Source: Thermodesulfobacteriota bacterium
GTDB taxonomy: Bacteria > Desulfobacterota > WTBG01 > CAIYCZ01 > CAIRTM01
Reading direction: 5' to 3'
Assembly: GCA_028278025.1 (NCBI GenBank)
Contig: JANQFE010000024.1
Coordinates: 75,128 to 139,127 of the forward strand
Length of the DNA stretch: 64,000 nucleotides
Within the stretch, counting starts at the first letter, position 1, and each line of letters opens with the position of its first letter. Below the pieces are notes generated by a model. It saw only the letters and a list, made by a program, of their open reading frames with translations, ran no database searches and had not been told where the DNA came from. This document shows positions 1 to 64,000 of the stretch, in pieces. A program made the translations under genes and the position numbers.

Positions 1-186
1 CAGACAACGAACAACTTACAACTGACATTTTATAACTTGAGGCATTTTAGCTCACTTTATTTACCCACAACTCAAAAGTCATTTCAATATGATAGTTCGG
101 CCCGACCCCACACTGCCTCGCCCCAGCTGATTGAAGTTATTTAATTATTTAAGGACCCCTTTTGTTCTAAATTGAGCAAGCTGCTT

Positions 187-1182
187 CTATTTTAAAATAT
201 CTTCGATGAAGAAGAATGAATCAAGATCTTTCTTGCCATGCTCTTCAATCCATGAATCGCTCAATCCCCTGGAAACAATCTCGCCTTTTAAATTCAAAGA
301 GTAAAACCGACCATCTGAAATAGCTATTTTTATAAGGGGTAAAAACCCGGTTTGGTTCTCAACATCAAGGGAAGTTATGGCGTTGCCTTGCGGCAGCATA
401 ACACCATACCATTTTTCACTGCCTCTCCATTTATTGCCGAAATACGATTTGCGGCCAAAATAGGGTGGCGCCTGCCCCCAAATCTCTTTGCTATCAAGCA
501 GAAATAATGAATAATAATAGTCGTGATCATTGCTTCCTTTAATCACCTGCCTAAGATCATTATTGCAGCCGCTTGCTATTATAGCTTTTCTACCGTTCGA
601 GATCATTTCGGCTGTAACTATCTTGCTCAGTTGACCGGGATGAAAGTATTCACCGGCAAGCATTCCATCTTCACTAATTATAACTATTCTGCTGGCATAC
701 CATGTAGGATCATGCCCTGTGGCGATTATTTCCAAACTACCATCATTGTCCAAATCAACAGCCAAAAGATTCCGGACAGTAAATTTTCTGCTATTGCCGC
801 CGGCATAAGGAAAAGACTCAGGATATGTATTGAATTTCCAGAGTATTCCTCCCTTACGACTTAAAACTATAATAGTGCCAGGATCTGCACCATTGTGAGA
901 GGTCCCAATAACAATTTCATTCCGGCCGTCGTTATCAATATCAGCTAAAATGTCTTTTTCAATTTCGGATCGGATATCTTTAACCCATAAGGTGTTCCAA
1001 TCTTTATTCAGGGCCATGACAATACTTCCCTCATATTTAACCCTGAAGATATCTTTGGGCTTTTTAAAATCATTGATCAAGAAAATGATGCCGGCAACTA
1101 TAAGCCCAGTAGCAATGCCTTGTATATAACCATTCTTTATAAATGTACTTGTCTTCATCATGATGGCCCCTTTGATATTCAT
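187..1182 (-). CDS. membrane-anchored FG-GAP/VCBS-type repeat protein
   Basis: Last gene of the large minus-strand cluster. The product has one N-terminal hydrophobic segment (about residues 20-37) and then a domain with at least two calcium-loop style repeats, ADIDNDGRNEIVIG and AVDLDNDGSLEIIATG, typical of FG-GAP/VCBS beta-propeller blades. It is probably anchored in the inner membrane with the propeller in the periplasm. It starts 3 bases after the stop of the preceding gene. ATG at 1182 follows an in-frame TTG at 1185; a second ATG at 1161 has a better ribosome-binding site (AAAGGGG) and would still keep the membrane segment, so it may be the true start. FG-GAP folds usually bind ligands, sugars or calcium; no enzyme motif is visible. 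Confidence 0.75.
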   Translation of the reverse strand: MNIKGAIMMKTSTFIKNGYIQGIATGLIVAGIIFLINDFKKPKDIFRVKYEGSIVMALNKDWNTLWVKDIRSEIEKDILADIDNDGRNEIVIGTSHNGADPGTIIVLSRKGGILWKFNTYPESFPYAGGNSRKFTVRNLLAVDLDNDGSLEIIATGHDPTWYASRIVIISEDGMLAGEYFHPGQLSKIVTAEMISNGRKAIIASGCNNDLRQVIKGSNDHDYYYSLFLLDSKEIWGQAPPYFGRKSYFGNKWRGSEKWYGVMLPQGNAITSLDVENQTGFLPLIKIAISDGRFYSLNLKGEIVSRGLSDSWIEEHGKKDLDSFFFIEDILK

Positions 1183-1185
1183 CAA

Positions 1186-2598
1186 TCATCTTTTCTTTTG
1201 AGCAGATATTTTTCCTATCATACCTGCCAAACCAATCCCCAGGAAAACCAGTCCAAGCGGTATAACCAGTTGTTCCAACCACTGATGGGGTATATTATTA
1301 AATAACGCTGATGCCTGAAGGTACTGATGGCCATGACCATAATTCTGCAAGCCAAAATCAAAATAATGATTAAGGCTTTTATTTGAAAGGATGTTTATTG
1401 GATCCAGCCGCCAGGGAGTTTGAACTTTATAATATAATTCCGCTTGTTTATTTAAATGCACAATCCGGTCCCATTTTAAGATGTTGTTATTATCTATTGA
1501 CAAACCGGGTATGTCCGAAAGGAATTCACGTAATGCTCTGCGTTCAAAACTGCCGCCACCCCAGCATTTTTTTATCGGAAACCATTTAGACCTAACTACA
1601 GAAGCCCTTGTTAAATAAGAAAAGTTTATTTCGCCTCTCAAATGTTTTTGTTTAAAACTCAAATAATTGGGTGATAGAACTGATGTTTCAATTCGACATT
1701 CATAACTGTAATCAGATATCCCATTTAAGATCATTTCTTCCTTTATCATGTCAACGGCCTGCCGCATACTCTCTTGCCTAAATTCATGCATAAGGCAGAT
1801 TTCATATTCAATACCAGAAGCCGTTTCCTTGCAAACGCAGAACTTGCTGTCATATTTTACACCATACCAGTTTGATTCATTAGAATGAGAACGGTTGTTT
1901 TTTAAAACTTCCCGACCATCAGTATCTACTCCTATCCCGGGATAATAACAGTCTGTACCCGAACATACACCTCGCAGCTTAAGTTCAAAATCGAATGAAT
2001 AGCCCTGAGGTTTTAAAGGTTTTAATATTGCCAATCCAATCGGCAATTGACCAAAACCATTTTCAATCCCGCGGATTTGAAAATGAGCCTTGGTTTCTAA
2101 AATGCCGGAGGGAATAATCGACTGATCAATCTTAATATCAATTTTTTCTTCCTTGGAACCAACATTCCTATATTGATCCGAAAACAGGAGCCATAGATCA
2201 ACATGTAAAGATACTGTACTTGTAAGTTTTAAACTCATGAGGATGACGCCAAAGGCTATAAGCAAAATTCCTAGGACAAAAATCGAGGTGTATTTGTTTT
2301 TTATGGAATGACTAAAAAATTGATTTATACAACTGAGGCTGGTGCAATAAAACCATCTTATAAATCCGAAAACAAGGTGTATTTCTTTTCGATAAAATCC
2401 GGTTTTAAATTCACCAAAAATCAGAATCGATTCAATAAATGAAACAATTATGAAAAAAACCAAATTTTCAGTTTGGAAAACCACTATGTTATAGAGGATA
2501 GGTACTTTTAACAACCAACCTGGTTCAAAAAATAAATTTCCACAGTATAAAAAAAGAAAAGGGGATACTGTTAGAATGAATAGTACTATACCGATCAT
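1186..2598 (-). CDS. polytopic membrane protein of unknown family
   Basis: 470 residues. Hydrophobic segments lie near residues 2-20, 32-60 and 103-125, followed by a soluble region of about 300 residues and a last membrane segment near 443-462 ending in a basic tail. The soluble region contains several cysteines (CSGTDCYYPG, CVCKE) compatible with an envelope domain stabilised by disulfides. I recognise no family. It lies 10 bases downstream of the helix-hairpin-helix membrane protein and directly upstream of the FG-GAP protein, so the three are probably cotranscribed and work together. Start ATG at 2598 is preceded by GAAGAAA. Confidence 0.7.
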   Translation of the reverse strand: MIGIVLFILTVSPFLFLYCGNLFFEPGWLLKVPILYNIVVFQTENLVFFIIVSFIESILIFGEFKTGFYRKEIHLVFGFIRWFYCTSLSCINQFFSHSIKNKYTSIFVLGILLIAFGVILMSLKLTSTVSLHVDLWLLFSDQYRNVGSKEEKIDIKIDQSIIPSGILETKAHFQIRGIENGFGQLPIGLAILKPLKPQGYSFDFELKLRGVCSGTDCYYPGIGVDTDGREVLKNNRSHSNESNWYGVKYDSKFCVCKETASGIEYEICLMHEFRQESMRQAVDMIKEEMILNGISDYSYECRIETSVLSPNYLSFKQKHLRGEINFSYLTRASVVRSKWFPIKKCWGGGSFERRALREFLSDIPGLSIDNNNILKWDRIVHLNKQAELYYKVQTPWRLDPINILSNKSLNHYFDFGLQNYGHGHQYLQASALFNNIPHQWLEQLVIPLGLVFLGIGLAGMIGKISAQKKR

Positions 2599-2608
2599 AA
2601 AATTTTCT

Positions 2609-4393
2609 TCAAATACGAATTAAATCCTGCAATGCCTCAAAACGACTTCTTTTCAGACCCTCGATCTTCATTACATCGGCGATTCTATTGTAAGGGCGGT
2701 TGGAAATAATTCTTTTGGCGATTTTTGGGCCAACACCTGGTAATAAAATAAGATCCTTAAATTCTGCCCTGTTGATATCTAAGGCATCGTTTATATCCGT
2801 GTTTAAAATTGTTATCAACAGATAGCCCAGGGATAAGAGATAAGCTTCTATTTTGGGCAGGAAAAACCCAAAAGAAAAAACTCCCAAAATAATTGCTAAA
2901 GAATAATCCAAAAGTTTTGCTCCTGCTAAAAGGATAAGGAAGGTTAAAGTTATTAGAAAGGGCAAAAAATAAATATAAAACAAAACCAAGTGCAGTCTGG
3001 AAACTAATTTTGAAAACTTTGTTTTTAGTAAGTTAGGTACCCTGTTAAGCCGTGCGGCAACATCATTCCACGCAATTAATGTCACTAGAAACCAAAGAAA
3101 AAACATAAGCACTATGCCCTGGTTGCCGAAAAAAAATCCAGCTATTTCCTCTGAAGATGTTGTTTTCGGGATAACCCAGTTAGTACTTATTGCTTCAAAT
3201 TTTTGAAGAATGTTTGGTATTGATTCTCCATTTAGTTCCGACAAACCTACTTTATTCAAAAGTGATACGCTCTTGGGTAAAATGAAATAGATCAAAAAAA
3301 CCAGTGCAATCACCAGAGCTTGTAAGGTTTTGGTTGTTTGCCGACCGAAAGTAGCATATCTTGCGGCATCGGAAACCTGTCGGATAGCTTCCAGGAACAT
3401 AATTCTAGTTAAGACTTGGGCACAAGAAATACTTAGCTTTTTAGGAGAATCTGCAATAAATTCAACCGTAAAGATCATAACCGGCGCACAAATGCTCATC
3501 GCCAATAACAAACGTTCTATAGTAGTCGGTGATTGCAGCAAGCGACCATTTGTAAAAATTATTAAAAGACACAAAAAACCGACAATTATGCCCGAGCCTA
3601 TGATTATTGTGGTAAATTTTCCAAGACTTTTATTGCTTCCAGTCTTTAAAGATCCTTTTGCCACAAGCACTGCTGTAACAATCAGAACAAAAGCAAAGTA
3701 TAAAAATGTAGCTTCAGCATAGCCCGAAAGCCAATATCCGAAAAGCCCGGCCGCAAAGATCAGAAGCAGAGCTATAATCCATCCGATCAGATCAGACAGT
3801 ATTCCGTAAGCTACCGGTTTCCCCACTTGACCTCTTCTATGCCCCATACCCTCCGGGAAGGCATATGCTAATATAAGCCAGGTCGCCAGCTTTACTTTAC
3901 CGGGAGAGATAACGGTAAAATTATAAATGCTGTAAAAACAGACCATAGTGTAGATGATAGGAAAACCGATAACATTGCTTGCTGAAAAAATTTTCCCCGT
4001 AAACATTGCCGCAAACCAGTCCCGCAGCAAAAGAATCAAAACACTTAAAAATACAATGTCAAGACAAGTTAAACTGTTTATCCGTTTTGGAGTAATGCCG
4101 GGTTTATATTTCATTCGCATCAAACGAAATAGCAGTGAGAGGGTGGCAATAATGCCTATAATATTAATAATGTTTTCCGTTAGGTTAAAATAATTAGAAA
4201 GAATGAAAAAAAGAGCTGTTACCAGGATCGAACTAAAAACACATATTCGAAAAGAGCGTTGGGGAAAAGGAGAAGACAAAAAAAAATTCGGTTTAATCCA
4301 AATAACTGTTGATACAAGGACAGCAGCCGTTAGGTGAGAAAAGGCAAACAGGAAAAAGGAATTGAATGTATCAATAACATTATGATCAAACAT
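2609..4393 (-). CDS. polytopic membrane protein with C-terminal ComEA-like helix-hairpin-helix
   Basis: 594 residues. About ten or more hydrophobic segments fill residues 10-520, and the last 55 residues form a helix-hairpin-helix module: INRAEFKDLILLPGVGPKIA followed by a second hairpin ending LKRSRFEALQDLIRI. The module matches the ComEA/PulK-like HhH used for DNA binding or for protein contacts in envelope systems. None of the ComEC metallo-beta-lactamase or competence motifs is visible, so a DNA-uptake role should not be assumed. It follows a 264-base gap containing a hairpin, so it may begin a separate transcript for the last three genes of the cluster. Confidence 0.75.
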   Translation of the reverse strand: MFDHNVIDTFNSFFLFAFSHLTAAVLVSTVIWIKPNFFLSSPFPQRSFRICVFSSILVTALFFILSNYFNLTENIINIIGIIATLSLLFRLMRMKYKPGITPKRINSLTCLDIVFLSVLILLLRDWFAAMFTGKIFSASNVIGFPIIYTMVCFYSIYNFTVISPGKVKLATWLILAYAFPEGMGHRRGQVGKPVAYGILSDLIGWIIALLLIFAAGLFGYWLSGYAEATFLYFAFVLIVTAVLVAKGSLKTGSNKSLGKFTTIIIGSGIIVGFLCLLIIFTNGRLLQSPTTIERLLLAMSICAPVMIFTVEFIADSPKKLSISCAQVLTRIMFLEAIRQVSDAARYATFGRQTTKTLQALVIALVFLIYFILPKSVSLLNKVGLSELNGESIPNILQKFEAISTNWVIPKTTSSEEIAGFFFGNQGIVLMFFLWFLVTLIAWNDVAARLNRVPNLLKTKFSKLVSRLHLVLFYIYFLPFLITLTFLILLAGAKLLDYSLAIILGVFSFGFFLPKIEAYLLSLGYLLITILNTDINDALDINRAEFKDLILLPGVGPKIAKRIISNRPYNRIADVMKIEGLKRSRFEALQDLIRI

Positions 4394-4623
4394 GTGCTTT
4401 TATGGTAGGGGTTATGCTTGTCTGAAACCCTGGCGCACAAACTCCGTCCTGCCTGGATTGAAAAACGGGATCTTCGCCAGATATTAAAAATGATAAAAAC
4501 TAAATTATCGGGATACACCCGAAATTTATCGGGAATGCAGCACTTGATATATGACAATAAATCAACAATTCCAAACCTTGCCAACCATAAGCAAACCTTT
4601 TGCGACATCATTTATTCAGCCGG

Positions 4624-4650
4624 ATCACACCGGTTTGGGGGTGGTGTGAT
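4624..4650 (-). terminator. hairpin in the 4394-4657 gap (possible attenuator or terminator)
   Basis: Perfect 8-bp stem (ATCACACC/GGTGTGAT) with an 11-base loop, just downstream of the lipoprotein gene ending at 4658 on the minus strand. No T-run follows it, so factor-independent termination is doubtful. It could reduce read-through into the three distal genes. The rest of the gap holds only short unsupported reading frames. Confidence 0.35.
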
Positions 4651-4657
4651 TTCTAAA

Positions 4658-5137
4658 CTATTTTTCTCTCTGCACGGTAACAATTGTTGATCGCAGAATA
4701 TCCGACGGAACTGTTTTCAAGGTATCGCCTGGTTTATAAAGCTCTTGTTTGGTTGTTGCGATGGCAATGATTTCAAAAGGTTCTCCAATGCCATTATTTT
4801 CGGTACCAAAATAACAGAGGGACTGCCATCTTCCATCCGGACCAACGGTGGGAATGTTCTGCACCCACCAAAGATTTGTTACAAGGGGGTGGATTAGAAT
4901 GTAGACGTTTAACTTTGGATCACTAACTGTTCCCCGTACCAATTCCGTCATTGTGACTGTTGCCCCCTCAGCCGGGCTGGTAATTTCAATTTTGAGGGCA
5001 TCCACCTTTGTTTCTTCCGGACCGCTTGATTTTGTTTGCTTTAGCTCATTGATTTCACGGTCCTCTGAATAACAACTGGAAACGATAGGCCCAAGCAATA
5101 AAAAAATGATGATGAAATAACAGTTAGCTTTTCGCAT
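4658..5137 (-). CDS. lipoprotein with a domain shared with the 216-residue neighbour
   Basis: 159 residues. N-terminal signal peptide ends in a lipobox (IVSSC, Cys about residue 22), so this is a lipoprotein. The mature part has an Ig-like opening (IEITSPAEGATVTM) and a C-terminal domain with WWVQN, a GRW turn, an FEII strand and a final RSTIVTVQ strand. The same pattern, in the same order, occurs in the C-terminal half of the membrane protein at 5480-6130 (VRPVISSKCWVQN, GNWE, FEII, RRVIRV). The two are probably diverged paralogous domains on different anchors. An AAGGAG ribosome-binding site lies 8 bases before ATG 5137. Function unknown. Confidence 0.8.
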   Translation of the reverse strand: MRKANCYFIIIFLLLGPIVSSCYSEDREINELKQTKSSGPEETKVDALKIEITSPAEGATVTMTELVRGTVSDPKLNVYILIHPLVTNLWWVQNIPTVGPDGRWQSLCYFGTENNGIGEPFEIIAIATTKQELYKPGDTLKTVPSDILRSTIVTVQREK

Positions 5138-5189
5138 TACAAAACTCCTTAATATAAAAGTTAATAAAAAAATCTCATATGAGATGTCA

Positions 5190-5471
5190 TTATTGTAACT
5201 TCATTTCATGTTCTTCAACCCTCCTTTGGAGACGATTAACCCATTCCTTCATTTCTTCCAGCGTTCTTTTCGTTTCTATTTCTCTGCGAAGCTGATCAAA
5301 ATCAGTACAGATCTTACTATGATTCTCTTTCATTAAAGATTCCAGATCATCGAATCGTTTGTCAAACCAAAAAACAATTGCGCAGCAGAACGTGAGGATA
5401 GCAATAAATACAGCAATATCCCTCCACACCCTCATCGCCGATTTTTCTCCTAATTGTTTTAAAAATTTCAT
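5190..5471 (-). CDS. small single-pass membrane protein with coiled coil
   Basis: 93 residues. One membrane segment at about residues 19-37, then a charged heptad-rich helix (residues 40-93) predicted to be coiled coil. It lies 8 bases after the 216-residue membrane protein gene and 52 bases before the lipoprotein gene. Size and layout resemble small scaffolding or bundling subunits of membrane complexes, but no family is recognised. The start at 5471 has only a weak ribosome-binding site, consistent with translational coupling. Confidence 0.65.
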   Translation of the reverse strand: MKFLKQLGEKSAMRVWRDIAVFIAILTFCCAIVFWFDKRFDDLESLMKENHSKICTDFDQLRREIETKRTLEEMKEWVNRLQRRVEEHEMKLQ

Positions 5472-5479
5472 ATAAGTAA

Positions 5480-6130
5480 TTAATTCACTCTTATTACACG
5501 ACGAGTTACGCGATTTTTATATTTTGCAATTTCATTAAAAGAAAGCGTGTATCCCTGCTTACAGGGGAAATCGAATTTTTTTTCTGCTGCCAGCAGGATA
5601 ATCTCAAATCTTCCATATCCACCAAAAAAGGCTGTTGTTTCCCAATTGCCTTGGTGGTCGGGTAGAATCGTGTTTTGCACCCAACACTTACTTGAAATTA
5701 CAGGCCTCACAAGAAGACAATATTTAAAGTTATCTTTTGTCACTTTGCCATGAATCACTTCAGTGGAATCTACCCGGGCCGGAATTGTAAGATAAAAAAA
5801 GGTTATCAAAACCAGAGCTAAAATGAACAGCCCTATGCTGAGAGTGAACCATTTCGTTCGGGTTGTTTTAAAAAATGATGGGATCCAAGAGACGACAGTT
5901 ATAAGGCAGAAAAAAAATAGTATCCAAAAAACTGTGATTGCAAAGTAACCGCCGGGACGGTAAATAGCAATTCCAAGGTCAACACCCATACTCACGGTAT
6001 CAAAATAGTCAGCTATTAAACGGTTAATTAATGCTGCTATTAGACCGCCTATGATACTTGCAATAATGCCTATGACAAGGTCACGGATTACCTCTTGCCG
6101 TTTATCTCTTTCTTGTGTTTTGGTATTCAT
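5480..6130 (-). CDS. three-TM membrane protein with lipoprotein-like C-terminal domain
   Basis: 216 residues with three membrane segments (about 14-37, 63-84, 93-114) and a C-terminal soluble domain (120-216). That domain aligns by eye with the lipoprotein at 4658-5137: VIHGKVTKD versus VRGTVSDPK, CWVQN versus WWVQN, a GNWE/GRWQ turn, FEII in both, and a closing RRVIRV/STIVTV strand. After three membrane segments and a cytoplasmic N-terminus, the domain should face the periplasm, the same side as the lipoprotein domain. Function unknown; the pair suggests an envelope binding module used twice. Confidence 0.72.
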   Translation of the reverse strand: MNTKTQERDKRQEVIRDLVIGIIASIIGGLIAALINRLIADYFDTVSMGVDLGIAIYRPGGYFAITVFWILFFFCLITVVSWIPSFFKTTRTKWFTLSIGLFILALVLITFFYLTIPARVDSTEVIHGKVTKDNFKYCLLVRPVISSKCWVQNTILPDHQGNWETTAFFGGYGRFEIILLAAEKKFDFPCKQGYTLSFNEIAKYKNRVTRRVIRVN

Positions 6131-6265
6131 TGGTTGTAAGTATTTAAGTGAAAAAATCAGTTTAATTTCATATTATAAAAAAACTAAATGTTCACAAATC
6201 AGCAGTCTATTATTTCATGTAAGTGGCCTGAACAGCCATCTCGCCTTAAATTAAAGTATCAATCC

Positions 6266-6625
6266 TTATTGATGGGAGGGAACTCTTTCGCAATAATCAA
6301 GTGTGGCTTTTACATTTTTGCAACGAGCTATTGCTTTGGTCTCATTAATCGATGCAATATATGGAAAGATCAAAGGGAAAATTATAAATGCATAAAACCC
6401 TTTTATGAATGAATCCGACGCGTACCAAATATTAAATCCAGGTATCCATGAAAGCCATTTTGCTTTCCTTTCATTTTTAACTTCCATTTTACATTCCGGA
6501 CAGGCCCTTATGCAGTCTTTATACAACTTATGGTCCGCAGGGGTGCATGCGGGCGGCATGATGGCACAACCAAAGAAATTAAAAATTAATACTACCGTTA
6601 ATATCATTATTATAATGCTTTTCAT
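6266..6625 (-). CDS. small lipoprotein with hydrophobic C-terminal half
   Basis: 119 residues from ATG 6625 (an in-frame upstream start at 6649 is possible). The start is chosen because it begins a clean signal peptide ending in a lipobox (FNFFGC), with GTGAGAAC upstream as ribosome-binding site. The mature part carries several cysteines (CTPADHK, DCIRACPEC) and a hydrophobic stretch in the second half that may be a membrane helix or an amphipathic segment. I recognise no family. It is placed between the ankyrin-PEGA gene and the 216-residue membrane protein gene. Confidence 0.7.
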   Translation of the reverse strand: MKSIIIMILTVVLIFNFFGCAIMPPACTPADHKLYKDCIRACPECKMEVKNERKAKWLSWIPGFNIWYASDSFIKGFYAFIIFPLIFPYIASINETKAIARCKNVKATLDYCERVPSHQ

Positions 6626-6648
6626 TTTGTTCTCACTTGCATAAAACA

Positions 6649-7812
6649 TTAATAACTAATTTTAAAGTTGTGTGTTAGTCTACTTATTTGATTTTCTCTA
6701 ACCTCAACATTACCTACCCACTTTTTATCACCTGCTTTAAGTGCAACAATATGGTTTTTGGCCAAAATCTTGTCGATAGTGAGAGGGGTTTCACCATAGC
6801 GCTCATTTTCTATAAATATCTCTGCCCGAGGAGGGGTTGAAAAAATCACTAGAGAGCCATAGATCGGTTGAAGGTCTATTTTTATTGAACGTTGTTCTTT
6901 TGAGATATTTGAATTAATCTCGTATTCACTATAGCCCTCTTTAATAAGTTTAATATGGTGATTTGCACAACTAACCTGTGGAATAGTTATAGGGGTAACA
7001 CCGATAATTTTATTGTCGAAAATTATTTTCGCGTTGGCCGGTTTAGAACGGATATTTACATCAATTATATCAAGATCGAATGAAAAATGATTGCGACTGT
7101 TCGTAACACTCAGGTATTTAAGAATTCCTTGAGAATTGACGGGTTTAAACATTAATGTATAGTCACCGATTTTGACAGCTTTTAATATCGCTGGTGTAGT
7201 CCCGGTAATTTTCCCAGGTTTTAATGTAAACTTTACATTCGGCGGGTTACTAGTAAGTGCAATAGTGCATAAGATTTTTGATACACCGTCGGCAGGATAT
7301 TGATTTGTTGTTATTATATTTGGCTGATTGTTTTCCGACGTTGGTTCTTTTTTTGCAGAAAGAAGGTTTGCAATTTCTTTATATCCCTCATCTTCAGCAT
7401 AATCTATTGATGTTTTTCCTTTTTTATCTTCTATGGTAGGATCAGCACCACTCTGAAGCAGAACTTTAAGAGCCTCAGTCCTTCCGTATAGTACTGCCAG
7501 ATGCATAGGTGTCTGGCCTTCATCATTTTGGGGATTCAGCTCTGCCCCAGACTCTATTAAAAGTTTTACAAATTCAGGACGGTCGCCAATTATTGAAGAA
7601 GCAATATGTAAAGGCCTCGAATCGGATAGTCCGACGGCATTAACATCTGCACCCAATCTAATCAGATCCTTAGCCCGGCTAATTTTACCCTGGATAGATG
7701 CATTAAAGAGTTTATTATTGAGATCAACGCGCTGATCTTCAAGAGCAAAAGCATCCCGCAAGAAGCATGCTATTAAAAACGATATTAATAAAAGGTTAAT
7801 CTGCCGTTGCAT
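6649..7812 (-). CDS. secreted ankyrin-repeat and PEGA-domain protein
   Basis: 387 residues. A signal peptide (1-23) is followed by three to four ankyrin repeats (about 35-150: DSRPLHIAS, EGQTPMHLAVLYGRTEALKV, KGKTSIDYAEDEGYKEIANL), a linker, and two or three PEGA domains (about 185-387; NIRSKPANAKIIFDNKIIG and STPPRAEIFIENERYGETPL are typical beta-hairpin repeats). PEGA domains are small surface or periplasmic modules; ankyrin repeats bind proteins. The combination argues for a periplasmic adaptor within the cluster. No catalytic motif is seen. Confidence 0.85.
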   Translation of the reverse strand: MQRQINLLLISFLIACFLRDAFALEDQRVDLNNKLFNASIQGKISRAKDLIRLGADVNAVGLSDSRPLHIASSIIGDRPEFVKLLIESGAELNPQNDEGQTPMHLAVLYGRTEALKVLLQSGADPTIEDKKGKTSIDYAEDEGYKEIANLLSAKKEPTSENNQPNIITTNQYPADGVSKILCTIALTSNPPNVKFTLKPGKITGTTPAILKAVKIGDYTLMFKPVNSQGILKYLSVTNSRNHFSFDLDIIDVNIRSKPANAKIIFDNKIIGVTPITIPQVSCANHHIKLIKEGYSEYEINSNISKEQRSIKIDLQPIYGSLVIFSTPPRAEIFIENERYGETPLTIDKILAKNHIVALKAGDKKWVGNVEVRENQISRLTHNFKISY

Positions 7813-7871
7813 CTTTATACTACTTTTGTAAATCAGGTAATGAAGGTGGCCTTATATGTATTCAAAAAACC

Positions 7872-8573
7872 TTAGTTACCGACTAAAAGTCTAAAGGTGG
7901 GTTCCAGAATCGGTTTAATTATTTGCCAATATCTTTGGAGATCTAAAGCAGAAAGTCTCAATCCCATTGCTATTGAGACCAGTACGCCTATAGAAAAATA
8001 TATAAATGTTTTTTTATCAAATTTTTTAATAGATTCCGTGAGAAGCTGAAATTGTGAACGAATAAATGACTCTTCTTCTTCATTTTTTGAGAACATTTTT
8101 GTGACTTTTTGTTCTATCCGGTCAAAGTTTTCTTTTAATTTTTTTATCTCTTCCGGTGATATCAAAACATTTTTTTTTGCTTTCACAAGAGTGAGCCCAA
8201 AATCCTTCTGTACACGGGCTATTTCAGCCCAGTAATCTGGGGCTGCTATTTCCTTTTTGAGTTCATTTGCCCACTCCTTGACATGTTCAAGTTCTTCTTC
8301 CCAATTACCCGCCACCAACTTCTTTTTCTTGTTATCATCTCCCGGAAAGTACTCTGCGGCCCATTTGGTGTCTGATGCATTCCTTGTAAATCTAAAATAC
8401 AGCTTTCTCTCGTCCTGTATATAGCTTAGAACTGAAAAAGAAAAAACTTCACCTTTAACCTTTGATTCATGTTTTGACCAATCAAAATCGTGCAAAAAAG
8501 GTTTAAGACCTATATATTCAAGTACGAGGTAGACATCATTCTTTTTAGCTCTCATCAAAGTTCGATCAATCAT
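7872..8573 (-). CDS. tail-anchored cytoplasmic protein of unknown family
   Basis: 233 residues with no signal peptide: an N-terminal globular domain (1-100), a charged helical or coiled-coil region (about 95-190), and one membrane segment near the C-terminus (about 193-211). The bulk should therefore lie in the cytoplasm, tethered to the inner membrane. It is 18 bases downstream of the 1148-residue helical protein gene, so the two are likely partners. No family recognised. Confidence 0.7.
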   Translation of the reverse strand: MIDRTLMRAKKNDVYLVLEYIGLKPFLHDFDWSKHESKVKGEVFSFSVLSYIQDERKLYFRFTRNASDTKWAAEYFPGDDNKKKKLVAGNWEEELEHVKEWANELKKEIAAPDYWAEIARVQKDFGLTLVKAKKNVLISPEEIKKLKENFDRIEQKVTKMFSKNEEEESFIRSQFQLLTESIKKFDKKTFIYFSIGVLVSIAMGLRLSALDLQRYWQIIKPILEPTFRLLVGN

Positions 8574-8591
8574 AACTCATTTCCTAAGTTG

Positions 8592-11500
8592 TCATACGAT
8601 CTCATCCTCTTCAATTTTATTGACGATTTTGAAAACACTCTGCTTCAATACAGCATTTTTCCTAAATTTGACTTTAAAGAAAGCAAGATAAAAACGACTG
8701 ATGCTGTCTGAATTATCTTCAGCCAGGTATTCTTTATAATGTTTTATGGAAGACAGAATAATATCATTGACGTTATTCGGGTGATCATCATAATTTATAA
8801 TTTCATTCTTATACATAGTAAGAGAAGACAGAAAACTAAGGTAATCTTGGAGATCTTTTGTCATATGCTCTATTTTTTGAACGGTCTCGGCAGCATTCGT
8901 CCCGATTCCCAATGAATCCAAAATATTATATTGATCCGGATTGTTTTGTTTTAAGTATTTTTCCATTAAGTTAACCCACTCATGAAACAGGTCTTTCCCC
9001 GATTCAACAGAGTCAAAATCACCGGTAATCAGCCTTTGCCACATCTTAACGACAACGTTTGCCCTGTCATAGCTTGATTTAAGATTAATAATATGTCTTT
9101 TCAGCTTTTCTACTACAGGGAATCTTGAATAAGGAGTGGAGACTGCTTCATAATCATCATAAAGATTTTTCAGGTCTTCCCAATTTTTGTTCGGTACTAT
9201 TTCATTCAACCTATTTAATATTTTTATGATAAAACCATAGAGGCCGATAAAATCCCTGCTATTTTGCCTATACCTTTCTATTTCCTGGGGATTAAACAAC
9301 TGGGCGTCATCAAAAAAATCTTTAAAACCCTCTATCGAATTCCGCCTTGAGTTGATCGTATCAAGTTCGGTTTCAATATCATTTACTTCATATATCTCCA
9401 GTCCTCTTTCAACAAGATCATTCCAATTATTGAGTTCATGAGCTGTCCTGCGAATACTTTTTATAACAGAGCCGATTTCATGTTCATCTATTTTCAACCT
9501 TTTTTTAAATGCCGAAAACACTTCTATTGCAGGTTTTATTTCCCCTTTCGCTTCAAGATAAGCTATATAGCCAATAACATCTTTTTTATATTCCTTTTTA
9601 GGGCCGGATTTTGTTGAAACAATTTCAAGACCTTCTTTAATTTTTTTTTCATAAAGTGCTGCCAGCAAACGCAAACGGTTGGATACTTTTTTATCAAAAT
9701 TTTCTATCATTGCTAGTCTTGAAGCTATCTTACTGATGCTCTCATAATCTGACCGCAGCAGCATTTCTTCACACTCTATCTTTAGCAGGCCCACACTGTC
9801 GGCCCTCGGAGCATATTCAATGACAGCTTTCATAATTGCGTTTTCAGGGTCCGATATCTGCCCGGTAGTTTCTTTTTCTTTAACAGCCAACGCCATATAA
9901 GCCTGGATGATTTCCATTTCTGTAGCTGAACTGATGGAGTCATATTTATCCTTTAGAATTTTGTCTGCTTTCAAAATTTCACCAGAGTGTAATACTTCAT
10001 AAAAAACCGGCAGAGGACGAAAATGATCAAGCCTTTTTTTAAGTGTTTCGATCTGTTCGTTAAATTCTTCCCAGAACGGTCTCTTATCAATGAGTTGATT
10101 AATACTTTCAAGGATATTTTGGTAAGCACCCGGTTTTCCCTTTCTAATAGCTCCGGGCATCTGCTGGTCTTCAACAATTTTTATGAGCTGGGATATTTTT
10201 CGCTGTACTGCTTCCTGGATTTGAATAGTCAAGCTTTGTTTGCCCAACCATATTCTTTGAAGAATTTTCTTTAAATCCAGCAAGTGTTTAAATAGATCCT
10301 TATCCGCAACATCTTTTAGAACTGTTTCAATATTCTCCACAAGAAAGTTGATATCGTCATAGCCTTCTTTCCCATATATGAAATATTTCACCCGTTCTAT
10401 TTCTCCGTCGCATAGGAGTTCTTGTAACCACAACTTCCTGTACAATAGTAGTATGTTGGAATGATAATCTTTCAAACGCTCGGCTTTAAGAGAAAGCCGG
10501 TCCAGACTATTCATATTGTTCTCGATATTATTCGGATAATCGATTGTGCAATCACAAAGCAACAGTATAGGATGTATTAAAGGATTTAAATGTTCAAACT
10601 GTTTTAAAAAACGTGAAAATGTATTATAGTCAAGGGAAGTGTTCAGGAATATTCTCAGCGCCTCAACCTCCTCGTCACGCATCAATTGTAATACTTCGGA
10701 CAAATTAAAGTAATTTAAAATTTCGCCGGCAGGTAAAACTTCTCTTGATTTATTGCCAGGCAAAACAGTATCGATATTGAAAATTTTCTCCGGAGATCGA
10801 ACAAATTCATCAAGACGGTTTTTAAAGTGATGGCACACTGCATCGGAGATCTCTTTAAAGGCACGGTCAATAGACTTGCTATCAAGATAGCGACAGAAAT
10901 CATTTGTTTTCATTAATTGATCAAATCGACCTCTTAGATCATAAAAGGCTTCAAGGTCTTTCAGTGCCTTCGCTCGTTCTTGCCCCAGCCATAATTTTAC
11001 AATATTGGTGAGACCACCTGTTTCCATCTTGCCTTCAATATAATTAATAAGCTCTTTCTTTTGCGTTGATGTGAGTTGTCCAAACGGCTCTGATGAAAGC
11101 AAATCCTGTAAAAGTGATAGACACTGACTGAAATCGCGATTTGTTAAAAATGTGGAGAGTTCGTTTAATTCATTTTGAAGTTTGGATAAGATGTTTTGAA
11201 GTTCGGATAAGATGTTGACTTTGGCTTTAACCTTTTCTTTTGCTAAGCGAGGGAGGGAGGGGTGAACATCCTTATACCATTGATTAAAGCCTTCTAAATC
11301 GAATGCATGGTATATCCTGTCAAATTCTTTAATCCTATTTTCAATCCCAATCCCTTTCGTTTTGTTTTTCAGGAGTGCTTTAACCTTGGGATACAAAATA
11401 TCATCCGCAAACGAGGCACATACCAGATCAACAACACCCTGTACGAGATGTAAACCAGCTTCTTCATCTTCAAGTTCTGCTGTCAGGTACTGATTTATTC

Positions 11501-12038
11501 TTTTTATAAATTCCGTTTTTCTTTTTTCCAGTTCTTTTTTAAAGTCAGGTGTCCTTGTGGTATCGGTCTTTTCTTCATCAGAAAAAATCTTTGTAAGCTT
11601 ATTGAAACCCGGGCTATTTATATTAAATCCCATTTTCTGGAGCAAATGGTCAATGTCCATCAGGATATCGGCTTCCTGACGTGTTGCATTTTTTGTATCC
11701 TCACCGAGACATTTTTTATTGATACGGTTAATTATTTGTGTGAGTTTATGGCTTGCCGAAGACTTCAGAAACTTTTGCGACGATCTGATTGTGGATAGTC
11801 GGCTGCGAATTTCCAGTAACACCTGTTGATTTTCGTTCATTGATGCTTCCTGTTCAAGACGGGAGATAAAGGAACCTGTTTTACGTCGCACCTCGTGTAG
11901 AAGACTTTCATCGCCAGATTCACTGACATTATTGAAAATGCTGAGTGCTTCTTCCAGGTCTGACGTTAAATCAGTTTTAGAGATTTTTTTTTTAAAATCG
12001 GCTATTTGATTATCGTTAAGACTAATTTTATGAGACAT
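8592..12038 (-). CDS. 1148-residue helical cytoplasmic protein
   Basis: No signal peptide or membrane segment; almost entirely charged alpha-helix with scattered coiled-coil stretches. Near residues 273-292 a short tandem duplication gives LSELQNILSKLQNEL, visible in the DNA as an imperfect 21-base repeat near 11180-11225. No Walker, MIDAS or enzymatic motif is visible. The size and composition suit a scaffold, spectrin-like rod or helical-repeat adaptor linking the cytoplasmic parts of the membrane proteins encoded around it. It follows the 738-residue bitopic protein gene with a 29-base gap. Confidence 0.75.
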   Translation of the reverse strand: MSHKISLNDNQIADFKKKISKTDLTSDLEEALSIFNNVSESGDESLLHEVRRKTGSFISRLEQEASMNENQQVLLEIRSRLSTIRSSQKFLKSSASHKLTQIINRINKKCLGEDTKNATRQEADILMDIDHLLQKMGFNINSPGFNKLTKIFSDEEKTDTTRTPDFKKELEKRKTEFIKRINQYLTAELEDEEAGLHLVQGVVDLVCASFADDILYPKVKALLKNKTKGIGIENRIKEFDRIYHAFDLEGFNQWYKDVHPSLPRLAKEKVKAKVNILSELQNILSKLQNELNELSTFLTNRDFSQCLSLLQDLLSSEPFGQLTSTQKKELINYIEGKMETGGLTNIVKLWLGQERAKALKDLEAFYDLRGRFDQLMKTNDFCRYLDSKSIDRAFKEISDAVCHHFKNRLDEFVRSPEKIFNIDTVLPGNKSREVLPAGEILNYFNLSEVLQLMRDEEVEALRIFLNTSLDYNTFSRFLKQFEHLNPLIHPILLLCDCTIDYPNNIENNMNSLDRLSLKAERLKDYHSNILLLYRKLWLQELLCDGEIERVKYFIYGKEGYDDINFLVENIETVLKDVADKDLFKHLLDLKKILQRIWLGKQSLTIQIQEAVQRKISQLIKIVEDQQMPGAIRKGKPGAYQNILESINQLIDKRPFWEEFNEQIETLKKRLDHFRPLPVFYEVLHSGEILKADKILKDKYDSISSATEMEIIQAYMALAVKEKETTGQISDPENAIMKAVIEYAPRADSVGLLKIECEEMLLRSDYESISKIASRLAMIENFDKKVSNRLRLLAALYEKKIKEGLEIVSTKSGPKKEYKKDVIGYIAYLEAKGEIKPAIEVFSAFKKRLKIDEHEIGSVIKSIRRTAHELNNWNDLVERGLEIYEVNDIETELDTINSRRNSIEGFKDFFDDAQLFNPQEIERYRQNSRDFIGLYGFIIKILNRLNEIVPNKNWEDLKNLYDDYEAVSTPYSRFPVVEKLKRHIINLKSSYDRANVVVKMWQRLITGDFDSVESGKDLFHEWVNLMEKYLKQNNPDQYNILDSLGIGTNAAETVQKIEHMTKDLQDYLSFLSSLTMYKNEIINYDDHPNNVNDIILSSIKHYKEYLAEDNSDSISRFYLAFFKVKFRKNAVLKQSVFKIVNKIEEDEIV

Positions 12039-12067
12039 TTTTTACGTTTTACGATTTAATAAAATTA

Positions 12068-14284
12068 TTAAGATTTTTTCATTTGGTAATATTTCGCTAA
12101 ATAGACCGAACTTTTAATGACTTTTTCTCCTTCCAAGTTACAATATCCCCATTCTTCTACGTCAACGATTGAATCGGGTAACCATGGTTCAATAACTTTT
12201 TCCACACAGTCTTCACCGAATTTTTTGGACCATTCGTTTAATACATAACCTCTTTTAAAATTATGGTCAGCCTCCTCATGCAAAGTCGGATCAAATACCG
12301 TCTTGCCGAATTTAATCTTATCAGGAATAATATCATGGCCCTTTTTTAAGAAATCGTAAAATCCGATGGAAATTCGAGAATAAGCCGATGCCAGCAGTTC
12401 TATCCTGGAATCGTTGTTTATTGCCTTATAATAGGTCTCAATCAGCCGGGTTGAACGAAAAGCAAAGGTGAACAGTTGATGCCAAAACGGTTCAATAATA
12501 GAGTTGATAAAATCATCGGTTAAATTTACACTGTTTTTTTGCATTAATGAATTTTTATAACGACCATAATAGATATTTATAAATTCCTCCCATTGATCAC
12601 AAAAGAATCGGTGATCAATATATTTGTCACAGACCACCATATCTGTATAATCATTAGAACCAAGAAGTTCTTTTAAGTCATTAAAGCTATGATTAATTGC
12701 CGGAATAATAATATGTAAACCCTTTGATGAAATATCCTTTATTATGTTTTCTCCGCACATATTTAAAAATTTAAGGCTTTCTATTGTCCCTCGGCTTGTA
12801 ATACTGTTTAAAAAACTCATGTTGACGTCTGTAGCTTCTAGCGTCTTAAATGTATTTTCCAGGGGCTCGCCTATTTGATTTATTATGCAGAGGTCATTTT
12901 TATTTTTATTATAAAATTCATAATAATTTTTGAATTCTTTTGTGAAAAAAATTAACAAAGTTTGTGTAACTTCCAAATTATTAGAAAACTTTAATTGATC
13001 AGAATTTCCCCGGTTAGGAAGCTTAGAATGTTGTTCACTATCTATGTTATCAATTGTCGATATTCTCTTTCCAGGGAGTTGATCCGGTGTTTTAACTTTT
13101 TGTTTATTGAGTTTTGCAAGAAGATCAATAATCATTTCTTGGTTCTTGTCCCAATCAATAAGATCTTTTATTATGTCAAAGATTTTTTTTCTATTATCTT
13201 CCAGAATGTCCAGGTATTTATTATTTTCAGGTGTATCAAATTCGCTTTTGTATGAAACAGCATTTTTAAGGGAATCGCTATGCTGCATGAGGAAAGCATT
13301 ACATTTTTTATTAAAAGATTCTATTTTATCTATTATATTTTTTTTCTCTTTATCTTGTTGTTGAGTTTTTTCAATAAGCATTTTTATTATTTTTTTGATT
13401 TTATCAATAGATGAATCTTGGCTATAATGAATAGTTTTTATATCTTTTTTTAATTGTTCTGATGCTTGGTTACAAGTTGAGTCTACAATTATCTTCAACT
13501 TGTCCTCAATTGAATGTTCATCTTTTTTGGCCTTTTTTATGGTCGAATAAAATAATAAGCTTTTATATGAAATAAATAATATAAGAACTAAAATTAAAAA
13601 AACTATTATAAATATTGACCTTATTAATTTTTCTAGATATGGAATTGAGCTATAATATAAAGAAGATAAAAAATCATATGCCAATATTTGTTTATTTTGG
13701 GAGTTATTTTCATAATATTGATAATTTTGTTTAGGAATGTATTCTTTATCTATAACATTTACAATTTGGTCAACTAAATCACCTGTACTATCCATATTAT
13801 CATTATTCTTAATATTAAAAAAATTATTGACAGACTCAATTTGAGCTAAAAGATACCCCCTTTCAGATATAGCATCTTGAATATTTATTATTTCAAAATT
13901 TGTAGAACCAGTTGCTTCAATAAGCCTTCTTAATGTGGCCTCGTCACGTAGTTGCTTCATGATTCTGATAGGTTTAGATTCTCCTGTAACTTCTTCTAAA
14001 TCATCATTTGTAGTTTCTAAAAATGAATTAATATCATTGATAAAGGCTGAGGAAAAAGGATAGTTGTAAAGGGATTTTGATTGAGTTGCAGATGTACAGA
14101 TAATAAATTGAAAAAACTTCTCGCCTTTTTTAAATAAAATGTTTGTTGATCTCTTTTCATCTGTTCGAACTATCTCATTAATCACAACTGTTATTTTCGT
14201 ATCCACAGCTTCTACATTTAGTGGAATAAAAAAAATGAGATGAAAAAATAAAATAGTAAAGAATAGAATGTTGCTTGTTTTCAT
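12068..14284 (-). CDS. bitopic protein: periplasmic domain, one TM, large cytoplasmic region
   Basis: 738 residues. Signal peptide (1-26, VEA), soluble region 27-220, membrane segment 222-240 followed by basic residues (KKAKK), then about 500 cytoplasmic residues with coiled coil (about 255-390) and an unrecognised helical domain up to the end. The layout (envelope part, one membrane crossing, large cytoplasmic part) repeats that of the VWA-Hsp70 protein encoded just upstream. Its ATG overlaps the stop of that gene in an ATGA, implying coupled translation. Unknown family. Confidence 0.78.
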   Translation of the reverse strand: MKTSNILFFTILFFHLIFFIPLNVEAVDTKITVVINEIVRTDEKRSTNILFKKGEKFFQFIICTSATQSKSLYNYPFSSAFINDINSFLETTNDDLEEVTGESKPIRIMKQLRDEATLRRLIEATGSTNFEIINIQDAISERGYLLAQIESVNNFFNIKNNDNMDSTGDLVDQIVNVIDKEYIPKQNYQYYENNSQNKQILAYDFLSSLYYSSIPYLEKLIRSIFIIVFLILVLILFISYKSLLFYSTIKKAKKDEHSIEDKLKIIVDSTCNQASEQLKKDIKTIHYSQDSSIDKIKKIIKMLIEKTQQQDKEKKNIIDKIESFNKKCNAFLMQHSDSLKNAVSYKSEFDTPENNKYLDILEDNRKKIFDIIKDLIDWDKNQEMIIDLLAKLNKQKVKTPDQLPGKRISTIDNIDSEQHSKLPNRGNSDQLKFSNNLEVTQTLLIFFTKEFKNYYEFYNKNKNDLCIINQIGEPLENTFKTLEATDVNMSFLNSITSRGTIESLKFLNMCGENIIKDISSKGLHIIIPAINHSFNDLKELLGSNDYTDMVVCDKYIDHRFFCDQWEEFINIYYGRYKNSLMQKNSVNLTDDFINSIIEPFWHQLFTFAFRSTRLIETYYKAINNDSRIELLASAYSRISIGFYDFLKKGHDIIPDKIKFGKTVFDPTLHEEADHNFKRGYVLNEWSKKFGEDCVEKVIEPWLPDSIVDVEEWGYCNLEGEKVIKSSVYLAKYYQMKKS

Positions 14285-17200
14285 ATTTTCCTCTCGTTCT
14301 TTTCCTGAAACATATTAAATGGCCACCAGTCAGAGGCGGTAAAGTCGGTTTCCATAAGCGGGACTTCATCATTCAGACTTTCGGTTTTTTTTGATCCGCT
14401 GACTTTTACGATTATCGAAGGCTCTCCAAACCGGGTGTTGCGATATTTGCTCGTCATGGAAATTTTCAATTCAGTATCCGTCAGGCTTGTGAACTCTTTA
14501 ATCTCAGCGTCATTTAACTCGGCAAGCTGGTTGAAGTAATTTTTATTGAAAACAAAATCTTGAAAGCTTTGCCCGGACTGTTCATCCTTGTTTGAATCAA
14601 AAAAAGATTCCGGCGAAGCGCAGTAACTTTGCAGAAAGAGCAGCCTGTCGCAAAAGCGTGAGTCAAGGACATAACTCCATTCATAGTAAGGCAGACCTTC
14701 TCCTTTAATTGTTTTGCTACTGACAGACTCATCATGGCGGAAAGCAGTCTTCCAGCTCCATTTATTTCCATCGTACCATGCTATACCGAACACACCAAAA
14801 ATCGGGTATTTTTTGAACAACTCCCGTTCTCCGCTGTTCATGGCCCAGGCAAGCGCACCCATAGAGACCGCCGCCTTCAGTTGTTTTGCATCCAACACAG
14901 GACAAAAAATTGTTTTTTCTGAATTATATATTTCACCAAGTCTTTGTTTGATTCTTTCCTTCAGCCCAGGCAGTTGAGCAGTCCGCCCGGAAAAGATTAG
15001 GGTATCGATTTCAAAGTACCCTTCTTTGTTGCGTAAAACGACATCCAGCACTTCATCGACATTTTCCTTATAAAACGGTTCCAGGGCGGCCTGGATATCA
15101 GAAAATTTGAGAGCAATTTTCGGGTATCTTCCCTCCAAAGAAATGCCATATTTGTCGGGAAGATCTTTCCTCCATTCGGATTCCTGCTTATTGATTTTTT
15201 GCTTATCAAACTGAAACGGTTCTGTGCTGTGCTTAAAAGGGAGCCATAACATGACGGCATCAATATTTTTTTTGTTTTTAGCATAAAAGCTCGTCATATC
15301 TTTTTTCAAGTTTCCCAGTCCATTTTTCATTGAAATCAAAGACTTGGAGTAAGCTAACTTTTTGTCTTTATCGGGTATGTTCGGGGGAGGGCCGGAAATA
15401 TAACAAGCGTATTTAAAATTAATATCAGCCAAATCATTTGTCAGTCTCAGCAACTTCCTGTGGATGAGGTCAGCCAGTATTTGGTCAACCCGGTTGCCTG
15501 CACCGTGGAGGGTATGCATGGAAAGCAAGTCAATGGATTCAAGTTTGCCGACTTTACCGTCCGCTTGATGCCGTCTGATTTTACGGAGGGAAACATCAAG
15601 GGTTCCGGCACCTATATCATAGATCAAGACCGTTTCATCTGGGGGGGGAGGCTTATTTCCAATAATAAGCTTTTGCCGGTAGGTATAATACCAGAAGGTC
15701 ACTGCATCGGATTCACTGATTGAATCGAGAAATTTACATTGAGGAAAACCCCGGCTGATACACTCCTTCATAAATTCAACATGGTTGTACAAAAATGAAT
15801 TCGGATGCGTAATAATCATGCGTTTGCATTTGCCGAAATCAGGAAGTTTTTCAGTGATGAGAGGACTAAAATAATCTGATGCTAATTTGTCGTAAACCTT
15901 TGCTAAAAGCTCATCAAGTCTTATTTGTTTTCTGCCATTTTGTAAGTTTATCTCTCTGTGGTTCAAGGCGATATGTTGTTTTAAATAAGAGACAAGAGTG
16001 TTCGTGTCCGGGCTGTTTGCCAATTCCGCGGCGGAGGCCGGTAGTGAAATGGTGTAATCCTCGGCATTGCCATCCGGTATATTTATATTCAAAATACTGG
16101 GAATAAAGTATGGATCTTCCTCTATTGCCGCCACATTAAGTTTCTCGTGCAGCGGCACCAGACATTCTGAGGAGTCATCAATTGTACCGTCCAGAACCTG
16201 GCCCATGTTTGCGGCAAAGGCGACTGCAATAGCAGAGGTGCCGAAATCAACGCTGATTTGCTGGGGTCCGGGTTCTTTCGTGACCTTAATTGCCATTCTG
16301 AGCTCAAATATATTTTCTTCCTGTGAGCCGTCTTTATGGTTGATCCAGTATGTTATTTTAAATGTTGCATTAATTTTGCCTTCTTCTGCCCCGGATTCGA
16401 ATTTTGTCTTCCCTGTCTTCAAATAGAATGTCAGTTTTTCACATGAATCAATCGAGTCGCTGCTAAAAGTTCTGTTCAAATTGAAAACGACTAGATCTTC
16501 TTCAGCTTCATTGTCCGTTTCGACTGAAATCAGACTCAAGTTTTTGCCCTTTACCTCTTTGATACCTGAACAGTAAATCTTGTTTTCCGATCCGGTTACT
16601 TTAACCATTATCGTATCCTCTCCGCTTGTGGCCTGATTACCCAGCTCAAGGGTAAACAATTGCAGCGAACGATTCGGATTTGTGGCAAGAGCGTCTTCAT
16701 CAATTTTGATGTAACCTTTTTGTTCATAAAGGTCGATATCATAGGCCGGCAGCTTGATGCCGGACGGCGTGCGAAGTGGTATGGGAATACCCGGATCGTC
16801 TTCTTTTGCGGAATACTTAATGTTGAGATACAACTCTGCCTCTTTTTTGTTCGGGAGAACGCAAATAGAATCCAGCTCTTTGGGAAACTGTATGTGCTCA
16901 GATCCTCGGACCGAAGCAATACGAAGGCGGTATTTATCGCCGCCGGGAAAAGGAGCAGACAGTTTTGAAAAATCGATTTGAAGCGGAATCTGGATGCCTT
17001 CCTTAGAAATTTTACCGGAAATGTGAATCATATCCTCTTGGGCGGGATCAAGCTGAGAACCGACATCATCTACTGCAATATCAGGTTTCTTAATTGTTAT
17101 ACCATCCACAACCCAATCTCTTTGAAACTCATCATCTATCTCATCAAGCCGTTCCAGTTTAACGGAAAGCTGGATATCCACCGGGGTTTTAAACGATTTC

Positions 17201-19152
17201 GGCGAAACGTCTTTTAATAAAAGATAGCCTAAATCCCGAGTTTGGCCCTTTTCATATTCAAAGTGATCCTTATTACTCTCACCTGAGTGGACAAAAGTTT
17301 CACAGGTCACCTGAGCAACTACCGGTTCGATTTCCAATCTAATTGAAAAGGGCTCTGAAGAGCCCGGTGCCCTGCCTTTTTGCTGCCAGTTAAGGGTGAG
17401 GGGTATATCCAGTTCACGGGCAGTCCTGGATGGTTTCATATTATTGATATCAACAATGGATTCGGGATCAGCCATAATCCAAAGGTCTTCTTCGGGCTGC
17501 ACAGTTACATCATCAAGGGATTTATCGCACTGATGACTGAATCCGTAAAACTTGTCATTACCGAGAGTCAGCCTGTCATATACATTCCAATCATCTGCTT
17601 CCTGAAGTATTATTTTTCTCATCCTGGCCTTTGTAGAAAGCCATCTGAGTTCCAGGGGTTTTTTCTTACGTTGATCAATAACACGGCATTTGCCGATTAC
17701 GACCCGACCCCGGGAATCTGTATTCAAATCGACTTTGACCGGATGCGGATCTTCGATTGCACTAATTTCAATTTCAGGTCTTGAGGGAACAATAAGCATA
17801 TATATAATCATGCCCAGGGCGAGCGAAACTAAAACCACGATTATGGCGGTTCTTACATTGTTTTTGAAAATCTTTTGTTTTGTATAATAATCGGCGATTT
17901 TTTTCTGACTCCACTCTGGGTGATTGCCCATCATTTCATCGGTGACAGGATCATCTTTGTCTCCCCCAATATATAAAATATCTTCGATAGTAACCGGGAT
18001 TTTGTTTTTAACCTTTACGATCTGGCCGCCGTATATCCGGTCGTTTAACCTGAAGGAACCCTCAACCTCTATCCGATCAGGGAACCTGCTGCGATCAAAA
18101 CCATTCAAATAAATTGCCTGCAAAGCTTTTAAAGGTTTAACAGGCATTTCATCATCTATCCCCCTGCCGCACAATTTATAACTGTAATGAAGCGGCACCA
18201 GATCAGGATAAAATTCCTTTAGCCTCTGACTCAATTCCAGATTAATAGTAGAAGCATATGTGCCGTCGGTCTGCCGCATGAGCGTTGCAGCAGGAATAAG
18301 GTCAAAAACCGGATAGAACCCGAATGATTTTATAGGTTTTACTTCCGTTATCAGGACCTTAATGGGGAGTATTTTGTTGTCAAGGAAATATGTCTTGGTA
18401 TCCTCATTGATCTGGTTTAGATTTGTACTCAGGTAAATACTGCTTTCATAAACGCCGTACACATAGTTTGAATTGATTTTGCGAAACACATCCAGCAGAT
18501 AATCAAAGCCTTTTATTCTTTGATGCTTCATTAAATCACGTATCTCGGAGGCATCCATACCGGGTTTGTTGAGAATTTCGTCCGAAATACGGACAATAAA
18601 GGTCCGGCTAAAAGGTGGTGGGTCCTTCAGGTCTCTGTATAACTCGCCGCTTTTACAAATAGCCATGGGTATGGCCGCGGTTACCACGGTCCAGTTTTGA
18701 ATCTTTCCCCTGCCTCTTTCATATTCTTCGAAGGGTATACTTTTAAGGCGGTTAAATGAAAAGTCCGACTCAAAAGATTTTTTTATTTTTCCCTTTGAAA
18801 TGTAATTGCTTCTAAAGTCAGGATAATTATTAGGAAGGCCGAAGAGGTAAAAAGAAACGTAATCCCTGTCGCGGTCAAAGATTATTGATCCAAATTTGTC
18901 ATAATCCTTCTTTAATATCTTAGGCAAAACATTTGTTAAAAAATGACTTAATCGCTTCCTGGCAGCATACTCGTCTCCGTAAGTTAATAATTCGATCTTG
19001 TCTCGAAATGTTCCCGACTGGTCAAGGAGAATAATAATATGATTTGCACCCGATGACGAAGCAATTGCTTGTCCAGCAGTAAAAACCAAAAAAGACACAA
19101 ATATAGAAAACAAAAGAATTTTTCTTAATTGTGATGATATAAATAAATGCAT
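14281..19152 (-). CDS. VWA domain fused through a membrane segment to an Hsp70/actin-like ATPase
   Basis: 1623 residues. Signal peptide (about 1-31); VWA domain starting at HIIILLDQSGT with a MIDAS-like DQSGT at 44-48; membrane segment about 436-455; a long beta-rich region (460-960); then an Hsp70/actin-type domain from 965. The latter shows phosphate-1 ISVDFGTSA (969-974), phosphate-2 LIYDIGAGTLDVS near 1190, and an adenosine-type motif FSGRTAQLPGLKERI near 1420. In this topology the VWA faces the periplasm and the ATPase the cytoplasm. The ATPase lacks an obvious DnaK substrate-binding domain, and its fusion to VWA is unusual. Overlaps the next gene by ATGA. Domain calls are secure by motif; the role is inferred. 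Confidence 0.88.
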   Translation of the reverse strand: MHLFISSQLRKILLFSIFVSFLVFTAGQAIASSSGANHIIILLDQSGTFRDKIELLTYGDEYAARKRLSHFLTNVLPKILKKDYDKFGSIIFDRDRDYVSFYLFGLPNNYPDFRSNYISKGKIKKSFESDFSFNRLKSIPFEEYERGRGKIQNWTVVTAAIPMAICKSGELYRDLKDPPPFSRTFIVRISDEILNKPGMDASEIRDLMKHQRIKGFDYLLDVFRKINSNYVYGVYESSIYLSTNLNQINEDTKTYFLDNKILPIKVLITEVKPIKSFGFYPVFDLIPAATLMRQTDGTYASTINLELSQRLKEFYPDLVPLHYSYKLCGRGIDDEMPVKPLKALQAIYLNGFDRSRFPDRIEVEGSFRLNDRIYGGQIVKVKNKIPVTIEDILYIGGDKDDPVTDEMMGNHPEWSQKKIADYYTKQKIFKNNVRTAIIVVLVSLALGMIIYMLIVPSRPEIEISAIEDPHPVKVDLNTDSRGRVVIGKCRVIDQRKKKPLELRWLSTKARMRKIILQEADDWNVYDRLTLGNDKFYGFSHQCDKSLDDVTVQPEEDLWIMADPESIVDINNMKPSRTARELDIPLTLNWQQKGRAPGSSEPFSIRLEIEPVVAQVTCETFVHSGESNKDHFEYEKGQTRDLGYLLLKDVSPKSFKTPVDIQLSVKLERLDEIDDEFQRDWVVDGITIKKPDIAVDDVGSQLDPAQEDMIHISGKISKEGIQIPLQIDFSKLSAPFPGGDKYRLRIASVRGSEHIQFPKELDSICVLPNKKEAELYLNIKYSAKEDDPGIPIPLRTPSGIKLPAYDIDLYEQKGYIKIDEDALATNPNRSLQLFTLELGNQATSGEDTIMVKVTGSENKIYCSGIKEVKGKNLSLISVETDNEAEEDLVVFNLNRTFSSDSIDSCEKLTFYLKTGKTKFESGAEEGKINATFKITYWINHKDGSQEENIFELRMAIKVTKEPGPQQISVDFGTSAIAVAFAANMGQVLDGTIDDSSECLVPLHEKLNVAAIEEDPYFIPSILNINIPDGNAEDYTISLPASAAELANSPDTNTLVSYLKQHIALNHREINLQNGRKQIRLDELLAKVYDKLASDYFSPLITEKLPDFGKCKRMIITHPNSFLYNHVEFMKECISRGFPQCKFLDSISESDAVTFWYYTYRQKLIIGNKPPPPDETVLIYDIGAGTLDVSLRKIRRHQADGKVGKLESIDLLSMHTLHGAGNRVDQILADLIHRKLLRLTNDLADINFKYACYISGPPPNIPDKDKKLAYSKSLISMKNGLGNLKKDMTSFYAKNKKNIDAVMLWLPFKHSTEPFQFDKQKINKQESEWRKDLPDKYGISLEGRYPKIALKFSDIQAALEPFYKENVDEVLDVVLRNKEGYFEIDTLIFSGRTAQLPGLKERIKQRLGEIYNSEKTIFCPVLDAKQLKAAVSMGALAWAMNSGERELFKKYPIFGVFGIAWYDGNKWSWKTAFRHDESVSSKTIKGEGLPYYEWSYVLDSRFCDRLLFLQSYCASPESFFDSNKDEQSGQSFQDFVFNKNYFNQLAELNDAEIKEFTSLTDTELKISMTSKYRNTRFGEPSIIVKVSGSKKTESLNDEVPLMETDFTASDWWPFNMFQEKNERKI

Positions 19153-19170
19153 ATTATTTAATCGAAGCGG

Positions 19171-20532
19171 TTAGTTACCTGAAAGAATTTCAAAACGAAT
19201 CTCGACAGCTTTCATGGATTGAGTGGCTCTACTGTGTTTGTCATCGTCATCCCCCATTCCTTTACCTGTACACTCATCTATAGAATCCATAAAATTCTTG
19301 AAATGTTCTTTGTGTGAAAACAATGCAGCCTTTAACATTCTATCTTTAACTGCATTTGCTCTTCTTTGTGAAACGATTTTATTTCTTTGTTTCCGAGACG
19401 CTTGGCTGGAATACTCTGAGAAACCCTTATCGTCAGCATACCCAAAGATACTTATAGCTAATTGCTTTTGCTCATTTTCAATTAATTCAACAATTTCATT
19501 TACAAGACCATTGACATGTATCTTCATTTGAGGCGTAAGCTCATAATCACCGTTTTTATTATAAGGTGGCAATATATAAGAATAAAATTCTTTTTTATCT
19601 GATTTTATTCTTTTAAAATTTTTACCTTCATACATTTTTTTGCTAACCAAACTATAACTATTTATCATTATTTTATTATTTTTTAATATTGAATAAGGAT
19701 TTATTCTTATATAATATACATTTTTATTTGTATTTAACTTTATATGGCTATAATTAGTAAAATTATTTCTAGTATTATAATCAAATCTTATCTTAGTATT
19801 ATTGTCTTTAAACTGAAAACATTGTGTATTTTTTATTTCTGGATTCATGAAATAATGTGGTGAATCCTCAGAAATATCTAACAGTTTTTTGAATTCTGAT
19901 GATAACGCTAGTTCAGTGTCGATTTCACAAATAAATTCTTTCTCCTCTGTTAAAAATTTAAAATCACTTCTTAATTGATTAAATGTTTCGCTTTCTATTT
20001 TCATCTCCATCATAACTTTGATTGGATTAGAGTATGACGGAAATACATGAACTTTATATATATAATCCTCCTTTTCAATACAATCATCTGATTCATTCAT
20101 AAAAACCTTATGTGCAAAAAGAATATATTTGCTATTCTCTTTAAAAATTTCAAATATACTATTAATTGGTCTGTTTCTATTTGGACTATTATTGAATTTA
20201 CAATAAATATACATAGAAACAAAATTATTTAAATTTAACATAAAATAATTATCTTTATTTGTTGCTAAGTCAACACATTCTTCATCTTCAGGCTTATTTT
20301 TTTTAAATCTACTTTCATCTTTATAGAATGTATAATTAATATCTTTTCTATTCTTTTTGATTTTGAAAGCATGAAATACTCTCGTAACAGCTCCATCTTT
20401 AGTTTCTTCTTTTAATTCTTCTTTTAAATATAAGAAATTTATATTATTTTGAGCATAAAGCAATTCTGTTTGATTAAATAAAGCTGAAATGCTAAAATTT
20501 AAATAAATCAAAAAAATAATTTTTTTTACCAT
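19171..20532 (-). CDS. OmpA-like peptidoglycan-binding envelope protein
   Basis: 453 residues from ATG 20532, chosen because it starts a clean signal peptide (MVKKIIFLIY to LLYAQ); in-frame upstream starts exist at 20544 and 20577. Residues about 330-450 carry an OmpA-like motif (ISIFGYADDKGFSEYSSQAS followed by a basic SQRRANAVKDRM), which binds peptidoglycan in that family. The central part is very rich in Asn, Lys and Ile, and the DNA here is far more AT-rich than the flanking genes, suggesting a different origin or relaxed selection. The gene overlaps the end of the preceding gene by about 40 bases. It probably anchors the complex to the cell wall. Confidence 0.82.
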   Translation of the reverse strand: MVKKIIFLIYLNFSISALFNQTELLYAQNNINFLYLKEELKEETKDGAVTRVFHAFKIKKNRKDINYTFYKDESRFKKNKPEDEECVDLATNKDNYFMLNLNNFVSMYIYCKFNNSPNRNRPINSIFEIFKENSKYILFAHKVFMNESDDCIEKEDYIYKVHVFPSYSNPIKVMMEMKIESETFNQLRSDFKFLTEEKEFICEIDTELALSSEFKKLLDISEDSPHYFMNPEIKNTQCFQFKDNNTKIRFDYNTRNNFTNYSHIKLNTNKNVYYIRINPYSILKNNKIMINSYSLVSKKMYEGKNFKRIKSDKKEFYSYILPPYNKNGDYELTPQMKIHVNGLVNEIVELIENEQKQLAISIFGYADDKGFSEYSSQASRKQRNKIVSQRRANAVKDRMLKAALFSHKEHFKNFMDSIDECTGKGMGDDDDKHSRATQSMKAVEIRFEILSGN

Positions 20533-21130
20533 TTTCTTTTTCATCCTCAGTATGTTTTTTTTCTTTTTTATTTTCAAAATTAACTAAAACAACAAAATAT
20601 TTATTATTTATGTCTATAGTTAAATCATTATTAAACAAAGATTTAAATTTTGATGATATATCGTCTATTGGAGTTTTATCTATTTGAAGTTTTGATGTTT
20701 TAAACATTTTATTGTTTGCCAATATTACAACCTCTACTAATTCATGGTAAGCTTCAGGCAAATTAATTATTTTTATATGGAAACAAAAATCCATTATTCT
20801 TCCAGATGATCTGAACTTTCTTTGTTTGCCGAAATCATTACCATGAAAATATATTGATTCTCTTTCATTTAATTTTGATATTGTTAATTTTACAGCACAT
20901 CTATTAATAATATAATTGTATGTATATGAATCTTCCAAAATTTTCACCTGATCACTCAGGTGTTTATTTTGTTCATTAATGCCCTCAAATGAACAGTAAG
21001 CATACCAGGCCAAAACACCTGTCAAGATTGCTATTATTGCTTTTAGAATGACTATGCACCATTGAGGAGTCGCTGATTTTTCACAACAATCCACAATCGA
21101 TTGCTTCAATCCTTTAATCTCTTGCTCCAT
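20492..21130 (-). CDS. small single-pass membrane protein, AT-rich gene
   Basis: 212 residues: cytoplasmic N-terminus with two adjacent cysteines, a membrane segment at about 26-47, a short coiled coil (50-70), then a beta-rich soluble domain and a lysine/glutamate-rich tail. The AT-rich composition is shared with the overlapping OmpA-like gene downstream, so the two may have been acquired together. It starts 18 bases after the 1347-residue VWA-tubulin gene. No family recognised. Confidence 0.68.
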   Translation of the reverse strand: MEQEIKGLKQSIVDCCEKSATPQWCIVILKAIIAILTGVLAWYAYCSFEGINEQNKHLSDQVKILEDSYTYNYIINRCAVKLTISKLNERESIYFHGNDFGKQRKFRSSGRIMDFCFHIKIINLPEAYHELVEVVILANNKMFKTSKLQIDKTPIDDISSKFKSLFNNDLTIDINNKYFVVLVNFENKKEKKHTEDEKENGKKNYFFDLFKF

Positions 21131-21148
21131 TTTGACTCCCTCCCGCTA

Positions 21149-24100
21149 TTAAATTGCTTTTCCACCGGCATGCATAATAATCTTCAATAACATTATTACC
21201 TCATTCAAAAACTCATCCCGGATTCTTATTGCCTCATCCGGAATGTTACTACCACTAACAAAATCCGTAGCAGCTTTAACCAAATCAGATATACTGCAAT
21301 CAATCTCTGGAATTGTTTTTGATGAATCGAAGACATCACGCCGGGTGATAACGTAGGATGTCATGGCCTTTTCCAGGTCGAGTTGGTCGCGGGCCTGGGT
21401 CAAATAATAAACAGTGCCGTTATTCTTAATGGCCAGGCACCTGTCAACTTCGGTTTCCGGTATGCGTTTTAGCAGCTTCCCGGTTAGGAAAAGATATAGA
21501 AACTGCTGCAAGCGGTCCATGTTGCCGAAGTATTGGACAAAGCGGGGAGAGAAGCGGCCCTGCGCATCCAGTCTGCCGATTTCACGTTTATAAAACTCCT
21601 CCAGCATGCATGCTTTCTGCTCTTCTTCAAAAAGGTAGGGAAGTTTATGATCATCACCCGACTCAAACGATGCAAGACTCTTTGTGTATGACAGAGATTC
21701 CGTTATGGGTATGTGGGTTTCAAAAGAAAGCCTCCCCCTGCAAATCGGCACAGGATAAAGATCATCAAATTTTTCTGCGTCACTGTTTGAAGACTGCACT
21801 TCAATCGCTTTTGATGAAACGAATCTTTCAATAAAATCCCCTTGGGCGTTTATGCCCGGTCCCCGGATAAAGGCATTTTCACTGAGGAAACCGGTCATAT
21901 ACCGTTCTGCGGCAATGTCGGCAAATGCTTCAAAATACTTTTGAGGTTTGTCGTCAAGTCCCGACATCTCCAAAATAAAATCAAGGAGCTCCTCATTGTT
22001 AACGGGATTATGGAAACTCCTCGTGATGTCGGAATGAACGGCAAGCTCAAGCAGCCCTTCAAGGTTAAGTTCGCTGACCTGACTTACATCCGAACTCCAG
22101 AAAGATTCTTCAATTTGATCAAAGCCGGTCTCACTGACCTTCCATTCAAAACGGTTAAGATACTCCCCGTCTTCAATAAGCCCGGCAAAATGCATGTTGT
22201 ATAACCGGTCAAGAAATTCTTTATCGGCAACGTACTTTATGGTTTCAAGCTCCAGGCATTTTTGCAGATGGTTTTCTGCCGCTTTCAAATTCTCAAACAA
22301 ACGCCGGGCCATTCCCTTAAATCCTGGGGGCAAGCCCTGCTGCTGGTCTTTTGGGAAACCGTCAGCCAAGCAGAAAAACCATCGCCTGACCTGCTTATGA
22401 ATGCTTTCCGTAACTACTTTATAAGCTTCAATCAGATCCAGAAGATTGTCCACCCGTGATTCCTCAAAACAGACCTGGTCTTCATAGGCAATGCTGTAGA
22501 TGGGAATTCGCTGCAAGTTAACCGGAACCGCGGCCAGCATATCTTCCAGTTTTGCCAGGTGCTGCATTAACCTGATTATCCCGCCGCTCCGTTCTTCTTC
22601 TCCTTCCGCAGCAGCACCGTTTAAAATCCAAAGCGCCCATTCCATAATCCTGCGAAGAGCCAGCAGCATGTTTTTTTTCAGATAAAACCGCGCCGGCTCA
22701 CCCTGTGCCTGCATGCCTGCTTCTGCCAGGGCTTTCTGCCACGGCCGAATGATGTTGTCCGTCTCAATGCCGGATGAAAGTTCGGCCAGTTCGGAAATAG
22801 CTGAAAAAACCGGGGGACACGGCGATACGAGCTGTCGCCCGACAAACAGCTCTTTTAAACCTGTCCGGGTCGTAAGCACGCCGTCAGAAGGGACGAACAG
22901 ATTGTTTACCATTTTCAGCCGGTTAAATTCAGTACTGAAAAGCTCGAATATGAAACGAAGCCGCAGGTAATTTAAGATATTGGCAACCGGTAACTTAATA
23001 GAACGGCATCCGATGTTGATGATTCCTGCTTTCCCTGTTTTAATTGCCTGGCGTGCTGCTTCAGGATTGATTTCTGTTTCAAAGCGATTCCGTAAAGGAT
23101 TTAGTTGGGGTGCGAACTGGGACATAATATCGGCAACCATCGGGTACAGCGACAGACTTTCGTTACCGCCGCGAGCCGGATCAATCAAAAAGTTATGATC
23201 AAACAAAGCAAACCGGTTCAACCGGACATTACCGGCCGGGTACTGAATTGAGAGCGGAAAATCACTGTTAACGATAAAACGTTCCCACTCACGCAGAAAC
23301 GCAAGGGAATTCAGATTGTAGATATCCCCATCATCTTCCCGCATCTGAAATCCGGACCTGCCGCAGATGAAGCTGTAAGTAGTAATATGCTCTTTCTCTT
23401 TAAATCGTCCGGCAAACCAAATCGCCGTGTCAAGAAGAATACCCGAGGAACAGCCCCCTACGGTTGATCCGGTAAAGAAAAGCTGACACCCTTCCTCTTT
23501 AAGCAATTCTTCGATAAATGAAGCTGCTTGCTCTAAAGAAGCGGGACCGCGATTGTCATTTTCTTGCATGGCCTTAAAATAAGACAGGCGGCCCAGGTGT
23601 CTGAACCTATTGGTTCCATAACTCAGGTTAAACGTTTCCCTGTTGAGACTCTCTGTTGTCTGCCGGTCATACCAGCCGGCATAGTCCGGATGTGTATTAA
23701 TAATCTCCTTGTGAAAGCTGTATAATTCAGAGGGTAAAGCGCAGATCTCGTTTTCGGAAAGACCGATGCCCCCCCATTCTATCCGGCTCCTGTCTCCTGC
23801 ACAGCCGGTATCAATGCAAAGAAGTCGTATGCGGTCGGCAGGGAACGTGCCCATATTAAGGTCGGTTACTATTTTTTTAAAATAGGTCAGTACCCACCGG
23901 CCGGTATGTCCAAAACCCACAGCAAGTGTCGGCCGGAATTGCATTTCTTTCTTTTCCTCAAGCTTGACCAGTTCATTCGGGGTAACTGTAAGGGATTGAA
24001 ACTCTTTCCGTTCCGGCGGGGGTTTTACCTCGATTCCGGACTTGAGGCCGCGAAACATTGAAAGCAGTATCCAGAAAACCGGATTAAGCAGAACAAACCA

Positions 24101-25192
24101 TACCCACCACGCAAACGCCGGCAGAACCAGGGCATAGGGATTATCATTGGATTTTACGCCAGGCTGCTTGATCTGGTCCATATCATGCCAGACCATATCA
24201 GCCGACTTCGGACTTATCTTATGCCAGCCGAGTCTGTAGGGGACCAGCTGGTAAGGGACTTCCTGGGCCGTGGTTTGCAGAAAAGGCAAAAACCAGTGAA
24301 TTTCCCATGACTGCGATTTTACTGATTCCGGCATGTGGACTGTAGAAAAATTACCGATAATAAATGCCTGGTCATTTATATATTCCGTAATCATTGCCCG
24401 TGTTCCCCCCGGACCTTCAATGCCGGCGGCAATGCTTTCATAAAAACGCATCAGATCTTCTCTGTCCGTTGCGTTATAATATTCTTTGTCGCCCTTGCTT
24501 CCGGGTCTTTCTGAGGCCAATTCCTCCATCAGCACCGTATTGGCCTCACCGATCCCGATACATATAATTCTGATCCCTTTTTGTATTATCTGCCGGCCCA
24601 CTTGCAAAATTTCCGGATCACCGACTCCCCGACCGTTGTGCGGATAACCATCCGACAGCAGGACAATGATTTCCTCGGCCTCTTCACGATGGGAAGCTTG
24701 AAGTAACTGTTCCGCCCGTTCAAGGCCAAAGCCGATGTCCGTAGCACCGCCGCCCCGTATCTTTGTTATACCGTTAACCAAAGCATGTTTTTTATCTGTT
24801 ATGTCACAACAGGTCTCCACCTCGTCATCATAACAGACAACCCCCACCCTGCAGGTTTTCAGATCCACCATATTGACAAATTTAATACAGGCCTCTTTTG
24901 CTTTTGCCAGACGGCTGCCCGGAGCACTTCCGCCCATGCTTTCCGAGCGGTCAATTACCAGTACAACATGATAGGTTTTTTGTTCGGTTGGTCTTGTTTT
25001 TTTCATGCCCCTGGCATACAGCCTCACATTAAAAGGACTGTCCTTAAACAGTATTTTCCGGTCTGATACTCTGGTCAGCAGCCGTGAACGACGCTCAGGA
25101 CTACACCGTCTTGTCCCCCAGAGGAAAACAAGCAGCCCGACGACAACATACAGGCCGAAAAGGGCCAGAAGTATGATTGCTAAATATGACAT
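21149..25192 (-). CDS. membrane-anchored VWA-tubulin-like fusion (FtsZl type), 1347 aa
   Basis: Membrane segment at 4-26; VWA domain about 73-260 with MIDAS DRSES (81-85), the GGGATD threonine near 151 and LLSDGYP (Asp 181); hydrophobic stretch 355-380; then a tubulin/FtsZ-like domain from 422. That domain has the first glycine loop GFGHTG (426-431) and a tubulin-signature T4-type loop TGSTVGGCSSG ending at 584. The first loop is less canonical than in the other two tubulin-like proteins here. The C-terminal 700 residues are helical and unrecognised. Basic residues follow both hydrophobic stretches, so membrane topology is ambiguous. It lies 5 bases after the 1277-residue paralogue gene. Confidence 0.87.
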   Translation of the reverse strand: MSYLAIILLALFGLYVVVGLLVFLWGTRRCSPERRSRLLTRVSDRKILFKDSPFNVRLYARGMKKTRPTEQKTYHVVLVIDRSESMGGSAPGSRLAKAKEACIKFVNMVDLKTCRVGVVCYDDEVETCCDITDKKHALVNGITKIRGGGATDIGFGLERAEQLLQASHREEAEEIIVLLSDGYPHNGRGVGDPEILQVGRQIIQKGIRIICIGIGEANTVLMEELASERPGSKGDKEYYNATDREDLMRFYESIAAGIEGPGGTRAMITEYINDQAFIIGNFSTVHMPESVKSQSWEIHWFLPFLQTTAQEVPYQLVPYRLGWHKISPKSADMVWHDMDQIKQPGVKSNDNPYALVLPAFAWWVWFVLLNPVFWILLSMFRGLKSGIEVKPPPERKEFQSLTVTPNELVKLEEKKEMQFRPTLAVGFGHTGRWVLTYFKKIVTDLNMGTFPADRIRLLCIDTGCAGDRSRIEWGGIGLSENEICALPSELYSFHKEIINTHPDYAGWYDRQTTESLNRETFNLSYGTNRFRHLGRLSYFKAMQENDNRGPASLEQAASFIEELLKEEGCQLFFTGSTVGGCSSGILLDTAIWFAGRFKEKEHITTYSFICGRSGFQMREDDGDIYNLNSLAFLREWERFIVNSDFPLSIQYPAGNVRLNRFALFDHNFLIDPARGGNESLSLYPMVADIMSQFAPQLNPLRNRFETEINPEAARQAIKTGKAGIINIGCRSIKLPVANILNYLRLRFIFELFSTEFNRLKMVNNLFVPSDGVLTTRTGLKELFVGRQLVSPCPPVFSAISELAELSSGIETDNIIRPWQKALAEAGMQAQGEPARFYLKKNMLLALRRIMEWALWILNGAAAEGEEERSGGIIRLMQHLAKLEDMLAAVPVNLQRIPIYSIAYEDQVCFEESRVDNLLDLIEAYKVVTESIHKQVRRWFFCLADGFPKDQQQGLPPGFKGMARRLFENLKAAENHLQKCLELETIKYVADKEFLDRLYNMHFAGLIEDGEYLNRFEWKVSETGFDQIEESFWSSDVSQVSELNLEGLLELAVHSDITRSFHNPVNNEELLDFILEMSGLDDKPQKYFEAFADIAAERYMTGFLSENAFIRGPGINAQGDFIERFVSSKAIEVQSSNSDAEKFDDLYPVPICRGRLSFETHIPITESLSYTKSLASFESGDDHKLPYLFEEEQKACMLEEFYKREIGRLDAQGRFSPRFVQYFGNMDRLQQFLYLFLTGKLLKRIPETEVDRCLAIKNNGTVYYLTQARDQLDLEKAMTSYVITRRDVFDSSKTIPEIDCSISDLVKAATDFVSGSNIPDEAIRIRDEFLNEVIMLLKIIMHAGGKAI

Positions 25193-25197
25193 GGGAC

Positions 25198-28100
25198 CTA
25201 TTTGCTTTCTAGTTTCTCTTTTTCAAGGTATATAATTTCCACAAGAAGCTGTGAGAGTTCATTTTCAATAGATGGAAGCTCGCTGGTATCAAAATTCTCA
25301 ACTTCTTCTTCCGCGTATTCAAGTATTTCAATTTTTCGTTGACGGTCCAGCGCTTGCCATTCTTTGTTGATCATACTTGGATCAAGTTGATTCCCGTTAC
25401 TGTCTCGCCTTTTTAGCAGCAAAGCCGAAAGTGCTCTGTACCGGCCGTCGCTGCCGGCCCGGTTCAAGAGATATACTTGTCCATTATAAAAGAGTGCCCA
25501 ATAGGTAAAAAGCCCGTCACGTTTTTTTCGAAAATACTGCATGCCTATGGCCCGGACCATGGTTTCATAGCCAAACGGGGACCGGGCAAGAGATCGCAAG
25601 GCGGGGGAGAAAAACTCTGTTTTGTGACCAGTCCTTTTCTCTCGTCTCTGCATTAAATGCACGGTCTGCTGTTCCGCAGGAAAATTAAAGTCCAGATCTG
25701 CCCTGTCGGCTGTCGCTTCCGCTCCGGAAATGCCGCCAGTTGTTTGGTCGGGCTGGATCGAAAGCAGTGAAATAATCAGCGGATTATTTATTTTTGCTTC
25801 TTTGACAATTTTGGGTGCCTGAATCCGTTTTTGAATTTGTGATTTCAGTTGGTCTATCGCCTTGTCGTCCCCTTCTTTAGGAAAAGTCAAAAGCACATAG
25901 TCACCCTGTAATTCAGTCCGGGTAAGGTTTTTTTCTATTTCAAGGTCTGAAGTCAATTTGTCAAAAAGGGAAATTGTGCTGATGTCCGGAAAGAGCGATT
26001 CGGTAATAAATGAAAAGAAGGCATCGTAAATTTTCTTCGGGGTGCTCTGATCGGGAAGAAAAACATTGTCTTCCTGTCCTGAAAACCTGAACCGAATATC
26101 AAGGTTGTCGGCTATCTGCCAGCGGCAGCGTGCTGCAAACGGCGATTCATTGTCCTCAAGAACCGGTTTAATCCGTTTTTCCCAGAGGGTATCAAACCGG
26201 TAATCAGGATTTCCGCTATTCTCCCAGACATAGAGCCGGCAGGGAATTTTCTGCAACTGTTCTTTGTGCTTTTCAAGCCGGCTGTGGCGGGTATGGAGAA
26301 ACCGGTAGAGCCCGTCCCGCCGGTCAAAAGATGCCGACAACTCTCCTTCACGTTCAACCAGAACATGGTTCCAAACCATAAGATTTGACAAAATTTTCTG
26401 ATGAAGCTCGATATATTCCTGACCATCAACAGCGTTGTCCGGTTTTGCCTCAAAAGCCGTTATGTCCCTGAAAAGTTCCATCAGGGACCCGAACCGCCCC
26501 ATTCTTTGCTGGATCTGTTGTGACAGTAGTAAATTTTCATCCGGCTCAGCACCGTTGAGCCACAGTTCAATAACTGCCTGATAAAACTTTTTTGCCTGCC
26601 CTGTATCGGGAAGCTCCGTGTTTTGCAGCACCGACGGTTGAATATCTTCAAAGACCAGGGTATGATAACTGGCGAGTTTTCGGCCCTCAGCCGGATCACA
26701 CAAAATGGTGTAATAATTTCTTTCCTTCCAGGTGTCGATTACCTGTTTTGCAGTAAGTGTTTTTTTGGCGAAAAAACGGCCCTCCGAGCAGTCAAAGGCA
26801 ATGTGCTGTTCAAGAACAGCCCGCAGTATGCGGAGGGTTGTCTCCTCAATCATCATACCGACCGGAAAACGGACGGAACTGATGCTCGCTGCATGCCAGA
26901 CACAGTCATGGTTATTGTCCTTTTGTTTTAAAATTCTGTAAGAGGGATCACTCAATAGATTTAAAAGTTCGCTTTTCTGGCTTTCTTCACAAAAAAGAAA
27001 CAGAACATCCGCAACCGAAGCGGGATGATCCTTATCGCCAAATAGGAATATCCTGTCAAAAAGGGGCATATCCGTATCTTCATATTTTAAACCGCCGTTT
27101 CCATCTGCGTTCACCATCGGAGCTGCATGTCCACGGGAATATTGATGTCGACATAATTCCTCGATAAAAGCGGCATGGTTTCTGCCGGATTCGCCGGCCA
27201 GTCCGGTCCGGCTCAGAAAAGCATAGTGGGGAACACTCGGCCCAATGCCCCTCGCGGTTAAACATTTCTTTATCAGGTGTGCAGCATCAATAAAACTACC
27301 GCTTGAGGTGCCGCCGGTAGTGCTGCCCACCATGATAAGTTGGACGTCTTTCTTATCACCTATCCACTCCCCAATTCTTTTGTCGATCTTTAACCAGACC
27401 GGTTCCGGGCTTTCCAGGTCTTTTAATAGTGCCAATCGACCCATCTGTCGGTTCCCTTGGGTTCCCTGTCGAAGGGTCTGCTGCTCAGCATCCAGACGGG
27501 CAAGGGTATCATGATCAAGCCAGTGACTGTAATATGGAAAATTCTGTGGCGCTGTATGAATTTCATTAATAGCATTTCGCAAATCATAGATGTCGGGAAA
27601 GAAAAACCGTTCATCGACTGCCAGTCGGGCATCACAAAATTCAGGCGGCTGCGTTTCTCTGTCCGTGTCTAGGCCCAGAAAAAGAAACTGATCGCTTGCA
27701 TCCCAAGGCATAAGTTCTTTAAGAGTATGCTTCATATGGCACATAACATTCAGGCCGCACCCCCCAATACCGACAATAATTGTCGGAGCAGGATGGATAA
27801 CCGGTTTTTTCACGGGCGGGGCCGGATTAAAAGAAGCGGTCGGGAGACTGCCGACAGAAATATCTGCCAGGTTTTTTATCCTGACCTCAGCCCTCCTTCC
27901 AATACAGCAGCACAAAAAATAGAGCAGTGCCGGTAAATAGAGCCAAAAGAGCAGCCAGGGTGAAACAATAAGCAGTATGGGATTCAAATTGGAACGCATT
28001 ATCTGTTCCCGGCCGGACGGGTTTTTAAACGATACTGTGCCTTGCTGGGAAACAAGGTGATGGATACCGATTTTTTTGGGAATCACATTGTACCTGACAG

Positions 28101-29031
28101 TGGATTCCTTGGCGTACAGTATGGGCAGGCCCCATTCCAACAGCCCTTTGTCGCTGTCCGCTGTAACGAGGTAGAACAGATTTTTATCTTCCGGCAGGTA
28201 ATCAAATGCGCGGTTGTTATAGAACTCCCGAACAGTTCCGCCCCTGCCCACGCTATTCAGAAAACCCAGGTTATCAATCATCTTCAGGAACAATTGGTAT
28301 AAATGGTTTACATCAGGATAACAGCAATAGGAAAAATGGGGGGCCGTGAAGATTGTCTCCCAAAACCGCTCAATGACCGTGTAACCGATCCCCACGCCAA
28401 CCAGTTTAATGTTTTCTGCTTCGGCATTTGCCGCGATTTTAACCAGGGGGTCAATGTGTTCGTCCTGACCATCCGAGATAACGATAATATACCTGCTCGT
28501 TTTGTCGGGTGAAGGATTTGAGGTTAATTCATTAAGTGCTTCAGCAACCGCCCGGGCAATACTGGTTCCTCCCCCGCCTCCTACCGGTTTCATACCCTTA
28601 ATAAAGCTCTCAAAATCGCTGGAAAGCGGTGAAACAATTAGCGGTTGGTGATCAAAAAACATTAAGGCCATACGAGTATTAGTGCCGGAAACGAGATGTG
28701 CAAAATTTCTGGCCGCACCCAAAGCTTTTGATAGGTTGCTGTCAGGATTGTCGACCGAACCCATTGAGCCTGAATAATCTATGCAAAAGACCACATCAAG
28801 CCGGGGGGGCTCCACAGGTTTGCCGCCGGGATTAAACACCAGTGCTGCCTCAACAGGATTGTCCACCCATGCCGATATAGGGGATATCTGGCGACTAATC
28901 GCTCCCGGTGTAGCCAGGCTGTTTGCGATCAGCACATAAGAATATGCCAGCCCAATCAGCAAACTGGGTACGAAGACGAGGAACCAAAAAAGCCGGCGGC
29001 GTTTGGGGGTATCTATTAAATAACGTAACAT
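25198..29031 (-). CDS. membrane-anchored VWA-tubulin-like fusion (FtsZl type), 1277 aa
   Basis: Basic N-terminus, membrane segment about 13-35, VWA domain 77-250 (MIDAS DYSGS at 85-89, GGGGGTS near 151-157, VISDGQD with Asp 187), second membrane segment 351-376 followed by RR, then a tubulin-like domain with GIGGCG (421-426) and T4-type loop VGSTTGGTSSG ending at 578. The positive-inside rule puts the VWA in the periplasm and the tubulin fold in the cytoplasm. A long helical C-terminal extension follows. Same architecture as the 1347-residue product, so likely paralogues or subunits of a hetero-assembly. No obvious ribosome-binding site precedes ATG 29031. Confidence 0.9.
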   Translation of the reverse strand: MLRYLIDTPKRRRLFWFLVFVPSLLIGLAYSYVLIANSLATPGAISRQISPISAWVDNPVEAALVFNPGGKPVEPPRLDVVFCIDYSGSMGSVDNPDSNLSKALGAARNFAHLVSGTNTRMALMFFDHQPLIVSPLSSDFESFIKGMKPVGGGGGTSIARAVAEALNELTSNPSPDKTSRYIIVISDGQDEHIDPLVKIAANAEAENIKLVGVGIGYTVIERFWETIFTAPHFSYCCYPDVNHLYQLFLKMIDNLGFLNSVGRGGTVREFYNNRAFDYLPEDKNLFYLVTADSDKGLLEWGLPILYAKESTVRYNVIPKKIGIHHLVSQQGTVSFKNPSGREQIMRSNLNPILLIVSPWLLFWLYLPALLYFLCCCIGRRAEVRIKNLADISVGSLPTASFNPAPPVKKPVIHPAPTIIVGIGGCGLNVMCHMKHTLKELMPWDASDQFLFLGLDTDRETQPPEFCDARLAVDERFFFPDIYDLRNAINEIHTAPQNFPYYSHWLDHDTLARLDAEQQTLRQGTQGNRQMGRLALLKDLESPEPVWLKIDKRIGEWIGDKKDVQLIMVGSTTGGTSSGSFIDAAHLIKKCLTARGIGPSVPHYAFLSRTGLAGESGRNHAAFIEELCRHQYSRGHAAPMVNADGNGGLKYEDTDMPLFDRIFLFGDKDHPASVADVLFLFCEESQKSELLNLLSDPSYRILKQKDNNHDCVWHAASISSVRFPVGMMIEETTLRILRAVLEQHIAFDCSEGRFFAKKTLTAKQVIDTWKERNYYTILCDPAEGRKLASYHTLVFEDIQPSVLQNTELPDTGQAKKFYQAVIELWLNGAEPDENLLLSQQIQQRMGRFGSLMELFRDITAFEAKPDNAVDGQEYIELHQKILSNLMVWNHVLVEREGELSASFDRRDGLYRFLHTRHSRLEKHKEQLQKIPCRLYVWENSGNPDYRFDTLWEKRIKPVLEDNESPFAARCRWQIADNLDIRFRFSGQEDNVFLPDQSTPKKIYDAFFSFITESLFPDISTISLFDKLTSDLEIEKNLTRTELQGDYVLLTFPKEGDDKAIDQLKSQIQKRIQAPKIVKEAKINNPLIISLLSIQPDQTTGGISGAEATADRADLDFNFPAEQQTVHLMQRREKRTGHKTEFFSPALRSLARSPFGYETMVRAIGMQYFRKKRDGLFTYWALFYNGQVYLLNRAGSDGRYRALSALLLKRRDSNGNQLDPSMINKEWQALDRQRKIEILEYAEEEVENFDTSELPSIENELSQLLVEIIYLEKEKLESK

Positions 29032-29048
29032 GTTGTTTTTTTATATAA

Positions 29049-32000
29049 TTAAATCCTGCTTGACCTTTTTGATGGCCGGGTTTTTCTTATATTCTCTTTT
29101 CGTCTATACTCATTTGCCCTTTCTTCTAAGAGGTTGCAGAATATCTTCCTAAAATTTTCCTCCACAGCCCTGTTCTGGTCCGAACTGTAAAAACAAAAGT
29201 CCAAATCACTACTCTCAATCCTCGCTAACAACTTATTGAACGCTCTTTGGAAGTAGTCCTCTTCATTTTCAACGTCCTTGGCCTTAATCTCAGGATCAGC
29301 TAGACATACCTCTATTGATTCTCTTTTAACCTCGGTTAATTTATCATATGAAGGCAGAGAACTAAGAGAACTCAGCGGATTCTTGTTTGGAACCTTATTG
29401 GTAAAATTAATAACAGCATCAAAAATTCGACTTCCATCAGAAAGATAAAAACAATTTTTATGGTCCTTTTTATCTCTTTCCAAAGCATCCAGTGCCTGGT
29501 CGCCCAGCCAGAGATAGAATCTCTCTTTTCCTTGTTCAAACTCTTGTGTCTCGATGACGCCTAATGCAAAAAGGTCATAAAAGAGGTTTAGATAATCGGT
29601 ATTGGAAAACAGCTGCGTTACATGATATGATGCCAGATCAGTAATATCGTTTAATGCCTTTTTAGGTGCCAGTATATTCATTTCATAATCGACACAGGCC
29701 TGTTCCTCAGGGAAGATGTGATAGATATCCATCATCCAAGAGCGGCTGCGGATTTTTTCCAAATAGGCATCCTGGTAGGCCTTGGTGGTGTTGCAGGTTT
29801 TGGAAACAATCCCATGGACAACCTTGATATAGCCCAGGATCTCGGAGGCCTCGTAGTCTTCAATACGGTTATAAGCACCGAATTTATTAGTCACTTTCTG
29901 TAGTTCCCTTTCCAGCTCGTCCATAAATGTCTTTTCTGCAGGGGTGTTCGGTGACTTATAGAAAAGGTAATGTGAAATCATAACATTGGTTTCATCATAT
30001 TTGAGATAGGTGGAGCATTTGCTGAAATGCTGCGCAATCTGCTTTGCAGCTTCTTCTATCGGCAACGATTTTTTGGAACGGTTGGGGAGATAGTTCAAAA
30101 GATAATCAAAAATATCACGACTCCCCAGTTCATGGTGGCAATCCTCATCCGCCCTTTTGAGAAGGTTTTCACAAAGGTCCCGGGCTTTGACCACGTCAAT
30201 TTTTTCTGAGAAAAGCCTTAAATTTAAATTTTTGTCATCTTTTATCTGCCATTCCAGTGTTTCCAGCCAGCTTCTCACTTTCTCATCAAAATCGATCAGG
30301 CCACACAGATATTCTTCATAGCCGCCCATGTCGGTTACCGGGTGCAGTTTGTCTTTGCCCATTTCTCCGGGAAGCCCGAAGCTGATGTTGGGGCTTTGTG
30401 CCAGTTGTCTCAACTCGGCATTGAGGGCGGCTTCCTGCTCCACAATTTTGTTCCAAACGCTTTGGTCGTGGGTGACGATCTCATTTCTCCAGCGCTCACA
30501 TTCGGACTTCCATTGAGAGACCTTATTGCGTGCTCCGATAAGGGTTGCCATGATGTATCGGTTGGCAATCGCGGCCTTGGTTGTTTTTAAAAGGGACCGT
30601 TCCTTCTTGAGGTACGCCTGCTGCTCTTTCTTCAGGTTTCCAAAAAGAAATCCGCCGCTTGTTTCATTTATTTTTAACAGTGCATTGGCTACTTTACCCT
30701 GGTCATTGTCCCAGTCCTGTTTAATTTTATAGTGTCTGTCTTCCAGCCGTCTCAGCATGGGCTCAATAAAAGCTGTCCCCATCTGGTCCAGAGCCTTGAG
30801 CAAGTAGCCGAAACGGCCTCTCTTGGCATCAATGGCTCCGGGTGTTAGTTTTGTAACAATGAAATTTTTAAGTTTTTCTTCAAAGCTGTTCACCCAGAAG
30901 TCGCTAAAGTTTCTTAGTTTGTTGTGTATCTCACCGGTGTTGCCGTTAATGGCTTCATCCATGGGGCCGTGAAACTTTTCTTTGGCTTCAGCGACCGCTT
31001 TTGTAATGTTATCCCGGTCGGCATCATCACTGGTACACAAAGCATCCAGGCCGTCAAAATTCATTTCCTGCAGCTGTCTGATATCGGTGGTTTTATCCCT
31101 TGGGACACAGATATTAAGTAACCGGTTCATGCTGCTCCGCTGGTTCATAAAATTGTTTTCCCTCTCCGCATCCCATTTCTGCAAAGTGGTGTCATTTAGA
31201 AAGAAGCTCTGGCTTAGAACATTATGCCAGCCGATAAAAAAGTCTTTTGCTTCTTCCAGGACCGTCTCCTGAATCTGTTTTTTATCCTTTCCTGATTCCT
31301 TGCCTTCAGGATAAAAATCAGCCCGCAGGAGATTGTTTTCCTGATCGGGCTTGAAAAGTTCCGCCAGAAACGTTTTTGAAAGCTTCAGAGATAGTTTCTT
31401 CAAGAACCTTTTTCTGGGAAACATGATCCTGTGGGTTGTAAAGGTTGAAAAGAAGGGCTCAAATTGGGGAAAATTTGCCTGAATAATACCGGCATCACCG
31501 GACTTTGTCATGAGTGATATATTGGACAATTCTTCTGCGCTGGTCGACAAGTTATTCTGTATTCTTCTAATAGCACTGTTTACGTTAACCACGTCTTCAT
31601 CCAATTTTTTCCCGGTTTCTTTTTCTGTGAACAGCTCAATAATATCGGAAATCGACGGATAGAGCACATTGGCACGCAGTTTTTCTCCACTAAAAACACT
31701 GTCACTGGGCATATCGATTAAAAACACCCCATCAAAGGCACTTTCCTCAATAGTAGCCATACGCTGTTCATTATAGACAACCGTGAGAGGAGACTGAGGA
31801 GTATAGGTCTGGATCAAGCGGTGGAGCTCACGCAAGACGGCATAAGCCCGTTCGGCCGTATGCTGAAACTCCTGGTTGCCTTTCAGATCACTGAAAGCCG
31901 ACTCCAGGACCAGAAACAAAAAAATGTGAAGTTTTGCTCCCTTTCTCCTGGCAAGCTCACGCAGTACAATGGTCGTGTCCAGAAAACCGCCGGAACCGGT

Positions 32001-32507
32001 ACCTCCCACAAGCGAGCAGGCAATATGGACATTCAACGTCTCATTGGTGCCGATAGAGGCAAAAACATTACTCAGTTTATTCCAGATTGTATTGATATTT
32101 TGAAAAACGGCCAGCCGGCCGATCTGGCGGTACTGACCGGCACCGGCTTCAAAGCTGAGCACTTTATCCGGAATCCGCAACTCGTTGATGAATTTTTTGG
32201 CCTTTACCCAGCGATATTTCTCATTATCACTGCCTTTATCAACTGTCAGGTTTCTGAGCAGGGTCTTTAAATTCTCTCCCTGGTAATGAATATATTCCGA
32301 CAGCTCAATCGGGACCTGGGTGAAAATCGTCTGGCCGCTTTGTCGGCTGGATTCTTCCTGGGCTTTCTCAACCTTATCAAATGAAAGGGTGTCAAGATAA
32401 ATATATTCTACAGTCTCTTCTTCTCGGTACAGGGAGAACTTATACTTCAGGTTTCTGATCGTATTGCCGCCGGTACCGCCTATTCCTATGACTAAATTAA
32501 CGCTCAT
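29049..32507 (-). CDS. soluble tubulin/FtsZ-like protein (tubulin_2/FtsZl type)
   Basis: 1152 residues, no signal peptide or membrane segment. The N-terminus has the nucleotide-binding loop VIGIGGTGGNT (6-16) and the best tubulin signature in the window, SLVGGTGSGGF with GGTGSG at 168-173. Ordinary FtsZ is about 350-400 residues; here the GTPase-type domain is followed by about 800 residues of helical, charged sequence. This matches the tubulin_2/FtsZ-like family described in neighbourhoods with VWA proteins and proposed to remodel membranes. It could be the polymer-forming core to which the two membrane-anchored paralogues add. A 41-base gap separates it from the upstream VWA gene. Confidence 0.9.
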   Translation of the reverse strand: MSVNLVIGIGGTGGNTIRNLKYKFSLYREEETVEYIYLDTLSFDKVEKAQEESSRQSGQTIFTQVPIELSEYIHYQGENLKTLLRNLTVDKGSDNEKYRWVKAKKFINELRIPDKVLSFEAGAGQYRQIGRLAVFQNINTIWNKLSNVFASIGTNETLNVHIACSLVGGTGSGGFLDTTIVLRELARRKGAKLHIFLFLVLESAFSDLKGNQEFQHTAERAYAVLRELHRLIQTYTPQSPLTVVYNEQRMATIEESAFDGVFLIDMPSDSVFSGEKLRANVLYPSISDIIELFTEKETGKKLDEDVVNVNSAIRRIQNNLSTSAEELSNISLMTKSGDAGIIQANFPQFEPFFSTFTTHRIMFPRKRFLKKLSLKLSKTFLAELFKPDQENNLLRADFYPEGKESGKDKKQIQETVLEEAKDFFIGWHNVLSQSFFLNDTTLQKWDAERENNFMNQRSSMNRLLNICVPRDKTTDIRQLQEMNFDGLDALCTSDDADRDNITKAVAEAKEKFHGPMDEAINGNTGEIHNKLRNFSDFWVNSFEEKLKNFIVTKLTPGAIDAKRGRFGYLLKALDQMGTAFIEPMLRRLEDRHYKIKQDWDNDQGKVANALLKINETSGGFLFGNLKKEQQAYLKKERSLLKTTKAAIANRYIMATLIGARNKVSQWKSECERWRNEIVTHDQSVWNKIVEQEAALNAELRQLAQSPNISFGLPGEMGKDKLHPVTDMGGYEEYLCGLIDFDEKVRSWLETLEWQIKDDKNLNLRLFSEKIDVVKARDLCENLLKRADEDCHHELGSRDIFDYLLNYLPNRSKKSLPIEEAAKQIAQHFSKCSTYLKYDETNVMISHYLFYKSPNTPAEKTFMDELERELQKVTNKFGAYNRIEDYEASEILGYIKVVHGIVSKTCNTTKAYQDAYLEKIRSRSWMMDIYHIFPEEQACVDYEMNILAPKKALNDITDLASYHVTQLFSNTDYLNLFYDLFALGVIETQEFEQGKERFYLWLGDQALDALERDKKDHKNCFYLSDGSRIFDAVINFTNKVPNKNPLSSLSSLPSYDKLTEVKRESIEVCLADPEIKAKDVENEEDYFQRAFNKLLARIESSDLDFCFYSSDQNRAVEENFRKIFCNLLEERANEYRRKENIRKTRPSKRSSRI

Positions 32508-32548
32508 AGTGCTCTCCTTTGATTGATGTTTTTTACTTTTTAGGTGCT

Positions 32549-34888
32549 TTATTCAATCAAATACGTTAAAGAGTATTCATCATCATCCGGAATGCTTTCC
32601 GGCTCGTTGGGAGACAAGGACTGTTGATAATCAGGCATTGTTTCATCTTCTTTTTTAGTCTTGCTTTTGAAATAATAAACTTCTATTTCATTGCGTAAAA
32701 GGCTGCGGGTAACACGAAACCCTGTAATAGCGTCTTCCAGTCTTTTCTGCATTTCAGGCCAGGGGATGGACTTTCGCATCAAAATAAGTTTAAGCATTAA
32801 GGAAAAGGGGAAAAAGGTTTCAAACCCGAATCCCGTATTGCCAAAATAGATCCTGCGGTAGTGTTTTACGCTTTTTGAAAAACCGCTTACAGCGGGATCA
32901 TCAAAATTTTTATGAAAACAAAGCTTTGCCCGCTTTACTCTGATGATATAATCTCGCAACATGAGAACCGACCAGGCAATGCCTTCCTTTAAAATCAGTA
33001 CAACATCAATCAACAGCCATAAGATCAAGAAAAGAAAGGGCACTCCCAGAAGTATTGATTCATTAAACGGAATTCCGATATGCGGTTCGGTTGTGTTTAA
33101 ATAAGGTCCTTTAAAACGGTAGATAAAATATTTGGGATTCAGGTATTCGGTATTAACGGAAAATTTTATATCGGCTTTTCCATTCCTTAAAACAGCCGTC
33201 AGTGGTCGGAATCTGTCATTAATCTTTATTGATGCATAAAGTGCATTAGGACCTAAAGAAGCATTCGGCTGTAAAAAGATTTTTGGGCTTATTGTTTCAT
33301 TTGCCGCATTTAAAAACTGGGCCATTAAAAGTTTTTCTGGGGATTTGCTTAGTTCCGTCAGCGGCAAAACCCGAGACGGATTGCGAAAATCTGTAATCTC
33401 AATTCCGATATCAGTAGCCGCTTTACCGAACTTCAAGGAGATTGATTCTGGTTTGATCAGATTAATTACCAGAGGGACTGAATCTGTAACTTCAAATGGC
33501 TGTTCTGCTCCTTCAAAAATTATTTGATCGCCTGATTTGACTGTCGGGCTGTAACCTGTTATCAGCGCTTTATGAATACCAAAGGTTTCGGGCTGAAACT
33601 CTTTTATTGACTCAAAAATTCCATCTTGAACTAAGTGCATCTTAAGCGTGTACGTTTTACCATTGGGTGCAATGATGGTCGACTCAACCAGGTAGGGGCA
33701 ACCCGGCTTATCAATAAACGGCTCACCGGTTCTTGATGAGGAGACAAACCAACGGATTTTTGTCGGGACACTGGGTATTCTTGTATGAATACCAGGTACA
33801 GCGAATCTTACCGTATCATAATATTGTTCAACTCTTATTTCAGTATTCTTATTGCCCCCGAACTGCCAGATGCCTTTTTCAGGATCGGTAAACCCGTAAA
33901 TTATATAGGTATTTGCGCGTTCCACGATATGTTTATTCATAAAAACCTTCTGCCCATCCGGTTTGTAAATTTGGATGGTTGCCCCCGGATTCTGCTGGTA
34001 TACAATAAAATGTACTTTGCTCAGATAGCAGGGGCAGTCAAATTCATTCTGAACGATATTATATTGAATGTTAATAAGGTCTTTTATAACTTCATCTATA
34101 TAGGAATTCAGTTTATGGTTATAATCCAGTTGCCTGGCAATTTTTGACAGCTTTTCCCAATTTGGCCCGACAGACTCCCAGTAAGGGAAAGCATCGTTCA
34201 TGGCAAGCACATACAGCGGAAGTTTCCGTCCGCTATTGCTTGCTTCCTTTTTTGTATGATTAATTAATTTTTTCAGATCCCTCCAGTAACGGTCGGAATA
34301 AAAACGTCCGCTTCGCAAATAGGGGTTGATTTCAGAATAAGGCTTTCCGTCTGTAATTAAATATATTGCCGGTTTTCTTTCATGTATGGTATCCGCCCCA
34401 AAAGAAATGGCTTTAAAGAGTTCCAAAGCCTTGTGAAATGCTGCGATTAAATGGGTATCTCCTAAATTTTTTTCTTCCAATGAGGCTTTTAATTTTGTGA
34501 GATTGTGCAAGGCATCTTTCCTTAAACCCTCACCGTCGATTAAAAACCACGGCACCAATACCTGAGCATCACTACCGAACTCTACCACTGCAATTCGATG
34601 AGAATGTGGACGCCCTCTTGCAATTGACTGCTTGCTTTGGGCTTCCAGTTTGTTAATAAAATTTCTAATGGCGTCAATTCTGTAACCATGCTTATCATTG
34701 GGTTCCGGATGAGCCTTTGACCCTTTATTCCGACCCGACATGCTACCGGACTGATCCAGCAGAATAATGATATCTGTGCCCGGTTTATCAGGTACAGGCA
34801 CACCAGTTTCAGCCTGGGCCAAAACTGGATGGAGAATGCCCAAAACCAAACAGTAAATTAGTGCCAATATTTTTATCTTAAACAGCAT
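32549..34888 (-). CDS. secreted, membrane-anchored VWA domain protein
   Basis: 779 residues. Signal peptide (1-25, VLAQA); VWA domain about 36-290 with intact MIDAS LLDQSGSMSG (45-52) and YLITDGKP; beta-sandwich-rich periplasmic region to about 600; membrane segment 612-634; cytoplasmic tail of about 145 residues ending in an acidic stretch. This is again a periplasmic VWA joined to the cytoplasm by one membrane crossing, but with no nucleotide-binding domain. It lies 11 bases after the CAP-domain gene and immediately before the tubulin-like genes. No MoxR AAA+ partner, common for VWA proteins, is seen in the cluster. Confidence 0.87.
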   Translation of the reverse strand: MLFKIKILALIYCLVLGILHPVLAQAETGVPVPDKPGTDIIILLDQSGSMSGRNKGSKAHPEPNDKHGYRIDAIRNFINKLEAQSKQSIARGRPHSHRIAVVEFGSDAQVLVPWFLIDGEGLRKDALHNLTKLKASLEEKNLGDTHLIAAFHKALELFKAISFGADTIHERKPAIYLITDGKPYSEINPYLRSGRFYSDRYWRDLKKLINHTKKEASNSGRKLPLYVLAMNDAFPYWESVGPNWEKLSKIARQLDYNHKLNSYIDEVIKDLINIQYNIVQNEFDCPCYLSKVHFIVYQQNPGATIQIYKPDGQKVFMNKHIVERANTYIIYGFTDPEKGIWQFGGNKNTEIRVEQYYDTVRFAVPGIHTRIPSVPTKIRWFVSSSRTGEPFIDKPGCPYLVESTIIAPNGKTYTLKMHLVQDGIFESIKEFQPETFGIHKALITGYSPTVKSGDQIIFEGAEQPFEVTDSVPLVINLIKPESISLKFGKAATDIGIEITDFRNPSRVLPLTELSKSPEKLLMAQFLNAANETISPKIFLQPNASLGPNALYASIKINDRFRPLTAVLRNGKADIKFSVNTEYLNPKYFIYRFKGPYLNTTEPHIGIPFNESILLGVPFLFLILWLLIDVVLILKEGIAWSVLMLRDYIIRVKRAKLCFHKNFDDPAVSGFSKSVKHYRRIYFGNTGFGFETFFPFSLMLKLILMRKSIPWPEMQKRLEDAITGFRVTRSLLRNEIEVYYFKSKTKKEDETMPDYQQSLSPNEPESIPDDDEYSLTYLIE

Positions 34889-34898
34889 TTTTTTCGAC

Positions 34899-35807
34899 CT
34901 AGAAAATTTTTATTGGCTGCCCGGGATAAAACTTTTGATCAACGGACAAGCATAATTCGTAAACTCCTTTTTTTGCAAATCGGACTTTTAAAACAAACTT
35001 TACATCATCGAGCCATTCAACCTTGATAGGAATTTTATCCTGGACCTTGGCCTTAACAAATCCCCGGTAGTGACGCTGGAAAAAAAAGTCTATGTTCCGG
35101 GTGCCCTTAGGCTTCAGTAGACTTCCTCGGAAAATAAAGGTGCTGCCTTTTTTAGCCCGTAGGGGAATATCATCGTCGAAGATGGCAACCGTAGCGCTGA
35201 AATCCTGGGTTATGTAAACATCTTTATCGTTGGCGTATACTCCCACGCCGATATGGGTAAAATCTTTTTTCAGGATGCTGGCACGTGAATCAGGTTCATT
35301 CATCCAGCCGTTAATTGCCTCTCTTGCCAACTGTTCTTGGTCTGTCGGGGCATTAACAAATCTAAAAATATTTTCCGAGATGCCGCCATAAAGTCGACTG
35401 TATAGAACTATCTTCCTGTCAGTTGGTGAAAGCCCTTCAGGAGATTCATTAGAAAAATAGTTACGCTCACCCATATCTCGGCTATGATTATAGGCCATGT
35501 TGGTTAAACCTTTATCCACTGCCAGGGGTGGAAGGTTGTTCTGGGTTCTATACTCATTAGTGTATTTAATAATCAGCTCGACGGTCTGATTGTCATTTTT
35601 GACAGGCACCGATTTATATTTCACATCCCAAATAACCTGATTGGTTTGTTGTTCAGTTACATTACTCTTTTCCTCAATGTGCTCAGGAGGGAAAAAACGG
35701 TTTTTAATTTTTAGCAGAGGTTCATTTAAAAATATTATTAAGGCGAACAGCAAAAAATACGGGGCACTGAATAATAAAAATATTCGCCTCAACTTAAACT
35801 GTGTCAT
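34899..35807 (-). CDS. CAP/SCP-domain protein, first gene of the cluster
   Basis: 302 residues. N-terminal signal anchor (about 8-28), then a CAP (cysteine-rich secretory protein, PR-1-like) domain at about 75-208 with the hallmark residues His 108 (YNHSRDMG), Glu 145 (GISENI) and His 185 (THIGVGV), and a C-terminal beta domain (210-302). CAP domains act outside the membrane, binding lipids, glycans or cations. The ribosome-binding site TGAGGATC lies upstream of ATG 35807. It is the most upstream gene of the cluster, so the cluster promoter should lie in 35808-36000; I could not identify convincing -10/-35 boxes. Confidence 0.85.
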   Translation of the reverse strand: MTQFKLRRIFLLFSAPYFLLFALIIFLNEPLLKIKNRFFPPEHIEEKSNVTEQQTNQVIWDVKYKSVPVKNDNQTVELIIKYTNEYRTQNNLPPLAVDKGLTNMAYNHSRDMGERNYFSNESPEGLSPTDRKIVLYSRLYGGISENIFRFVNAPTDQEQLAREAINGWMNEPDSRASILKKDFTHIGVGVYANDKDVYITQDFSATVAIFDDDIPLRAKKGSTFIFRGSLLKPKGTRNIDFFFQRHYRGFVKAKVQDKIPIKVEWLDDVKFVLKVRFAKKGVYELCLSVDQKFYPGQPIKIF

Positions 35808-35933
35808 TAATTGATCCTCACCAAATATATATATCGCATTGACAATTATTAATTTCTATTGAGCAAAACCTCACAGCTGTCTGTTACGAAAGTCCATGCG
35901 ACGATTACCAAATCTTAGGTTCACATAATCATT

Positions 35934-36042
35934 GAGACTGTCGAAAAAATCCAATTTTTGCACTCTTGAAAAATTTGTAAAAAGCAAAATCAACCACTTG
36001 GAAAACTTAACAACATGTTTTTTAGGGTTTTTCAACAGCCTC
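35934..36042. mobile_element. MITE-like element with 15-bp terminal inverted repeats
   Basis: A 109-bp segment bounded by GAGACTGTCGAAAAA and the inverted GAGGCTGTTGAAAAA (13 of 15 match). The ends resemble IS termini, and the segment is too short for a transposase. The 69-codon minus-strand reading frame crossing it is not treated as a gene. It lies about 130 bases upstream of the CAP gene start and could affect expression of the large cluster. Confidence 0.55.
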
Positions 36043-36771
36043 ACTACATATCTTGCTTGTATCATCATCAAAAAGGACAATTAGGGCAGAACATTTTACA
36101 GATTTCATTCTAGGTGATACAAAATACGGTTATGCCTATTAGCAATAATAGGGGCAGCCGACTATTTAACTTAAATATGTAATGGTCTGTTCAGTATAAA
36201 GATTGGAAGAGAAGAGAAAGGTTGCCCCTTTTTTCCCTCCTTTGATGGCTTATAAAAAATCCCCAATTGTTATAAATGACTTTTTTAGGTTTCTAATATA
36301 CTATTTGCGTATAATTTGCAAGCAAAAAATATAATAGGTTTAAAATATATGCATAGGGTCTTTTTTGCAAATAACTGGATAGATTAGGCATAGGATATTA
36401 AAATCTTCTTCAAAACCTTACAAGCTGGATCCCACTAAACGAGTTGGTGGGACACAATATAGTGGGGTATTTAGCATACCGTCCAATGTGCCTTTAAGTT
36501 TGCCTTTCTTTGCTAATTCCAGCCGGGGCTATTTCAGACAGGATGAACCCCCTTCGACTCCGCTCAGGGCTTCAGTAGGATGTACAGAATAAACAAGAAC
36601 TAAAAAGTTGTCGGCGTTCTTCAAACCGTTTTCCTTCCTTTTCTGTTGGAAGCAGTCGGGTAAGATCAATTGTACATTCTAATTGCGTGGAATTTATTCT
36701 GTGGCAGGTGAGAATGCTTGCAGTGTTCATCAACAATGGTGGCTCTGATGTTTGTGTAGTATCTTTATCAT
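36043..36771. other. intergenic region without a supported gene
   Basis: AT-rich spacer. It holds a short hairpin with a GCAA loop (CCTATTA/TAATAGG at 36135-36152) and remnants resembling dispersed intergenic repeats (around 36541-36570). No reading frame looks coding. Confidence 0.5.
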
Positions 36772-36959
36772 TTAGAACTTTGGTTTAATGCCAGCCTGTT
36801 TGCACAACTCGTTTGCTGTAATCCTGTCAAGAACACGATGTCTTTTTACAGGCAGGGTTTTTATATCGTTGGTATAAATGGAGTGATTTGCTCCTTCGCG
36901 CAGCATGCGAAATCCATTTTTTCCAAGTACCGTATCAAATCCTTTCTCTTAACCGACAC
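36772..36959 (-). pseudogene. hicA: hicA mRNA-interferase toxin, frameshifted
   Basis: Reading from GTG 36959 gives a HicA start (VKRKDLIRYLEK). The frame then switches by one base near 36920 in a run of six A, and the remainder reads GFRMLREGANHSIYTND, KTLPVKRHRVLDRITANEL and CKQAGIKPKF to the stop at 36772, all typical HicA sequence including the catalytic His in the GANHSIY motif. One extra A (an AAT codon for Asn) would restore a 63-residue protein. It overlaps the end of hicB. Either the toxin is dead and hicB is an orphan, or the run is miscalled in the assembly. Confidence 0.82.
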
Positions 36960-37179
36960 TGCTGACCTCAACCGGCAGTTGTTCAATAAGACAATTGCCG
37001 GGGGGTATGACTTGACCCTGTTCCTGATAAGCCAAAACCATCTCCTGCAAGGCATCTTTTAACATTGCCCGGCATTCTTCCAAATCTTTACCCTCAGTAA
37101 TTACTTCCGGCCACTCTACCAGCTGACCCATATAACCGGAATCAATTTTGGTGTATTTTGCCGTATAATTGGTTAACAT
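36949..37179 (-). CDS. hicB: HicB-family antitoxin
   Basis: 76 residues from ATG 37179, chosen for its GAGGTGAT ribosome-binding site; an in-frame GTG at 37188 is less likely. The sequence shows the HicB partial RNase H-like fold pattern: GYMGQLVEWPEVITEGKDLE followed by a helix ECRAMLKDALQEMVLAYQEQ. There is no long C-terminal DNA-binding domain, as in the short HicB class. The toxin gene lies immediately downstream with overlapping ends and is frameshifted. In intact modules HicB neutralises HicA. Confidence 0.82.
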   Translation of the reverse strand: MLTNYTAKYTKIDSGYMGQLVEWPEVITEGKDLEECRAMLKDALQEMVLAYQEQGQVIPPGNCLIEQLPVEVSSVG

Positions 37180-37304
37180 AACCATCACCTCATAAAGTGA
37201 TGCTCCTCGTGCACAGTGCGGGACATCCCGGTGTTTAATTTAATTATTTTGATGCGTGTCGCTTTACTCCGCTGACAAAGCAGGGCTTGCGCGGTACATT
37301 CCGG

Positions 37305-37886
37305 TCAAACATAACAATAAATTATATTCATATTGGATGAGCTTCCGTCGTAATAAAGGGAAATACCGTTGTCGCCCACGGCAAACACATCGGTTGACGA
37401 GGCCGCCCAGACCCCTTCAAGTATCTCACCGGTATTGCTTTTCAGGTAGCTGGTTGACCAGCTGGTGCCGTTATAGTGCACAACAACACCGTTAGGTCCG
37501 ACCGCAAACACATCGGAGGAGGAACTCCCCCAGACATCATAAAGCTGTTCAGTTGTCGTGCTGGTCATGGCCGACCAGGACGTTCCGTTGTAATGGGCAA
37601 TGGTACCGGTGGCTCCAACCGCGAAGACATCACTGGCGCTGCGGCCCCACACAGCGTGCAGATCCTTGCCCAACCCGGTTGAGGTCTGGGTCCAGTTGCT
37701 GCCGTCGTAGTGCAGCACCACATCGCTATAGCCGACCGCCCAGATGTCGGATGCCGAGCTGCCCCAGATGTCAAGCAGGGTGTCCGTGGTTACACCGGTC
37801 ACCTGGGTCCAGCCGGCCTGGGCCGCGCGTAGCGGGATGATGATAATCAGGGTGATTGCCAGAATGGTATATGCAATATGTTTCAT
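37305..37886 (-). CDS. short secreted beta-propeller-like repeat protein
   Basis: 193 residues from ATG 37886, which has a strong GGGGGAG ribosome-binding site and begins a signal peptide (1-22, RAAQA). The mature part has four to five repeats of about 38-40 residues with the pattern DVWGSSSSDVFAVG then HYNGTSWS. Such repeats form propeller blades; full-length relatives normally have more blades or C-terminal domains, so this looks truncated at its 3' end (the last repeat breaks off in NMNIIYCYV). Function unknown. Confidence 0.7.
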   Translation of the reverse strand: MKHIAYTILAITLIIIIPLRAAQAGWTQVTGVTTDTLLDIWGSSASDIWAVGYSDVVLHYDGSNWTQTSTGLGKDLHAVWGRSASDVFAVGATGTIAHYNGTSWSAMTSTTTEQLYDVWGSSSSDVFAVGPNGVVVHYNGTSWSTSYLKSNTGEILEGVWAASSTDVFAVGDNGISLYYDGSSSNMNIIYCYV

Positions 37887-37915
37887 GATGTCTCCCCCTT
37901 TGTTTAAAATTACTC

Positions 37916-37982
37916 TGACAGGATATACAGGATTGACATGATTTTCCAACATCCCGTTTATCCAGTTAATCAGGTCTAAAAC
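37916..37982. repeat. dispersed repeat, copy 1
   Basis: Begins TGACAGGATATACAGGATTG and ends ATCCAGTTAATCAGGTCTAA. The two ends are approximate inverted complements of each other. A second copy lies at 38277. Confidence 0.7.
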
Positions 37983-38276
37983 AGCATTGCCACACCCTGC
38001 CCGGTGAATTTGTTCCCGCGACACTGCGGAAGCAAAAATGTTCACCTTTACTTTGATATCATATTTAGTGATCTCAAAGAAGTGAATACTTTATTCGTCA
38101 GCTAAAACATGAAATCAGGAGGGAATCTTTGATAGGATATCTTTTGCTACTAATCATATTTTTTGCCTATAAGCAAAAAAAATAGCTAATATTTTTGCTT
38201 GTGCGCAAAATAATTGTTTGCATATATTTGCATTTATTATAGTTTCTTCTAATAGGAAAAGTATTTTGATTATTTT

Positions 38277-38369
38277 TGACAGGATATACAGGATTGACAT
38301 GATTTTCCAACATGAAAACGGCAATGTTGGAAACATAATCCCGTACATCCAGTTAATCCGGTCTAAAAA
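38277..38369. repeat. dispersed repeat, copy 2 with internal hairpin insertion
   Basis: Same ends as copy 1 but longer by about 26 bases; the extra sequence creates a perfect 7-bp hairpin CCAACAT/ATGTTGG (38307-38330). Confidence 0.7.
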
Positions 38370-38543
38370 AAGGGCCAGACAGCTTTATCCGGTATCAGTC
38401 GTTTAAGCTGCTGGATGGCCTTGTCAGAATATTTAATTTCCAAAAAACAATTTTATGTTGTATGAAAAAATGAAACAATTCTGTTCTTTTTATCAGGTTA
38501 CAACTATTTGGTTATGATTTCAAACTGGATATAACTAGCCAGA

Positions 38544-38933
38544 ATGCAATGTAAAATGCGAAGACAATATTCCAAGCCTATAAGAAAAAAGCTGCAGCGC
38601 CTCTCGAGCGTGGTCTATCAGCGCGACCTGGACAGTGAGCTGGCAAAACTGAACGTGCGGTTTGATGAATGGCAGGCCGGGGAAATTGACTGCTTTGAGC
38701 TGAGTGATCTGATCCATGAGTTTCATGATGGGGTTTCGAGAAAATTGTGGAAGTTTTATAACCGCGCCGATCCTGATACGATTGTTGTACATGGACTTAT
38801 GGATAAGATAATCAGCCGGGAAGAAGCCGGTGATGACGTTCTTGAACAAATCCGGCCCCTGCTGGAAAGATATGAGCAGGACGAGCGCCTGGAAGCGCAG
38901 GAGCGGTTGGAACTTGAAAAGGCTGAAGATTGA
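38544..38933 (+). CDS. small conserved-looking acidic protein of unknown function
   Basis: 129 residues, mostly helical and charged, with a basic N-terminus (RRQYSKPIRKKLQR) and an acidic C-terminus. Codon use and composition look coding, unlike the neighbouring spacers. Start could be ATG 38544 or ATG 38556; neither has a strong ribosome-binding site. It precedes the SNF2 helicase gene by 409 bases on the same strand. No family recognised; no catalytic motif. Confidence 0.6.
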   Translation: MQCKMRRQYSKPIRKKLQRLSSVVYQRDLDSELAKLNVRFDEWQAGEIDCFELSDLIHEFHDGVSRKLWKFYNRADPDTIVVHGLMDKIISREEAGDDVLEQIRPLLERYEQDERLEAQERLELEKAED

Positions 38934-38952
38934 GCCCTGAAATATCGGTGCC

Positions 38953-38967
38953 GTGCCGAAGGCCGGA
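38953..38967. repeat. tRNA-Leu 3'-end fragment (possible att remnant)
   Basis: 15 bases GTGCCGAAGGCCGGA identical to the 3' part of tRNA-Leu(GAG) at 53123-53207, in the same orientation. The next about 100 bases resemble those after the second copy at 48426 (both contain CTACATT and then a GCAT-ATCGCAT block), as expected for related attachment sites. Confidence 0.55.
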
Positions 38968-39342
38968 TCAGCCATAAGTATTTGTAATTAATTTTTTTAT
39001 TTTTCTAACGAGTTTAACCTACATTAACCAAGCTTTTGTACGACCCTGGCTGCATAATCGCATACAAAAAACCATCTTGACAAGTTTTTAATAATAACTA
39101 TTCTTTAATAAAGAGTACTTATATGGGCGGTGACTGAGTCATTCGGGCGCCGCCTTATTTTTTTGGTAAAATCACCAAACCATATCTATATTGTCCTTTC
39201 TTGATCACACAACCGGTTATCTCCAAATACAGGTCTATCCCCAGTACAAAACTCTTGAAAGAAAAACAGATCCATTGCATAATTAAAAATTATATTTTTA
39301 AAACTATTTTAACCTTTCCCTCAAAAAGGATAATCTGCAACT
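38968..39342. other. intergenic region upstream of the SNF2 helicase gene
   Basis: AT-rich; the first about 100 bases are the att-like arm discussed with the tRNA-Leu fragment. The rest presumably holds the helicase promoter; no clear box was identified. No coding frame. Confidence 0.45.
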
Positions 39343-41997
39343 ATGCTGACACTCAAAGATAAGCTTTCACGTTTAACCTATCTGCAAGCTTGCAAACTGC
39401 TCGGGAAACAGGGTGAAAAACTGATTATACAGGGCGGTAAATATGATATTGATATTGCCGCACAGGTCAGGATCACCAAAGACCGCTTTCATCTTTCCCT
39501 TGGCAGGGCAGGCATAACGATTCGTCTCGATCCCACCCGTAAATATGCAATGAAGGTACAGTGCAGTACTTGTAATGCACCTTGCGACCATGCCGGTGCA
39601 GCCCTTTCCCTGATTCTTGAAGAAAAAATAACGCTGGGCCTGGCGGCAGTGCCCGAGGAAAAGCGGCCGATTGAAAGTCTCAGCGAGACCGAGCTGGTTG
39701 AACTGGCCGTCTCGGAACGGCGCGAGCGCGCCCGTTCGGAGAAAATGCAGCTAAAATCTATGCAACCGAAGGTTTTGTGGACCGATTATATGATCACAAA
39801 CAAGTCATCCGGCAAAACCTACCGCGTAGCTCTGCGGGGCTGGAAGCCGGGTGAATCTTACTGTGCCTGTCCCGACTACCGCAAAAACACGTTGGGGACC
39901 TGCAAACATATTCTGTATACACTTGATAAAGTGAAAAATAGATTCAATAAAACCATGCGCGAAATGCTCTTCAGGCCAAGTGACGTCTGTGTCTATCTCC
40001 GGCACGGCAAAGAGCTCGAACTGCGGCTGCTCATTCCTGAAAATCTTGAGCCGGACACACTTCGCACCTTGCGCCCGGTAAAGGATAAGCCGATCGTTGA
40101 TGTGCATGATCTGCTCAAGCGCATCCGACGGGCAGAAAAAGCAGGACACGAAGTGAAAATCTATCCTGATGCCGAAGAATACATTCAGATGGTGCTGCAC
40201 CGAACCCATTTAGAAAATACCGTCTGTGCGATTCGAAAAGATCCCCAAAAACACCCTCTCAGAAAAACCCTTCTGAAAACGGAGCTGCTTCCGTATCAGC
40301 TTGACGGCATTGCGTTTGCTGCCGGAACCGGTCGCGCGGTACTTGCCGACGATATGGGGCTTGGCAAGACCATTCAGGGAATCGGTGTGGCCGAAATGCT
40401 CGCGCGTGAGGTCGGTATAACGAGAGTGCTGGTGGTTTGTCCGGCATCCTTAAAGTCGCAGTGGCAGCAGGAGACAACACGGTTTTCCGGACACAGCTGT
40501 CAAATTGTGCTCGGCAATGCTCATAATCGGGCCGGCCAGTATAATAACAGCTCCTTTTTTACCATATGCAATTATGAGCAGGTTTTGCGCGATATTAAAG
40601 CAATTGAGGCCGTTGCCTGGGATTTGATTATCCTTGACGAGGGACAGCGGATTAAAAACTGGGAGGCCAAGACCAGTCAGACCATCAAATCACTCAAATC
40701 CCCTTACGCCATAGTCCTTTCGGGCACACCACTTGAAAATCGTCTGGATGAACTGTTTTCGGTGGTGGAGTTTATAGACGCACGTCGCCTCGGCCCCGCA
40801 TTTCGCTTCTATAATCAACACCGCGTAACAGATGAGAAAGGCCGTGTGCTGGGATACAAGAACCTTGACCTGCTCAGAGAAAAGCTGAAGCCGCTCATGC
40901 TGCGTCGCACGAGGAATATGGTTTTGCAGGAGTTGCCTCCGCGCACTACCGAGGTGCGCAGAATTCCGCCGACCGATGAACAGCTTGAGGTGCACAACGG
41001 CCATATGATTACCGTTCAGTCGATCGTTAACAAAACATACTTGACCGAGATGGATTTTCTGCGTTTACAGAAAGCGCTGCTCATGTGCCGGATGTCGGCC
41101 AACAGCACTTTTCTGGTTGATAAAAAGAAGCCCGACTATTCCAGCAAGCTGAAGGAACTGGATGTGCTCCTTGATGAACTGATGGGTGAGGAAAACCGCA
41201 AGATCATTCTCTTTTCAGAGTGGACCACCATGCTGAACCTGATTGAACCCCTGCTGAAAAAGCGCAAATGGGATTTTGTCCGCCTGGACGGTTCGGTGCC
41301 ACAGAAGAAGCGGCAGATGTTGGTGCATCGCTTCCAGCAAGAACCGGACTGCAAGCTGTTTATTACGACCAATGCCGGCTCAACCGGTCTCAACCTGCAG
41401 GCGGCCAATACGGTAATTAATGTTGATTTGCCCTGGAACCCGGCCGTGCTGGAACAGCGTATCGCGCGCGCACACCGTATGGGACAAAAAAGGCCTGTGC
41501 AGATATTTTTGTTGGTTACTGAAAACACGCTGGAAGAAAATTTACTGATCACTCTGTCTGCCAAACATGAGCTTGCTCTGGCCGCACTTGATCCGGATTC
41601 CGAAGTTACCGAAGTCTCCCTCGAAAGCGGTATGGAAGAAATGAAGCGGCGACTTGAGATTCTGCTTGGGGCCAAACCCGACGCACCGCTGGATGAATCA
41701 CAGCAGCGCGACGTTGCACAACAGACAGTCACGCTGGCCCGTAAAGAGCGTATTGGAAGAGCCGGGGGCCAGCTGATGCAAGCGGCTTTTTCGTTCCTTG
41801 GGGAAATGTTTCCCGAACCGGTCGAATCAGAACATGCCGATCAAATGACCCGACTTTTTAAAACCCAGCTTTCACAATGCATGGAAAAAAATGAGGACGG
41901 AAGCATTACCATGAACATTACCCTTCCCGACGAATCAATTATCGACACTTTTGCACATACTCTTGCAAAAATAGCGTCTGCAGGCGCAAAACCCTAG
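39343..41997 (+). CDS. SWIM zinc-finger SNF2/SWI2-family helicase
   Basis: 884 residues. N-terminal zinc-binding cysteines (CSTCNAPCDHA, about 74-83) and a SWIM finger (CACPDYRKNTLGTCKH, 174-189) are followed by a SNF2 ATPase: motif I DDMGLGKTIQ (about 335-345), motif II DEGQ (about 431-434, DEGQ instead of DEAH), motif III SGTPLENR, motifs V/VI STGLNLQAANTVI and QRIARAHRMGQ. This is the usual domain order for bacterial SWIM-SNF2 proteins, which move on double-stranded DNA and may displace bound proteins. No nuclease or methylase gene is adjacent, so this is not an obvious restriction system. It lies between two tRNA-Leu 3'-end fragments, hinting at transfer. Confidence 0.92.
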   Translation: MLTLKDKLSRLTYLQACKLLGKQGEKLIIQGGKYDIDIAAQVRITKDRFHLSLGRAGITIRLDPTRKYAMKVQCSTCNAPCDHAGAALSLILEEKITLGLAAVPEEKRPIESLSETELVELAVSERRERARSEKMQLKSMQPKVLWTDYMITNKSSGKTYRVALRGWKPGESYCACPDYRKNTLGTCKHILYTLDKVKNRFNKTMREMLFRPSDVCVYLRHGKELELRLLIPENLEPDTLRTLRPVKDKPIVDVHDLLKRIRRAEKAGHEVKIYPDAEEYIQMVLHRTHLENTVCAIRKDPQKHPLRKTLLKTELLPYQLDGIAFAAGTGRAVLADDMGLGKTIQGIGVAEMLAREVGITRVLVVCPASLKSQWQQETTRFSGHSCQIVLGNAHNRAGQYNNSSFFTICNYEQVLRDIKAIEAVAWDLIILDEGQRIKNWEAKTSQTIKSLKSPYAIVLSGTPLENRLDELFSVVEFIDARRLGPAFRFYNQHRVTDEKGRVLGYKNLDLLREKLKPLMLRRTRNMVLQELPPRTTEVRRIPPTDEQLEVHNGHMITVQSIVNKTYLTEMDFLRLQKALLMCRMSANSTFLVDKKKPDYSSKLKELDVLLDELMGEENRKIILFSEWTTMLNLIEPLLKKRKWDFVRLDGSVPQKKRQMLVHRFQQEPDCKLFITTNAGSTGLNLQAANTVINVDLPWNPAVLEQRIARAHRMGQKRPVQIFLLVTENTLEENLLITLSAKHELALAALDPDSEVTEVSLESGMEEMKRRLEILLGAKPDAPLDESQQRDVAQQTVTLARKERIGRAGGQLMQAAFSFLGEMFPEPVESEHADQMTRLFKTQLSQCMEKNEDGSITMNITLPDESIIDTFAHTLAKIASAGAKP

Positions 41998-42291
41998 TAC
42001 AGCGTCACACTTTAATTTGTCAGTTGATCGGTGAAGGTCTTTGGTTTTGAGCCCCGCGACAAGCTCGGGACAGGCAGCAAGGGCGATGTGAGCAATTGCC
42101 TATACTATAAGACACAGTCGTTCCAGCGAGCACATAGCCCGCTGCAATCAATCTTTATGCTGCTGTTCATTTTCCAGCAAAGTTCACAAGTCGCCTCGTG
42201 GAAAGACTATGATAAATGAAACCTGTTCGTTGCACCTTGCATACTTACCTTTTTTCTCATATTTAAATTTTTATTGACAAACATATTTTTT
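41998..42291. other. intergenic region without a supported gene
   Basis: Contains scattered palindromic motifs (CCCCGCGACAAGCTCGGG near 42052-42072) of the dispersed-repeat type. The 62-codon frame here lacks coding character. Confidence 0.45.
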
Positions 42292-42318
42292 GTGCTACTT
42301 TTTACTATATCGTAATAC
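42274..42318 (+). promoter_or_regulatory. candidate promoter with NikR operator
   Basis: A -35 box TTGACA (42274-42279) is followed at 16 bases by TACTTT (42296-42301). Across the -10 region lies GTGCTAC-N13-GTAATAC (42292-42318), one mismatch per half-site from the deltaproteobacterial NikR signal I recall (GTGTTAC-N13/14-GTAACAC). The operon downstream encodes nickel uptake and NikR itself, which makes nickel-dependent repression likely. The leader to the first gene is about 330 bases long. Confidence 0.6.
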
Positions 42319-42651
42319 TCAGAAACATTTACAACACTGGAATATCCTTAGATGCAAAAAATACCTCTCTACTGGAACTATGCAACTGTTTGGCTGGGCA
42401 ATGGGAGAAATAATGCAGCTTCAAGTTGAACCAGACCAAATATTTTTTTAACCATATAATAGCACGATATTTGAAATAGTATTACTTTTCACAAATATCT
42501 GCCCCAGCTGCCTTCGTGGGAGCCTGCATCTTGCCTAGCGTGGATTTTGTAACCAGACGAGCTGCTGGCGCAACAGCAGCCCGGTTGATTATTACCTATT
42601 CTAAAATTTAAAACTATTATCGGTTAGAGTGTGAAGGAGCAACAAAGGAAA
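42319..42651 (+). other. long leader upstream of the nickel porin gene
   Basis: No supported gene. Contains a strong hairpin GCTGCTG-GCGCAA-CAGCAGC near 42563-42582 and a short frame MQKIPLYWNYATVWLG at 42352 that could be chance. I did not recognise a known riboswitch fold. Confidence 0.4.
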
Positions 42652-43959
42652 ATGACAAACATAATAGAGAAATGTATAGCACTGACATCTTTTTTGTTGA
42701 TTATGTCTTTTGTTTTTTTGTGGACTTTGCCTGCTGCAAAAGCCGATGAGATGATAGATGAGATCAGAGATCTAAAAAAACGGATTGAACAGCTTGAGAA
42801 ACAACTTGCGAAACAAGGAAGTAAAATTCAGGAGCAGGAAAGTAAAATTTCTGCACGTGATCATGAGAGCGAGGAAATAAAAAAGATAAAGAATGCGATC
42901 GGGAACTTAGAGTTCTCTATTGGTGCAACCTCTGTGGTTCAGGGGACCATTAATAATGATAAAAATCAAAGGAACGCTCTGGGCATGGATAATAAGGGAG
43001 ACGATGCGGATGCTGCATATTCAGTTGATATAGAAATAACATCCAAAATCGGTGCCAGCGGCATGGCCCTTCTTTATCTTGAGGCAGGAGAGGGTGACGG
43101 GCTCAACGGCGAAGCCGGTGGTTTTACCGGAGTGAATGCCGATGCTACTGGTGATGATGCCGATGTACAGGTATCAGAACTATGGTACGAGCACAATTTC
43201 TATAACGGTGTGCTTACGGCAACCGTCGGGAAAATGGATGTTACCCGGTGGTTTGATGCAAATGAAGCAGCCAATGATGAGTGCGCTCAGTTTTTGTCTG
43301 ATCAGTTTGTAAATAATATAGCTGTTGACTTTCCTGATTATTCTTATGGTGCTAGGGTAAGCTGGTATCCGAACGATTTTTTTGAGATCAACGCAGGATA
43401 TCTTGAGGCAGACGGTGACTTCGAAGACCTTTTTGACGACAATTTTTATATAACAGAAGCCGTGTTAAAGCCGAAGCTGGGAAGCCTTCGGGGAAACTAC
43501 CGGTTCTATGCCTGGCGAAATTCCGGCGAGCACAAAAAGCTGCGTGCTCCGTGGCGCACAGACAAGACAGGGGAAGGCGTGGGCGCGAGCATTGACCAAC
43601 AGCTTTCAGAGCATATTACCGTATTTTGCCGGTTTGGTCAGCAAAGTGATGACGTCTATGAGATACGCCGGGCTTGGAGTTTTGGGTTACAAATTGCGGG
43701 CGGTCTGTGGGACAGGGAAGATGACATGCTGGGGATTGCCTTTGGAGCAGCGGAGACAAGTGGTGCATACCGGGAGGTTATCCGCGATGACGGACTCGGC
43801 ACAACACCTGCAGAAAGCAGGTTTGAAGCCTACTACCGCTACCGGATTAATGAGCACCTTGCTATTTCACCTGACGTCCAGTGGGTGGATGGTCTGAGCG
43901 GGGCATCAAATGCAGACGCTATGGCTGTATTAGGTGTTCGTGCACAACTTGATTTCTAG
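42652..43959 (+). CDS. OprB-family outer-membrane porin with N-terminal coiled coil
   Basis: 435 residues from ATG 42652 (an in-frame GTG at 42631 is also possible). Signal peptide ending AAKA, then a coiled-coil heptad region (about 37-85, IRDLKKRIEQLEKQLAKQGS), then a beta-barrel with alternating aromatic/polar strands and a C-terminal LGVRAQLDF ending in Phe, as required for outer-membrane insertion. The barrel fits the OprB/carbohydrate-selective porin family. Its position at the head of a nickel operon behind a NikR-type operator suggests nickel (or nickel-chelate) entry rather than sugars; that is inference. 41 bases separate it from nikK. Confidence 0.8.
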   Translation: MTNIIEKCIALTSFLLIMSFVFLWTLPAAKADEMIDEIRDLKKRIEQLEKQLAKQGSKIQEQESKISARDHESEEIKKIKNAIGNLEFSIGATSVVQGTINNDKNQRNALGMDNKGDDADAAYSVDIEITSKIGASGMALLYLEAGEGDGLNGEAGGFTGVNADATGDDADVQVSELWYEHNFYNGVLTATVGKMDVTRWFDANEAANDECAQFLSDQFVNNIAVDFPDYSYGARVSWYPNDFFEINAGYLEADGDFEDLFDDNFYITEAVLKPKLGSLRGNYRFYAWRNSGEHKKLRAPWRTDKTGEGVGASIDQQLSEHITVFCRFGQQSDDVYEIRRAWSFGLQIAGGLWDREDDMLGIAFGAAETSGAYREVIRDDGLGTTPAESRFEAYYRYRINEHLAISPDVQWVDGLSGASNADAMAVLGVRAQLDF

Positions 43960-44000
43960 AATTGAACATTAAAAACTGAATATGTATTAGGGAGGGCAAA

Positions 44001-44777
44001 ATGAAAAAAATTATTACCATACTTACTGTATCACATCTCATTGTCTTTATGGCGGCAATGACGGCACTGGCTCATTTCCAAATGATTATTCCTTCTGATG
44101 ATATTGTCGGAGCAAAAGACTCCCGCAACATTAATGTAAGGCTTATGTTTATACACCCTTTTGAAGGCCGTTATATGAACATGGAAGAGCCTGCACAATT
44201 CGGAACCATGATAGGAGGTAAAAAAAGTGATCTGCTTGCTGCGTTGAAATCAAAAAAGGTCAATGGCTTCTCTACCTTCGAAACACACTATACAATTAAA
44301 AAACCCGGTGATCATATTTTTTATGTTGAGCCCAAACCATATTGGGAACCTGCAGAAGACTGTTTCATCGTACATTATACCAAAGTCATTGTTAATTCAA
44401 TGGGTATGGAGGAAGGCTGGGATGAAGAAGTAGGGCTAAAGACTGAAATCACCCCCCTGACCCGCCCGTATGGTATTTATGCCGGTAATGTTTTTCAGGG
44501 AATTGTGAAAGTAGACGGCAAACCCGTTCCGTATTCGGAAATTGAGGTTGAATATTTCAACGAGAATTCAAAGTTTTCATCTCCGGCAGATCCTTTCGTT
44601 ACCCAGGTTGTCAAGGCTGATGCCAATGGCATTTTCACGTATGCCATGCCAAAGGCAGGATGGTGGGGTTTTGCAGCACTCAACACTGACTCCAGCAAAA
44701 TGAAAGGCCCTGACGGCACAGACAAAGATATTGAAATAGGTGCTGTCTTGTGGGTCAGAGCACACGATATGAAATAG
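44001..44777 (+). CDS. nikK: DUF4198 periplasmic component of the nickel ECF transporter (NikK-like)
   Basis: 258 residues. Signal peptide (1-24, ALAHF), the mature protein begins with a His as in this family, then DUF4198-type sequence ([30 protein letters not shown]) and a C-terminal carboxypeptidase-regulatory-like beta-sandwich (GYFxG-type [20 protein letters not shown] region). Such proteins accompany CbiM-type nickel/cobalt importers and are thought to deliver metal to them. The ribosome-binding site GGGAGGG lies just before ATG 44001. The stop overlaps the leader of cbiM by none; CbiM starts 11 bases later. Confidence 0.83.
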
Positions 44778-44788
44778 GAGAAGTAGAC

Positions 44789-45412
44789 ATGCATATATCC
44801 GAAGGCGTGCTGTCAGCTCAGGTACTCATTGCCGGAGGCGCTGTTGCTGTAGGCGGCTTGGCAACAGGGTTGAAGAGGTTGGAGTATGAGCGGATGCCGC
44901 AGGTTGCCCTACTGTCATCGGCTTTTTTTGTCGCCTCCCTGATCCACATCCCCATAGGACCTTCAAGTGTACACCTGATGTTAAACGGCCTCGTGGGTCT
45001 TCTGCTCGGCTGGGCCGCTTTCCCGGCAATCTTTGTAGGCCTGACATTGCAGGCCCTGCTTTTTCAGTTCGGAGGCATCACAACATTGGGGATAAACACC
45101 GCTAATGTGGCACTACCTGCTGTGACCGGCTATTATCTTTTTAACCGCACATGTCTGAGCAGCTCAACATATCTAGCACTCGGGGCTGCTTTTGTCTGCG
45201 GCTTTCTGGCAATTCTGCTTTCGGCTCTGCTCATAGCGGTTTCGCTGATGACAACCGGCGAACATTTCATTGAAGCAGCCTGGACAATTGTACTGGCGCA
45301 TATCCCTATCATGTTTATAGAAGGTGTTCTCACCTTTTTTTTAGTGGGATTTTTGCGAAAAGCAAAACCTGAAATTCTAGGTAGCCTATATGAACGTAAA
45401 AAAACAATATAG
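44789..45412 (+). CDS. cbiM: CbiM-type substrate-specific component of nickel/cobalt ECF transporter
   Basis: 207 residues from ATG 44789, chosen because it gives the conserved MHISEG start, in which the second-position His takes part in metal binding, and because AGGAGAAG precedes it. Six to seven hydrophobic segments. Together with CbiQ and CbiO it forms the energy-coupled importer in the inner membrane. Overlaps the start of nikL by 23 bases. Nickel rather than cobalt is favoured by the adjoining NikR and NikK-like genes. Confidence 0.92.
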   Translation: MHISEGVLSAQVLIAGGAVAVGGLATGLKRLEYERMPQVALLSSAFFVASLIHIPIGPSSVHLMLNGLVGLLLGWAAFPAIFVGLTLQALLFQFGGITTLGINTANVALPAVTGYYLFNRTCLSSSTYLALGAAFVCGFLAILLSALLIAVSLMTTGEHFIEAAWTIVLAHIPIMFIEGVLTFFLVGFLRKAKPEILGSLYERKKTI

Positions 45413-46019
45413 TAATCACCGTATGTATCTGGTCAAAGTGTTTTGTGCTGTAATAACCCTACACCTATGTTCCTTTACGCATACCTTTGCCCACAAAGTG
45501 AGTATTTTTGCTTATGTGGAAGGTGATGTCATCCACTCCCAGAGTTATTTCCCTGATGGTCGCACATGCAAGAATGCACAGATAGAAGTATTTGACTTAA
45601 AAGGAAAGAGGTTACTTAAGGGTGCTACCAATATGGATGGAGAGTTTTCTTTCAGGATCCCCATACAGGACAGTCTGAAACTGGTGCTTACTGCCGGCAT
45701 GGCCCATAAAGCCGAATACGAAATATCAAAAGAGGAAATTTCTCCTTCTGCCGTAAAAACAGCACTTGAGAAAATCACTCAGGGACAAAAAGCCCCGCTA
45801 TCTCCTGCGTCGGCTACGGTTAAAACCGAATTGAGTCCAGATCACATGCGGGATATCATTGATAAAGCTCTGGAGAAAAAGTTAAAGCCTGTCATGCAAA
45901 AACTGACCCGGATCGAGGCAAAAAACACCTCCATAAACAATATTATGGGCGGAATAGGCTATATACTGGGACTTATGGGAATCGTCATGTATTTTAAAAA
46001 GAACAGAAAGGACAGGTAG
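45390..46019 (+). CDS. nikL: NikL/CbiL-like accessory membrane component
   Basis: 209 residues. N-terminal signal/anchor, mature start AHKVSIFAYVEGD followed by a beta-sandwich (GRTCKNAQIEVFDLKGK, TNMDGEFSFRIP), an alanine/lysine-rich helical linker, and a C-terminal membrane helix (about 187-203) ending in a basic tail. This matches the NikL/CbiL-type extra component found between CbiM and CbiQ in deltaproteobacterial nickel operons. An ATG at 45423 is an alternative start. The stop TAG at 46017 abuts the proposed start of cbiQ. Confidence 0.8.
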   Translation: MNVKKQYSNHRMYLVKVFCAVITLHLCSFTHTFAHKVSIFAYVEGDVIHSQSYFPDGRTCKNAQIEVFDLKGKRLLKGATNMDGEFSFRIPIQDSLKLVLTAGMAHKAEYEISKEEISPSAVKTALEKITQGQKAPLSPASATVKTELSPDHMRDIIDKALEKKLKPVMQKLTRIEAKNTSINNIMGGIGYILGLMGIVMYFKKNRKDR

Positions 46020-46778
46020 CTGGTAACTGAAGCCTTTGCAAACGGAGAATCATTGCTCCATAAATATGATTCCAGGGACAAAATTGTAGTTGCTGTGACC
46101 TTTTCTGTGATCGTGGCACTTGCGGACAGGCCCATGGTGCTGTTCCTTGGTATTGTTTTTTCAGTCTGCCTCATACTGGCAGCCCAACCGGAATGTAGAA
46201 AACTTTTTGTCAGGTTATTTATTGTTAACGGCTTTATTGCATTTCTATGGCTTTTTCTCCCCTTTACCCATGATGGTGAGCCGATTTTTTCCATCGGCCC
46301 GCTTCAGGCTACACTTGAGGGGATAAAAGAAGCGTTTGAAATTACCATTAAGTCAAATGTCATAATTCTTGCAACAATTGCACTGCTTGGTACATCCAAT
46401 ATATCTTCCTTGGTTCACGCGCTATGGCATTTGAAGTGTCCTGATAAGCTTGTGCACCTGTTTTTTTTCTGCTTTCGATATATCCACGTTTTGCAGCAGG
46501 AATATACTCGGCTTTCCAATGCTATCAAGATACGCAATTTCAAACCAAAAACCAACCTTCACACCTACCGGACATTTGCATATGTGGTGGGAATGCTGCT
46601 GGTAAACAGCTTTGACCGGTCTCATCGCATCTACCAGGCCATGCTCTGCCGCGGATTTCACGGTAAATATTATGTGCTTGGTCATTTTAAAAGAAACATG
46701 GCCGATACGGTGGTTTCGATTGTAATGATGCTTTGCATTGCAGTAATGGTGGTCATGCAATGGGTAATAATAATTTAA
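46020..46778 (+). CDS. cbiQ: CbiQ-type transmembrane T-component
   Basis: 252 residues if translation starts at CTG 46020. The first ATG/GTG/TTG-type start, TTG 46053, would remove conserved N-terminal sequence (TEAFANGESLLHKYDSRDK, equivalent to the family pattern G-S-lH-lD-R-K). CTG 46020 directly follows the nikL stop and has AAAGGA 7 bases upstream. Five to six membrane segments; coupling helices carry KIRNF and LCRGFHG, the family's A-R-G-type motifs that contact the ATPase. Overlaps cbiO by 19 bases. Confidence 0.88.
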   Translation: MVTEAFANGESLLHKYDSRDKIVVAVTFSVIVALADRPMVLFLGIVFSVCLILAAQPECRKLFVRLFIVNGFIAFLWLFLPFTHDGEPIFSIGPLQATLEGIKEAFEITIKSNVIILATIALLGTSNISSLVHALWHLKCPDKLVHLFFFCFRYIHVLQQEYTRLSNAIKIRNFKPKTNLHTYRTFAYVVGMLLVNSFDRSHRIYQAMLCRGFHGKYYVLGHFKRNMADTVVSIVMMLCIAVMVVMQWVIII

Positions 46779-47422
46779 TCATAAAATTACGAAAAGTAGC
46801 TTTTAAATATCCCGGCCAAAAGCATGTCCTGAAGAATGTGAATCTGGATTTTTCTGCCGGGGAACGTGTTGGATTTATAGGTCATAACGGCTCGGGCAAA
46901 ACTACGCTCTTCCATTTAATCATGGGCCTTTTACGGCCTGACTCCGGATCGATAGAAATTTTCGGAAAACCACGCACAACAGAAGCCGATTTCAAGGAGA
47001 TTCGTTCAGGTATAGGTCTTATGTTTCAGGATGCTGACGACCAACTTTTTTGCCCCACGGTAGAGGAAGATGTAGCCTTCGGTCCCCTTAACCTCGGTAA
47101 AACCCGCGATCAAGCTCTTGATATAGTAGAGCAAACTCTGGATAAAGTTGGACTGAAAGACTTTAAAGAGCGGATAACCTATAAGCTTTCCGGTGGAGAG
47201 AAAAAGATGGTTGCCCTGGCAACGGTTTTGGCCATGGAACCTCAGGTTCTGCTTCTCGATGAGCCTTTTGCGGGGCTGGACCGGCAAGCGTCAGAACGCA
47301 TTGCCGATGTAATAACACAGTCCGGCCTTTCATATATCCTCATTTCCCATGATCGCGAATTTCTGGACAGGACCGTAACCCGGCACTATAAACTAAAGTC
47401 CGGAACAATAAAGCCTATCTGA
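46760..47422 (+). CDS. cbiO: CbiO-type ATPase of the nickel ECF transporter
   Basis: 220 residues from ATG 46760. ABC ATPase with Walker A GHNGSGKT (41-48), Q-loop GLMFQDADDQLF (the DDQLF form typical of CbiO/EcfA), signature LSGGEKK, Walker B VLLLDEPFAGLD and switch His in ISHD. All catalytic residues are present. Only one ATPase gene is present, so a homodimer is expected. Confidence 0.94.
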   Translation: MGNNNLIIKLRKVAFKYPGQKHVLKNVNLDFSAGERVGFIGHNGSGKTTLFHLIMGLLRPDSGSIEIFGKPRTTEADFKEIRSGIGLMFQDADDQLFCPTVEEDVAFGPLNLGKTRDQALDIVEQTLDKVGLKDFKERITYKLSGGEKKMVALATVLAMEPQVLLLDEPFAGLDRQASERIADVITQSGLSYILISHDREFLDRTVTRHYKLKSGTIKPI

Positions 47423-47504
47423 GTTAATGCAGCCTTATATATTTGACTTTCTTGTAACAGCTTGATATTTTTTTCAGTGCTGAAATATTTATGAGGATAT
47501 TATT

Positions 47505-47921
47505 ATGTCTCCCTTAATACGCTTCGGCATATCACTTGATAAAAGTCTCCGTGAGAAGTTCGATAAACTTATCAGCAATCGGGGATATACTAACCGTTCA
47601 GAAGCCTTACGTGATCTTATCCGTGAGGAGCTGGTTCGCAGAGAATGGCTGGCCGGAGAGGATGTGACCGGGACCATAACGCTGGTCTATGATCATCACA
47701 CCCGCGAGCTTACCACAAAACTTATCAATGTCCAGCACAATTATCACGACGTCATCATCTCTACCCAGCACATACATCTTGACCACCACAACTGCCTTGA
47801 GGTCATTGTAGTGAAGGGCAATCCAAAACAGATCGAAAAACTTGCGTCACAGCTCAAAGCCACCAGAGGAGTAAAGCACAGCGCTCTTACCATGGCAACG
47901 ACAGGAAAAAACCTTATATAA
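47505..47921 (+). CDS. nikR: nickel-responsive ribbon-helix-helix regulator NikR
   Basis: 138 residues. N-terminal ribbon-helix-helix (MSPLIRFGISLDKSL, NRSEALRDLIREELV), C-terminal ACT-like domain with the square-planar nickel ligands His 78, His 89, His 91 and Cys 97, matching the spacing of E. coli His 76, His 87, His 89, Cys 95. It lies last in the nickel operon, 82 bases after cbiO, behind an AGGA ribosome-binding site. It probably represses the operon through the operator at 42292-42318 when nickel is plentiful. Confidence 0.95.
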   Translation: MSPLIRFGISLDKSLREKFDKLISNRGYTNRSEALRDLIREELVRREWLAGEDVTGTITLVYDHHTRELTTKLINVQHNYHDVIISTQHIHLDHHNCLEVIVVKGNPKQIEKLASQLKATRGVKHSALTMATTGKNLI

Positions 47922-47944
47922 ACAAAAAGAGGATGCATGCTTTG

Positions 47945-48383
47945 GAGGGCAATTATTTAATCATCCCAAAATCCTGTCCTGCTGCTCCTGTTCGGGCCTT
48001 CGGCTTGGTCGAGTCAGCCTACTATGCCCACTGCTGACTTCTGACCGCCCTTCCCTGCACTTTTCGGTGCCGGTAGTCCCGATTGGGACAGGCTGCCAGA
48101 TCTCCCCGGATAAGATCCGATCACCTTCACACTTATACCCGCTGCATCTACTTCCATACGTTCCGTGCAGGTTTTGGACTTTGGGTTTAGTGGCCCCCTT
48201 ATCCCATATGGCTGCCTCGTATGTCCCGCTTGTAGCGGGATTCGTCGGGTCAGTGCTTTGCCTGCGGCTTCCTCCGGATTCTGCCTCGCGGCGGTCACCC
48301 TTGCCGTTAAGCTAACTGTTCCCCCTGCCGGGTCAGTAGAGGACTTTCACCTCCAAGTGACCGGACCATGCCCGGCGTACCAC
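47945..48383 (-). mobile_element. group II intron remnant (5' part, no maturase gene)
   Basis: Read on the minus strand, the sequence has group II domain I features: ACTTGGAGGTGAAAGTCCTC at about 48357-48338, GGCAAGGGTGACCGCCGCGA, GAGGCAGAATCCGGAGGAAG, and further down GGGGAGATCTGGCAG followed by GTCAGAAGTCAGCAG, the block that normally precedes the intron-encoded reverse transcriptase. The sequence then runs into the nikR region with no reverse-transcriptase frame and no domain V, so the intron is truncated. Its 5' edge abuts the T-run of a terminator hairpin at 48384-48417, the insertion site preferred by class C introns. Confidence 0.72.
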
Positions 48384-48417
48384 AAAAAAGCCTGTAACTT
48401 AATAAAATTACAGGCTT
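48384..48417 (-). terminator. intrinsic terminator
   Basis: 10-bp stem AAGCCTGTAA/TTACAGGCTT with a 9-base loop followed on the minus strand by TTTTTT. It would end transcripts coming from the DUF4062 gene; the intron remnant starts directly after it. Confidence 0.8.
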
Positions 48418-48425
48418 AGTATTTA

Positions 48426-48445
48426 TTGGTGCCGAAGGCCGGACT
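48426..48445. repeat. tRNA-Leu 3'-end duplicate (possible att site)
   Basis: 20 bases identical to 53122-53141, the 3' end of tRNA-Leu(GAG) with its CCA, in direct orientation. The segment between the two copies (about 4.7 kb) holds the DUF4062 and primase-helicase genes. Confidence 0.7.
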
Positions 48446-48702
48446 TGCAAAATACCATGCAAAAACAATAACTTAATAATTAATCAGCTAGTTTTAGCTA
48501 CATTCATCGAGTTTTTCGAGCGCTTTAACCGCATTATCGCATTTCAATCACATTTTATTAATCCGGCCCGTTTGACCCCTTTTGGGCCCCTTATCCCGCA
48601 GGTACAACAGCGCAAATTTTCATGGCCCCTTTGGCCCATCCATATATGGCCATTTGTGATAACAATCCAATCATTTCCTTTGCCAATCAATAATGGAAAC
48701 AA
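48446..48702. other. att-like arm and spacer without a supported gene
   Basis: The first about 110 bases resemble the sequence after the 38953 fragment, including the dyad CGAGTTTTTCGAGC near 48510. No coding frame is convincing. Confidence 0.45.
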
Positions 48703-48804
48703 TGTCCTGTTCGTCCTGTTTATGTCCCGTTTACGTTTGAGCGACATTCTTGTCCTGTTTATGTCCTGTTTGTCCTGTTTATGTCCTGTTTATGTCCTGT
48801 TTAC
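48703..48804. repeat. degenerate tandem repeat of an 11-base unit
   Basis: On the minus strand, units of AAACAGGACAT (some shortened or mutated) run for about 100 bases, with an interruption at 48733-48750. The array covers the last codons and stop of the DUF4062 gene, so changes in unit number would alter that protein's C-terminus. Confidence 0.8.
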
Positions 48805-50242
48805 GAGTCATGACGTAGTGGACGTTGCGCCCGGTTACTCCGACTTTACGGAAAACTCCTTTTGAAACCAAATCTTCGAGGTCCCGTGAAGCGGTACGGT
48901 AAATTGTCTCCGTAAGATCACGATATTCTCTATTCGTAATCCGCCCATTCACCTTCACATGCATAATAGCTTTTATTTGCCGTTCACCCACACCGAGCAC
49001 TTTTATCACTTCTTCCGTCAGCCAGTCGCGCCAAAGGGTAATGACAAATGAACCGCTACGCTGCGCAAATTCCGGTTCCGGCAGTCCCGCCTGCTGACAT
49101 AGTTCTATCATGCGTTGGGTGCCAGAGCCAGCCTTTTCAATGTACCGCGTAAGGTAAAGCGATTCAGCAACAAGGGGATTGTTTGGCACCGACGGGTGAT
49201 CTGTACGCAGATCGTCAAGCGTCAACGTGCCGGGGAGCCTTCCGGGATTCCAAACTTCGAGGCGGTCAGCGAAAAGCCGGACTTCAACGGATGCGTTGCT
49301 GTGGTAATCGCGGTGGGCGATGGCGTTGACAATTGCCTCGCCAACAGCGTCAGGGGGAAGCTCGTAGGTGGCAGGTGCAATATTGCTCTCCGAGCGGATG
49401 CCAACAGCACGGTTGATTTTGGAAAGCACAAAGTCGCGGGCCTGGTCCGCCTGTTCAAAAAGATCCCCTGCGTAAACCTGCTGGGAGGCAAATGGGCGGC
49501 GATATTCGGTACCGTGGCAGTGTACACATTTGGTCTCGGCGGTGCGATGAAAACGCTGCGGGTTAGCTCCAAAAAGAATGACAGCCGCGTTAGTCGGCTT
49601 TCCGTGTTCAATCAGATTCAGGTGCGTGAGCAGAGCCTTTGTAGTGGTGCTTGGTTTGAGCGGAAAACCGCGTTCGCGGCGTGCGGTTCCCAGAAACCAG
49701 TCGACACGCTTGCGGGATATGTGCTGTAAGGATGAGTTATCACAGGCCGAGGTATCAAAGGGCGGCACGCGCAGAGCGCCCAACACATCCAGGTGATCAA
49801 CAAGACTGGCGTATACTTCGGAGGTCAAGGCATTAAAGTCCTCAATACGGCGACGGATTAACTCATTGCTGGCTTTGCGGACCAACTGCCGCATCCCGGA
49901 CGAACGCTTTTTTTCATCAGAGCCCCATACATATATGAGACGAGTTTTATGATGCCTGGTGGCGTGGTTATACTCGTGTTCCGTAGGGGAAATTCCGCCC
50001 TGATCTTGGCTGCCGTAGTCATACCCGAAGATTCCCAGATAGATGTCGCAACGTTCGACTTCTTCAAGATACACTTTGTCGGCCCGACGATCCCTAGCCG
50101 GAAGGTCTTCAAATAGAAACACATCAGAAACAAAGCGATGCAGGAATGCATCACCCAAGAGAAATGCCTTTAGGTCCAGGCGCAGTTGTTTAAACTCCTC
50201 CTGAACACTGCTGATGAATATTTTTAGACGGGTAGCGGGCAT
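48779..50242 (-). CDS. DUF4062 + ATP-binding (COG2865-type) + winged-helix protein
   Basis: 487 residues. N-terminal DUF4062 (about 5-110: LKIFISSVQEEFKQLR, CDIYLGIFGYDYGS), a middle region, then an ATPase domain of the HATPase_c_4 type (about 270-400: PPDAVGEAIVNAIAHRDYHS, NPGRLPGTLTLDDL, EKAGSGTQRMIELC) and a C-terminal winged helix (about 420-480). DUF4062 has a TIR/flavodoxin-like fold and is common in defence and signalling genes. The AlbA_2 part seen in classic COG2865 proteins is replaced by DUF4062. It is divergent from the primase-helicase gene with a 147-base shared promoter region. GGGAG precedes ATG 50242. Confidence 0.85.
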   Translation of the reverse strand: MPATRLKIFISSVQEEFKQLRLDLKAFLLGDAFLHRFVSDVFLFEDLPARDRRADKVYLEEVERCDIYLGIFGYDYGSQDQGGISPTEHEYNHATRHHKTRLIYVWGSDEKKRSSGMRQLVRKASNELIRRRIEDFNALTSEVYASLVDHLDVLGALRVPPFDTSACDNSSLQHISRKRVDWFLGTARRERGFPLKPSTTTKALLTHLNLIEHGKPTNAAVILFGANPQRFHRTAETKCVHCHGTEYRRPFASQQVYAGDLFEQADQARDFVLSKINRAVGIRSESNIAPATYELPPDAVGEAIVNAIAHRDYHSNASVEVRLFADRLEVWNPGRLPGTLTLDDLRTDHPSVPNNPLVAESLYLTRYIEKAGSGTQRMIELCQQAGLPEPEFAQRSGSFVITLWRDWLTEEVIKVLGVGERQIKAIMHVKVNGRITNREYRDLTETIYRTASRDLEDLVSKGVFRKVGVTGRNVHYVMTRKQDINRT

Positions 50243-50389
50243 TGCGGTTACATCTCCCAGGCTACAAAATGCTCGATCATGCTTGCTAAGACTTTGTTTT
50301 TTTATTCTTTTGACATTTTATATAATTTTGTATCATGTTCCCAGAGATAAGCATACAAAATAATTTCTCGCCTTTTAGTTTGGGATAAA

Positions 50390-52846
50390 ATGCAAAAAAT
50401 TGAAGATATAGATTCATTAATCGCTGATATTGAAACGAAACTCCTGGAAATTGACAAGCAACGTTCCACATTCCGGGAAAAACTCGCAGAGTTAAAACGG
50501 CAAAAAGCTCTTCTTCCTGAGCAAAACAGCCCTAACACATCCCTGCATGCCCAATCTTCGAAAGTAACAAACCATTCATCCGAAAAGGAAAAGATCGTTC
50601 TGTTTCGTTCTCTGTTTACAGGAAGAGCAGATGTCTTCGCTAAAAGATTTGAAAGCGTAAAAACCGGCAAGAGTGGTTATCAGCCCTGCTGCAGAAACGA
50701 GTGGGCTCCCGGCATCTGCCGAAAACCGAAAGGCAAATGCAGCGACTGCGATAATCGTGATTTTGTCCCCATTAATGATGACGTCATCAGGGGCCACCTA
50801 ATGGGTTCGGAACCGCACAAGCAATCGTCCCGTGATTTTACGATAGGTGTGTACCCGATGTTTGAGGATGAAACCTGCCGGTTTCTTGCCGTCGATTTTG
50901 ACAAAGACTCCTGGATGCAGGACGCCGCTACGTTTATGGAAACCTGTAATCAAAATAATGTTCCAGCAGCGCTTGAACGGTCACGGTCAGGACAGGGCGG
51001 ACATGTATGGATTTTCTTTTCTGAGCCTGTTAAGGCAGTGCTGGCCCGAAAACTCGGAACCTTGCTCATCACGGAAACCATGGAGCAACGACCCGAAATT
51101 GGCCTTGATTCCTATGATCGCTTTTTCCCGAGTCAGGATACAATCCCGGCAGGCGGCTTTGGAAATCTTATTGCGTTGCCGCTTCAAAAAAAGCCTCGCG
51201 ACAAGGGGAATACTCTTTTTCTGGATCAAAACTTCAACCCCTATGAGGACCAGTGGGCATTCTTGTCTTCGATAAAAAAGATGCTTCCCGATGATGTAAA
51301 GACGATAGTAACTTCAGCCCTTCAGCGTGGAGATATTACAGGGGTAAAGGCAGTTATTACTGAAGAAGATGATGTTTTCCCATGGCAGCAACCTCCCTCA
51401 CGGCAGATGCAGGCAAAACCCATCCAGGGACCATTGCCGGAAAAAGTGCAATTGATGCTCGGCAATCAAATCTATATTGAAAAAGCCGTGCTGCCTGCTG
51501 CATTGCGGAACCGATTAATCCGGATTGCCGCTTTTCAAAATCCGGAGTTTTATAAAAACCAGGCAATGCGGCTGCCGACATATGACAAGCCCCGCATCAT
51601 TCATTGCTGTGAAGACTTTCCGAAACATATCGGCCTACCTCGTGGATGCCTGGATGAAGTGAAGGACCTGCTGCAATCACTCAACATACAACCACGTTTG
51701 GTTGACGAACGCTTCCCCGGTGTTCCCATAGAATGCACATTCACTGGAGAACTTCGTCCGGAACAAGAACCGGCCGCAACGGAGATGCTTCGGCATGATA
51801 ACGGTATTCTGGCTGCTACCACGGCGTTTGGTAAAACGGTTGTTGCTATCTATTTATTGGCAATGCGCGGTGTCAATACCCTGATACTGGTGCACCGCAG
51901 ACAGCTGCTCGATCAATGGATTGTCCGGTTGCAAAATTTTCTCGACATTGCCACAGAAAACATCGGCCATATCGGAAGCGGCAAACGAAAGCCGACAGGA
52001 ATCATTGACATTGGTACCATTCAGAGCTTGAGCAAAAAAGGTGTTGTTGATGATATTGTCGGTGAGTACGGCCACATCATTGTCGATGAATGCCATCACA
52101 TTTCCGCACCGAGTTTTGAAATCGTTGCCCGGCAAAGCAAGGCGCGTTATGTAACCGGTCTTTCCGCAACGGTTGTCCGAAAAGACGGACATCACCCGAT
52201 AATCTACATGAACTGCGGACCGATACGGTACAAGGTTGATCCTCGAAAGCAGGCTGCATCACGACCCTTTACCCATAAAGTCATCACACGCAGAACCGCT
52301 TTTATCTTACCCCTTACACTTGCCGGCACAGATTCACTAAAAATGCATGACCTCTATGACGCCCTATCAGTTGATGACAAGCGAAACCAGATGATAGTCG
52401 ACGATATTCTGCAATCGCTGGAAGAAAAACGATCCCCGCTTGTGCTGTCTGAACGGAGAGAACACCTGGAAACGCTGACAAACCTACTGTCTCCTCACAC
52501 AAAAAATATCCTGGTCTTTAAAGGCGGTATGGGCAAAAAACAAAGGCAGGCCCTTGAAGAAAAACTGCAGAGCATTCCGGATCGCGAGGAAAGAATTATT
52601 GTCGCCACCGGCCGCTACCTCGGTGAAGGATTTGATGACCCTCGGCTGGACACCCTTTTTCTGACGCTGCCCATATCATGGAAAGGAACCCTTGCACAGT
52701 ACACTGGCCGCCTACATCGTTTCCATGATATGAAGAAGGAAGTTGTCATATATGATTATGCCGACCTTAATGTGCCGATACTTACTAGAATGTATGCCAG
52801 ACGACTTCATGGCTATAAAACTATCGGATATAAGGTGGAAGAATAA
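50390..52846 (+). CDS. AEP primase-helicase of the TOTE conflict type
   Basis: 818 residues. N-terminal coiled coil (1-45); cysteine cluster (C100, C101, C110, C117, C120) likely binding zinc; archaeo-eukaryotic primase domain with catalytic AVDFD (167-171), GGHVWIFF (His 205) and LDSYDRFFPSQ; then a superfamily 2 helicase with Walker A TTAFGKTV (about 477-484), DECH box (about 565-568), GLSATV and a C-terminal helicase half with GEGFDDPRLDTLFL and YTGRLHRF. All primase and helicase key residues are present. Relatives are part of nucleotide-dependent conflict systems. No nuclease domain is fused to it. Start at ATG 50390; upstream GGGA is a weak ribosome-binding site. Confidence 0.88.
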   Translation: MQKIEDIDSLIADIETKLLEIDKQRSTFREKLAELKRQKALLPEQNSPNTSLHAQSSKVTNHSSEKEKIVLFRSLFTGRADVFAKRFESVKTGKSGYQPCCRNEWAPGICRKPKGKCSDCDNRDFVPINDDVIRGHLMGSEPHKQSSRDFTIGVYPMFEDETCRFLAVDFDKDSWMQDAATFMETCNQNNVPAALERSRSGQGGHVWIFFSEPVKAVLARKLGTLLITETMEQRPEIGLDSYDRFFPSQDTIPAGGFGNLIALPLQKKPRDKGNTLFLDQNFNPYEDQWAFLSSIKKMLPDDVKTIVTSALQRGDITGVKAVITEEDDVFPWQQPPSRQMQAKPIQGPLPEKVQLMLGNQIYIEKAVLPAALRNRLIRIAAFQNPEFYKNQAMRLPTYDKPRIIHCCEDFPKHIGLPRGCLDEVKDLLQSLNIQPRLVDERFPGVPIECTFTGELRPEQEPAATEMLRHDNGILAATTAFGKTVVAIYLLAMRGVNTLILVHRRQLLDQWIVRLQNFLDIATENIGHIGSGKRKPTGIIDIGTIQSLSKKGVVDDIVGEYGHIIVDECHHISAPSFEIVARQSKARYVTGLSATVVRKDGHHPIIYMNCGPIRYKVDPRKQAASRPFTHKVITRRTAFILPLTLAGTDSLKMHDLYDALSVDDKRNQMIVDDILQSLEEKRSPLVLSERREHLETLTNLLSPHTKNILVFKGGMGKKQRQALEEKLQSIPDREERIIVATGRYLGEGFDDPRLDTLFLTLPISWKGTLAQYTGRLHRFHDMKKEVVIYDYADLNVPILTRMYARRLHGYKTIGYKVEE

Positions 52847-53075
52847 CGTCGATAAAGGCATATGTGGTAAATGTCACAACATCGATGATCCGTTTTTAAT
52901 GGTCAAAAATATCAGGGCATCGATGACCCATAAAGATTAATGTTTTTAAGCAAATGCGATTAAATGCGAAAACCCGCACAAATCCGTCAGCCGTAACTGG
53001 TTGAATTTTCAGTTTTATTTGGCATGTGCCGAAGATTGCGCTCAGCACCCCCGTTTTTTTGCCTCACAGCCAATA

Positions 53076-53110
53076 AAAACAAAAGCGATTCCAAATTGTT
53101 ACGGAATCGC
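53076..53110 (-). terminator. intrinsic terminator after tRNA-Leu
   Basis: 8-bp stem GCGATTCC/GGAATCGC followed on the minus strand by TTTTGTTTTT. It ends the secG-tRNA-Leu transcript. Confidence 0.8.
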
Positions 53111-53122
53111 CTTGTTGTTTTT

Positions 53123-53207
53123 TGGTGCCGAAGGCCGGACTCGAACCGGCACGGGTCTCCCCACTACCCCCTCAAGATAGCGTGTCTACCAGTTCCACCA
53201 CTTCGGC
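53123..53207 (-). tRNA. tRNA-Leu (anticodon GAG)
   Basis: 85 bases with encoded CCA. Acceptor GCCGAAG pairs with CTTCGGC; D-arm TGGTAGACACG; anticodon stem CTATC/GGTAG with loop TTGAGGG, so anticodon GAG; a long variable arm typical of tRNA-Leu; T-loop GGTTCGAGTCC. It starts 6 bases after the secG stop and is probably cotranscribed with it. Its 3' end is duplicated at 48426 and partly at 38953. Confidence 0.96.
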
Positions 53208-53213
53208 ATTCTT

Positions 53214-53591
53214 CTAAAACTGCTGTTCTGGTTTCGGCTCTGCTACCGGGGCCGGTATTTCCGTGGTTTCAACCTGCGGGGCCTGGGCCGCATCCTGAAC
53301 AGGCGCTTGCGGGATGGCCTGCTGGGCAACCGGCGGGACATCCTTTACCACTGAGCGCCCGAACGGATTAGCGGACAAATATGCCAGACCGAACGAGGTG
53401 AGCATGAAAATGATAGCTGCAATGGTTGTCACCTTGCCCAGAAACGGGGCCGGGCCAGCACCGCCGAACACGGTCTGGGATGAACCGCCAAAGGCGGCCC
53501 CCATTTCGGCACCCTTGCCGCTTTGCAGAAGCACTATCAGGATCAGTGCTATACATACTAGTATGTGTAAAATAATCAGAAGTGTTGTCAT
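53214..53591 (-). CDS. secG: SecG, preprotein translocase subunit
   Basis: 125 residues. Two membrane segments (3-22 and about 53-73) flanking the conserved QSGKGAEMGAAFGGSSQTVF loop, followed by a Pro/Ala/Gln-rich tail of about 45 residues that is longer than in E. coli. SecG supports SecYE-SecA export in the inner membrane. It lies between tpiA and tRNA-Leu, a common order in related genomes. Confidence 0.95.
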   Translation of the reverse strand: MTTLLIILHILVCIALILIVLLQSGKGAEMGAAFGGSSQTVFGGAGPAPFLGKVTTIAAIIFMLTSFGLAYLSANPFGRSVVKDVPPVAQQAIPQAPVQDAAQAPQVETTEIPAPVAEPKPEQQF

Positions 53592-53639
53592 ATAAAGCCT
53601 CGTAATTGGTAATTCGTGATTAGTTAACTGTACTATTCG

Positions 53640-53699
53640 TTAAGTGTTAAGCGTTTTAAAAAGTCCGCTTCACGCCTTACGTTTCTCGTTTTACGTTAA
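53640..53699. repeat. palindromic intergenic repeat, copy A
   Basis: Imperfect palindrome built of GTTAAGCGTTTTA and CGCCTTACGTTTCTCGTTTT blocks. Related copies occur at 59424, 62224, 62951 and 63643. A second type of degenerate repeat (GTGAATAGTAAACAGTG style) lies in neighbouring gaps at about 54536-54650, 56218-56262 and 59888-59932. Confidence 0.65.
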
Positions 53700-53760
53700 T
53701 CAGCTATGTTGTAATGTAAAAATTTTTTATAATATAGTATTTTATAACAAATTTCAATAG

Positions 53761-54516
53761 TTAAGTTTCAAATTTCACTATCCGGGTAAAAGAATCACTT
53801 TTCAGGCTGGCGCCGCCCACCAGGGCTCCGTCGATATCGGGCTGGGCCATCAGCTCATCCACATTTTCCGGTTTAACACTGCCGCCGTACAGGATTCGTA
53901 CCCCTTCCGCAACACCCGCATCGGCAATATCGGCAATCAGCTTGCGGATCATGGCATGCACTTCTTCAGCCTGCTGGGGCGTGGCGGTCTTGCCGGTACC
54001 GATTGCCCACACCGGCTCATAAGCGATAATACCTTTGGCAATATCTACAGCGGAAAGCCCTTCGAGGCCTCCCCGTATCTGCCGCTCTACTACCTCCAGG
54101 GTTTTACCCGCTTCCCGTTCTTCAAGCGTCTCACCCACGCACATGATGGGGGTCAACCCAGCTGCCAGGGCGGCCTTTACCCGTTTATTAACCGTTTCAT
54201 CGGTTTCACCAAAATACTGACGCCGCTCGGAATGTCCGATAATGGCGTGGGTACAGCCCGCATCTTTTAACAGTCCCGGGGCAACCTCACCGGTAAAAGC
54301 TCCTTTTTCCTCCCAGTACACATTCTGGGACGACAGCGCAATATTGGAACCCTCTATCTCCCGGGCTACCGGGGCAAGCGCAGTAAAAACAGGTGCTACG
54401 ATAATCTCCACATCCTGCACAGCTGCAACATTTTCCTTCAGATCCCTGACAAGATCACGGGCCTCAGCAATAGTGTTGTGCATCTTCCAGTTGCCTGCAA
54501 TAACGGGTGTCCGCAT
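53761..54516 (-). CDS. tpiA: triosephosphate isomerase
   Basis: 251 residues, normal length. Interconverts dihydroxyacetone phosphate and glyceraldehyde 3-phosphate. Substrate Lys in AGNWKMHN, catalytic His in GHSERRQYF, catalytic Glu in YEPVWAIGTG and the phosphate-binding GGSVKPEN loop are all present. Part of the pfk-gap-pgk-tpiA-secG row on the minus strand. Confidence 0.97.
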   Translation of the reverse strand: MRTPVIAGNWKMHNTIAEARDLVRDLKENVAAVQDVEIIVAPVFTALAPVAREIEGSNIALSSQNVYWEEKGAFTGEVAPGLLKDAGCTHAIIGHSERRQYFGETDETVNKRVKAALAAGLTPIMCVGETLEEREAGKTLEVVERQIRGGLEGLSAVDIAKGIIAYEPVWAIGTGKTATPQQAEEVHAMIRKLIADIADAGVAEGVRILYGGSVKPENVDELMAQPDIDGALVGGASLKSDSFTRIVKFET

Positions 54517-54655
54517 ATAATTACTCCTTATAGTCGTAATTAGTGAATAGTAAACAGTGAATCGTGAACGGTACTTGGTGTTTGGTATTCAGTGTTTTGT
54601 GTTTAGCAACAAATTTTCTCAGCACTCATTGCTCATTACTCATTGCTTAGGTAAT

Positions 54656-55840
54656 TTATTTATCCAGTGCTGCTATGCCGGGCAGTTTTTTGCCTTCCAG
54701 CATCTCCATAAAGGCCCCGCCGGCTGTTGAGATATAGGAAATTTGATCCTCTTTACCGGACTTATTCAGGGCCGCAACCGAATCACCGCCGCCCACCACA
54801 CTCATGGCGTCAGTGCCTGCCACGCTGTCGGCGATACTGAAGGTGCCCCGGCTGAACTCCTCTATTTCAAATACGCCCATGGGGCCGTTCCACACAATAG
54901 TCTTGGCTTCACCGATAATAGCACTGAACTGCGCGATGGTTTCCGGCCCAATATCAAGGGCTATCCAGCTCTGGGGAATATCATGGACCGAGACGGTCTT
55001 GGTGGTAATCCCGGACTTCATCTCCTCGGCAATAACACAGTCCACGGGCAGCAGCAGCTTAACGCCCCGGTCGGTCGCCTTTTTGAGAACCAGTTTGGCG
55101 GTTTCGATCAGGTCCGGCTCAACCAGGGAATTGCCCACCTCAATGCCCTGGGCCTTCAGGAAGGTAAAGGCCATGCCACCGCCCACAAGCAGAGCATCAA
55201 CCTTCTGCAGGATATTCTCCAGCACCTCCAGCTTACCCGAGACCTTGGCCCCACCGATCACGGCTACCAGGGGCCGCTCGGGGTTGAGCATGGCGCGGTC
55301 AAAGCTGGTAATCTCCTTCTTCATCAAAAATCCGGCAACACTCTCGGGCACGACCCGGGTGATAGCCTCAACCGAGGCATGGGCCCGGTGGGAAACTGCA
55401 AAGGCGTCATTTACATATATGTCGGCCGCGGCACCCAGCTTGCGGGCAAACTCCTTATCATTTTTTTCTTCCTGCGCATAAAAACGCAGGTTTTCAAGCA
55501 GCAGGATCTGCCCCGGCTGCAGGGCCCGGCCTTGTGCAATGGCCTCCTTCGATATGCAGTCGGTAGCAAACAGCACCTCGCTGTCCAGTAGTTCACCCAA
55601 GCGCCTGGCAACCGGCTTAAGGCTCATCTCCGCTACCCGCTTGCCCTTGGGCCGGCCCAGGTGGGAGGCCGCAATGACCGCGCCCCCCTGATCAAGCACA
55701 TGCTTGATGGTGGGCACCGTGGCCCTGATGCGGGTGTCATCGGTTATGTTCTGGCTGCCGTCTAGGGGCACATTAAAATCAGCCCGGATAAAAACCCGTT
55801 TACCTTTAACATCAATCTGGTCAATGAATTTTACGGCCAT
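54656..55840 (-). CDS. pgk: phosphoglycerate kinase
   Basis: 394 residues, normal length. Catalyses phosphate transfer between 1,3-bisphosphoglycerate and ADP. N-terminal substrate motif VFIRADFNVPLD, HLGRPKG, and C-terminal nucleotide motifs GGAKVSGKLEVL, WNGPMGVFE and GGGDSVAAL are present. 139 bases separate it from tpiA; the gap contains degenerate repeats. Confidence 0.97.
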   Translation of the reverse strand: MAVKFIDQIDVKGKRVFIRADFNVPLDGSQNITDDTRIRATVPTIKHVLDQGGAVIAASHLGRPKGKRVAEMSLKPVARRLGELLDSEVLFATDCISKEAIAQGRALQPGQILLLENLRFYAQEEKNDKEFARKLGAAADIYVNDAFAVSHRAHASVEAITRVVPESVAGFLMKKEITSFDRAMLNPERPLVAVIGGAKVSGKLEVLENILQKVDALLVGGGMAFTFLKAQGIEVGNSLVEPDLIETAKLVLKKATDRGVKLLLPVDCVIAEEMKSGITTKTVSVHDIPQSWIALDIGPETIAQFSAIIGEAKTIVWNGPMGVFEIEEFSRGTFSIADSVAGTDAMSVVGGGDSVAALNKSGKEDQISYISTAGGAFMEMLEGKKLPGIAALDK

Positions 55841-56258
55841 GTTTTATTTCCTATAAAAATAGATGTTGTTGCACATTGCGAAATTGTATTAACCGCAGAC
55901 TAACGCCGACAAACAGGCTGGCGACACTGCCAACCTGTTTACTCCTATGCCCTGCGGGCATATTTTTAATATTTATTGTGCTCTAAAATGTTACAAGTCT
56001 ATAGATTTTCTCACAGATTCAACTACCATCGCGAAGCGATTACTGTTTTTGCGCCCGCACTGTTGCGGGGACAAAAGGTCTGCGTGTGTCTGCGTATGTC
56101 CGCGGTTAATTAATTAGCCTGCAGATCAATGATTTTAATTTACCGCAGACTAACACGGTAGCAGTGCTTAAAGTGAACTAAAATGCCTAAAGTGCCTAAA
56201 ATTATGTCAGCTGGTTTTTCGTGTTTAGTCTCAGCGCTCGTTGCTCGTTACTCATCAC
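55841..56258. other. pgk-gap intergenic region with inverted repeat
   Basis: No gene. Two 22-base arms (55889-55910 and 56088-56109, 18 of 22 complementary, of the TTAACCGCAGACTAACGC type) enclose about 180 bases, with a third partial copy at about 56140-56156 and a small hairpin CCCGCA/TGCGGG at 56054-56069. Confidence 0.6.
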
Positions 56259-57287
<1,029 letters not shown>

Positions 57288-57385
57288 TTAAACTAAAAAC
57301 CGTCGCTATATTGTTATATGTCTGTTGCCGGCTGTCCGCGGTCAGATCTACACAAAACAACCGACAACCAGTGACTGACAGCGCC

Positions 57386-58426
57386 CTATCCAAAAAATAC
57401 CTGGGCTATGTCATATATCTTCATGTCAACATACTTGGTGCCTTCCTTGAGCACATCAAGCGAAACCGGGACGATCTTATTACCGACCAGGGCTGCCATA
57501 GTGCCAAACTCCTTACTGTTGATCAGGTCGGCTGCCGCAACCCCGAATCTGGTTGCCAGCACGCGGTCATGAGAGGTGGGGGTGCCGCCCCGCTGGACAT
57601 GCCCCAGGATAGTGACCCGGGTATCAATACCGGTAAGTTCCTCAAGCTTGCTTCCTACTATATTGCCGATACCGCCCAGACGGATATGCCCGAAATCATC
57701 CGTGAGAGTATCTTTCTCATACTTTATGTCCAGTCCCTGCGGAACATAGCCTTCCGCCACTACTACAATGCTGAATTTTCGGCCGCGTTCATGGCGGTTT
57801 TTAATGATCCTGGCGGTTTCTTCCATACTGATCGGCTTTTCAGGAATCAGGATGCAGTCGGCCCCTCCGGCCAGGCCGGCATAGGTGGCAATCCAGCCAG
57901 TATCCCTGCCCATGACCTCCACCACCATGATGCGGTAATGGGACTCCGCAGTCGTATGCAGGCGGTCCACAGCCTCCATGGCAATATGTACGGCCGTGTC
58001 AAACCCGAAGGTAAAATCAGTACCCGGCAGGTCATTATCGATGGTCTTGGGTACCCCGACAACTTTTATGCCATGCTCCTGGTGCAGCTTCTGGGCAACT
58101 CCCAGGGTATCCTCCCCGCCAATAGCTATGAGGGCCTCAATACCGAAACGCTTCAGATTCTCGAGAAGCTGCTGCAGACTTTCCTGTGATTTATAAGGAT
58201 TCGTGCGTGAGGTACCCAGGAGGGTACCGCCGCGATGCAGGATACCGGCTACAGAATAGTCTGTCAGGGGTTCAACCGAGCCCGACACAAGCCCCTTCCA
58301 GCCTTCCCGGATACCCAGCACTTCCATGCTATAAGTGTTGCGTGCCCTTTTTACGACTGCCCGGATAACGGCATTAAGTCCGGGGCAGTCCCCGCCACCA
58401 GTAAGAATTCCTATAGTGGTTTTCAT
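57386..58426 (-). CDS. pfp: 6-phosphofructokinase, pyrophosphate-dependent type
   Basis: 346 residues, PFK fold with GILTGGGDCPGLNA, PKTIDNDLPGTD and MGRDTGWIA. The phosphoryl-donor loop reads GGEDT (Asp 106) and the next motif has Lys 127 (PKTID). In characterised enzymes, Asp at the second site plus this Lys marks PPi-dependent PFK, whereas ATP enzymes have GGDGS and PGTID. The enzyme would therefore be reversible and save ATP. The donor call rests on these two residues only; family membership is certain. It is the first gene of the glycolytic row. Confidence 0.9.
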   Translation of the reverse strand: MKTTIGILTGGGDCPGLNAVIRAVVKRARNTYSMEVLGIREGWKGLVSGSVEPLTDYSVAGILHRGGTLLGTSRTNPYKSQESLQQLLENLKRFGIEALIAIGGEDTLGVAQKLHQEHGIKVVGVPKTIDNDLPGTDFTFGFDTAVHIAMEAVDRLHTTAESHYRIMVVEVMGRDTGWIATYAGLAGGADCILIPEKPISMEETARIIKNRHERGRKFSIVVVAEGYVPQGLDIKYEKDTLTDDFGHIRLGGIGNIVGSKLEELTGIDTRVTILGHVQRGGTPTSHDRVLATRFGVAAADLINSKEFGTMAALVGNKIVPVSLDVLKEGTKYVDMKIYDIAQVFFG

Positions 58427-58649
58427 CGTTACTGTTTTCCCTGATTGTTAAATCTATGCTGTTTAGGCTGTATACCGGTAAGCAACCTGCATGCCCCCGC
58501 ACATGGTTGAACTAACCTAATCCAGAACCGAGAAAATTTAGTTATTGCTTTTACATCAAGGGCTCTATAAAGTAAAAAACGGACGTTTTATGTGATGTTT
58601 TTTGCGAGCCGCAAAGTTAGTAGTAAAGCATAATTATTAAGGAACTTCA

Positions 58650-59435
58650 ATGAAAAAAACGCTGGAACACTTTCAGGAGCTGCGAGAAATCATCCGCAGG
58701 CTGCGGGGTCCCGGGGGCTGTCCCTGGGACCGTAAACAGACTCCCGCAGATGTTAAGACCTATCTGACCGAGGAGCTCTATGAACTGCTGGAGGCTATTG
58801 ACACCGGTGACAGCAGTATGCTGACCGAAGAAATCGGTGATCTGCTGTTTATGATCCTGTTTTTAGTTAACCTGTATGAAGAACAGCAGACCTTACACCT
58901 GGCTGACGCGCTGGGGTCTATAAAAGAAAAGATGATTCACCGGCACCCCCATGTGTTTAGCACCGTGGAGGTATCCTCAGCAGATGAAGTAAAAGCAAAC
59001 TGGAAAAAACTGAAAGAAAAGGAGGGCAAAAAACCCGAGAAATCTCTGCTTGACGGCATTCCCGCCAACCTGCCGGCCCTTTCCCGGGCGTATTTTCTAA
59101 CCTCAAAAGCTGCTGAAGTAGGCTTTGACTGGGAAAATCCACGTGAAGTGTTGCATAAACTGGCTGAGGAGCTGGGTGAGTTTGAAACCTCTCTGCAGCA
59201 ACAGGAGAAAGCAAAAACTACTGAAGAGCTTGGTGATATCCTGTTCAGCCTGGTTAATTTCAGCCGGCATCTGGGTCTTGATCCGGAACAGGCCCTGCGC
59301 ACAACCAACCAGAAATTTGCTGCCCGCTTTGCCTATATAGAAAAAGAACTGGTCCGGCAGGGCAAAAATGTCAAGCAGGCCACCCTGCAGGAAATGGACA
59401 GTTTGTGGGAGAAGGCTAAAAATCGTGAAGCGTAA
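58650..59435 (+). CDS. mazG: MazG nucleoside triphosphate pyrophosphohydrolase
   Basis: 261 residues, similar to E. coli MazG. Two MazG-type helical repeats; the first contains CPWDRKQTPADVKTYLTEEL and EEIGDLLF, the second LAEELGEFE and EELGDILFSLVN, with the metal-binding E/E/D residues. Hydrolyses NTPs, including aberrant ones or in ppGpp control. AAGGAA lies 6 bases before ATG 58650. The last codons (NREA) run into a palindromic repeat. Divergent from the phosphofructokinase gene. Confidence 0.95.
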   Translation: MKKTLEHFQELREIIRRLRGPGGCPWDRKQTPADVKTYLTEELYELLEAIDTGDSSMLTEEIGDLLFMILFLVNLYEEQQTLHLADALGSIKEKMIHRHPHVFSTVEVSSADEVKANWKKLKEKEGKKPEKSLLDGIPANLPALSRAYFLTSKAAEVGFDWENPREVLHKLAEELGEFETSLQQQEKAKTTEELGDILFSLVNFSRHLGLDPEQALRTTNQKFAARFAYIEKELVRQGKNVKQATLQEMDSLWEKAKNREA

Positions 59436-59489
59436 GGCGTAAAACGGATCTTTTATAACGCTTAACGCTTTACATCTAACATTTTACGG
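59424..59489. repeat. palindromic intergenic repeat, copy B
   Basis: CGTGAAGCGTAAGGCGTAAAACG faces AACGCTTAACGCTTTACATC; it covers the 3' end of mazG and reaches the convergent 100-residue gene, so it may serve as a bidirectional terminator. Confidence 0.6.
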
Positions 59490-59492
59490 TGA

Positions 59493-59795
59493 CTATCTTC
59501 TTGTCACTTTCCCTCTTTTTATGCGTCCATCCTCAATGCCTCTGAGGAGGTTTTCCCATTTTGTGCGGTAGGAAATAAAACGCTGCTGGAAGGTCGTTAT
59601 AAAATAGCGCTGACTCACCGAGCCTGCCGTGCTTTTGGTTTTTGCCAGCTTCTCCATTTCCAGTAAAAATTCGGCAAACTCCCTGACAGGCGGCAGCTTC
59701 TCCTGCCCGGAAACATACCCGGCAAATTTCCTGTCAAGTACCTGCAGCTGGGTGTTTAATTGAGTTACTTTCTGTTGAATATCCTGCTGTGCCAT
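59493..59795 (-). CDS. small helical protein of unknown function
   Basis: 100 residues, helical, with an N-terminal heptad stretch (QQKVTQLNTQLQVLDRKFAG) and a basic C-terminus (RIKRGKVTRR). No membrane segment. It is convergent with mazG and divergent from the symporter gene. Coding composition is good; no family recognised. Confidence 0.65.
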   Translation of the reverse strand: MAQQDIQQKVTQLNTQLQVLDRKFAGYVSGQEKLPPVREFAEFLLEMEKLAKTKSTAGSVSQRYFITTFQQRFISYRTKWENLLRGIEDGRIKRGKVTRR

Positions 59796-59932
59796 CTAAA
59801 ATCTTTATGCTCACAACCTTTTATAGTATACATAGGTTCTACATTAGAGCAAAAATAAGGGTAAAAGGTCAAGGGCAAAAGCTGTTAACAATTCACTGTT
59901 CACCGTTTACTATTTGCTGTTCACTGTTTAAC

Positions 59933-61747
59933 ATGTTTTGTGCATTAGACTGGTCATTTATCAGCATATATCTGGCAGGCACCTTTGCGGTAGGGCTCTG
60001 GATGCGGCGCCGGGCCTCCCGCGGGCTGGCTTCCTATTTTGTGGCTGACCGGTCCCTGCCCTGGTGGTGGCTGGGAACATCCATGGCTGCAACCACTTTT
60101 GCCGCCGATACCCCGCTGGCGGTTACCGGGATCATAGCCCGGGACGGGATTGCGGGCAACTGGTTTATATGGTGCAGTGTGTTTACCTATATAACCATGA
60201 CGGTGTTTTTCGCCCGCAAATGGGTTGCCAGCCGTGTGCTTACCGATGTAGAGCTTATTGAGCTGCGCTACAGCGGCAGGTCGGCCCGCATCCTGCGCGC
60301 TTTCAAGGCATTCTACTTCAGTATCATCATCAACAGTATCGTGCTTGGCTGGGTTTTCAGGGCCATGAGCAAAATTTCTCAGCCCTTTATACACTGGTCC
60401 GAGCTGCTGGGTCCCGGCATGTACGCACGCACCGTATCGCTGTGGCCCCGGTTTCTTATCTTTGATAATGTTGATAACACCCTGACGGTTACGGTCATCC
60501 TCATCATAGTTGTGGCTTACAGCTGCCTGGGGGGTATCCGGGGTGTTATTCTTACCGATCTCTTTCAGTTCGGCCTGGCCCTGGGCTGCTCGGTGCTGTT
60601 TGCCCTGCTGGCCGTTAATCATGTCGGCGGACTTGACGGACTTTTTGAAAAACTGCATTCACTCTACCCCCGACAGGCACCAACCCTGCTGCGGTTCTGG
60701 CCGGATTTTGACAGCCCGTTGCTGCCTTTTCGGGTTTTTCTCATCTACCTTGGCCTTCTGTGGTGGGCCCAGTACTTCTCAGACGGCTCAGGCTACCTTG
60801 CCCAGCGCATAAACACGGCTCGCTCGCCGGCTGATGCTGAAAAAGGCTCGCTGTGGTTTACCCTGGCAACCTTTGTGCTGCGCACCTGGCCCTGGATTAT
60901 TGTTGCCCTGACAGCCCTGGTTGTTTTTCCGCTTGATGAGCCTGCCCGGTTTTATCCCCTGGGTACCCAGATCGGTGCTGACCGGGAAATGGGCTACCCG
61001 GTTCTGATGAAACTGATCCTGCCCCCGGGCCTGCTGGGGCTCACCTTTGTGAGCCTGCTGGCAGCCTTTATGAGCACGGTTGACACCCATATCAACTGGG
61101 CTGCCAGTTACCTGGTAAATGACATTTACAAACGTTTTGTGCACCCCGGGGCTTCACGCCGGCAGCTGGTTGCGGCAAGCAGGCTGGCCGTTATTGGTAT
61201 TGCACTGCTTTCTGTACTGTGTGCAAGTCAGATTTCCTCCATAGAAAAAGCCTGGAAATTCTTTGTTGCTATTGGGGCCGGACTGGGTCTTCCCCAGGTG
61301 CTGCGCTGGATCTGGTGGCGAGCAACAGCCTGGACAGAAATAGCCGGCATGAGCGTTGCCGTGGGCATGGCCGTTGTGCTCTATATGCTGTTTCCCCAGG
61401 TGAGGGCTGAATACCTGCTGGCCTGGATAGTACTGGCAAGTGCAGCCGCAGCACTGGGCGCCACACTGCTTACCAGACCGGTTGACGAAACCGTGCTGCG
61501 CCGGTTTGTCGAGCGGGTCAAGCCTTTTGGCTTCTGGAGGGGGCTGGCTGCAGAAAAGCAGGCCCGCCATGCTGTTGCTCAGAAAATCTGTATGTGGCTG
61601 CTGGGTGTTACGGCAACCTTTAGCGGGATGTTTGCTTGCGGGTACCTGCTGATGCGTACCTGGTCGGCCGGACTGGTTCTGGCATCTGTAGCAGCTGTTT
61701 GTGTCTGGCTGCTCGTCCAGATGATGTCACGACAAGGTGGAGGGTAA
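59933..61747 (+). CDS. sodium:solute symporter family protein
   Basis: 604 residues from ATG 59933, chosen because translation from the earlier in-frame ATG at 59789 would add a repeat-derived, basic 48-residue leader. No good ribosome-binding site precedes either. About 13 hydrophobic segments; SSF hallmarks ADRSLPWWWLGTSMAATTFA and CLGGIRGVILTDLFQFGL; the sequence ends in a Gln-Gly-Gly tail. Family members use sodium gradients to import solutes (proline, pantothenate, sugars); the substrate cannot be told. Confidence 0.88.
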   Translation: MFCALDWSFISIYLAGTFAVGLWMRRRASRGLASYFVADRSLPWWWLGTSMAATTFAADTPLAVTGIIARDGIAGNWFIWCSVFTYITMTVFFARKWVASRVLTDVELIELRYSGRSARILRAFKAFYFSIIINSIVLGWVFRAMSKISQPFIHWSELLGPGMYARTVSLWPRFLIFDNVDNTLTVTVILIIVVAYSCLGGIRGVILTDLFQFGLALGCSVLFALLAVNHVGGLDGLFEKLHSLYPRQAPTLLRFWPDFDSPLLPFRVFLIYLGLLWWAQYFSDGSGYLAQRINTARSPADAEKGSLWFTLATFVLRTWPWIIVALTALVVFPLDEPARFYPLGTQIGADREMGYPVLMKLILPPGLLGLTFVSLLAAFMSTVDTHINWAASYLVNDIYKRFVHPGASRRQLVAASRLAVIGIALLSVLCASQISSIEKAWKFFVAIGAGLGLPQVLRWIWWRATAWTEIAGMSVAVGMAVVLYMLFPQVRAEYLLAWIVLASAAAALGATLLTRPVDETVLRRFVERVKPFGFWRGLAAEKQARHAVAQKICMWLLGVTATFSGMFACGYLLMRTWSAGLVLASVAAVCVWLLVQMMSRQGGG

Positions 61748-62297
61748 TGCTTGTGTAAACTTTACGATCTTTGACTTTGGAATGTGGCTTTTTGGATTTT
61801 TTGTGTTATCTCAACTACATATACAATACATTTTCATATAACACTGCCTGTGCTCAACCGCTGAAATTGCCCTTATGCAAAATTCCACAGCAGGCGTGAA
61901 AATCCTGTGGAAAAACCTGTGCAAAACCACCTGATTGACGCGTAAATAAAGAAATTTAAGCATTTTGCTCAAAAAATGAGCATTAAAATAACAAAGTAAT
62001 TACAAATAGTTATATTTTTAGTGGGGCCAAAATAAAAAGTTGAGATCAGGGTTAGTGCCAAGGTCAAGAGATTTCAACAGGATAATCGTAAAAAGCATAA
62101 AAATGTGCAACCAGATTGAATGCAGCCCTCCCTAAAAAGATGGTTTTTTTCACTTTTTGACTATCCTGCGATTTTATGCTGTCCCTCTCCCGCAATCTGT
62201 TTAATTACATATAAAATTAACACGTTAGACGGAAAGGGTAAAACGTTAAGCGCTGAAAAAATCCATATTACGCTTTACGCTTCTCGTTTTACGTGCT
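61748..62297. other. intergenic region without a supported gene
   Basis: Contains two hairpins: TTCCACAG/CTGTGGAA (61883-61912) and TGCTCA/TGAGCA (61966-61982), neither with a clear T-run, and repeat copy C at its end. No convincing coding frame. Confidence 0.5.
62224..62294. repeat. palindromic intergenic repeat, copy C
   Basis: GGGTAAAACGTTAAGCGC faces TTACGCTTTACGCTTCTCGT; ends just before the VanZ-like gene stop at 62298. Confidence 0.6.
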
Positions 62298-62687
62298 TTA
62301 AATTATTTTCCTGCGGATGAAGACAGCATTGGGGATAGCGGCAAGCGCGGCAGCTGCAAAGTTAACTGCAATATCAAAAACATCAAACTGACGGTAGGGA
62401 ATAAAGAACTGAATACCCTCAATAAGGGCCCCAAAGACTCCGGCCACAAGGGTTCCCTTCAACAACGGTTTTCGCACCCCTGCTGCCCGAAAGTACAGCC
62501 CCAGGATACCGGACAGGACAAAATAGGCCAGTCCGTGAGAGATGATCCCTGAATTGATACCGCCTCCGAAACCGGGCAGTATCGACAACACCATAATCAT
62601 GACAGCCAGGAACACTGTGCTGTAAAGATACAGGTCGTGTTCCTTGGCCCTCTGGTTGAGATTTCGTATGATTTGTTCCAGCATCAT
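62298..62687 (-). CDS. VanZ-family membrane protein
   Basis: 129 residues with three to four hydrophobic segments and the VanZ-like pattern HGLAYFVLSGILGLYF, GALIEGIQFFIPYRQFDVFD and a final membrane helix. VanZ-like proteins are small membrane proteins found widely outside glycopeptide resistance; no resistance genes are nearby, so a resistance role is not suggested. Confidence 0.85.
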   Translation of the reverse strand: MMLEQIIRNLNQRAKEHDLYLYSTVFLAVMIMVLSILPGFGGGINSGIISHGLAYFVLSGILGLYFRAAGVRKPLLKGTLVAGVFGALIEGIQFFIPYRQFDVFDIAVNFAAAALAAIPNAVFIRRKII

Positions 62688-62788
62688 ATTTATATTACCA
62701 TGTCGCTGCAGGGGAAAACAATCAGGTGTTTGTGGCGGCTGGTGTTTTACACAAAAAGGCCCGCTCAGGACAGATTCAGATATATATA

Positions 62789-62865
<77 letters not shown>

Positions 62866-62950
62866 ACTTAAAAACAACTGAGAAAAATAGCATATCGTCT
62901 GTAAAAAAGCAATTAAATATAGAATGAGCTGATGGCTGAATCAATACCTG

Positions 62951-63011
62951 TTAGACGTAAAGCGTCAGACGAATTATTAAACGCTTTAGCCTTTACGCTT
63001 TACGTTTAACG
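62951..63011. repeat. palindromic intergenic repeat, copy D
   Basis: TTAGACGTAAAGCGTCAGAC faces ACGCTTTACGTTTAACG. It overlaps the 3' end of rdgB and encodes its last residues. Confidence 0.65.
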
Positions 63012-63618
63012 ACTGGTTGTTCACCTTCTCGAGAAATTCCGGCAGGACTTTTTGCAATTCCCGGATAGCCTGAAACCGGTGGCTGATCCGGTTCTTATAT
63101 TCGGAGCCCATTTCAGCAAAAGTCCGGCCCGAGGTCTCATCAAGGAAAAGGGGATCATAGCCGAACCCGTTGCTGCCCCGGGGTGCGTCTGCAATCACTC
63201 CCCGGCAGACACCTTCAACAACCTGATGGGTACCGTCCGGTGCCGCAAGCGCAATAACACAGCGAAACTGTGCGCCGCGTTTTTCTGCCGGATGACCTTC
63301 CAGCTCACCGAGCAGCTTTGTATTGTTCTGCAGGTCATCGGCCTCAGGGCCCGCATAGCGAGCAGAGTATATTCCGGGCCGGCCTTCAAGGGCATCAACT
63401 TCAATGCCGGAATCATCGGCAATAGAGATATGGCCGGTATGCGCCGCAATCGTGCCGGCTTTTTTAAGCGCATTTTCAGCAAAGCTGCTGCCGTCTTCAA
63501 GCACTTCGGGACAATCCGGAAACCGGTCAAGCGAGACCAGGCAAACATCTGTGCCGGTAAGCATCTGCGTGAACTCGCGCAGCTTGTTCCGGTTTTTGGT
63601 AGCAAGAACAATTTTCAT
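62986..63618 (-). CDS. rdgB: XTP/dITP (non-canonical purine NTP) pyrophosphatase, RdgB/HAM1 family
   Basis: 210 residues. Family motifs: VLATKNRNKLREF, SFAENALKKA, ADDSGIEVDALEGRPGIYSA, and SNGFGYDPLFLDE near the end. Removes ITP, XTP and their deoxy forms from the nucleotide pool. The C-terminal extension SLNVKRKG is encoded inside palindromic repeat D, so the natural protein probably ended a few residues earlier before the repeat arrived. Confidence 0.95.
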   Translation of the reverse strand: MKIVLATKNRNKLREFTQMLTGTDVCLVSLDRFPDCPEVLEDGSSFAENALKKAGTIAAHTGHISIADDSGIEVDALEGRPGIYSARYAGPEADDLQNNTKLLGELEGHPAEKRGAQFRCVIALAAPDGTHQVVEGVCRGVIADAPRGSNGFGYDPLFLDETSGRTFAEMGSEYKNRISHRFQAIRELQKVLPEFLEKVNNQSLNVKRKG

Positions 63619-63642
63619 AGCATGGCAGTGATAGGTAAAAGG

Positions 63643-63707
63643 TTAGACGTAAAGCGTAAAACGTAATTAATAAATTCGTTTCACGCTTTACGCTTCTCGC
63701 ATTACGT
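63643..63707. repeat. palindromic intergenic repeat, copy E
   Basis: TTAGACGTAAAGCGTAAAAC faces TTTCACGCTTTACGCTTCTC; the clearest copy of the family, filling most of the gap between rdgB and the next gene. Confidence 0.7.
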
Positions 63708-63710
63708 TCT

Positions 63711-64000
63711 TTAATGCGGCACCTCCGGCTCGATAACAACTCGGTCAATGTCTGAATCTTTGAGCTCATCGGGTATGTTTGTGTTTTTATAAAAGACGGT
63801 ATTACCCCGACGGATAAGATGGGTTGTCATAACAGCATTATCAAGATAGAAGGTGTACTTCCGGCATTGCTTCTGGCAGGGAAACACCCCGATAAATCCT
63901 TTTTTCTCAGGAACATCACAGTTTGCAATCAGACAAAAGCGCGTCGTGGTTATATAGGTAAACGGAATATACAGTGAAAGGTGCAGCTGGGGGGGTACAT
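63711..64000 (-). CDS. 3' part of an unidentified cysteine-containing protein (cut by window edge)
   Basis: Open minus-strand frame with no start inside the window, ending at TAA 63711-63713. The visible 96 residues include FTYITTTRFCLIANCDVP, a Pro-Cys-Gln-Lys-Gln-Cys motif, a beta-rich stretch with NAVMTTHLIRRGNTVFY, and an acidic end (EPEVPH). Regularly placed cysteines (C-x4-C, then C-x3-C) hint at metal or Fe-S binding. Not identified from this fragment; U32 peptidase-like proteins are one possibility. Confidence 0.7.
   Translation of the reverse strand, partial: VPPQLHLSLYIPFTYITTTRFCLIANCDVPEKKGFIGVFPCQKQCRKYTFYLDNAVMTTHLIRRGNTVFYKNTNIPDELKDSDIDRVVIEPEVPH

Follow-up and report, generated by a model that had tools for sequence, protein, structure and literature searches.

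We propose that a block of 18 genes in the window, the 64,000-nucleotide stretch of DNA that was analysed, codes for an NTPase assembly that spans the envelope, is of the FtsZl1/VWA type and includes an additional Hsp70-like ATPase, a reading to which we give an even chance. By sequence comparison, the pairing of a tubulin-like with an Hsp70-like protein recurs in five other genera, once as a fusion, and therefore points to a machine of two NTPases, so far undescribed, that would cross the cell envelope. The block (positions 187-35807) contains 18 open reading frames of at least 120 aa, all on the minus strand, where 19 genes had originally been counted. They are listed from the first gene of the block (g18) onward:

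g18, 34899..35807, minus strand: membrane-anchored CAP/SCP-domain protein (Pfam CAP, 3.4e-21)
g17, 32549..34888, minus strand: exported VWA protein (Pfam VWA_2, 5e-12)
g16, 29049..32507, minus strand: soluble FtsZl1/Tubulin_2 protein (Pfam PF13809, E=3.7e-45; motifs)
g15, 25198..29031, minus strand: TM-VWA-TM-FtsZl1 fusion (Pfam VWA_2, 1.1e-15, and Tubulin_2, 2.3e-23; fold; TM charges)
g14, 21149..25192, minus strand: TM-VWA-TM-FtsZl1 fusion (Pfam VWA, 5.3e-21, and Tubulin_2, 5.6e-17)
g13, 20492..21130, minus strand: single-TM protein (hydropathy only)
g12, 19171..20577, minus strand: exported protein with an OmpA-type peptidoglycan-binding domain, aa 342-422 (Pfam OmpA, PF00691, 7e-7, above cut-off)
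g11, 14281..19152, minus strand: signal peptide, TM and Hsp70/actin-like ATPase (profiles, motifs, hydropathy)
g10, 12068..14284, minus strand: signal peptide, extracytoplasmic part, TM at 220-238, helical cytoplasmic part (hydropathy)
g9, 8592..12038, minus strand: large soluble protein of no recognised family
g8, 7872..8573, minus strand: C-terminal TM protein
g7, 6649..7812, minus strand: exported ankyrin-PEGA protein (Pfam Ank_2, 2e-29; PEGA, 3.1e-23)
g6, 6266..6649, minus strand: small lipoprotein-like membrane protein (signal with Cys)
g1-g5, 187..6130, minus strand: genes of uncertain membership, with looser spacing

The close and often overlapping packing that had been described was found from g6 to g18 (intergenic spacing -86 to +59 bp) and within g1-g3 (0-10 bp). 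It does not extend to the surroundings of g4-g6, where gaps of 135-342 bp make the membership of g1-g5 in the unit less sure. These five genes encode the FG-GAP protein g1, two multi-TM proteins and two small exported or membrane proteins; g3 is multi-TM with a C-terminal helix-hairpin-helix domain. The CAP, OmpA, ankyrin-PEGA and FG-GAP components were confirmed by Pfam (g18, g12, g7 and g1, respectively). No Pfam family was recognised for g10, and no known fold could be assigned to g9, g10 or g13. The GC content of the block is 8-9 points lower than that of its flanks; the block is therefore probably acquired DNA. Promoter-like matches in the block were above shuffle levels and terminator-like matches close to them, and neither scan is interpretable.

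Three tubulin/FtsZ-like proteins had been predicted, and all three exceed the curated Pfam cut-off for Tubulin_2 (PF13809; 27 bits): g14 with 62.5 bits (E=5.6e-17), g15 with 83.5 bits (E=2.3e-23), and g16 with 155 bits (E=3.7e-45). The tubulin domain of g16 (1152 aa) spans aa 5-380, is followed by a helical C-terminal part, and carries the motifs T1 (VIGIGGTGGN) and T4 (VGGTGSGG). In g15 (1277 aa), a VWA domain (aa 79-232) with an intact MIDAS (IDYSGS) precedes the tubulin domain (aa 418-740), and the TM charges predict that tubulin lies inside and VWA outside. The arrangement is repeated in g14 (1347 aa; VWA at aa 76-248, IDRSES; tubulin at aa 425-748), for which the side of the VWA domain is ambiguous from TM charges. 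The T4 loop, GGTG(S/T)G, is intact in g16 (GGTGSG) and altered in g15 (GGTSSG) and g14 (GGCSSG); variation at this loop is also seen in other FtsZl1 members, e.g., GGTCSG in genome G029. Structure prediction had been suggested as a check on the tubulin motifs, and it supported the fold of g15: the top Foldseek matches of its AlphaFold model, itself of moderate quality (mean pLDDT 55, pTM 0.63), were FtsZ/TubZ/CetZ/BtubA (best E=1.7e-5, probability 1.00). No relatives of the tubulin part of g15 were found on plasmids. Among the several VWA domains anticipated, those of g14, g15 and g17 are firm by Pfam. g17 has a signal peptide, a VWA domain (aa 40-182) with intact MIDAS (LDQSGS), a TM segment (aa 612-630) and a cytoplasmic tail; it adjoins g16, placing a VWA gene in the predicted FtsZl1 operon beside the VWA domains fused in g14 and g15.

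The other putative NTPase type is represented by g11, which had been described as a VWA protein with an Hsp70/actin-like ATPase. The ATPase part of that description stood. It is located at about aa 960-1435, behind a signal peptide, a MIDAS-like motif (LLDQSGT) and a TM segment (about aa 428-457), and is placed on the cytoplasmic side by predicted topology. The Hsp70-like part matched the HscA model (E=1.1e-4), and hhalign to DnaK-type profiles gave 94.8-97.1% (E 5.5e-8 to 5.3e-11), with shuffles at 0-0.1%; the PF00012 match itself was under cut-off. Phosphate-1, phosphate-2 and adenosine motifs occur in order at aa 966, 1178 and 1388. The VWA part was not borne out: there was no Pfam match, and hhalign gave 1.9%, at the MIDAS position only. 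The similarity is to Hsp70 rather than to the filament-forming actin MreB (hhalign, MreB 5.1% vs Hsp70 94.8%), and an identity with SrfB (PF07520) was rejected (no Pfam match at E<=1). The AF2 model of the ATPase made without an alignment had a pLDDT of 32.5 and was kept out of the fold search. Sequence search found no PDB relative of g11, and no plasmid relatives were found. It may also be that this domain is no more than a conventional chaperone or a module for signalling.

It had been proposed to look for the same full set within 40 kb in other genomes. This co-occurrence fails, because g11 is present in 1 of 395 sampled genomes (no relative in the 394 others) and Tubulin_2 in 11 of 395, about 3% of the phylum. 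Among the genomes sampled, only the window has the full set. For the core of tubulin plus Hsp70, recurrence in other genera was found. An Hsp70-like protein adjoins FtsZl1 in G029 and G282, and tubulin-like and Hsp70-like genes are adjacent in G454 and G525, in a collinear cluster that also holds exported VWA-like, MotA/ExbB and OmpA genes. In G363 the two are one fused protein, whose two halves match the adjacent tubulin-like and Hsp70-like genes of G454 (E=1.3e-12 and 1.6e-10). The G454/G525/G363 profiles gave 94.8% to Tubulin_2 and 92.5% to Hsp70, and VWA has motif-level support only in g11, G029, G363, G454 and G525. Scanning viral contigs with FtsZl1 and g11 gave no matches. A contig search with patterns from a two-sequence alignment, which were uninformative, retrieved only five FtsZl1 loci, all from Bacteroidetes. 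These data provide named, testable partners of FtsZl1: the recurrent Hsp70-like protein, the G363 fusion, the collinear G454/G525 cluster, and the VWA-TM-tubulin fusions of the window.

In the proposed assembly, membrane proteins would tie cytoplasmic NTPases of tubulin and Hsp70 type to peptidoglycan and to VWA domains in the periplasm. In this model g16 would bind GTP and assemble at the inner membrane, where the membrane-built g14 and g15, with their altered T4 loops, may nucleate, cap or anchor it. The MIDAS-type VWA domains of g14, g15 and g17 would bind envelope partners, and the OmpA domain of g12 would provide a hold on peptidoglycan. From the cytoplasm, the ATPase of g11 would work on the assembly, either switching it in a nucleotide-driven manner or remodelling it as a chaperone does. 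Through these contacts outside and this action inside, the ligand state outside might be coupled to the polymer state inside, by analogy with integrins or with McaA and the actin MamK. A more likely output than cell division is adhesion or a local remodelling of the envelope. That the tubulin-type and Hsp70/actin-type NTPases form one bacterial machine, a transmembrane cytoskeletal linker using both folds, is a tentative proposal to which we give somewhat less than an even chance. A trans-envelope machine with both folds had been predicted, and it gains partial support from the presence of both folds beside VWA and OmpA domains in a single locus, the predicted topology of g15 and g11, and the recurrence and fusion described above. 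It suggests that tubulin- and actin-fold NTPases can act as one unit coupled to the cell exterior, for which no description was found for bacteria in the literature.

Other readings of the block were considered. It is unlikely, though worth weighing, that the locus is a biological-conflict system (anti-phage or inter-bacterial) in which VWA, OmpA and lipoproteins of the envelope part detect an attack and the NTPases set off the response, comparable to Zorya with its MotA/MotB-type motor. Zorya spans the envelope as a complex that binds peptidoglycan through an OmpA/MotB-type domain, a layout that the proposed assembly would share. The locus is patchy and probably acquired; on Thermus/Meiothermus plasmids, FtsZl1-VWA pairs have BrxL, helicase, methyltransferase and HEPN genes as neighbours, whose place is taken in Azospirillum by caspase and OmpA genes and in G160 by a CHAT-protease gene. 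MotA/ExbB genes are carried by G454, G525 and G363, the OmpA-domain protein of G454 is above cut-off, and the g11 ATPase scores against PDC-M61B, a candidate model of PADLOC (E=1.1e-6). However, Pfam recognised no known effector, such as a nuclease, protease or TIR, among g1-g18, and none of the scanned tubulin-like, VWA and OmpA proteins fell into a PADLOC family. Membership in Zorya itself was rejected, as Pfam recognised neither a helicase nor a ZorA/MotA homologue among g1-g18; the PADLOC ZorA/ZorB models had no match among g9-g12 and g14-g17.

A chiefly extracytoplasmic adhesion or surface-assembly system, with FtsZl1 and Hsp70 as housekeeping for the export and placement of large VWA, CAP, FG-GAP and Ank-PEGA surface proteins, is improbable. 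The many exported parts (g4, g6, g7, g10, g11, g12, g17, g18), the integrin-like VWA and FG-GAP domains, and a chaperone role for Hsp70 would fit; however, Pfam recognised no secretion channel or outer-membrane barrel in g1-g18, the Hsp70-like domain, unlike soluble chaperones, is part of a TM protein, and the G363 fusion lacks such surface proteins nearby. Slightly more doubtful still is a chance cluster of unrelated envelope genes on acquired DNA, with the tubulin and Hsp70 parts not partners: the patchwork GC (0.25 to 0.47 inside the block) and the uniqueness of the full set among sampled genomes are consistent with it, whereas the tight, overlapping spacing argues against it, and it was rejected on the grounds that the pair recurs independently in five other genera and occurs as a fusion. 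It is very improbable that the system stands in for FtsZ in the division of the host, and this reading was rejected as weak. Canonical FtsZ was not found in the 93.5%-complete genome, and PF00091 matched in every one of the 27 good-quality genomes in the relatives sample (host included), the only host match being g16, at 20.7 bits and below cut-off. But ftsZ may lie in a gap, since the assembly is incomplete and in 170 contigs; other FtsZl1 genomes (G001, G029) keep FtsZ, and the envelope genes present do not resemble those of a division cluster.

The FtsZl1/VWA assembly proposed here has a published precedent in part. FtsZl1 families linked to VWA and proposed to remodel membranes, as stated in the original prediction, were described in 2010, including the combination of FtsZl1, VWA and OmpA, without an established function (Makarova and Koonin, 2010; PMC2875224). 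Those systems likewise combine a Tubulin_2 protein that has a helical C-terminal part with an OmpA protein, a VWA protein bearing MIDAS and signal peptide/TM, and TM and helical proteins specific to the lineage; a membrane role was proposed for them too. In contrast to them, the locus in the window holds three Tubulin_2 proteins, of which two are fused to VWA-TM, an Hsp70/actin-type ATPase, and extra CAP, Ank-PEGA and FG-GAP proteins. A diverged P-loop GTPase and/or protein kinase is frequent but not universal in the 2010 systems (PMC2875224), and neither was recognised by Pfam in g1-g18. The text of that paper mentions neither Hsp70 nor DnaK; both the Hsp70/actin-fold partner and the VWA-TM-FtsZl1 fusions are new relative to the published FtsZl1 systems.

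VWA force transducers working with TolQ/ExbB-type motors (PMC12204202) likewise combine a membrane-tethered periplasmic VWA domain with an inner-membrane energy source, and MotA/ExbB genes are present in the G454, G525 and G363 relatives; unlike them, the block has no MotA_ExbB match by Pfam (g1-g18), and tubulin or Hsp70 partners are not described there. Integrin-type linkage in eukaryotes, with VWA/I-type and FG-GAP domains outside and cytoskeleton inside, serves as a working analogy only; folds and components differ, and no homology is claimed. McaA, which acts in magnetosome positioning, has a periplasmic VWA domain with an essential MIDAS, a TM segment and a cytoplasmic tail, and has been proven to act with an actin-like system (PMC9512821). 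The McaA-MamK system has no tubulin-like protein, and MamK is a separate actin-like filament protein; as in the window, a VWA protein is combined with an actin-fold system inside, and g17 resembles McaA in layout (signal peptide, periplasmic VWA/MIDAS, TM, tail), presumably with no homology beyond it.

The block comprises 18 minus-strand ORFs of at least 120 aa (187-35807), numbered g1-g18 by rising coordinate. From g6 to g18 (6266-35807), neighboring genes overlap or lie no more than 59 bp apart; g1-g5 are weaker members because of gaps of 264 bp (g3/g4), 342 bp (g4/g5), and 135 bp (g5/g6). The following domains were assigned with Pfam (all minus strand):

g1, FG-GAP
g7, ankyrin and PEGA
g12, OmpA
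g14, g15, and g17, von Willebrand-type domain (VWA)
g18, CAP

The GC content of the block (0.397) is lower than that of either flank (0.476 and 0.489), a difference that makes acquisition of the locus probable, perhaps as a patchwork. Within the block, GC is 0.25-0.29 in g10, g12, and g13 (12068-14284 and 19171-21130) vs. 0.47 in g14 and g15, and given this spread the block looks like a patchwork. By eye, g4 (4658-5137) and g5 (5480-6130) have an apparent common domain (WVQN...G.W....FFG...FEII..A).

Tubulin_2 (FtsZl1, PF13809) was detected in g14, g15, and g16, all well over the curated Pfam cut-off; these were the sole Tubulin_2 genes found in the source genome. The tubulin-like motifs of the original prediction were upheld by structure, at moderate model quality. 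For the tubulin domain of g15, an eight-sequence model (pTM 0.63; mean pLDDT 55, and mostly 55-85 across the blocks of residues 11-230) matched FtsZ, TubZ, CetZ, and BtubA in the PDB (best E = 1.7e-5, probability 1.00). Canonical FtsZ was not found in the source genome (assembly 93.5% complete); a PF00091 match was present in every good-quality relative sampled, and in the source organism's family several genomes carry two or three FtsZ-type matches.

Full-length g11 gave no match in Pfam and matched the HscA model of NCBIfam (E = 1.1e-4). In hhalign, g11 residues 941-1560 scored 94.8% (E = 5.5e-8) against a DnaK-type profile and 97.1% (E = 5.3e-11) after addition of two FtsZl1-associated Hsp70-like proteins; no control, whether one of five shuffles or one of three unrelated proteins from the window, exceeded 0.2%. 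Phosphate-1, phosphate-2, and adenosine motifs were identified in order at 966, 1178, and 1388. The match to MreB was only 5.1%, and the ATPase is therefore Hsp70-like, not MreB-like. These profiles and motifs bear out the ATPase half of a protein predicted to combine VWA and Hsp70/actin-like domains; the VWA half is unconfirmed, being represented by a MIDAS-like motif immediately past the signal peptide in the extracytoplasmic part.

The most interesting part of the system is its recurrent tubulin-Hsp70 partnership. Sixteen other genomes with Tubulin_2 loci, several on short contigs, were examined. An Hsp70-like gene lies 1.1 kb after FtsZl1 in one (G029; PF00012, E = 6.3e-7), a protein kinase-Hsp70 protein adjoins FtsZl1 in another (G282; PF00012, E = 1.9e-15), and a 1571-aa protein of a third (G363) has N-terminal tubulin-like and C-terminal Hsp70-like signatures, its single-sequence scores being sub-threshold. 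A search with the C-terminal part of this fusion protein led to G454, where a 489-aa tubulin-like gene adjoins a 1124-aa Hsp70-like gene; each matched one half of the G363 fusion protein (E = 1.3e-12 for the former, 1.6e-10 for the latter). Seven genes occur in the same order in G525, a different genus; most pairs share 38-55% identity, and for OmpA the pairing is a 37-aa match only. G454 and G525 were found via the Hsp70 partner, and the unbiased recurrence count is 3/16. Taking about 2.5 Hsp70/MreB matches in each genome, a rough estimate is that such a match would turn up in about 1% of random 20-gene stretches. The compact clusters, each with a divergent tubulin-like and an Hsp70-like part, are:

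L046:18357 to L047:3072, G363, fused
L101:10164-15001, G454
L106:4987-9956, G525

Pfam does not detect the tubulin-like proteins of G454 or G525; profiles of the three genomes matched Tubulin_2 (94.8%, E = 4.9e-8) and Hsp70 (92.5%, E = 4.9e-7), with cross-controls for two-genome profiles at 0.1%. The rest of the cluster is made up of MotA/ExbB proteins (over cut-off in G454 and G363), an OmpA protein (over cut-off in G454), and exported VWA-like proteins, recognized from the motif only. Natural fusion and conserved adjacency are classic evidence for joint function. The G282 protein beside FtsZl1 (L048:2862-7082) is a natural protein kinase/Hsp70-like domain fusion.

Of the predicted ~36-kb trans-envelope system, the core of tubulin and Hsp70/actin-type folds stands; the full set was overstated and is not conserved as a unit in the genomes sampled. 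Among 394 further genomes of the phylum and the plasmids searched, no g11 relative was found. Tubulin_2 was present in 7/117, 11/395, and 13/291 genomes of three samples. A frequent arrangement elsewhere is a VWA gene adjoining one FtsZl1 gene, and no VWA-FtsZl1 fusion was found beyond the window in the other Tubulin_2 loci examined. In one genome (G500, L096:12090-15767), two short tubulin-like proteins stand in tandem, one of 529 aa (hhalign 97.4%) and one of 550 aa (96.5%), and no neighboring VWA gene was seen.

Association of FtsZl1 with VWA, GTPase, kinase, and OmpA genes has been described by Makarova and Koonin, who proposed membrane remodeling and mentioned one archaeal TM-fused FtsZl1; Hsp70 and DnaK are both absent from their text (PMC2875224). 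A 2023 survey put Tubulin_2 proteins aside as divergent (PMC9871819). No system combining tubulin, Hsp70, and VWA was found in the open-access papers searched.

Membrane topology was predicted for g11, g14, g15, and g17. Both g11 and g17 carry a signal peptide followed by a single TM segment, so that their N-terminal parts would lie outside, with the g11 ATPase and the g17 tail inside. In g15, KRRR ahead of the first TM segment and GRRAEVRI past the second place the predicted VWA outside and the tubulin inside. In g14, positive charges follow the first hydrophobic segment and flank the second on either side, leaving the orientation by charge ambiguous. McaA, with a signal peptide, a periplasmic VWA with an essential MIDAS, a TM segment, and a cytoplasmic tail, works on magnetosome chains that actin-like MamK organizes (PMC9512821). 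It is an experimentally tested precedent for the topologies predicted here from sequence.

Beyond the observed domains, gene order, recurrence, and fusion, we infer each step of action. With GTP, g16 may assemble at the membrane, and g14 and g15, which have altered T4 (glycine) loops and TM anchors, could tether or cap this assembly. The outside VWA domains may bind envelope partners through metal, OmpA would hold peptidoglycan, and the g11 ATPase might drive or reset the assembly. The most likely output is envelope remodeling or adhesion. The main rival explanation is that the block is a defense system: elsewhere, BrxL, caspase, CHAT, and MotA/OmpA genes accompany FtsZl1 loci. The block itself, however, yielded no effector (Pfam on g1-g18; PADLOC on the block proteins scanned).

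An SNF2-type helicase gene just outside the block (39343-41997) gave PADLOC matches to DpdE/ZorD/DrmD-type helicase models, as expected of any SNF2 helicase. On Thermus and Meiothermus plasmids (L049, L051), VWA, FtsZl1, and a hypothetical gene lie immediately upstream of brxL, and the Meiothermus locus also adjoins helicase, DUF1156, and Swt1-HEPN genes; this is a defense-island setting. FtsZl1 stands amid several OmpA, PEGA, DUF4384, and caspase-family genes on plasmid p2 of Azospirillum sp. TSA2s (L088), and is directly followed by MotA/TolQ/ExbB and OmpA genes on a Deinococcus sp. QL22 plasmid (L089).

Follow-up and report, generated by a model that had tools for sequence, protein, structure and literature searches.

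What would a cell do with a single polypeptide that seems to place an adhesion-type domain outside the inner membrane and an Hsp70-type ATPase inside it? The question is raised by a minus-strand ORF at 14281–19152 of the window, by which we mean the whole 64,000-nucleotide stretch analysed here. The ORF starts with ATG and runs for 1623 codons with no internal stop. Its product, hereafter the window protein, comprises a signal peptide, a VWA-like domain, a transmembrane helix, a β-rich region, an Hsp70-type ASKHA domain and a C-terminal tail, in that order. The initial annotation had listed a signal peptide, a DQSGT sequence, a membrane helix, some 500 β-rich residues and the motifs DFGTSA, DIGAGTLDVS and SGRTAQLPG, and we found all of these where it had placed them. 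It had also raised the prospect that the frame is an assembly fusion. This is unlikely because GC3 is even along the ORF (0.42–0.47 except at the ends), the frame stays open for 4.87 kb within a 179-kb contig, and the next gene overlaps it by 4 nt.

The signal peptide (residues 1–31; 19060–19152) was identified by hydropathy and an AxA site, with an h-region at residues 12–30 and a cleavage-like end between QAIA and SS. Residues from about 36 to 235 (18448–19047) probably form a VWA domain, as judged from motif order and hhalign. MIDAS-like residues occur in the expected order, with D44-x-S46-x-T48 in LLDQSGT (DQSGT, residues 44–48), T155 and T158 in WTVVTAA, and D191 in VRISDE. Alignment by hhalign to 26 VWA domains gave an E-value of 0.002 and paired the MIDAS threonine and the second aspartate. 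In a decoy test, the region ranked third of 251, with two of 250 decoys scoring higher; we suspect that at least one of these is itself a diverged VWA. Neither PF00092 nor PF13519 of Pfam matched the region even at E 10, and our own VWA profile, built mostly from proteins of related loci, reached E 0.12. A MIDAS regular expression proved too strict, recovering one true VWA. The VWA domain of the initial annotation thus keeps its ordered MIDAS residues and a marginal profile match, though not a Pfam match or a clean separation from decoys. Proteins with a signal peptide, a VWA domain and a transmembrane helix, some of them equally diverged, adjoin Tubulin_2 genes in other genomes.

A single transmembrane helix follows at residues 437–456 (17785–17844), with a mean KD of 3.03. 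Owing to the signal peptide and the cytoplasmic location of ATP, the VWA-like domain is probably outside and the ATPase inside, but the charges flanking the helix point the opposite way, with more positive charge on the proposed outer side, against the positive-inside rule. Beyond the helix, residues 459–960 (16273–17778) appear strand-rich and β-sandwich-like by hydrophobic periodicity: β exceeded α in 63% of scoring windows, the highest of the regions measured, versus 32% in a helical neighbour. Family libraries returned nothing for these roughly 500 residues.

By profile, alignment and model, residues 963–1440 (14833–16266) are assigned as an Hsp70-type ASKHA nucleotide-binding domain, with phosphate-1, connect-1, phosphate-2 and adenosine motifs in Hsp70 order. 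The phosphate-1 motif, DFGTSA (residues 969–974; 16231–16248), was located by Hsp70 profile and alignment, and its DFGTS core occupies residues 969–973. In a 28-sequence alignment, K1058 (15979–15981) aligns with the catalytic lysine of Hsp70 (K70 in DnaK) and E1147 (15712–15714), within SISESDA, aligns with the connect-1 glutamate (E171 in DnaK). The phosphate-2 motif, DIGAGTLDVS (residues 1179–1188; 15589–15618), lies within YDIGAGTLDVS (1178–1188), and the adenosine motif, SGRTAQLPG (residues 1388–1396; 14965–14991), within IFSGRTAQLPG (1386–1396). Both were recovered in order by phmmer to DnaK and by profile, the former also by alignment. Across the 28-sequence alignment, the Hsp70 catalytic positions D969, K1058, E1147, D1179 and T1184 are all retained; one glycine of the adenosine motif is replaced by serine.

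An independent Hsp70 profile, composed of Hsp70-like proteins of viral contigs alone and excluding the window protein, matched with an E-value of 1.8e-5 in three collinear segments (966–984, 1108–1234 and 1351–1410) in Hsp70 order; the best of 500 shuffled controls reached E 2.6. Family-library scans gave the PADLOC model PDC-M61B at 1.1e-6 and an HscA model at 1.1e-4, and tblastn found Rhodococcus Hsp70 family proteins at E 1e-3. On the whole protein, Pfam, NCBIfam, PHROGs and PADLOC returned just weak Hsp70-type or partition-protein matches. Pfam PF00012 scored the isolated region at 10.8 bits against a cut-off of 20.6, and gave no match above cut-off for the whole protein.

An AlphaFold model based on the 28-sequence alignment had a pTM of 0.71, with pLDDT above 80 across much of the core; with a two-sequence alignment, the pLDDT was 32. 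Compared with solved structures, the model matched Hsp70 nucleotide-binding domains best (Foldseek 2.9e-17), and it superposed on DnaK with a VIA Z of 29.6 and an rmsd of 3.2 over 354 residues. This fold match supports the assignment but is not independent proof of it, since the alignment behind the model consisted of Hsp70s. We considered and rejected an actin or MreB identity: the genome's MreB-like protein aligns marginally, and the best 50 structures listed all belong to the Hsp70 family. The Hsp70/actin-like ATPase that the initial annotation saw at the C-terminus, in residues 965–1450, can thus be narrowed to the Hsp70 type.

The domain shares motif order, catalytic residues and predicted fold with the nucleotide-binding domain of DnaK. 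Unlike in DnaK, it sits at the C-terminus of a membrane protein, carries a long insertion between the phosphate-2 and adenosine motifs, and scores under the Pfam cut-off. The tail that follows, residues 1441–1623 (14284–14832), matched no family, and Pfam recognised no substrate-binding domain past residue 1440. Because of this, and because of the score below the Pfam Hsp70 cut-off, we call the ATPase half Hsp70-type and not an Hsp70 chaperone. A membrane-tethered chaperone that folds or pulls proteins at the inner membrane and receives its substrates through the external VWA domain would suit an Hsp70-type ATPase and the extended peptides that VWA domains bind according to the literature. We consider it quite improbable, given that the tail resembles no substrate-binding domain, that a Pfam scan of the operon proteins found no GrpE and no DnaJ or other J-domain protein, and that the C-terminal ATPase reverses the canonical Hsp70 arrangement. 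The chaperone of the initial annotation was set aside on these grounds, together with the missing gathering-score match to Hsp70.

It is somewhat less improbable, though still unlikely, that the domain is a nucleotide-binding scaffold with no turnover, binding ATP or ADP structurally and merely holding a complex together. Its strong divergence (10.8 bits against 20.6) and the serine in the adenosine motif would fit such a role, and little or no ATP hydrolysis has been proposed for the Hsp70 homologues of CoCoNuT systems. Against this, the phosphate-1 aspartate and threonine, the lysine, the connect-1 glutamate and the phosphate-2 aspartate and threonine are all kept.

The main clue to the setting of the window protein, absent from the initial annotation, is an operon of tubulin-like proteins with VWA-transmembrane fusions. 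Thirteen minus-strand ORFs occupy 35807 to 6266, overlapping or separated by no more than 59 nt, and besides the window protein they encode three Tubulin_2 proteins, three clear VWA proteins and one OmpA protein by Pfam. The first gene (34899–35807) encodes a CAP-domain protein with an N-terminal anchor (PF00188, 3.4e-21), followed by a 779-residue protein with a signal peptide, a VWA domain and a transmembrane helix (32549–34888; PF13519, 5e-12). Next is a Tubulin_2 protein of 1152 residues (29049–32507; PF13809, 3.7e-45, and alignment); Tubulin_2 is the FtsZ-like 1 (FtsZl1) family. Two fusions come after it, each ordered transmembrane helix, VWA, transmembrane helix and Tubulin_2: one of 1277 residues (25198–29031; PF13809, 2.3e-23; PF13519, 1.1e-15) and one of 1347 residues (21149–25192; PF00092, 5.3e-21; PF13809, 5.6e-17). 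The GTP-binding loop is altered in both, to GGTSSG and GGCSSG, respectively, whereas the unfused protein retains an intact GGTGSG. The genome's Tubulin_2 genes were found in this operon only.

Between the fusions and the window protein lie a 212-residue single-helix membrane protein (20492–21130) and, just upstream of our ORF, a secreted protein with a peptidoglycan-binding OmpA domain (19171–20577; PF00691, 7e-7). Directly downstream, a 738-residue product (12068–14284), which has a signal peptide, 190 residues, a transmembrane helix and a cytoplasmic part, overlaps the ORF by 4 nt and is followed by a helical soluble protein of 1148 residues (8592–12038). Neither has a credible Pfam match, and both are candidate subunits. 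The run closes with a 233-residue protein with a C-terminal transmembrane helix (7872–8573), a protein with a signal peptide, ankyrin repeats and PEGA (6649–7812; Pfam), which may belong to the same system and face the wall, and a 127-residue membrane protein. Divergent from the operon is a large SNF2-type helicase-like ORF (39343–41997, plus strand), with a SWIM-like Cys/His motif seen by eye.

On its predicted gene content, this operon is a system of the FtsZl1/vWA/OmpA kind. FtsZl1 genes were reported to occur alongside VWA and OmpA genes and many transmembrane proteins, and membrane remodelling was proposed as their function (Makarova and Koonin 2010, PMC2875224). As in those operons, Tubulin_2, VWA and OmpA genes lie in one run here. 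In the described systems, the OmpA-family protein is frequent but not universal, and so is a diverged P-loop GTPase or Ser/Thr kinase (PMC2875224). Pfam recognised neither of the latter among the operon proteins, two large ones of which carry no annotation. The operon departs from the described systems in two respects: Hsp70 is absent from the text of that paper (PMC2875224), whereas here an Hsp70-type ATPase is fused to a VWA-transmembrane unit, as are two of the tubulin-like proteins.

We surveyed 79 Tubulin_2 loci from GTDB contigs and 20 stretches from genomes of the same phylum, in which Tubulin_2 is uncommon (14 of 395 genomes). A Tubulin_2 gene was present in 95 stretches, including some that overlap one another. 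In 44 of these, the same strand carried a VWA gene no more than three ORFs away, in most cases with a signal peptide or transmembrane helix before the VWA domain and a helix after it. None of the 95 held VWA and tubulin in one ORF. A separate, tubulin-linked gene for an Hsp70-like protein with an N-terminal extension occurs in two other genomes. In genome G029, the order is a protein with signal peptide, VWA and transmembrane helix, a small transmembrane protein, tubulin, and then a 966-residue protein with a Zn-ribbon, a strand-rich region and Hsp70 (PF00012, 6.3e-7). In JAUHVS010000054.1, a 933-residue Hsp70-like protein of the same layout comes directly after tubulin. The three Hsp70-like proteins show no detectable sequence homology in their strand-rich regions. 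A profile of the three gave full-length matches in just those genomes, out of 50 Tubulin_2-bearing and 395 same-phylum genomes, which is a biased test of tubulin linkage because all three were found beside tubulin.

The same domain order, which the initial annotation had suggested looking for, was not found: neither the 395 same-phylum genomes nor plasmids yielded a homologue of the full fusion, peptide-pattern scans of GTDB contigs and viral contigs gave no close relatives, and within its own genome the protein matched only itself. Counterparts of its two halves do recur elsewhere, as separate VWA and Hsp70-like genes beside tubulin. In the literature searched, we found no account of a VWA–Hsp70 fusion. 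Three whole-protein matches in the 395 genomes (E 0.002–0.007) were treated as chance or MreB-like, and Hsp70-like genes in genomes G004 and G153 were rejected as relatives; they belong to a different family, and no tubulin was seen adjoining. In G153, an 815-residue Hsp70-like protein at L205:5566–8011 lies beside a UvrD-like ORF and a 1240-residue ORF, and looks like a separate Hsp70 family, possibly defence-related. Another cluster of Hsp70 with a membrane GTPase is found on a Rhodococcus plasmid (L043:7341–13827), where GrpE, two Hsp70-family proteins, a GTPase and a dynamin-family protein are grouped.

Piece by piece, the window protein looks like a fusion of two otherwise separate Tubulin_2 partners, joined by one helix. 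The separate genes of G029, the draft state of the assembly (170 contigs) and the lack of a second copy in the own genome or the 395 same-phylum genomes would also suit an assembly or sequencing artefact that joined a VWA-transmembrane gene to a distinct Hsp70-like gene. We regard such an artefact as highly improbable. Besides the even GC3, the open frame of 1623 codons and the 179-kb contig, two more VWA-transmembrane fusions occur within the same operon, and in G029 the two halves are separated by a tubulin gene; therefore, a simple lost stop would not yield the gene order of the window.

The chief rival to a cytoskeletal reading is defence, because DO-GTPase/GAP1-N2 systems include tubulin with vWA, or HSP70, themes. 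Some GAP1-N2 neighbourhoods contain tubulin and extracellular vWA proteins and others HSP70 lacking the peptide-binding domain, and membrane vWA proteins with β-rich domains occur in these systems (Kaur et al. 2020, PMC7159879). The operon shares with them tubulin domains, membrane vWA proteins with β-rich domains, and HSP70 minus its peptide-binding part. It could on this account be a related conflict system, in which tubulin-like or Hsp70-like assemblies react to invasion at the membrane. A TOTE conflict primase-helicase is encoded in the window (50390–52846, plus strand; PF22548, 1.3e-98), and the best PADLOC match of the window protein, PDC-M61B, is a candidate-defence Hsp70-like model. 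However, that paper describes no overlap between the tubulin and HSP70 themes, which centre on DO-GTPase and GAP1 (PMC7159879). Among the operon proteins, Pfam and PADLOC detected neither of these two, and no nuclease or other effector, although Pfam may hold no adequate models for DO-GTPase and GAP1. The TOTE gene, moreover, lies about 15 kb away on the opposite strand. On balance, we find a defence role doubtful. The TOTE gene adjoins a gene for a DUF4062-HATPase protein (48779–50242, minus strand), and the pair is likely a defence locus.

We favour, tentatively and with somewhat less than even confidence, a reading in which the window protein belongs to an envelope-spanning Tubulin_2/vWA/OmpA complex as one of its subunits and acts as a VWA-coupled, ATP-timed switch that controls tubulin-like assembly at the membrane. 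The periplasmic VWA-like domain would grip a partner through its metal site, plausibly the OmpA protein of the adjacent gene or cell-wall material. The single helix would transmit the state of this contact across the inner membrane, and the strand-rich stalk would hold out the ATPase in the cytoplasm. As the ATPase has no recognisable substrate-binding domain, it is most likely a switch of conformation or assembly, timed by ATP, and not a chaperone. We infer that it hydrolyses ATP, and that it would set where or when the tubulin-like subunits, two of them fused to VWA-transmembrane units, assemble on the membrane. The ATP-driven signalling or force across the membrane envisaged in the initial annotation is hypothetical.

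Such a role would be analogous to that of FtsA with FtsZ, or of McaA with MamK. FtsA is a membrane-tethered ASKHA ATPase that works with a tubulin-superfamily protein. The window protein likewise pairs a tethered ASKHA domain with tubulin-superfamily neighbours; its tether, in contrast, is a full transmembrane helix with a periplasmic domain, and its ASKHA domain is closest to Hsp70 among the structures listed. McaA of Magnetospirillum has a signal peptide, a VWA domain with an essential MIDAS, a transmembrane helix and a cytoplasmic tail, and organises magnetosomes along actin-like MamK (PMC9512821). By analogy, both proteins would have a periplasmic VWA domain joined through the membrane to a cytoplasmic part that acts on a filament system, but McaA has no described ATPase of its own and its filament partner is actin-like, not tubulin-like.

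A bolder and rather unlikely extension is a two-nucleotide device across the envelope. The Hsp70/actin-type ATPase and the tubulin-type GTPases would each be built into one membrane-spanning chain with a VWA head in the periplasm, and their assembly inside the cell, driven by ATP and GTP, would move or sense the cell wall directly. If true, the cytoskeleton would itself cross the membrane, with a polymer-type ATPase or GTPase and an external adhesion domain in one polypeptide.

Tubulin_2/vWA systems were predicted in 2010, with no biochemical role assigned (PMC2875224). The three transmembrane fusions described here, two of VWA with tubulin and one of VWA with Hsp70, provide sequence evidence that both sides of such a system can be physically joined. 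By uniting cytoplasmic and periplasmic components in one molecule, they answer in principle an objection that a reviewer made in 2010. They also add an Hsp70-type ATPase to these systems, as do the unfused genes of two other genomes, and as single chains they offer compact constructs for testing. By joining VWA domains, tubulin-like proteins and an Hsp70-type ATPase, the operon suggests an unstudied machine connecting the envelope with a skeleton inside the cell.

Follow-up and report, generated by a model that had tools for sequence, protein, structure and literature searches.

Tandem VWA–membrane–tubulin fusion proteins in a Desulfobacterota genome: candidate membrane-spanning partners of a soluble FtsZl1-family tubulin

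Results

Two VWA–membrane–tubulin fusions are encoded in tandem next to a soluble tubulin

We identified two adjacent genes, P1 and P2, each encoding a von Willebrand factor A (VWA) domain, a membrane segment and a tubulin-like domain in a single chain, and lying directly downstream of a gene for a soluble tubulin-like protein, P3. With moderate confidence we read P1 and P2 as unusually well-preserved membrane-spanning second tubulins of the FtsZl1/Tubulin_2 family linking a VWA domain in the envelope to P3 polymers. Within the window, i.e. the whole analysed stretch of 64,000 nucleotides, the genes of this run are, in order of transcription:

34899..35807, minus strand: CAP-domain protein, gene 1 of the run (Pfam CAP, E 3.4e-21)
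32549..34888, minus strand: P4, signal/TM – VWA – TM (aa 612-630) – tail (Pfam VWA_2, E 5e-12)
29049..32507, minus strand: P3, tubulin-like and soluble, both T1 (GIGGTG) and T4 (GGTGSG) loops canonical
25198..29031, minus strand: P2, 1277 aa, TM – VWA – membrane segment – tubulin-like – C-terminus
21149..25192, minus strand: P1, 1347 aa, TM – VWA – membrane segment – tubulin-like – long helical C-terminus
20492..21130, minus strand: small protein with one TM and no family match
19171..20577, minus strand: OmpA-domain protein (Pfam OmpA, E 7e-07)
14281..19152, minus strand: P8, TM – TM – Hsp70/actin-like nucleotide-binding domain (hhalign to Hsp70)
12068..14284, minus strand: 738-aa protein with two TMs and no Pfam match above cut-off

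The gap between P2 and P1 is 5 bases, that between the end of P3 and P2 17 bases. P3 matches Pfam Tubulin_2 (E 3.7e-45, 155.2 bits); no hydrophobic segment was found in it, and sequence search returned no related solved structure. P4 represents a usual partner upstream of the soluble tubulin, a VWA gene immediately preceding the tubulin ORF in 24 of 90 cases elsewhere. P8 aligns to Hsp70 with an hhalign probability of 96.4% (E 1.3e-09); a DQSGT motif is suggestive of a VWA domain between its TMs, which scores only 10% in hhalign and is not claimed. The gene for the 738-aa protein overlaps that of P8 by 4 bases and probably belongs to the same operon.

Domain architecture, membrane topology and fold

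The domains and segments of both fusion proteins were located as follows:

24449..24967, minus strand: P1 VWA domain (Pfam PF00092, aa 76-248, E 5.3e-21; first MIDAS motif DRSES at aa 81)
24062..24118, minus strand: P1 second hydrophobic segment (aa 359-377, hydropathy)
22949..23920, minus strand: P1 tubulin-like domain (Pfam PF13809, aa 425-748, E 5.6e-17, 62.5 bits; Foldseek)
28336..28797, minus strand: P2 VWA domain (Pfam PF00092, aa 79-232, E 2.7e-13; first MIDAS motif DYSGS at aa 85)
27922..27978, minus strand: P2 second hydrophobic segment (aa 352-370, hydropathy and flanking charges)
26812..27780, minus strand: P2 predicted tubulin-like domain (Pfam PF13809, aa 418-740, E 2.3e-23, 83.5 bits)

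In both proteins the VWA and Tubulin_2 matches exceed the Pfam curated cut-offs (27 bits for PF13809, Tubulin_2), P2 also matching VWA_2 (E 1.1e-15), and hydropathy places a further N-terminal hydrophobic segment ahead of the VWA domain (aa 6-24 in P1, aa 17-35 in P2). The architecture originally predicted for the pair, VWA domain, membrane segment and tubulin domain, is thereby confirmed. The putative tubulin domain of P2 is assigned by its Pfam match. The charge pattern around the membrane segments of P2 is regular, suggesting that its VWA domain lies beyond the cytoplasm. In P1 the first segment is followed by a charge of +5 and preceded by none, which is at odds with a VWA domain outside the membrane and thus leaves two topologies for P1; since these charges argue for a cytoplasmic VWA, they count against the preferred reading.

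An AlphaFold2 model covering P1 aa 400-1347 shows the tubulin region matching CetZ, tubulin and FtsZ, with CetZ1 as the top Foldseek match (E 5.6e-07) and VIA-align giving Z 22-23 and rmsd 3.3-4.2 over 292-322 residues at about 8-14% identity, BtubABC being among the structural matches. A tubulin fold thus follows the second membrane segment of the P1 model, the point on which the original prediction had staked itself. The C-terminal part is modelled at low confidence and is helical for the most part between model residues 377 and about 720; the VIA-align match runs to model residue 791, with a block-mean pLDDT of 42-62 there, hinting at a tubulin C-terminal domain following a helical insertion, which we treat as a lead only.

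The nucleotide loops are altered in both fusion proteins

We compared the nucleotide-binding loops in a 67-sequence family alignment:

23900..23917, minus strand: P1 T1 loop GFGHTG, His at a position that is Gly in 65/67 rows
23441..23458, minus strand: P1 T4 loop GGCSSG, Cys (Thr in 64/67) and Ser (Gly in 64/67)
27754..27771, minus strand: P2 T1 loop GIGGCG, Cys at a position that is Thr in 55/67 rows
27298..27315, minus strand: P2 T4 loop GGTSSG, Ser at a position that is Gly in 64/67 rows

P1 therefore carries three deviations (T1 His; T4 Cys and Ser) and P2 carries two (T1 Cys; T4 Ser), the T4 Gly-to-Ser exchange occurring only in these two among the 67 aligned family members. The FtsZl1 signature GGTG(S/T)G is present in P3 (GGTGSG) and absent from P1 (GGCSSG) and P2 (GGTSSG); both fusion proteins also keep two residues typical of the family in the helix that follows T4, Asn (column N229) and Glu (column E236). 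The loop strings originally quoted are correct, and they are not coincidental glycine motifs, because they align with the family's T1 and T4 loops and the modelled P1 adopts a tubulin fold. We accordingly find, as had been proposed, a soluble partner with canonical T1/T4 loops beside a tethered pair with altered phosphate loops; the suggestion that one of the pair may bind nucleotide more weakly is refined in that an unusual T4 is carried by both subunits, not one.

The catalytic acidic motif of the FtsZ T7 loop is N-x-D-x-x-D. This triad is not recognisable in P1, in P2 or in P3 either, so the earlier designation of one active polymeriser is not supported in that form. In the loosely aligned T7 region Asn occurs in 47/67 rows and Glu at +2 in 36/67, the corresponding positions reading N-P-E in P1, D-P-S in P2 and N-V-N in P3. 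Makarova & Koonin, in the available part of their paper (PMC2875224), could likewise not identify T6-H7 of the FtsZl1 family.

Degenerate second tubulins often follow soluble tubulins

In other bacteria the soluble tubulin gene is often followed by one for a second, degenerate, usually membrane-linked tubulin. An hhalign tubulin probability above 20 was reached by 10/59 genes after a soluble tubulin versus 4/562 other ORFs (Fisher p 2e-8), two of these four having been fetched as Tubulin_2 matches. Degenerate tubulins occupy this position in five loci (L081, L093, L111, L113, L152) with hhalign probabilities of 95-99.8%. Across the nine second tubulins examined, T1 GxGxxG is kept in 7/9 and T4 GGTGSG in 0/9; T4 has been lost further than in P1 and P2, in agreement with the original idea of a graded set. 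A second tubulin is not general, however, because the Bacillota downstream genes ('Neo' and 'Turi' groups) give no tubulin signal (hhalign 0.1-0.2%), which weighs against the preferred reading; this comparison took in 26 groups, of which 17 were repeated with the same result. An Acidobacteriota downstream protein (L086) was considered as a tubulin and counted as no evidence, its model having a pLDDT of 43 and Foldseek mixing gamma-tubulin and TubZ with other folds and giving no match at E <= 0.001. The alignment used for L086 contained likely tubulins.

Phylogenetic evidence for a second-tubulin grouping is weak and liable to long-branch effects. In a 34-row tree P1, P2, both tubulins of the Chloroflexota fusions described below and two other second tubulins form a group separate from the soluble tubulins (SH-aLRT 83), on long branches. 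A quick 62-row tree does not place P1 and P2 within the group formed by the other second tubulins, which speaks against the preferred reading. Tests did not reject a single clade for the four fusion tubulins (p 0.16), P1+P2 (p 0.65) or P1+P2+P3 (p 0.42); none of them demonstrates a clade.

The eroded loops also bear on a different explanation, namely that P1 and P2 act as pseudo-GTPase receptors or scaffolds whose tubulin fold binds the P3 C-terminus or other partners outside the filament and which signal through changes of VWA conformation instead of polymer dynamics. The altered T4 of both proteins, its loss in the other second tubulins examined and the lack of T7 conservation would fit. We nevertheless judge this rather unlikely, as P1 and P2 retain GxGxxG, most of T4, N229 and E236, more than would be required of a free scaffold.

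Fusions of this kind are rare and recur in Chloroflexota

The papers searched contain no account of VWA–membrane–tubulin fusions, and there were none among 99 tubulin ORFs or among 104 more. Two of the 20 Chloroflexota loci fetched contain one. G721 (L252, 1569 aa) lies downstream of a soluble tubulin and comprises a TM/signal, VWA (aa 111-269), a TM at 654 and tubulin (aa 738-1054); in G663 (L232) the fusion is joined to the soluble tubulin, a single 3513-aa chain running tubulin, TM, VWA, TMs, second tubulin. In the host phylum, a Tubulin_2 scan of 395 genomes gave 14 with a match, including the window's own, and the 13 others hold no further fusion. Searching 297 genomes of the phylum with P2 returned VWA-only or tubulin-only matches and no fusion outside its own genome; plasmid records held no P2 relatives, and two-row alignments against genome and viral contigs gave pattern matches and no confirmed relative.

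This restriction within the phylum would suit a recent local accident, in which fusion and duplication of P4-like and P3-like genes took place in this lineage and the products serve no special function. We regard this as very improbable, given that P1 and P2 share only 25% identity, both ORFs are intact with the first MIDAS motif kept in each, and the architecture itself recurs in Chloroflexota.

Patchy spread could also point to a predicted conflict (anti-invader) system akin to the GAP1-N2 systems, which centre on GTPases (Kaur et al. 2020, PMC7159879): among 58 genomes searched with P1 (own included), the 57 others gave no more than VWA-only matches, and P8 has no relatives in 296 other genomes. 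The part of that paper available to us lists tubulins (two genes in Firmicutes), vWA and HSP70 among the components, predicted to assemble on infection, and all three kinds lie in proximity within the window. Against this, the genome (93.5% complete) has no match to GAP1-N2 or to PF19993 (DO-GTPase2), so that membership in the GAP1-N2/DO-GTPase systems was rejected, and among the PADLOC defence models P8 has a single weak match and P1-P4 have none. We consider a conflict system improbable.

Discussion

Under the preferred reading of P1 and P2 as membrane-spanning second tubulins, a metal-binding VWA domain would be bracketed by two membrane segments, outside the cytoplasm in P2, and the tubulin domain would contact soluble P3 in the cytoplasm, serving either as a subunit of heteromers or, its nucleotide turnover being weakened, as an end or anchor subunit. 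We propose that, through this contact, VWA binding outside would set where P3 polymers start or attach, with signalling running inward and membrane remodelling as a possible output. P4, the OmpA protein and P8 may join P1-P3 in one envelope complex.

More tentatively, many FtsZl1 systems may be two-tubulin machines, pairing a soluble tubulin whose GTP loops are intact with a dedicated, nucleotide-eroded and membrane-anchored tubulin that had gone unnoticed. In a few lineages this partner would be fused to a VWA sensor, giving a one-chain receptor that couples an envelope ligand to filament nucleation or anchoring; in the window, P8 would contribute an Hsp70/actin-like arm built on the same plan. 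Were the second-tubulin class to prove real, tubulin systems made of unequal subunits, a membrane-anchored one among them, would be widespread in bacteria and would offer an independent comparison case for alpha/beta- and gamma-tubulin.

The FtsZl1 family and its VWA/OmpA operons are known from Makarova & Koonin 2010 (PMC2875224). Because the VWA–membrane–tubulin connection is covalent in one chain, the predicted link between VWA and tubulin becomes testable. The present locus resembles the operons described there in having Tubulin_2 above cut-off (in P1, P2 and P3), a VWA protein (P4), an OmpA protein (19171..20577) and, at low confidence in the P1 model, a helical C-terminal region. There are also differences: in the majority of FtsZl1 proteins, as in P3, the tubulin domain is N-terminal, whereas in P1 and P2 it starts at aa 425 and 418 after the VWA domain and membrane segment; and VWA is typically a separate protein, whereas here VWA, membrane segment and tubulin form one chain, twice. 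The sole membrane-linked case in the available part of PMC2875224 is the disrupted archaeal SSO1376. A P-loop GTPase is described there as frequent, not universal; none of the scanned window genes matched a GTPase family, by which a diverged member could be missed.

In holding a VWA domain at the membrane, P1 and P2 resemble BatA/BatB-type proteins, P2 matching NCBIfam BatB far below cut-off (E 2.8e-07); those families are not known to carry a tubulin domain. More than one tubulin type per system is found with alpha/beta-tubulin, gamma-tubulin and BtubA/B. A subunit with weaker nucleotide turnover would resemble their non-exchanging subunit, whereas P1 and P2 differ from these tubulins in their low identity (about 8-14% in structural alignments of the P1 model) and in being membrane-spanning chains with an attached VWA domain.

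Gene organization and domain architecture of the fusion proteins

In the window, a minus-strand gene run with short gaps stretches from 35807 to 14281 or further, in the order CAP protein, P4, P3, P2, P1, a small TM protein, an OmpA-domain protein and P8. The members discussed here are:

32549-34888, minus strand: P4, VWA protein with C-terminal TM segment
29049-32507, minus strand: P3, soluble tubulin-like protein
25198-29031, minus strand: P2, 1277 aa; VWA aa 79-232 and Tubulin_2 (PF13809) aa 418-740, both above Pfam cut-offs
21149-25192, minus strand: P1, 1347 aa; VWA aa 76-248 and Tubulin_2 (PF13809) aa 425-748, both above Pfam cut-offs
14281-19152, minus strand: P8, TM segments, then an Hsp70/actin-like domain; without Pfam match

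P1 and P2 each carry a hydrophobic segment at the N-terminus and another one separating VWA from tubulin, as well as an intact first MIDAS motif (DRSES in P1, DYSGS in P2). As they share 25% identity over the full length (MAFFT) and their BLAST alignment, beginning in the VWA, continues into the tubulin domain, they are diverged paralogues. The flanking charges of P2 (+5 before and +1 after TM1, +3 after TM2) suggest that its VWA domain is outside and its tubulin domain inside. For P1, with none before TM1, +5 after it and +3 after the second segment, the positive-inside rule would place both domains inside, with the second segment as a re-entrant loop.

The AlphaFold2 model of P1 aa 400-1347, built on a 67-row family alignment, reaches block-mean pLDDT values of mostly 70-94 at model residues 21-310 and lower values further on. 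Foldseek matches it to CetZ1 (E 5.6e-07), CetZ2, tubulins and Aquifex FtsZ, and VIA-align, re-ranking Foldseek's own list, aligns it to tubulins with Z 22-23. Since the local family alignment to which hhalign matches P1 (99.9%) and P2 (100%) itself includes both proteins, the independent evidence for tubulin is Pfam and the P1 model; together with the Pfam VWA matches it confirms the two predicted VWA-membrane-tubulin fusions as real.

The C-terminal part of P8 matches Hsp70 nucleotide-binding domains (96.4%, E 1.3e-09) and retains the phosphate motifs DFGTS and DIGAGTLD, whereas the similarity of its N-terminal part to VWA is weak. No relative of P8 was found in 296 other genomes of the window's phylum. 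The plan of outer domain, TM and NTPase of cytoskeletal or chaperone fold is thus common to P1, P2 and, in part, P8.

The same run includes a 1148-aa protein without family match above cut-off (8592-12038). Elsewhere, the window encodes ankyrin repeats joined to PEGA domains behind an N-terminal hydrophobic segment (6649-7812) and, named from translations by eye, adjoining triosephosphate isomerase, phosphoglycerate kinase, GAPDH and 6-phosphofructokinase genes (53761-58426).

Nucleotide loops

Almost all sequences of the 67-row alignment show GxGxxG in the phosphate loop T1. At a T1 position where 65/67 have Gly, P1 carries His, and P2 has Cys where 55/67 have Thr. In T4, Ser is found in P1 and P2 only, at a position with Gly in 64/67, and P1 additionally has Cys where 64/67 have Thr. 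Both loops are canonical in P3. The region of the catalytic T7 loop (Asn in 47/67, Glu at +2 in 36/67) is loosely aligned and therefore not readable with confidence; the residues there, N-P-E in P1, D-P-S in P2 and N-V-N in P3, leave even the soluble P3 without a recognisable FtsZ triad.

Second tubulins next to soluble ones

In two comparisons, P3 matched best a Chloroflexota locus (L081) in which a TM-tubulin comes after the soluble tubulin. The gene after a soluble tubulin often appears to be such a degenerate, usually membrane-linked second tubulin: downstream genes in L081, L093, L111, L113 and L152 give hhalign tubulin signals of 95.4-99.8%, and further cases are present in the Chloroflexota regions L233, L234, L235, L241 and L251. 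In a single-sequence hhalign control covering every ORF of 250 aa or more other than strong tubulins (621 in total) from loci L064-L160, of which some share genus or class and are not independent, the probability exceeded 20 for 10/59 immediate downstream genes vs 4/562 others (Fisher p 2e-8). Two of these four are in loci fetched as Tubulin_2 matches (L077, L078), so keeping them is conservative. A rank test on all probabilities is weaker (p 0.014) because most downstream genes show nothing; in Bacillota, to which the evidence does not reach, the signal is just 0.1-0.2%.

Of nine second tubulins outside the window, seven keep GxGxxG in T1 and none keeps GGTGSG; no second tubulin examined is as well preserved as P1 and P2. 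The original prediction had ranked P3 as active polymeriser and P1 and P2 as tethered subunits, one possibly with weakened nucleotide binding. The altered loops of P1 and P2, the canonical ones of P3 and the T4 erosion in second tubulins elsewhere favour this gradation, but as P3 too has no recognisable FtsZ triad, its role as the active polymeriser is not supported as stated; the prediction is partly supported.

Two quick trees, both with long branches, are compatible with an old second tubulin lineage, though no proof of it. With 34 rows, P1, P2, both Chloroflexota fusion tubulins (see below) and two further second tubulins, from L081 and L241, group (SH-aLRT 83) separately from soluble tubulins, with that of L233 placed elsewhere. 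With 62 rows, six second tubulins (L233, L113, L081, L252, L241, L111) group (91), and P1, P2 and that of L232 fall outside, as do L234, L235 and L093.

Distribution of the fusion architecture

Searches with P1 in 58 genomes (its own included) and with P2 in 297 genomes of the window's phylum returned no other fusion. Tubulin_2 is present in 14/395 genomes of this phylum, the window's own among them; 15 regions from 13 other Tubulin_2 genomes plus 2 regions of other genomes, picked for long VWA frames, contained no fusion, and VWA was found in 0/99 tubulin ORFs of loci L064-L160. Chloroflexota have Tubulin_2 matches in 46/400 genomes, and 2 of 20 regions, taken from 20 of the 46, encode fusions:

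L232:4299-14840 (genome G663): one chain of 3513 aa in the order tubulin-TM-VWA-TMs-propeller-tubulin; two Tubulin_2, VWA, WD40-like propeller, zinc ribbons
L252 (genome G721): 1569 aa; VWA barely over Pfam's cut-off (24.1 vs 23.8 bits), tubulin under it (23.5 vs 27) but with E 1.4e-16 against a local profile

Two more phyla have matches in 62/245 and 80/251 genomes. A set of 114 loci, comprising those of Chloroflexota and these two phyla, others and 16 extra regions, held 0 fusions among 104 tubulin ORFs; many of the loci have short flanks that may cut fusions off, and G663, included via a short locus, is not visible as a fusion there. As the Pfam scan did not list the fused tubulin of G721, degenerate fusions are under-counted. 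The VWA-membrane-tubulin fusion is thus a recurrent but rare architecture.

Other arrangements were also seen. In L272, L314, L317 and L198 about 200-500 residues of another domain precede the tubulin domain; kinase fusions are known for the FtsZl1 family (PMC2875224). A Clostridia MAG has four Tubulin_2 genes in tandem (L143:6836-16957). In the Chloroflexota loci L237, L238 and L239 the sole tubulin found has its own TM segments near aa 583-621, and a VWA-containing gene follows the tubulin rather than preceding it.

Comparison with known systems

From anatomy alone, the most likely role of the envelope-linked tubulins P1 and P2 would be to anchor or nucleate P3. Searches of the open-access literature turned up neither a VWA-TM-tubulin fusion nor a degenerate tubulin partner, and a 2023 survey of FtsZ/tubulin evolution leaves Tubulin_2 proteins aside for their irregular architecture (PMC9871819). 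The GAP1-N2 GTPase systems, to which Kaur et al. 2020 assigned tubulins, vWA and HSP70 (PMC7159879), differ from the system described here, in which neither GAP1-N2 nor DO-GTPase2 is present. Makarova & Koonin 2010 described the FtsZl1 family with VWA, GTPase and OmpA neighbours and one archaeal member joined to a TM region, and predicted membrane remodelling for these systems (PMC2875224).
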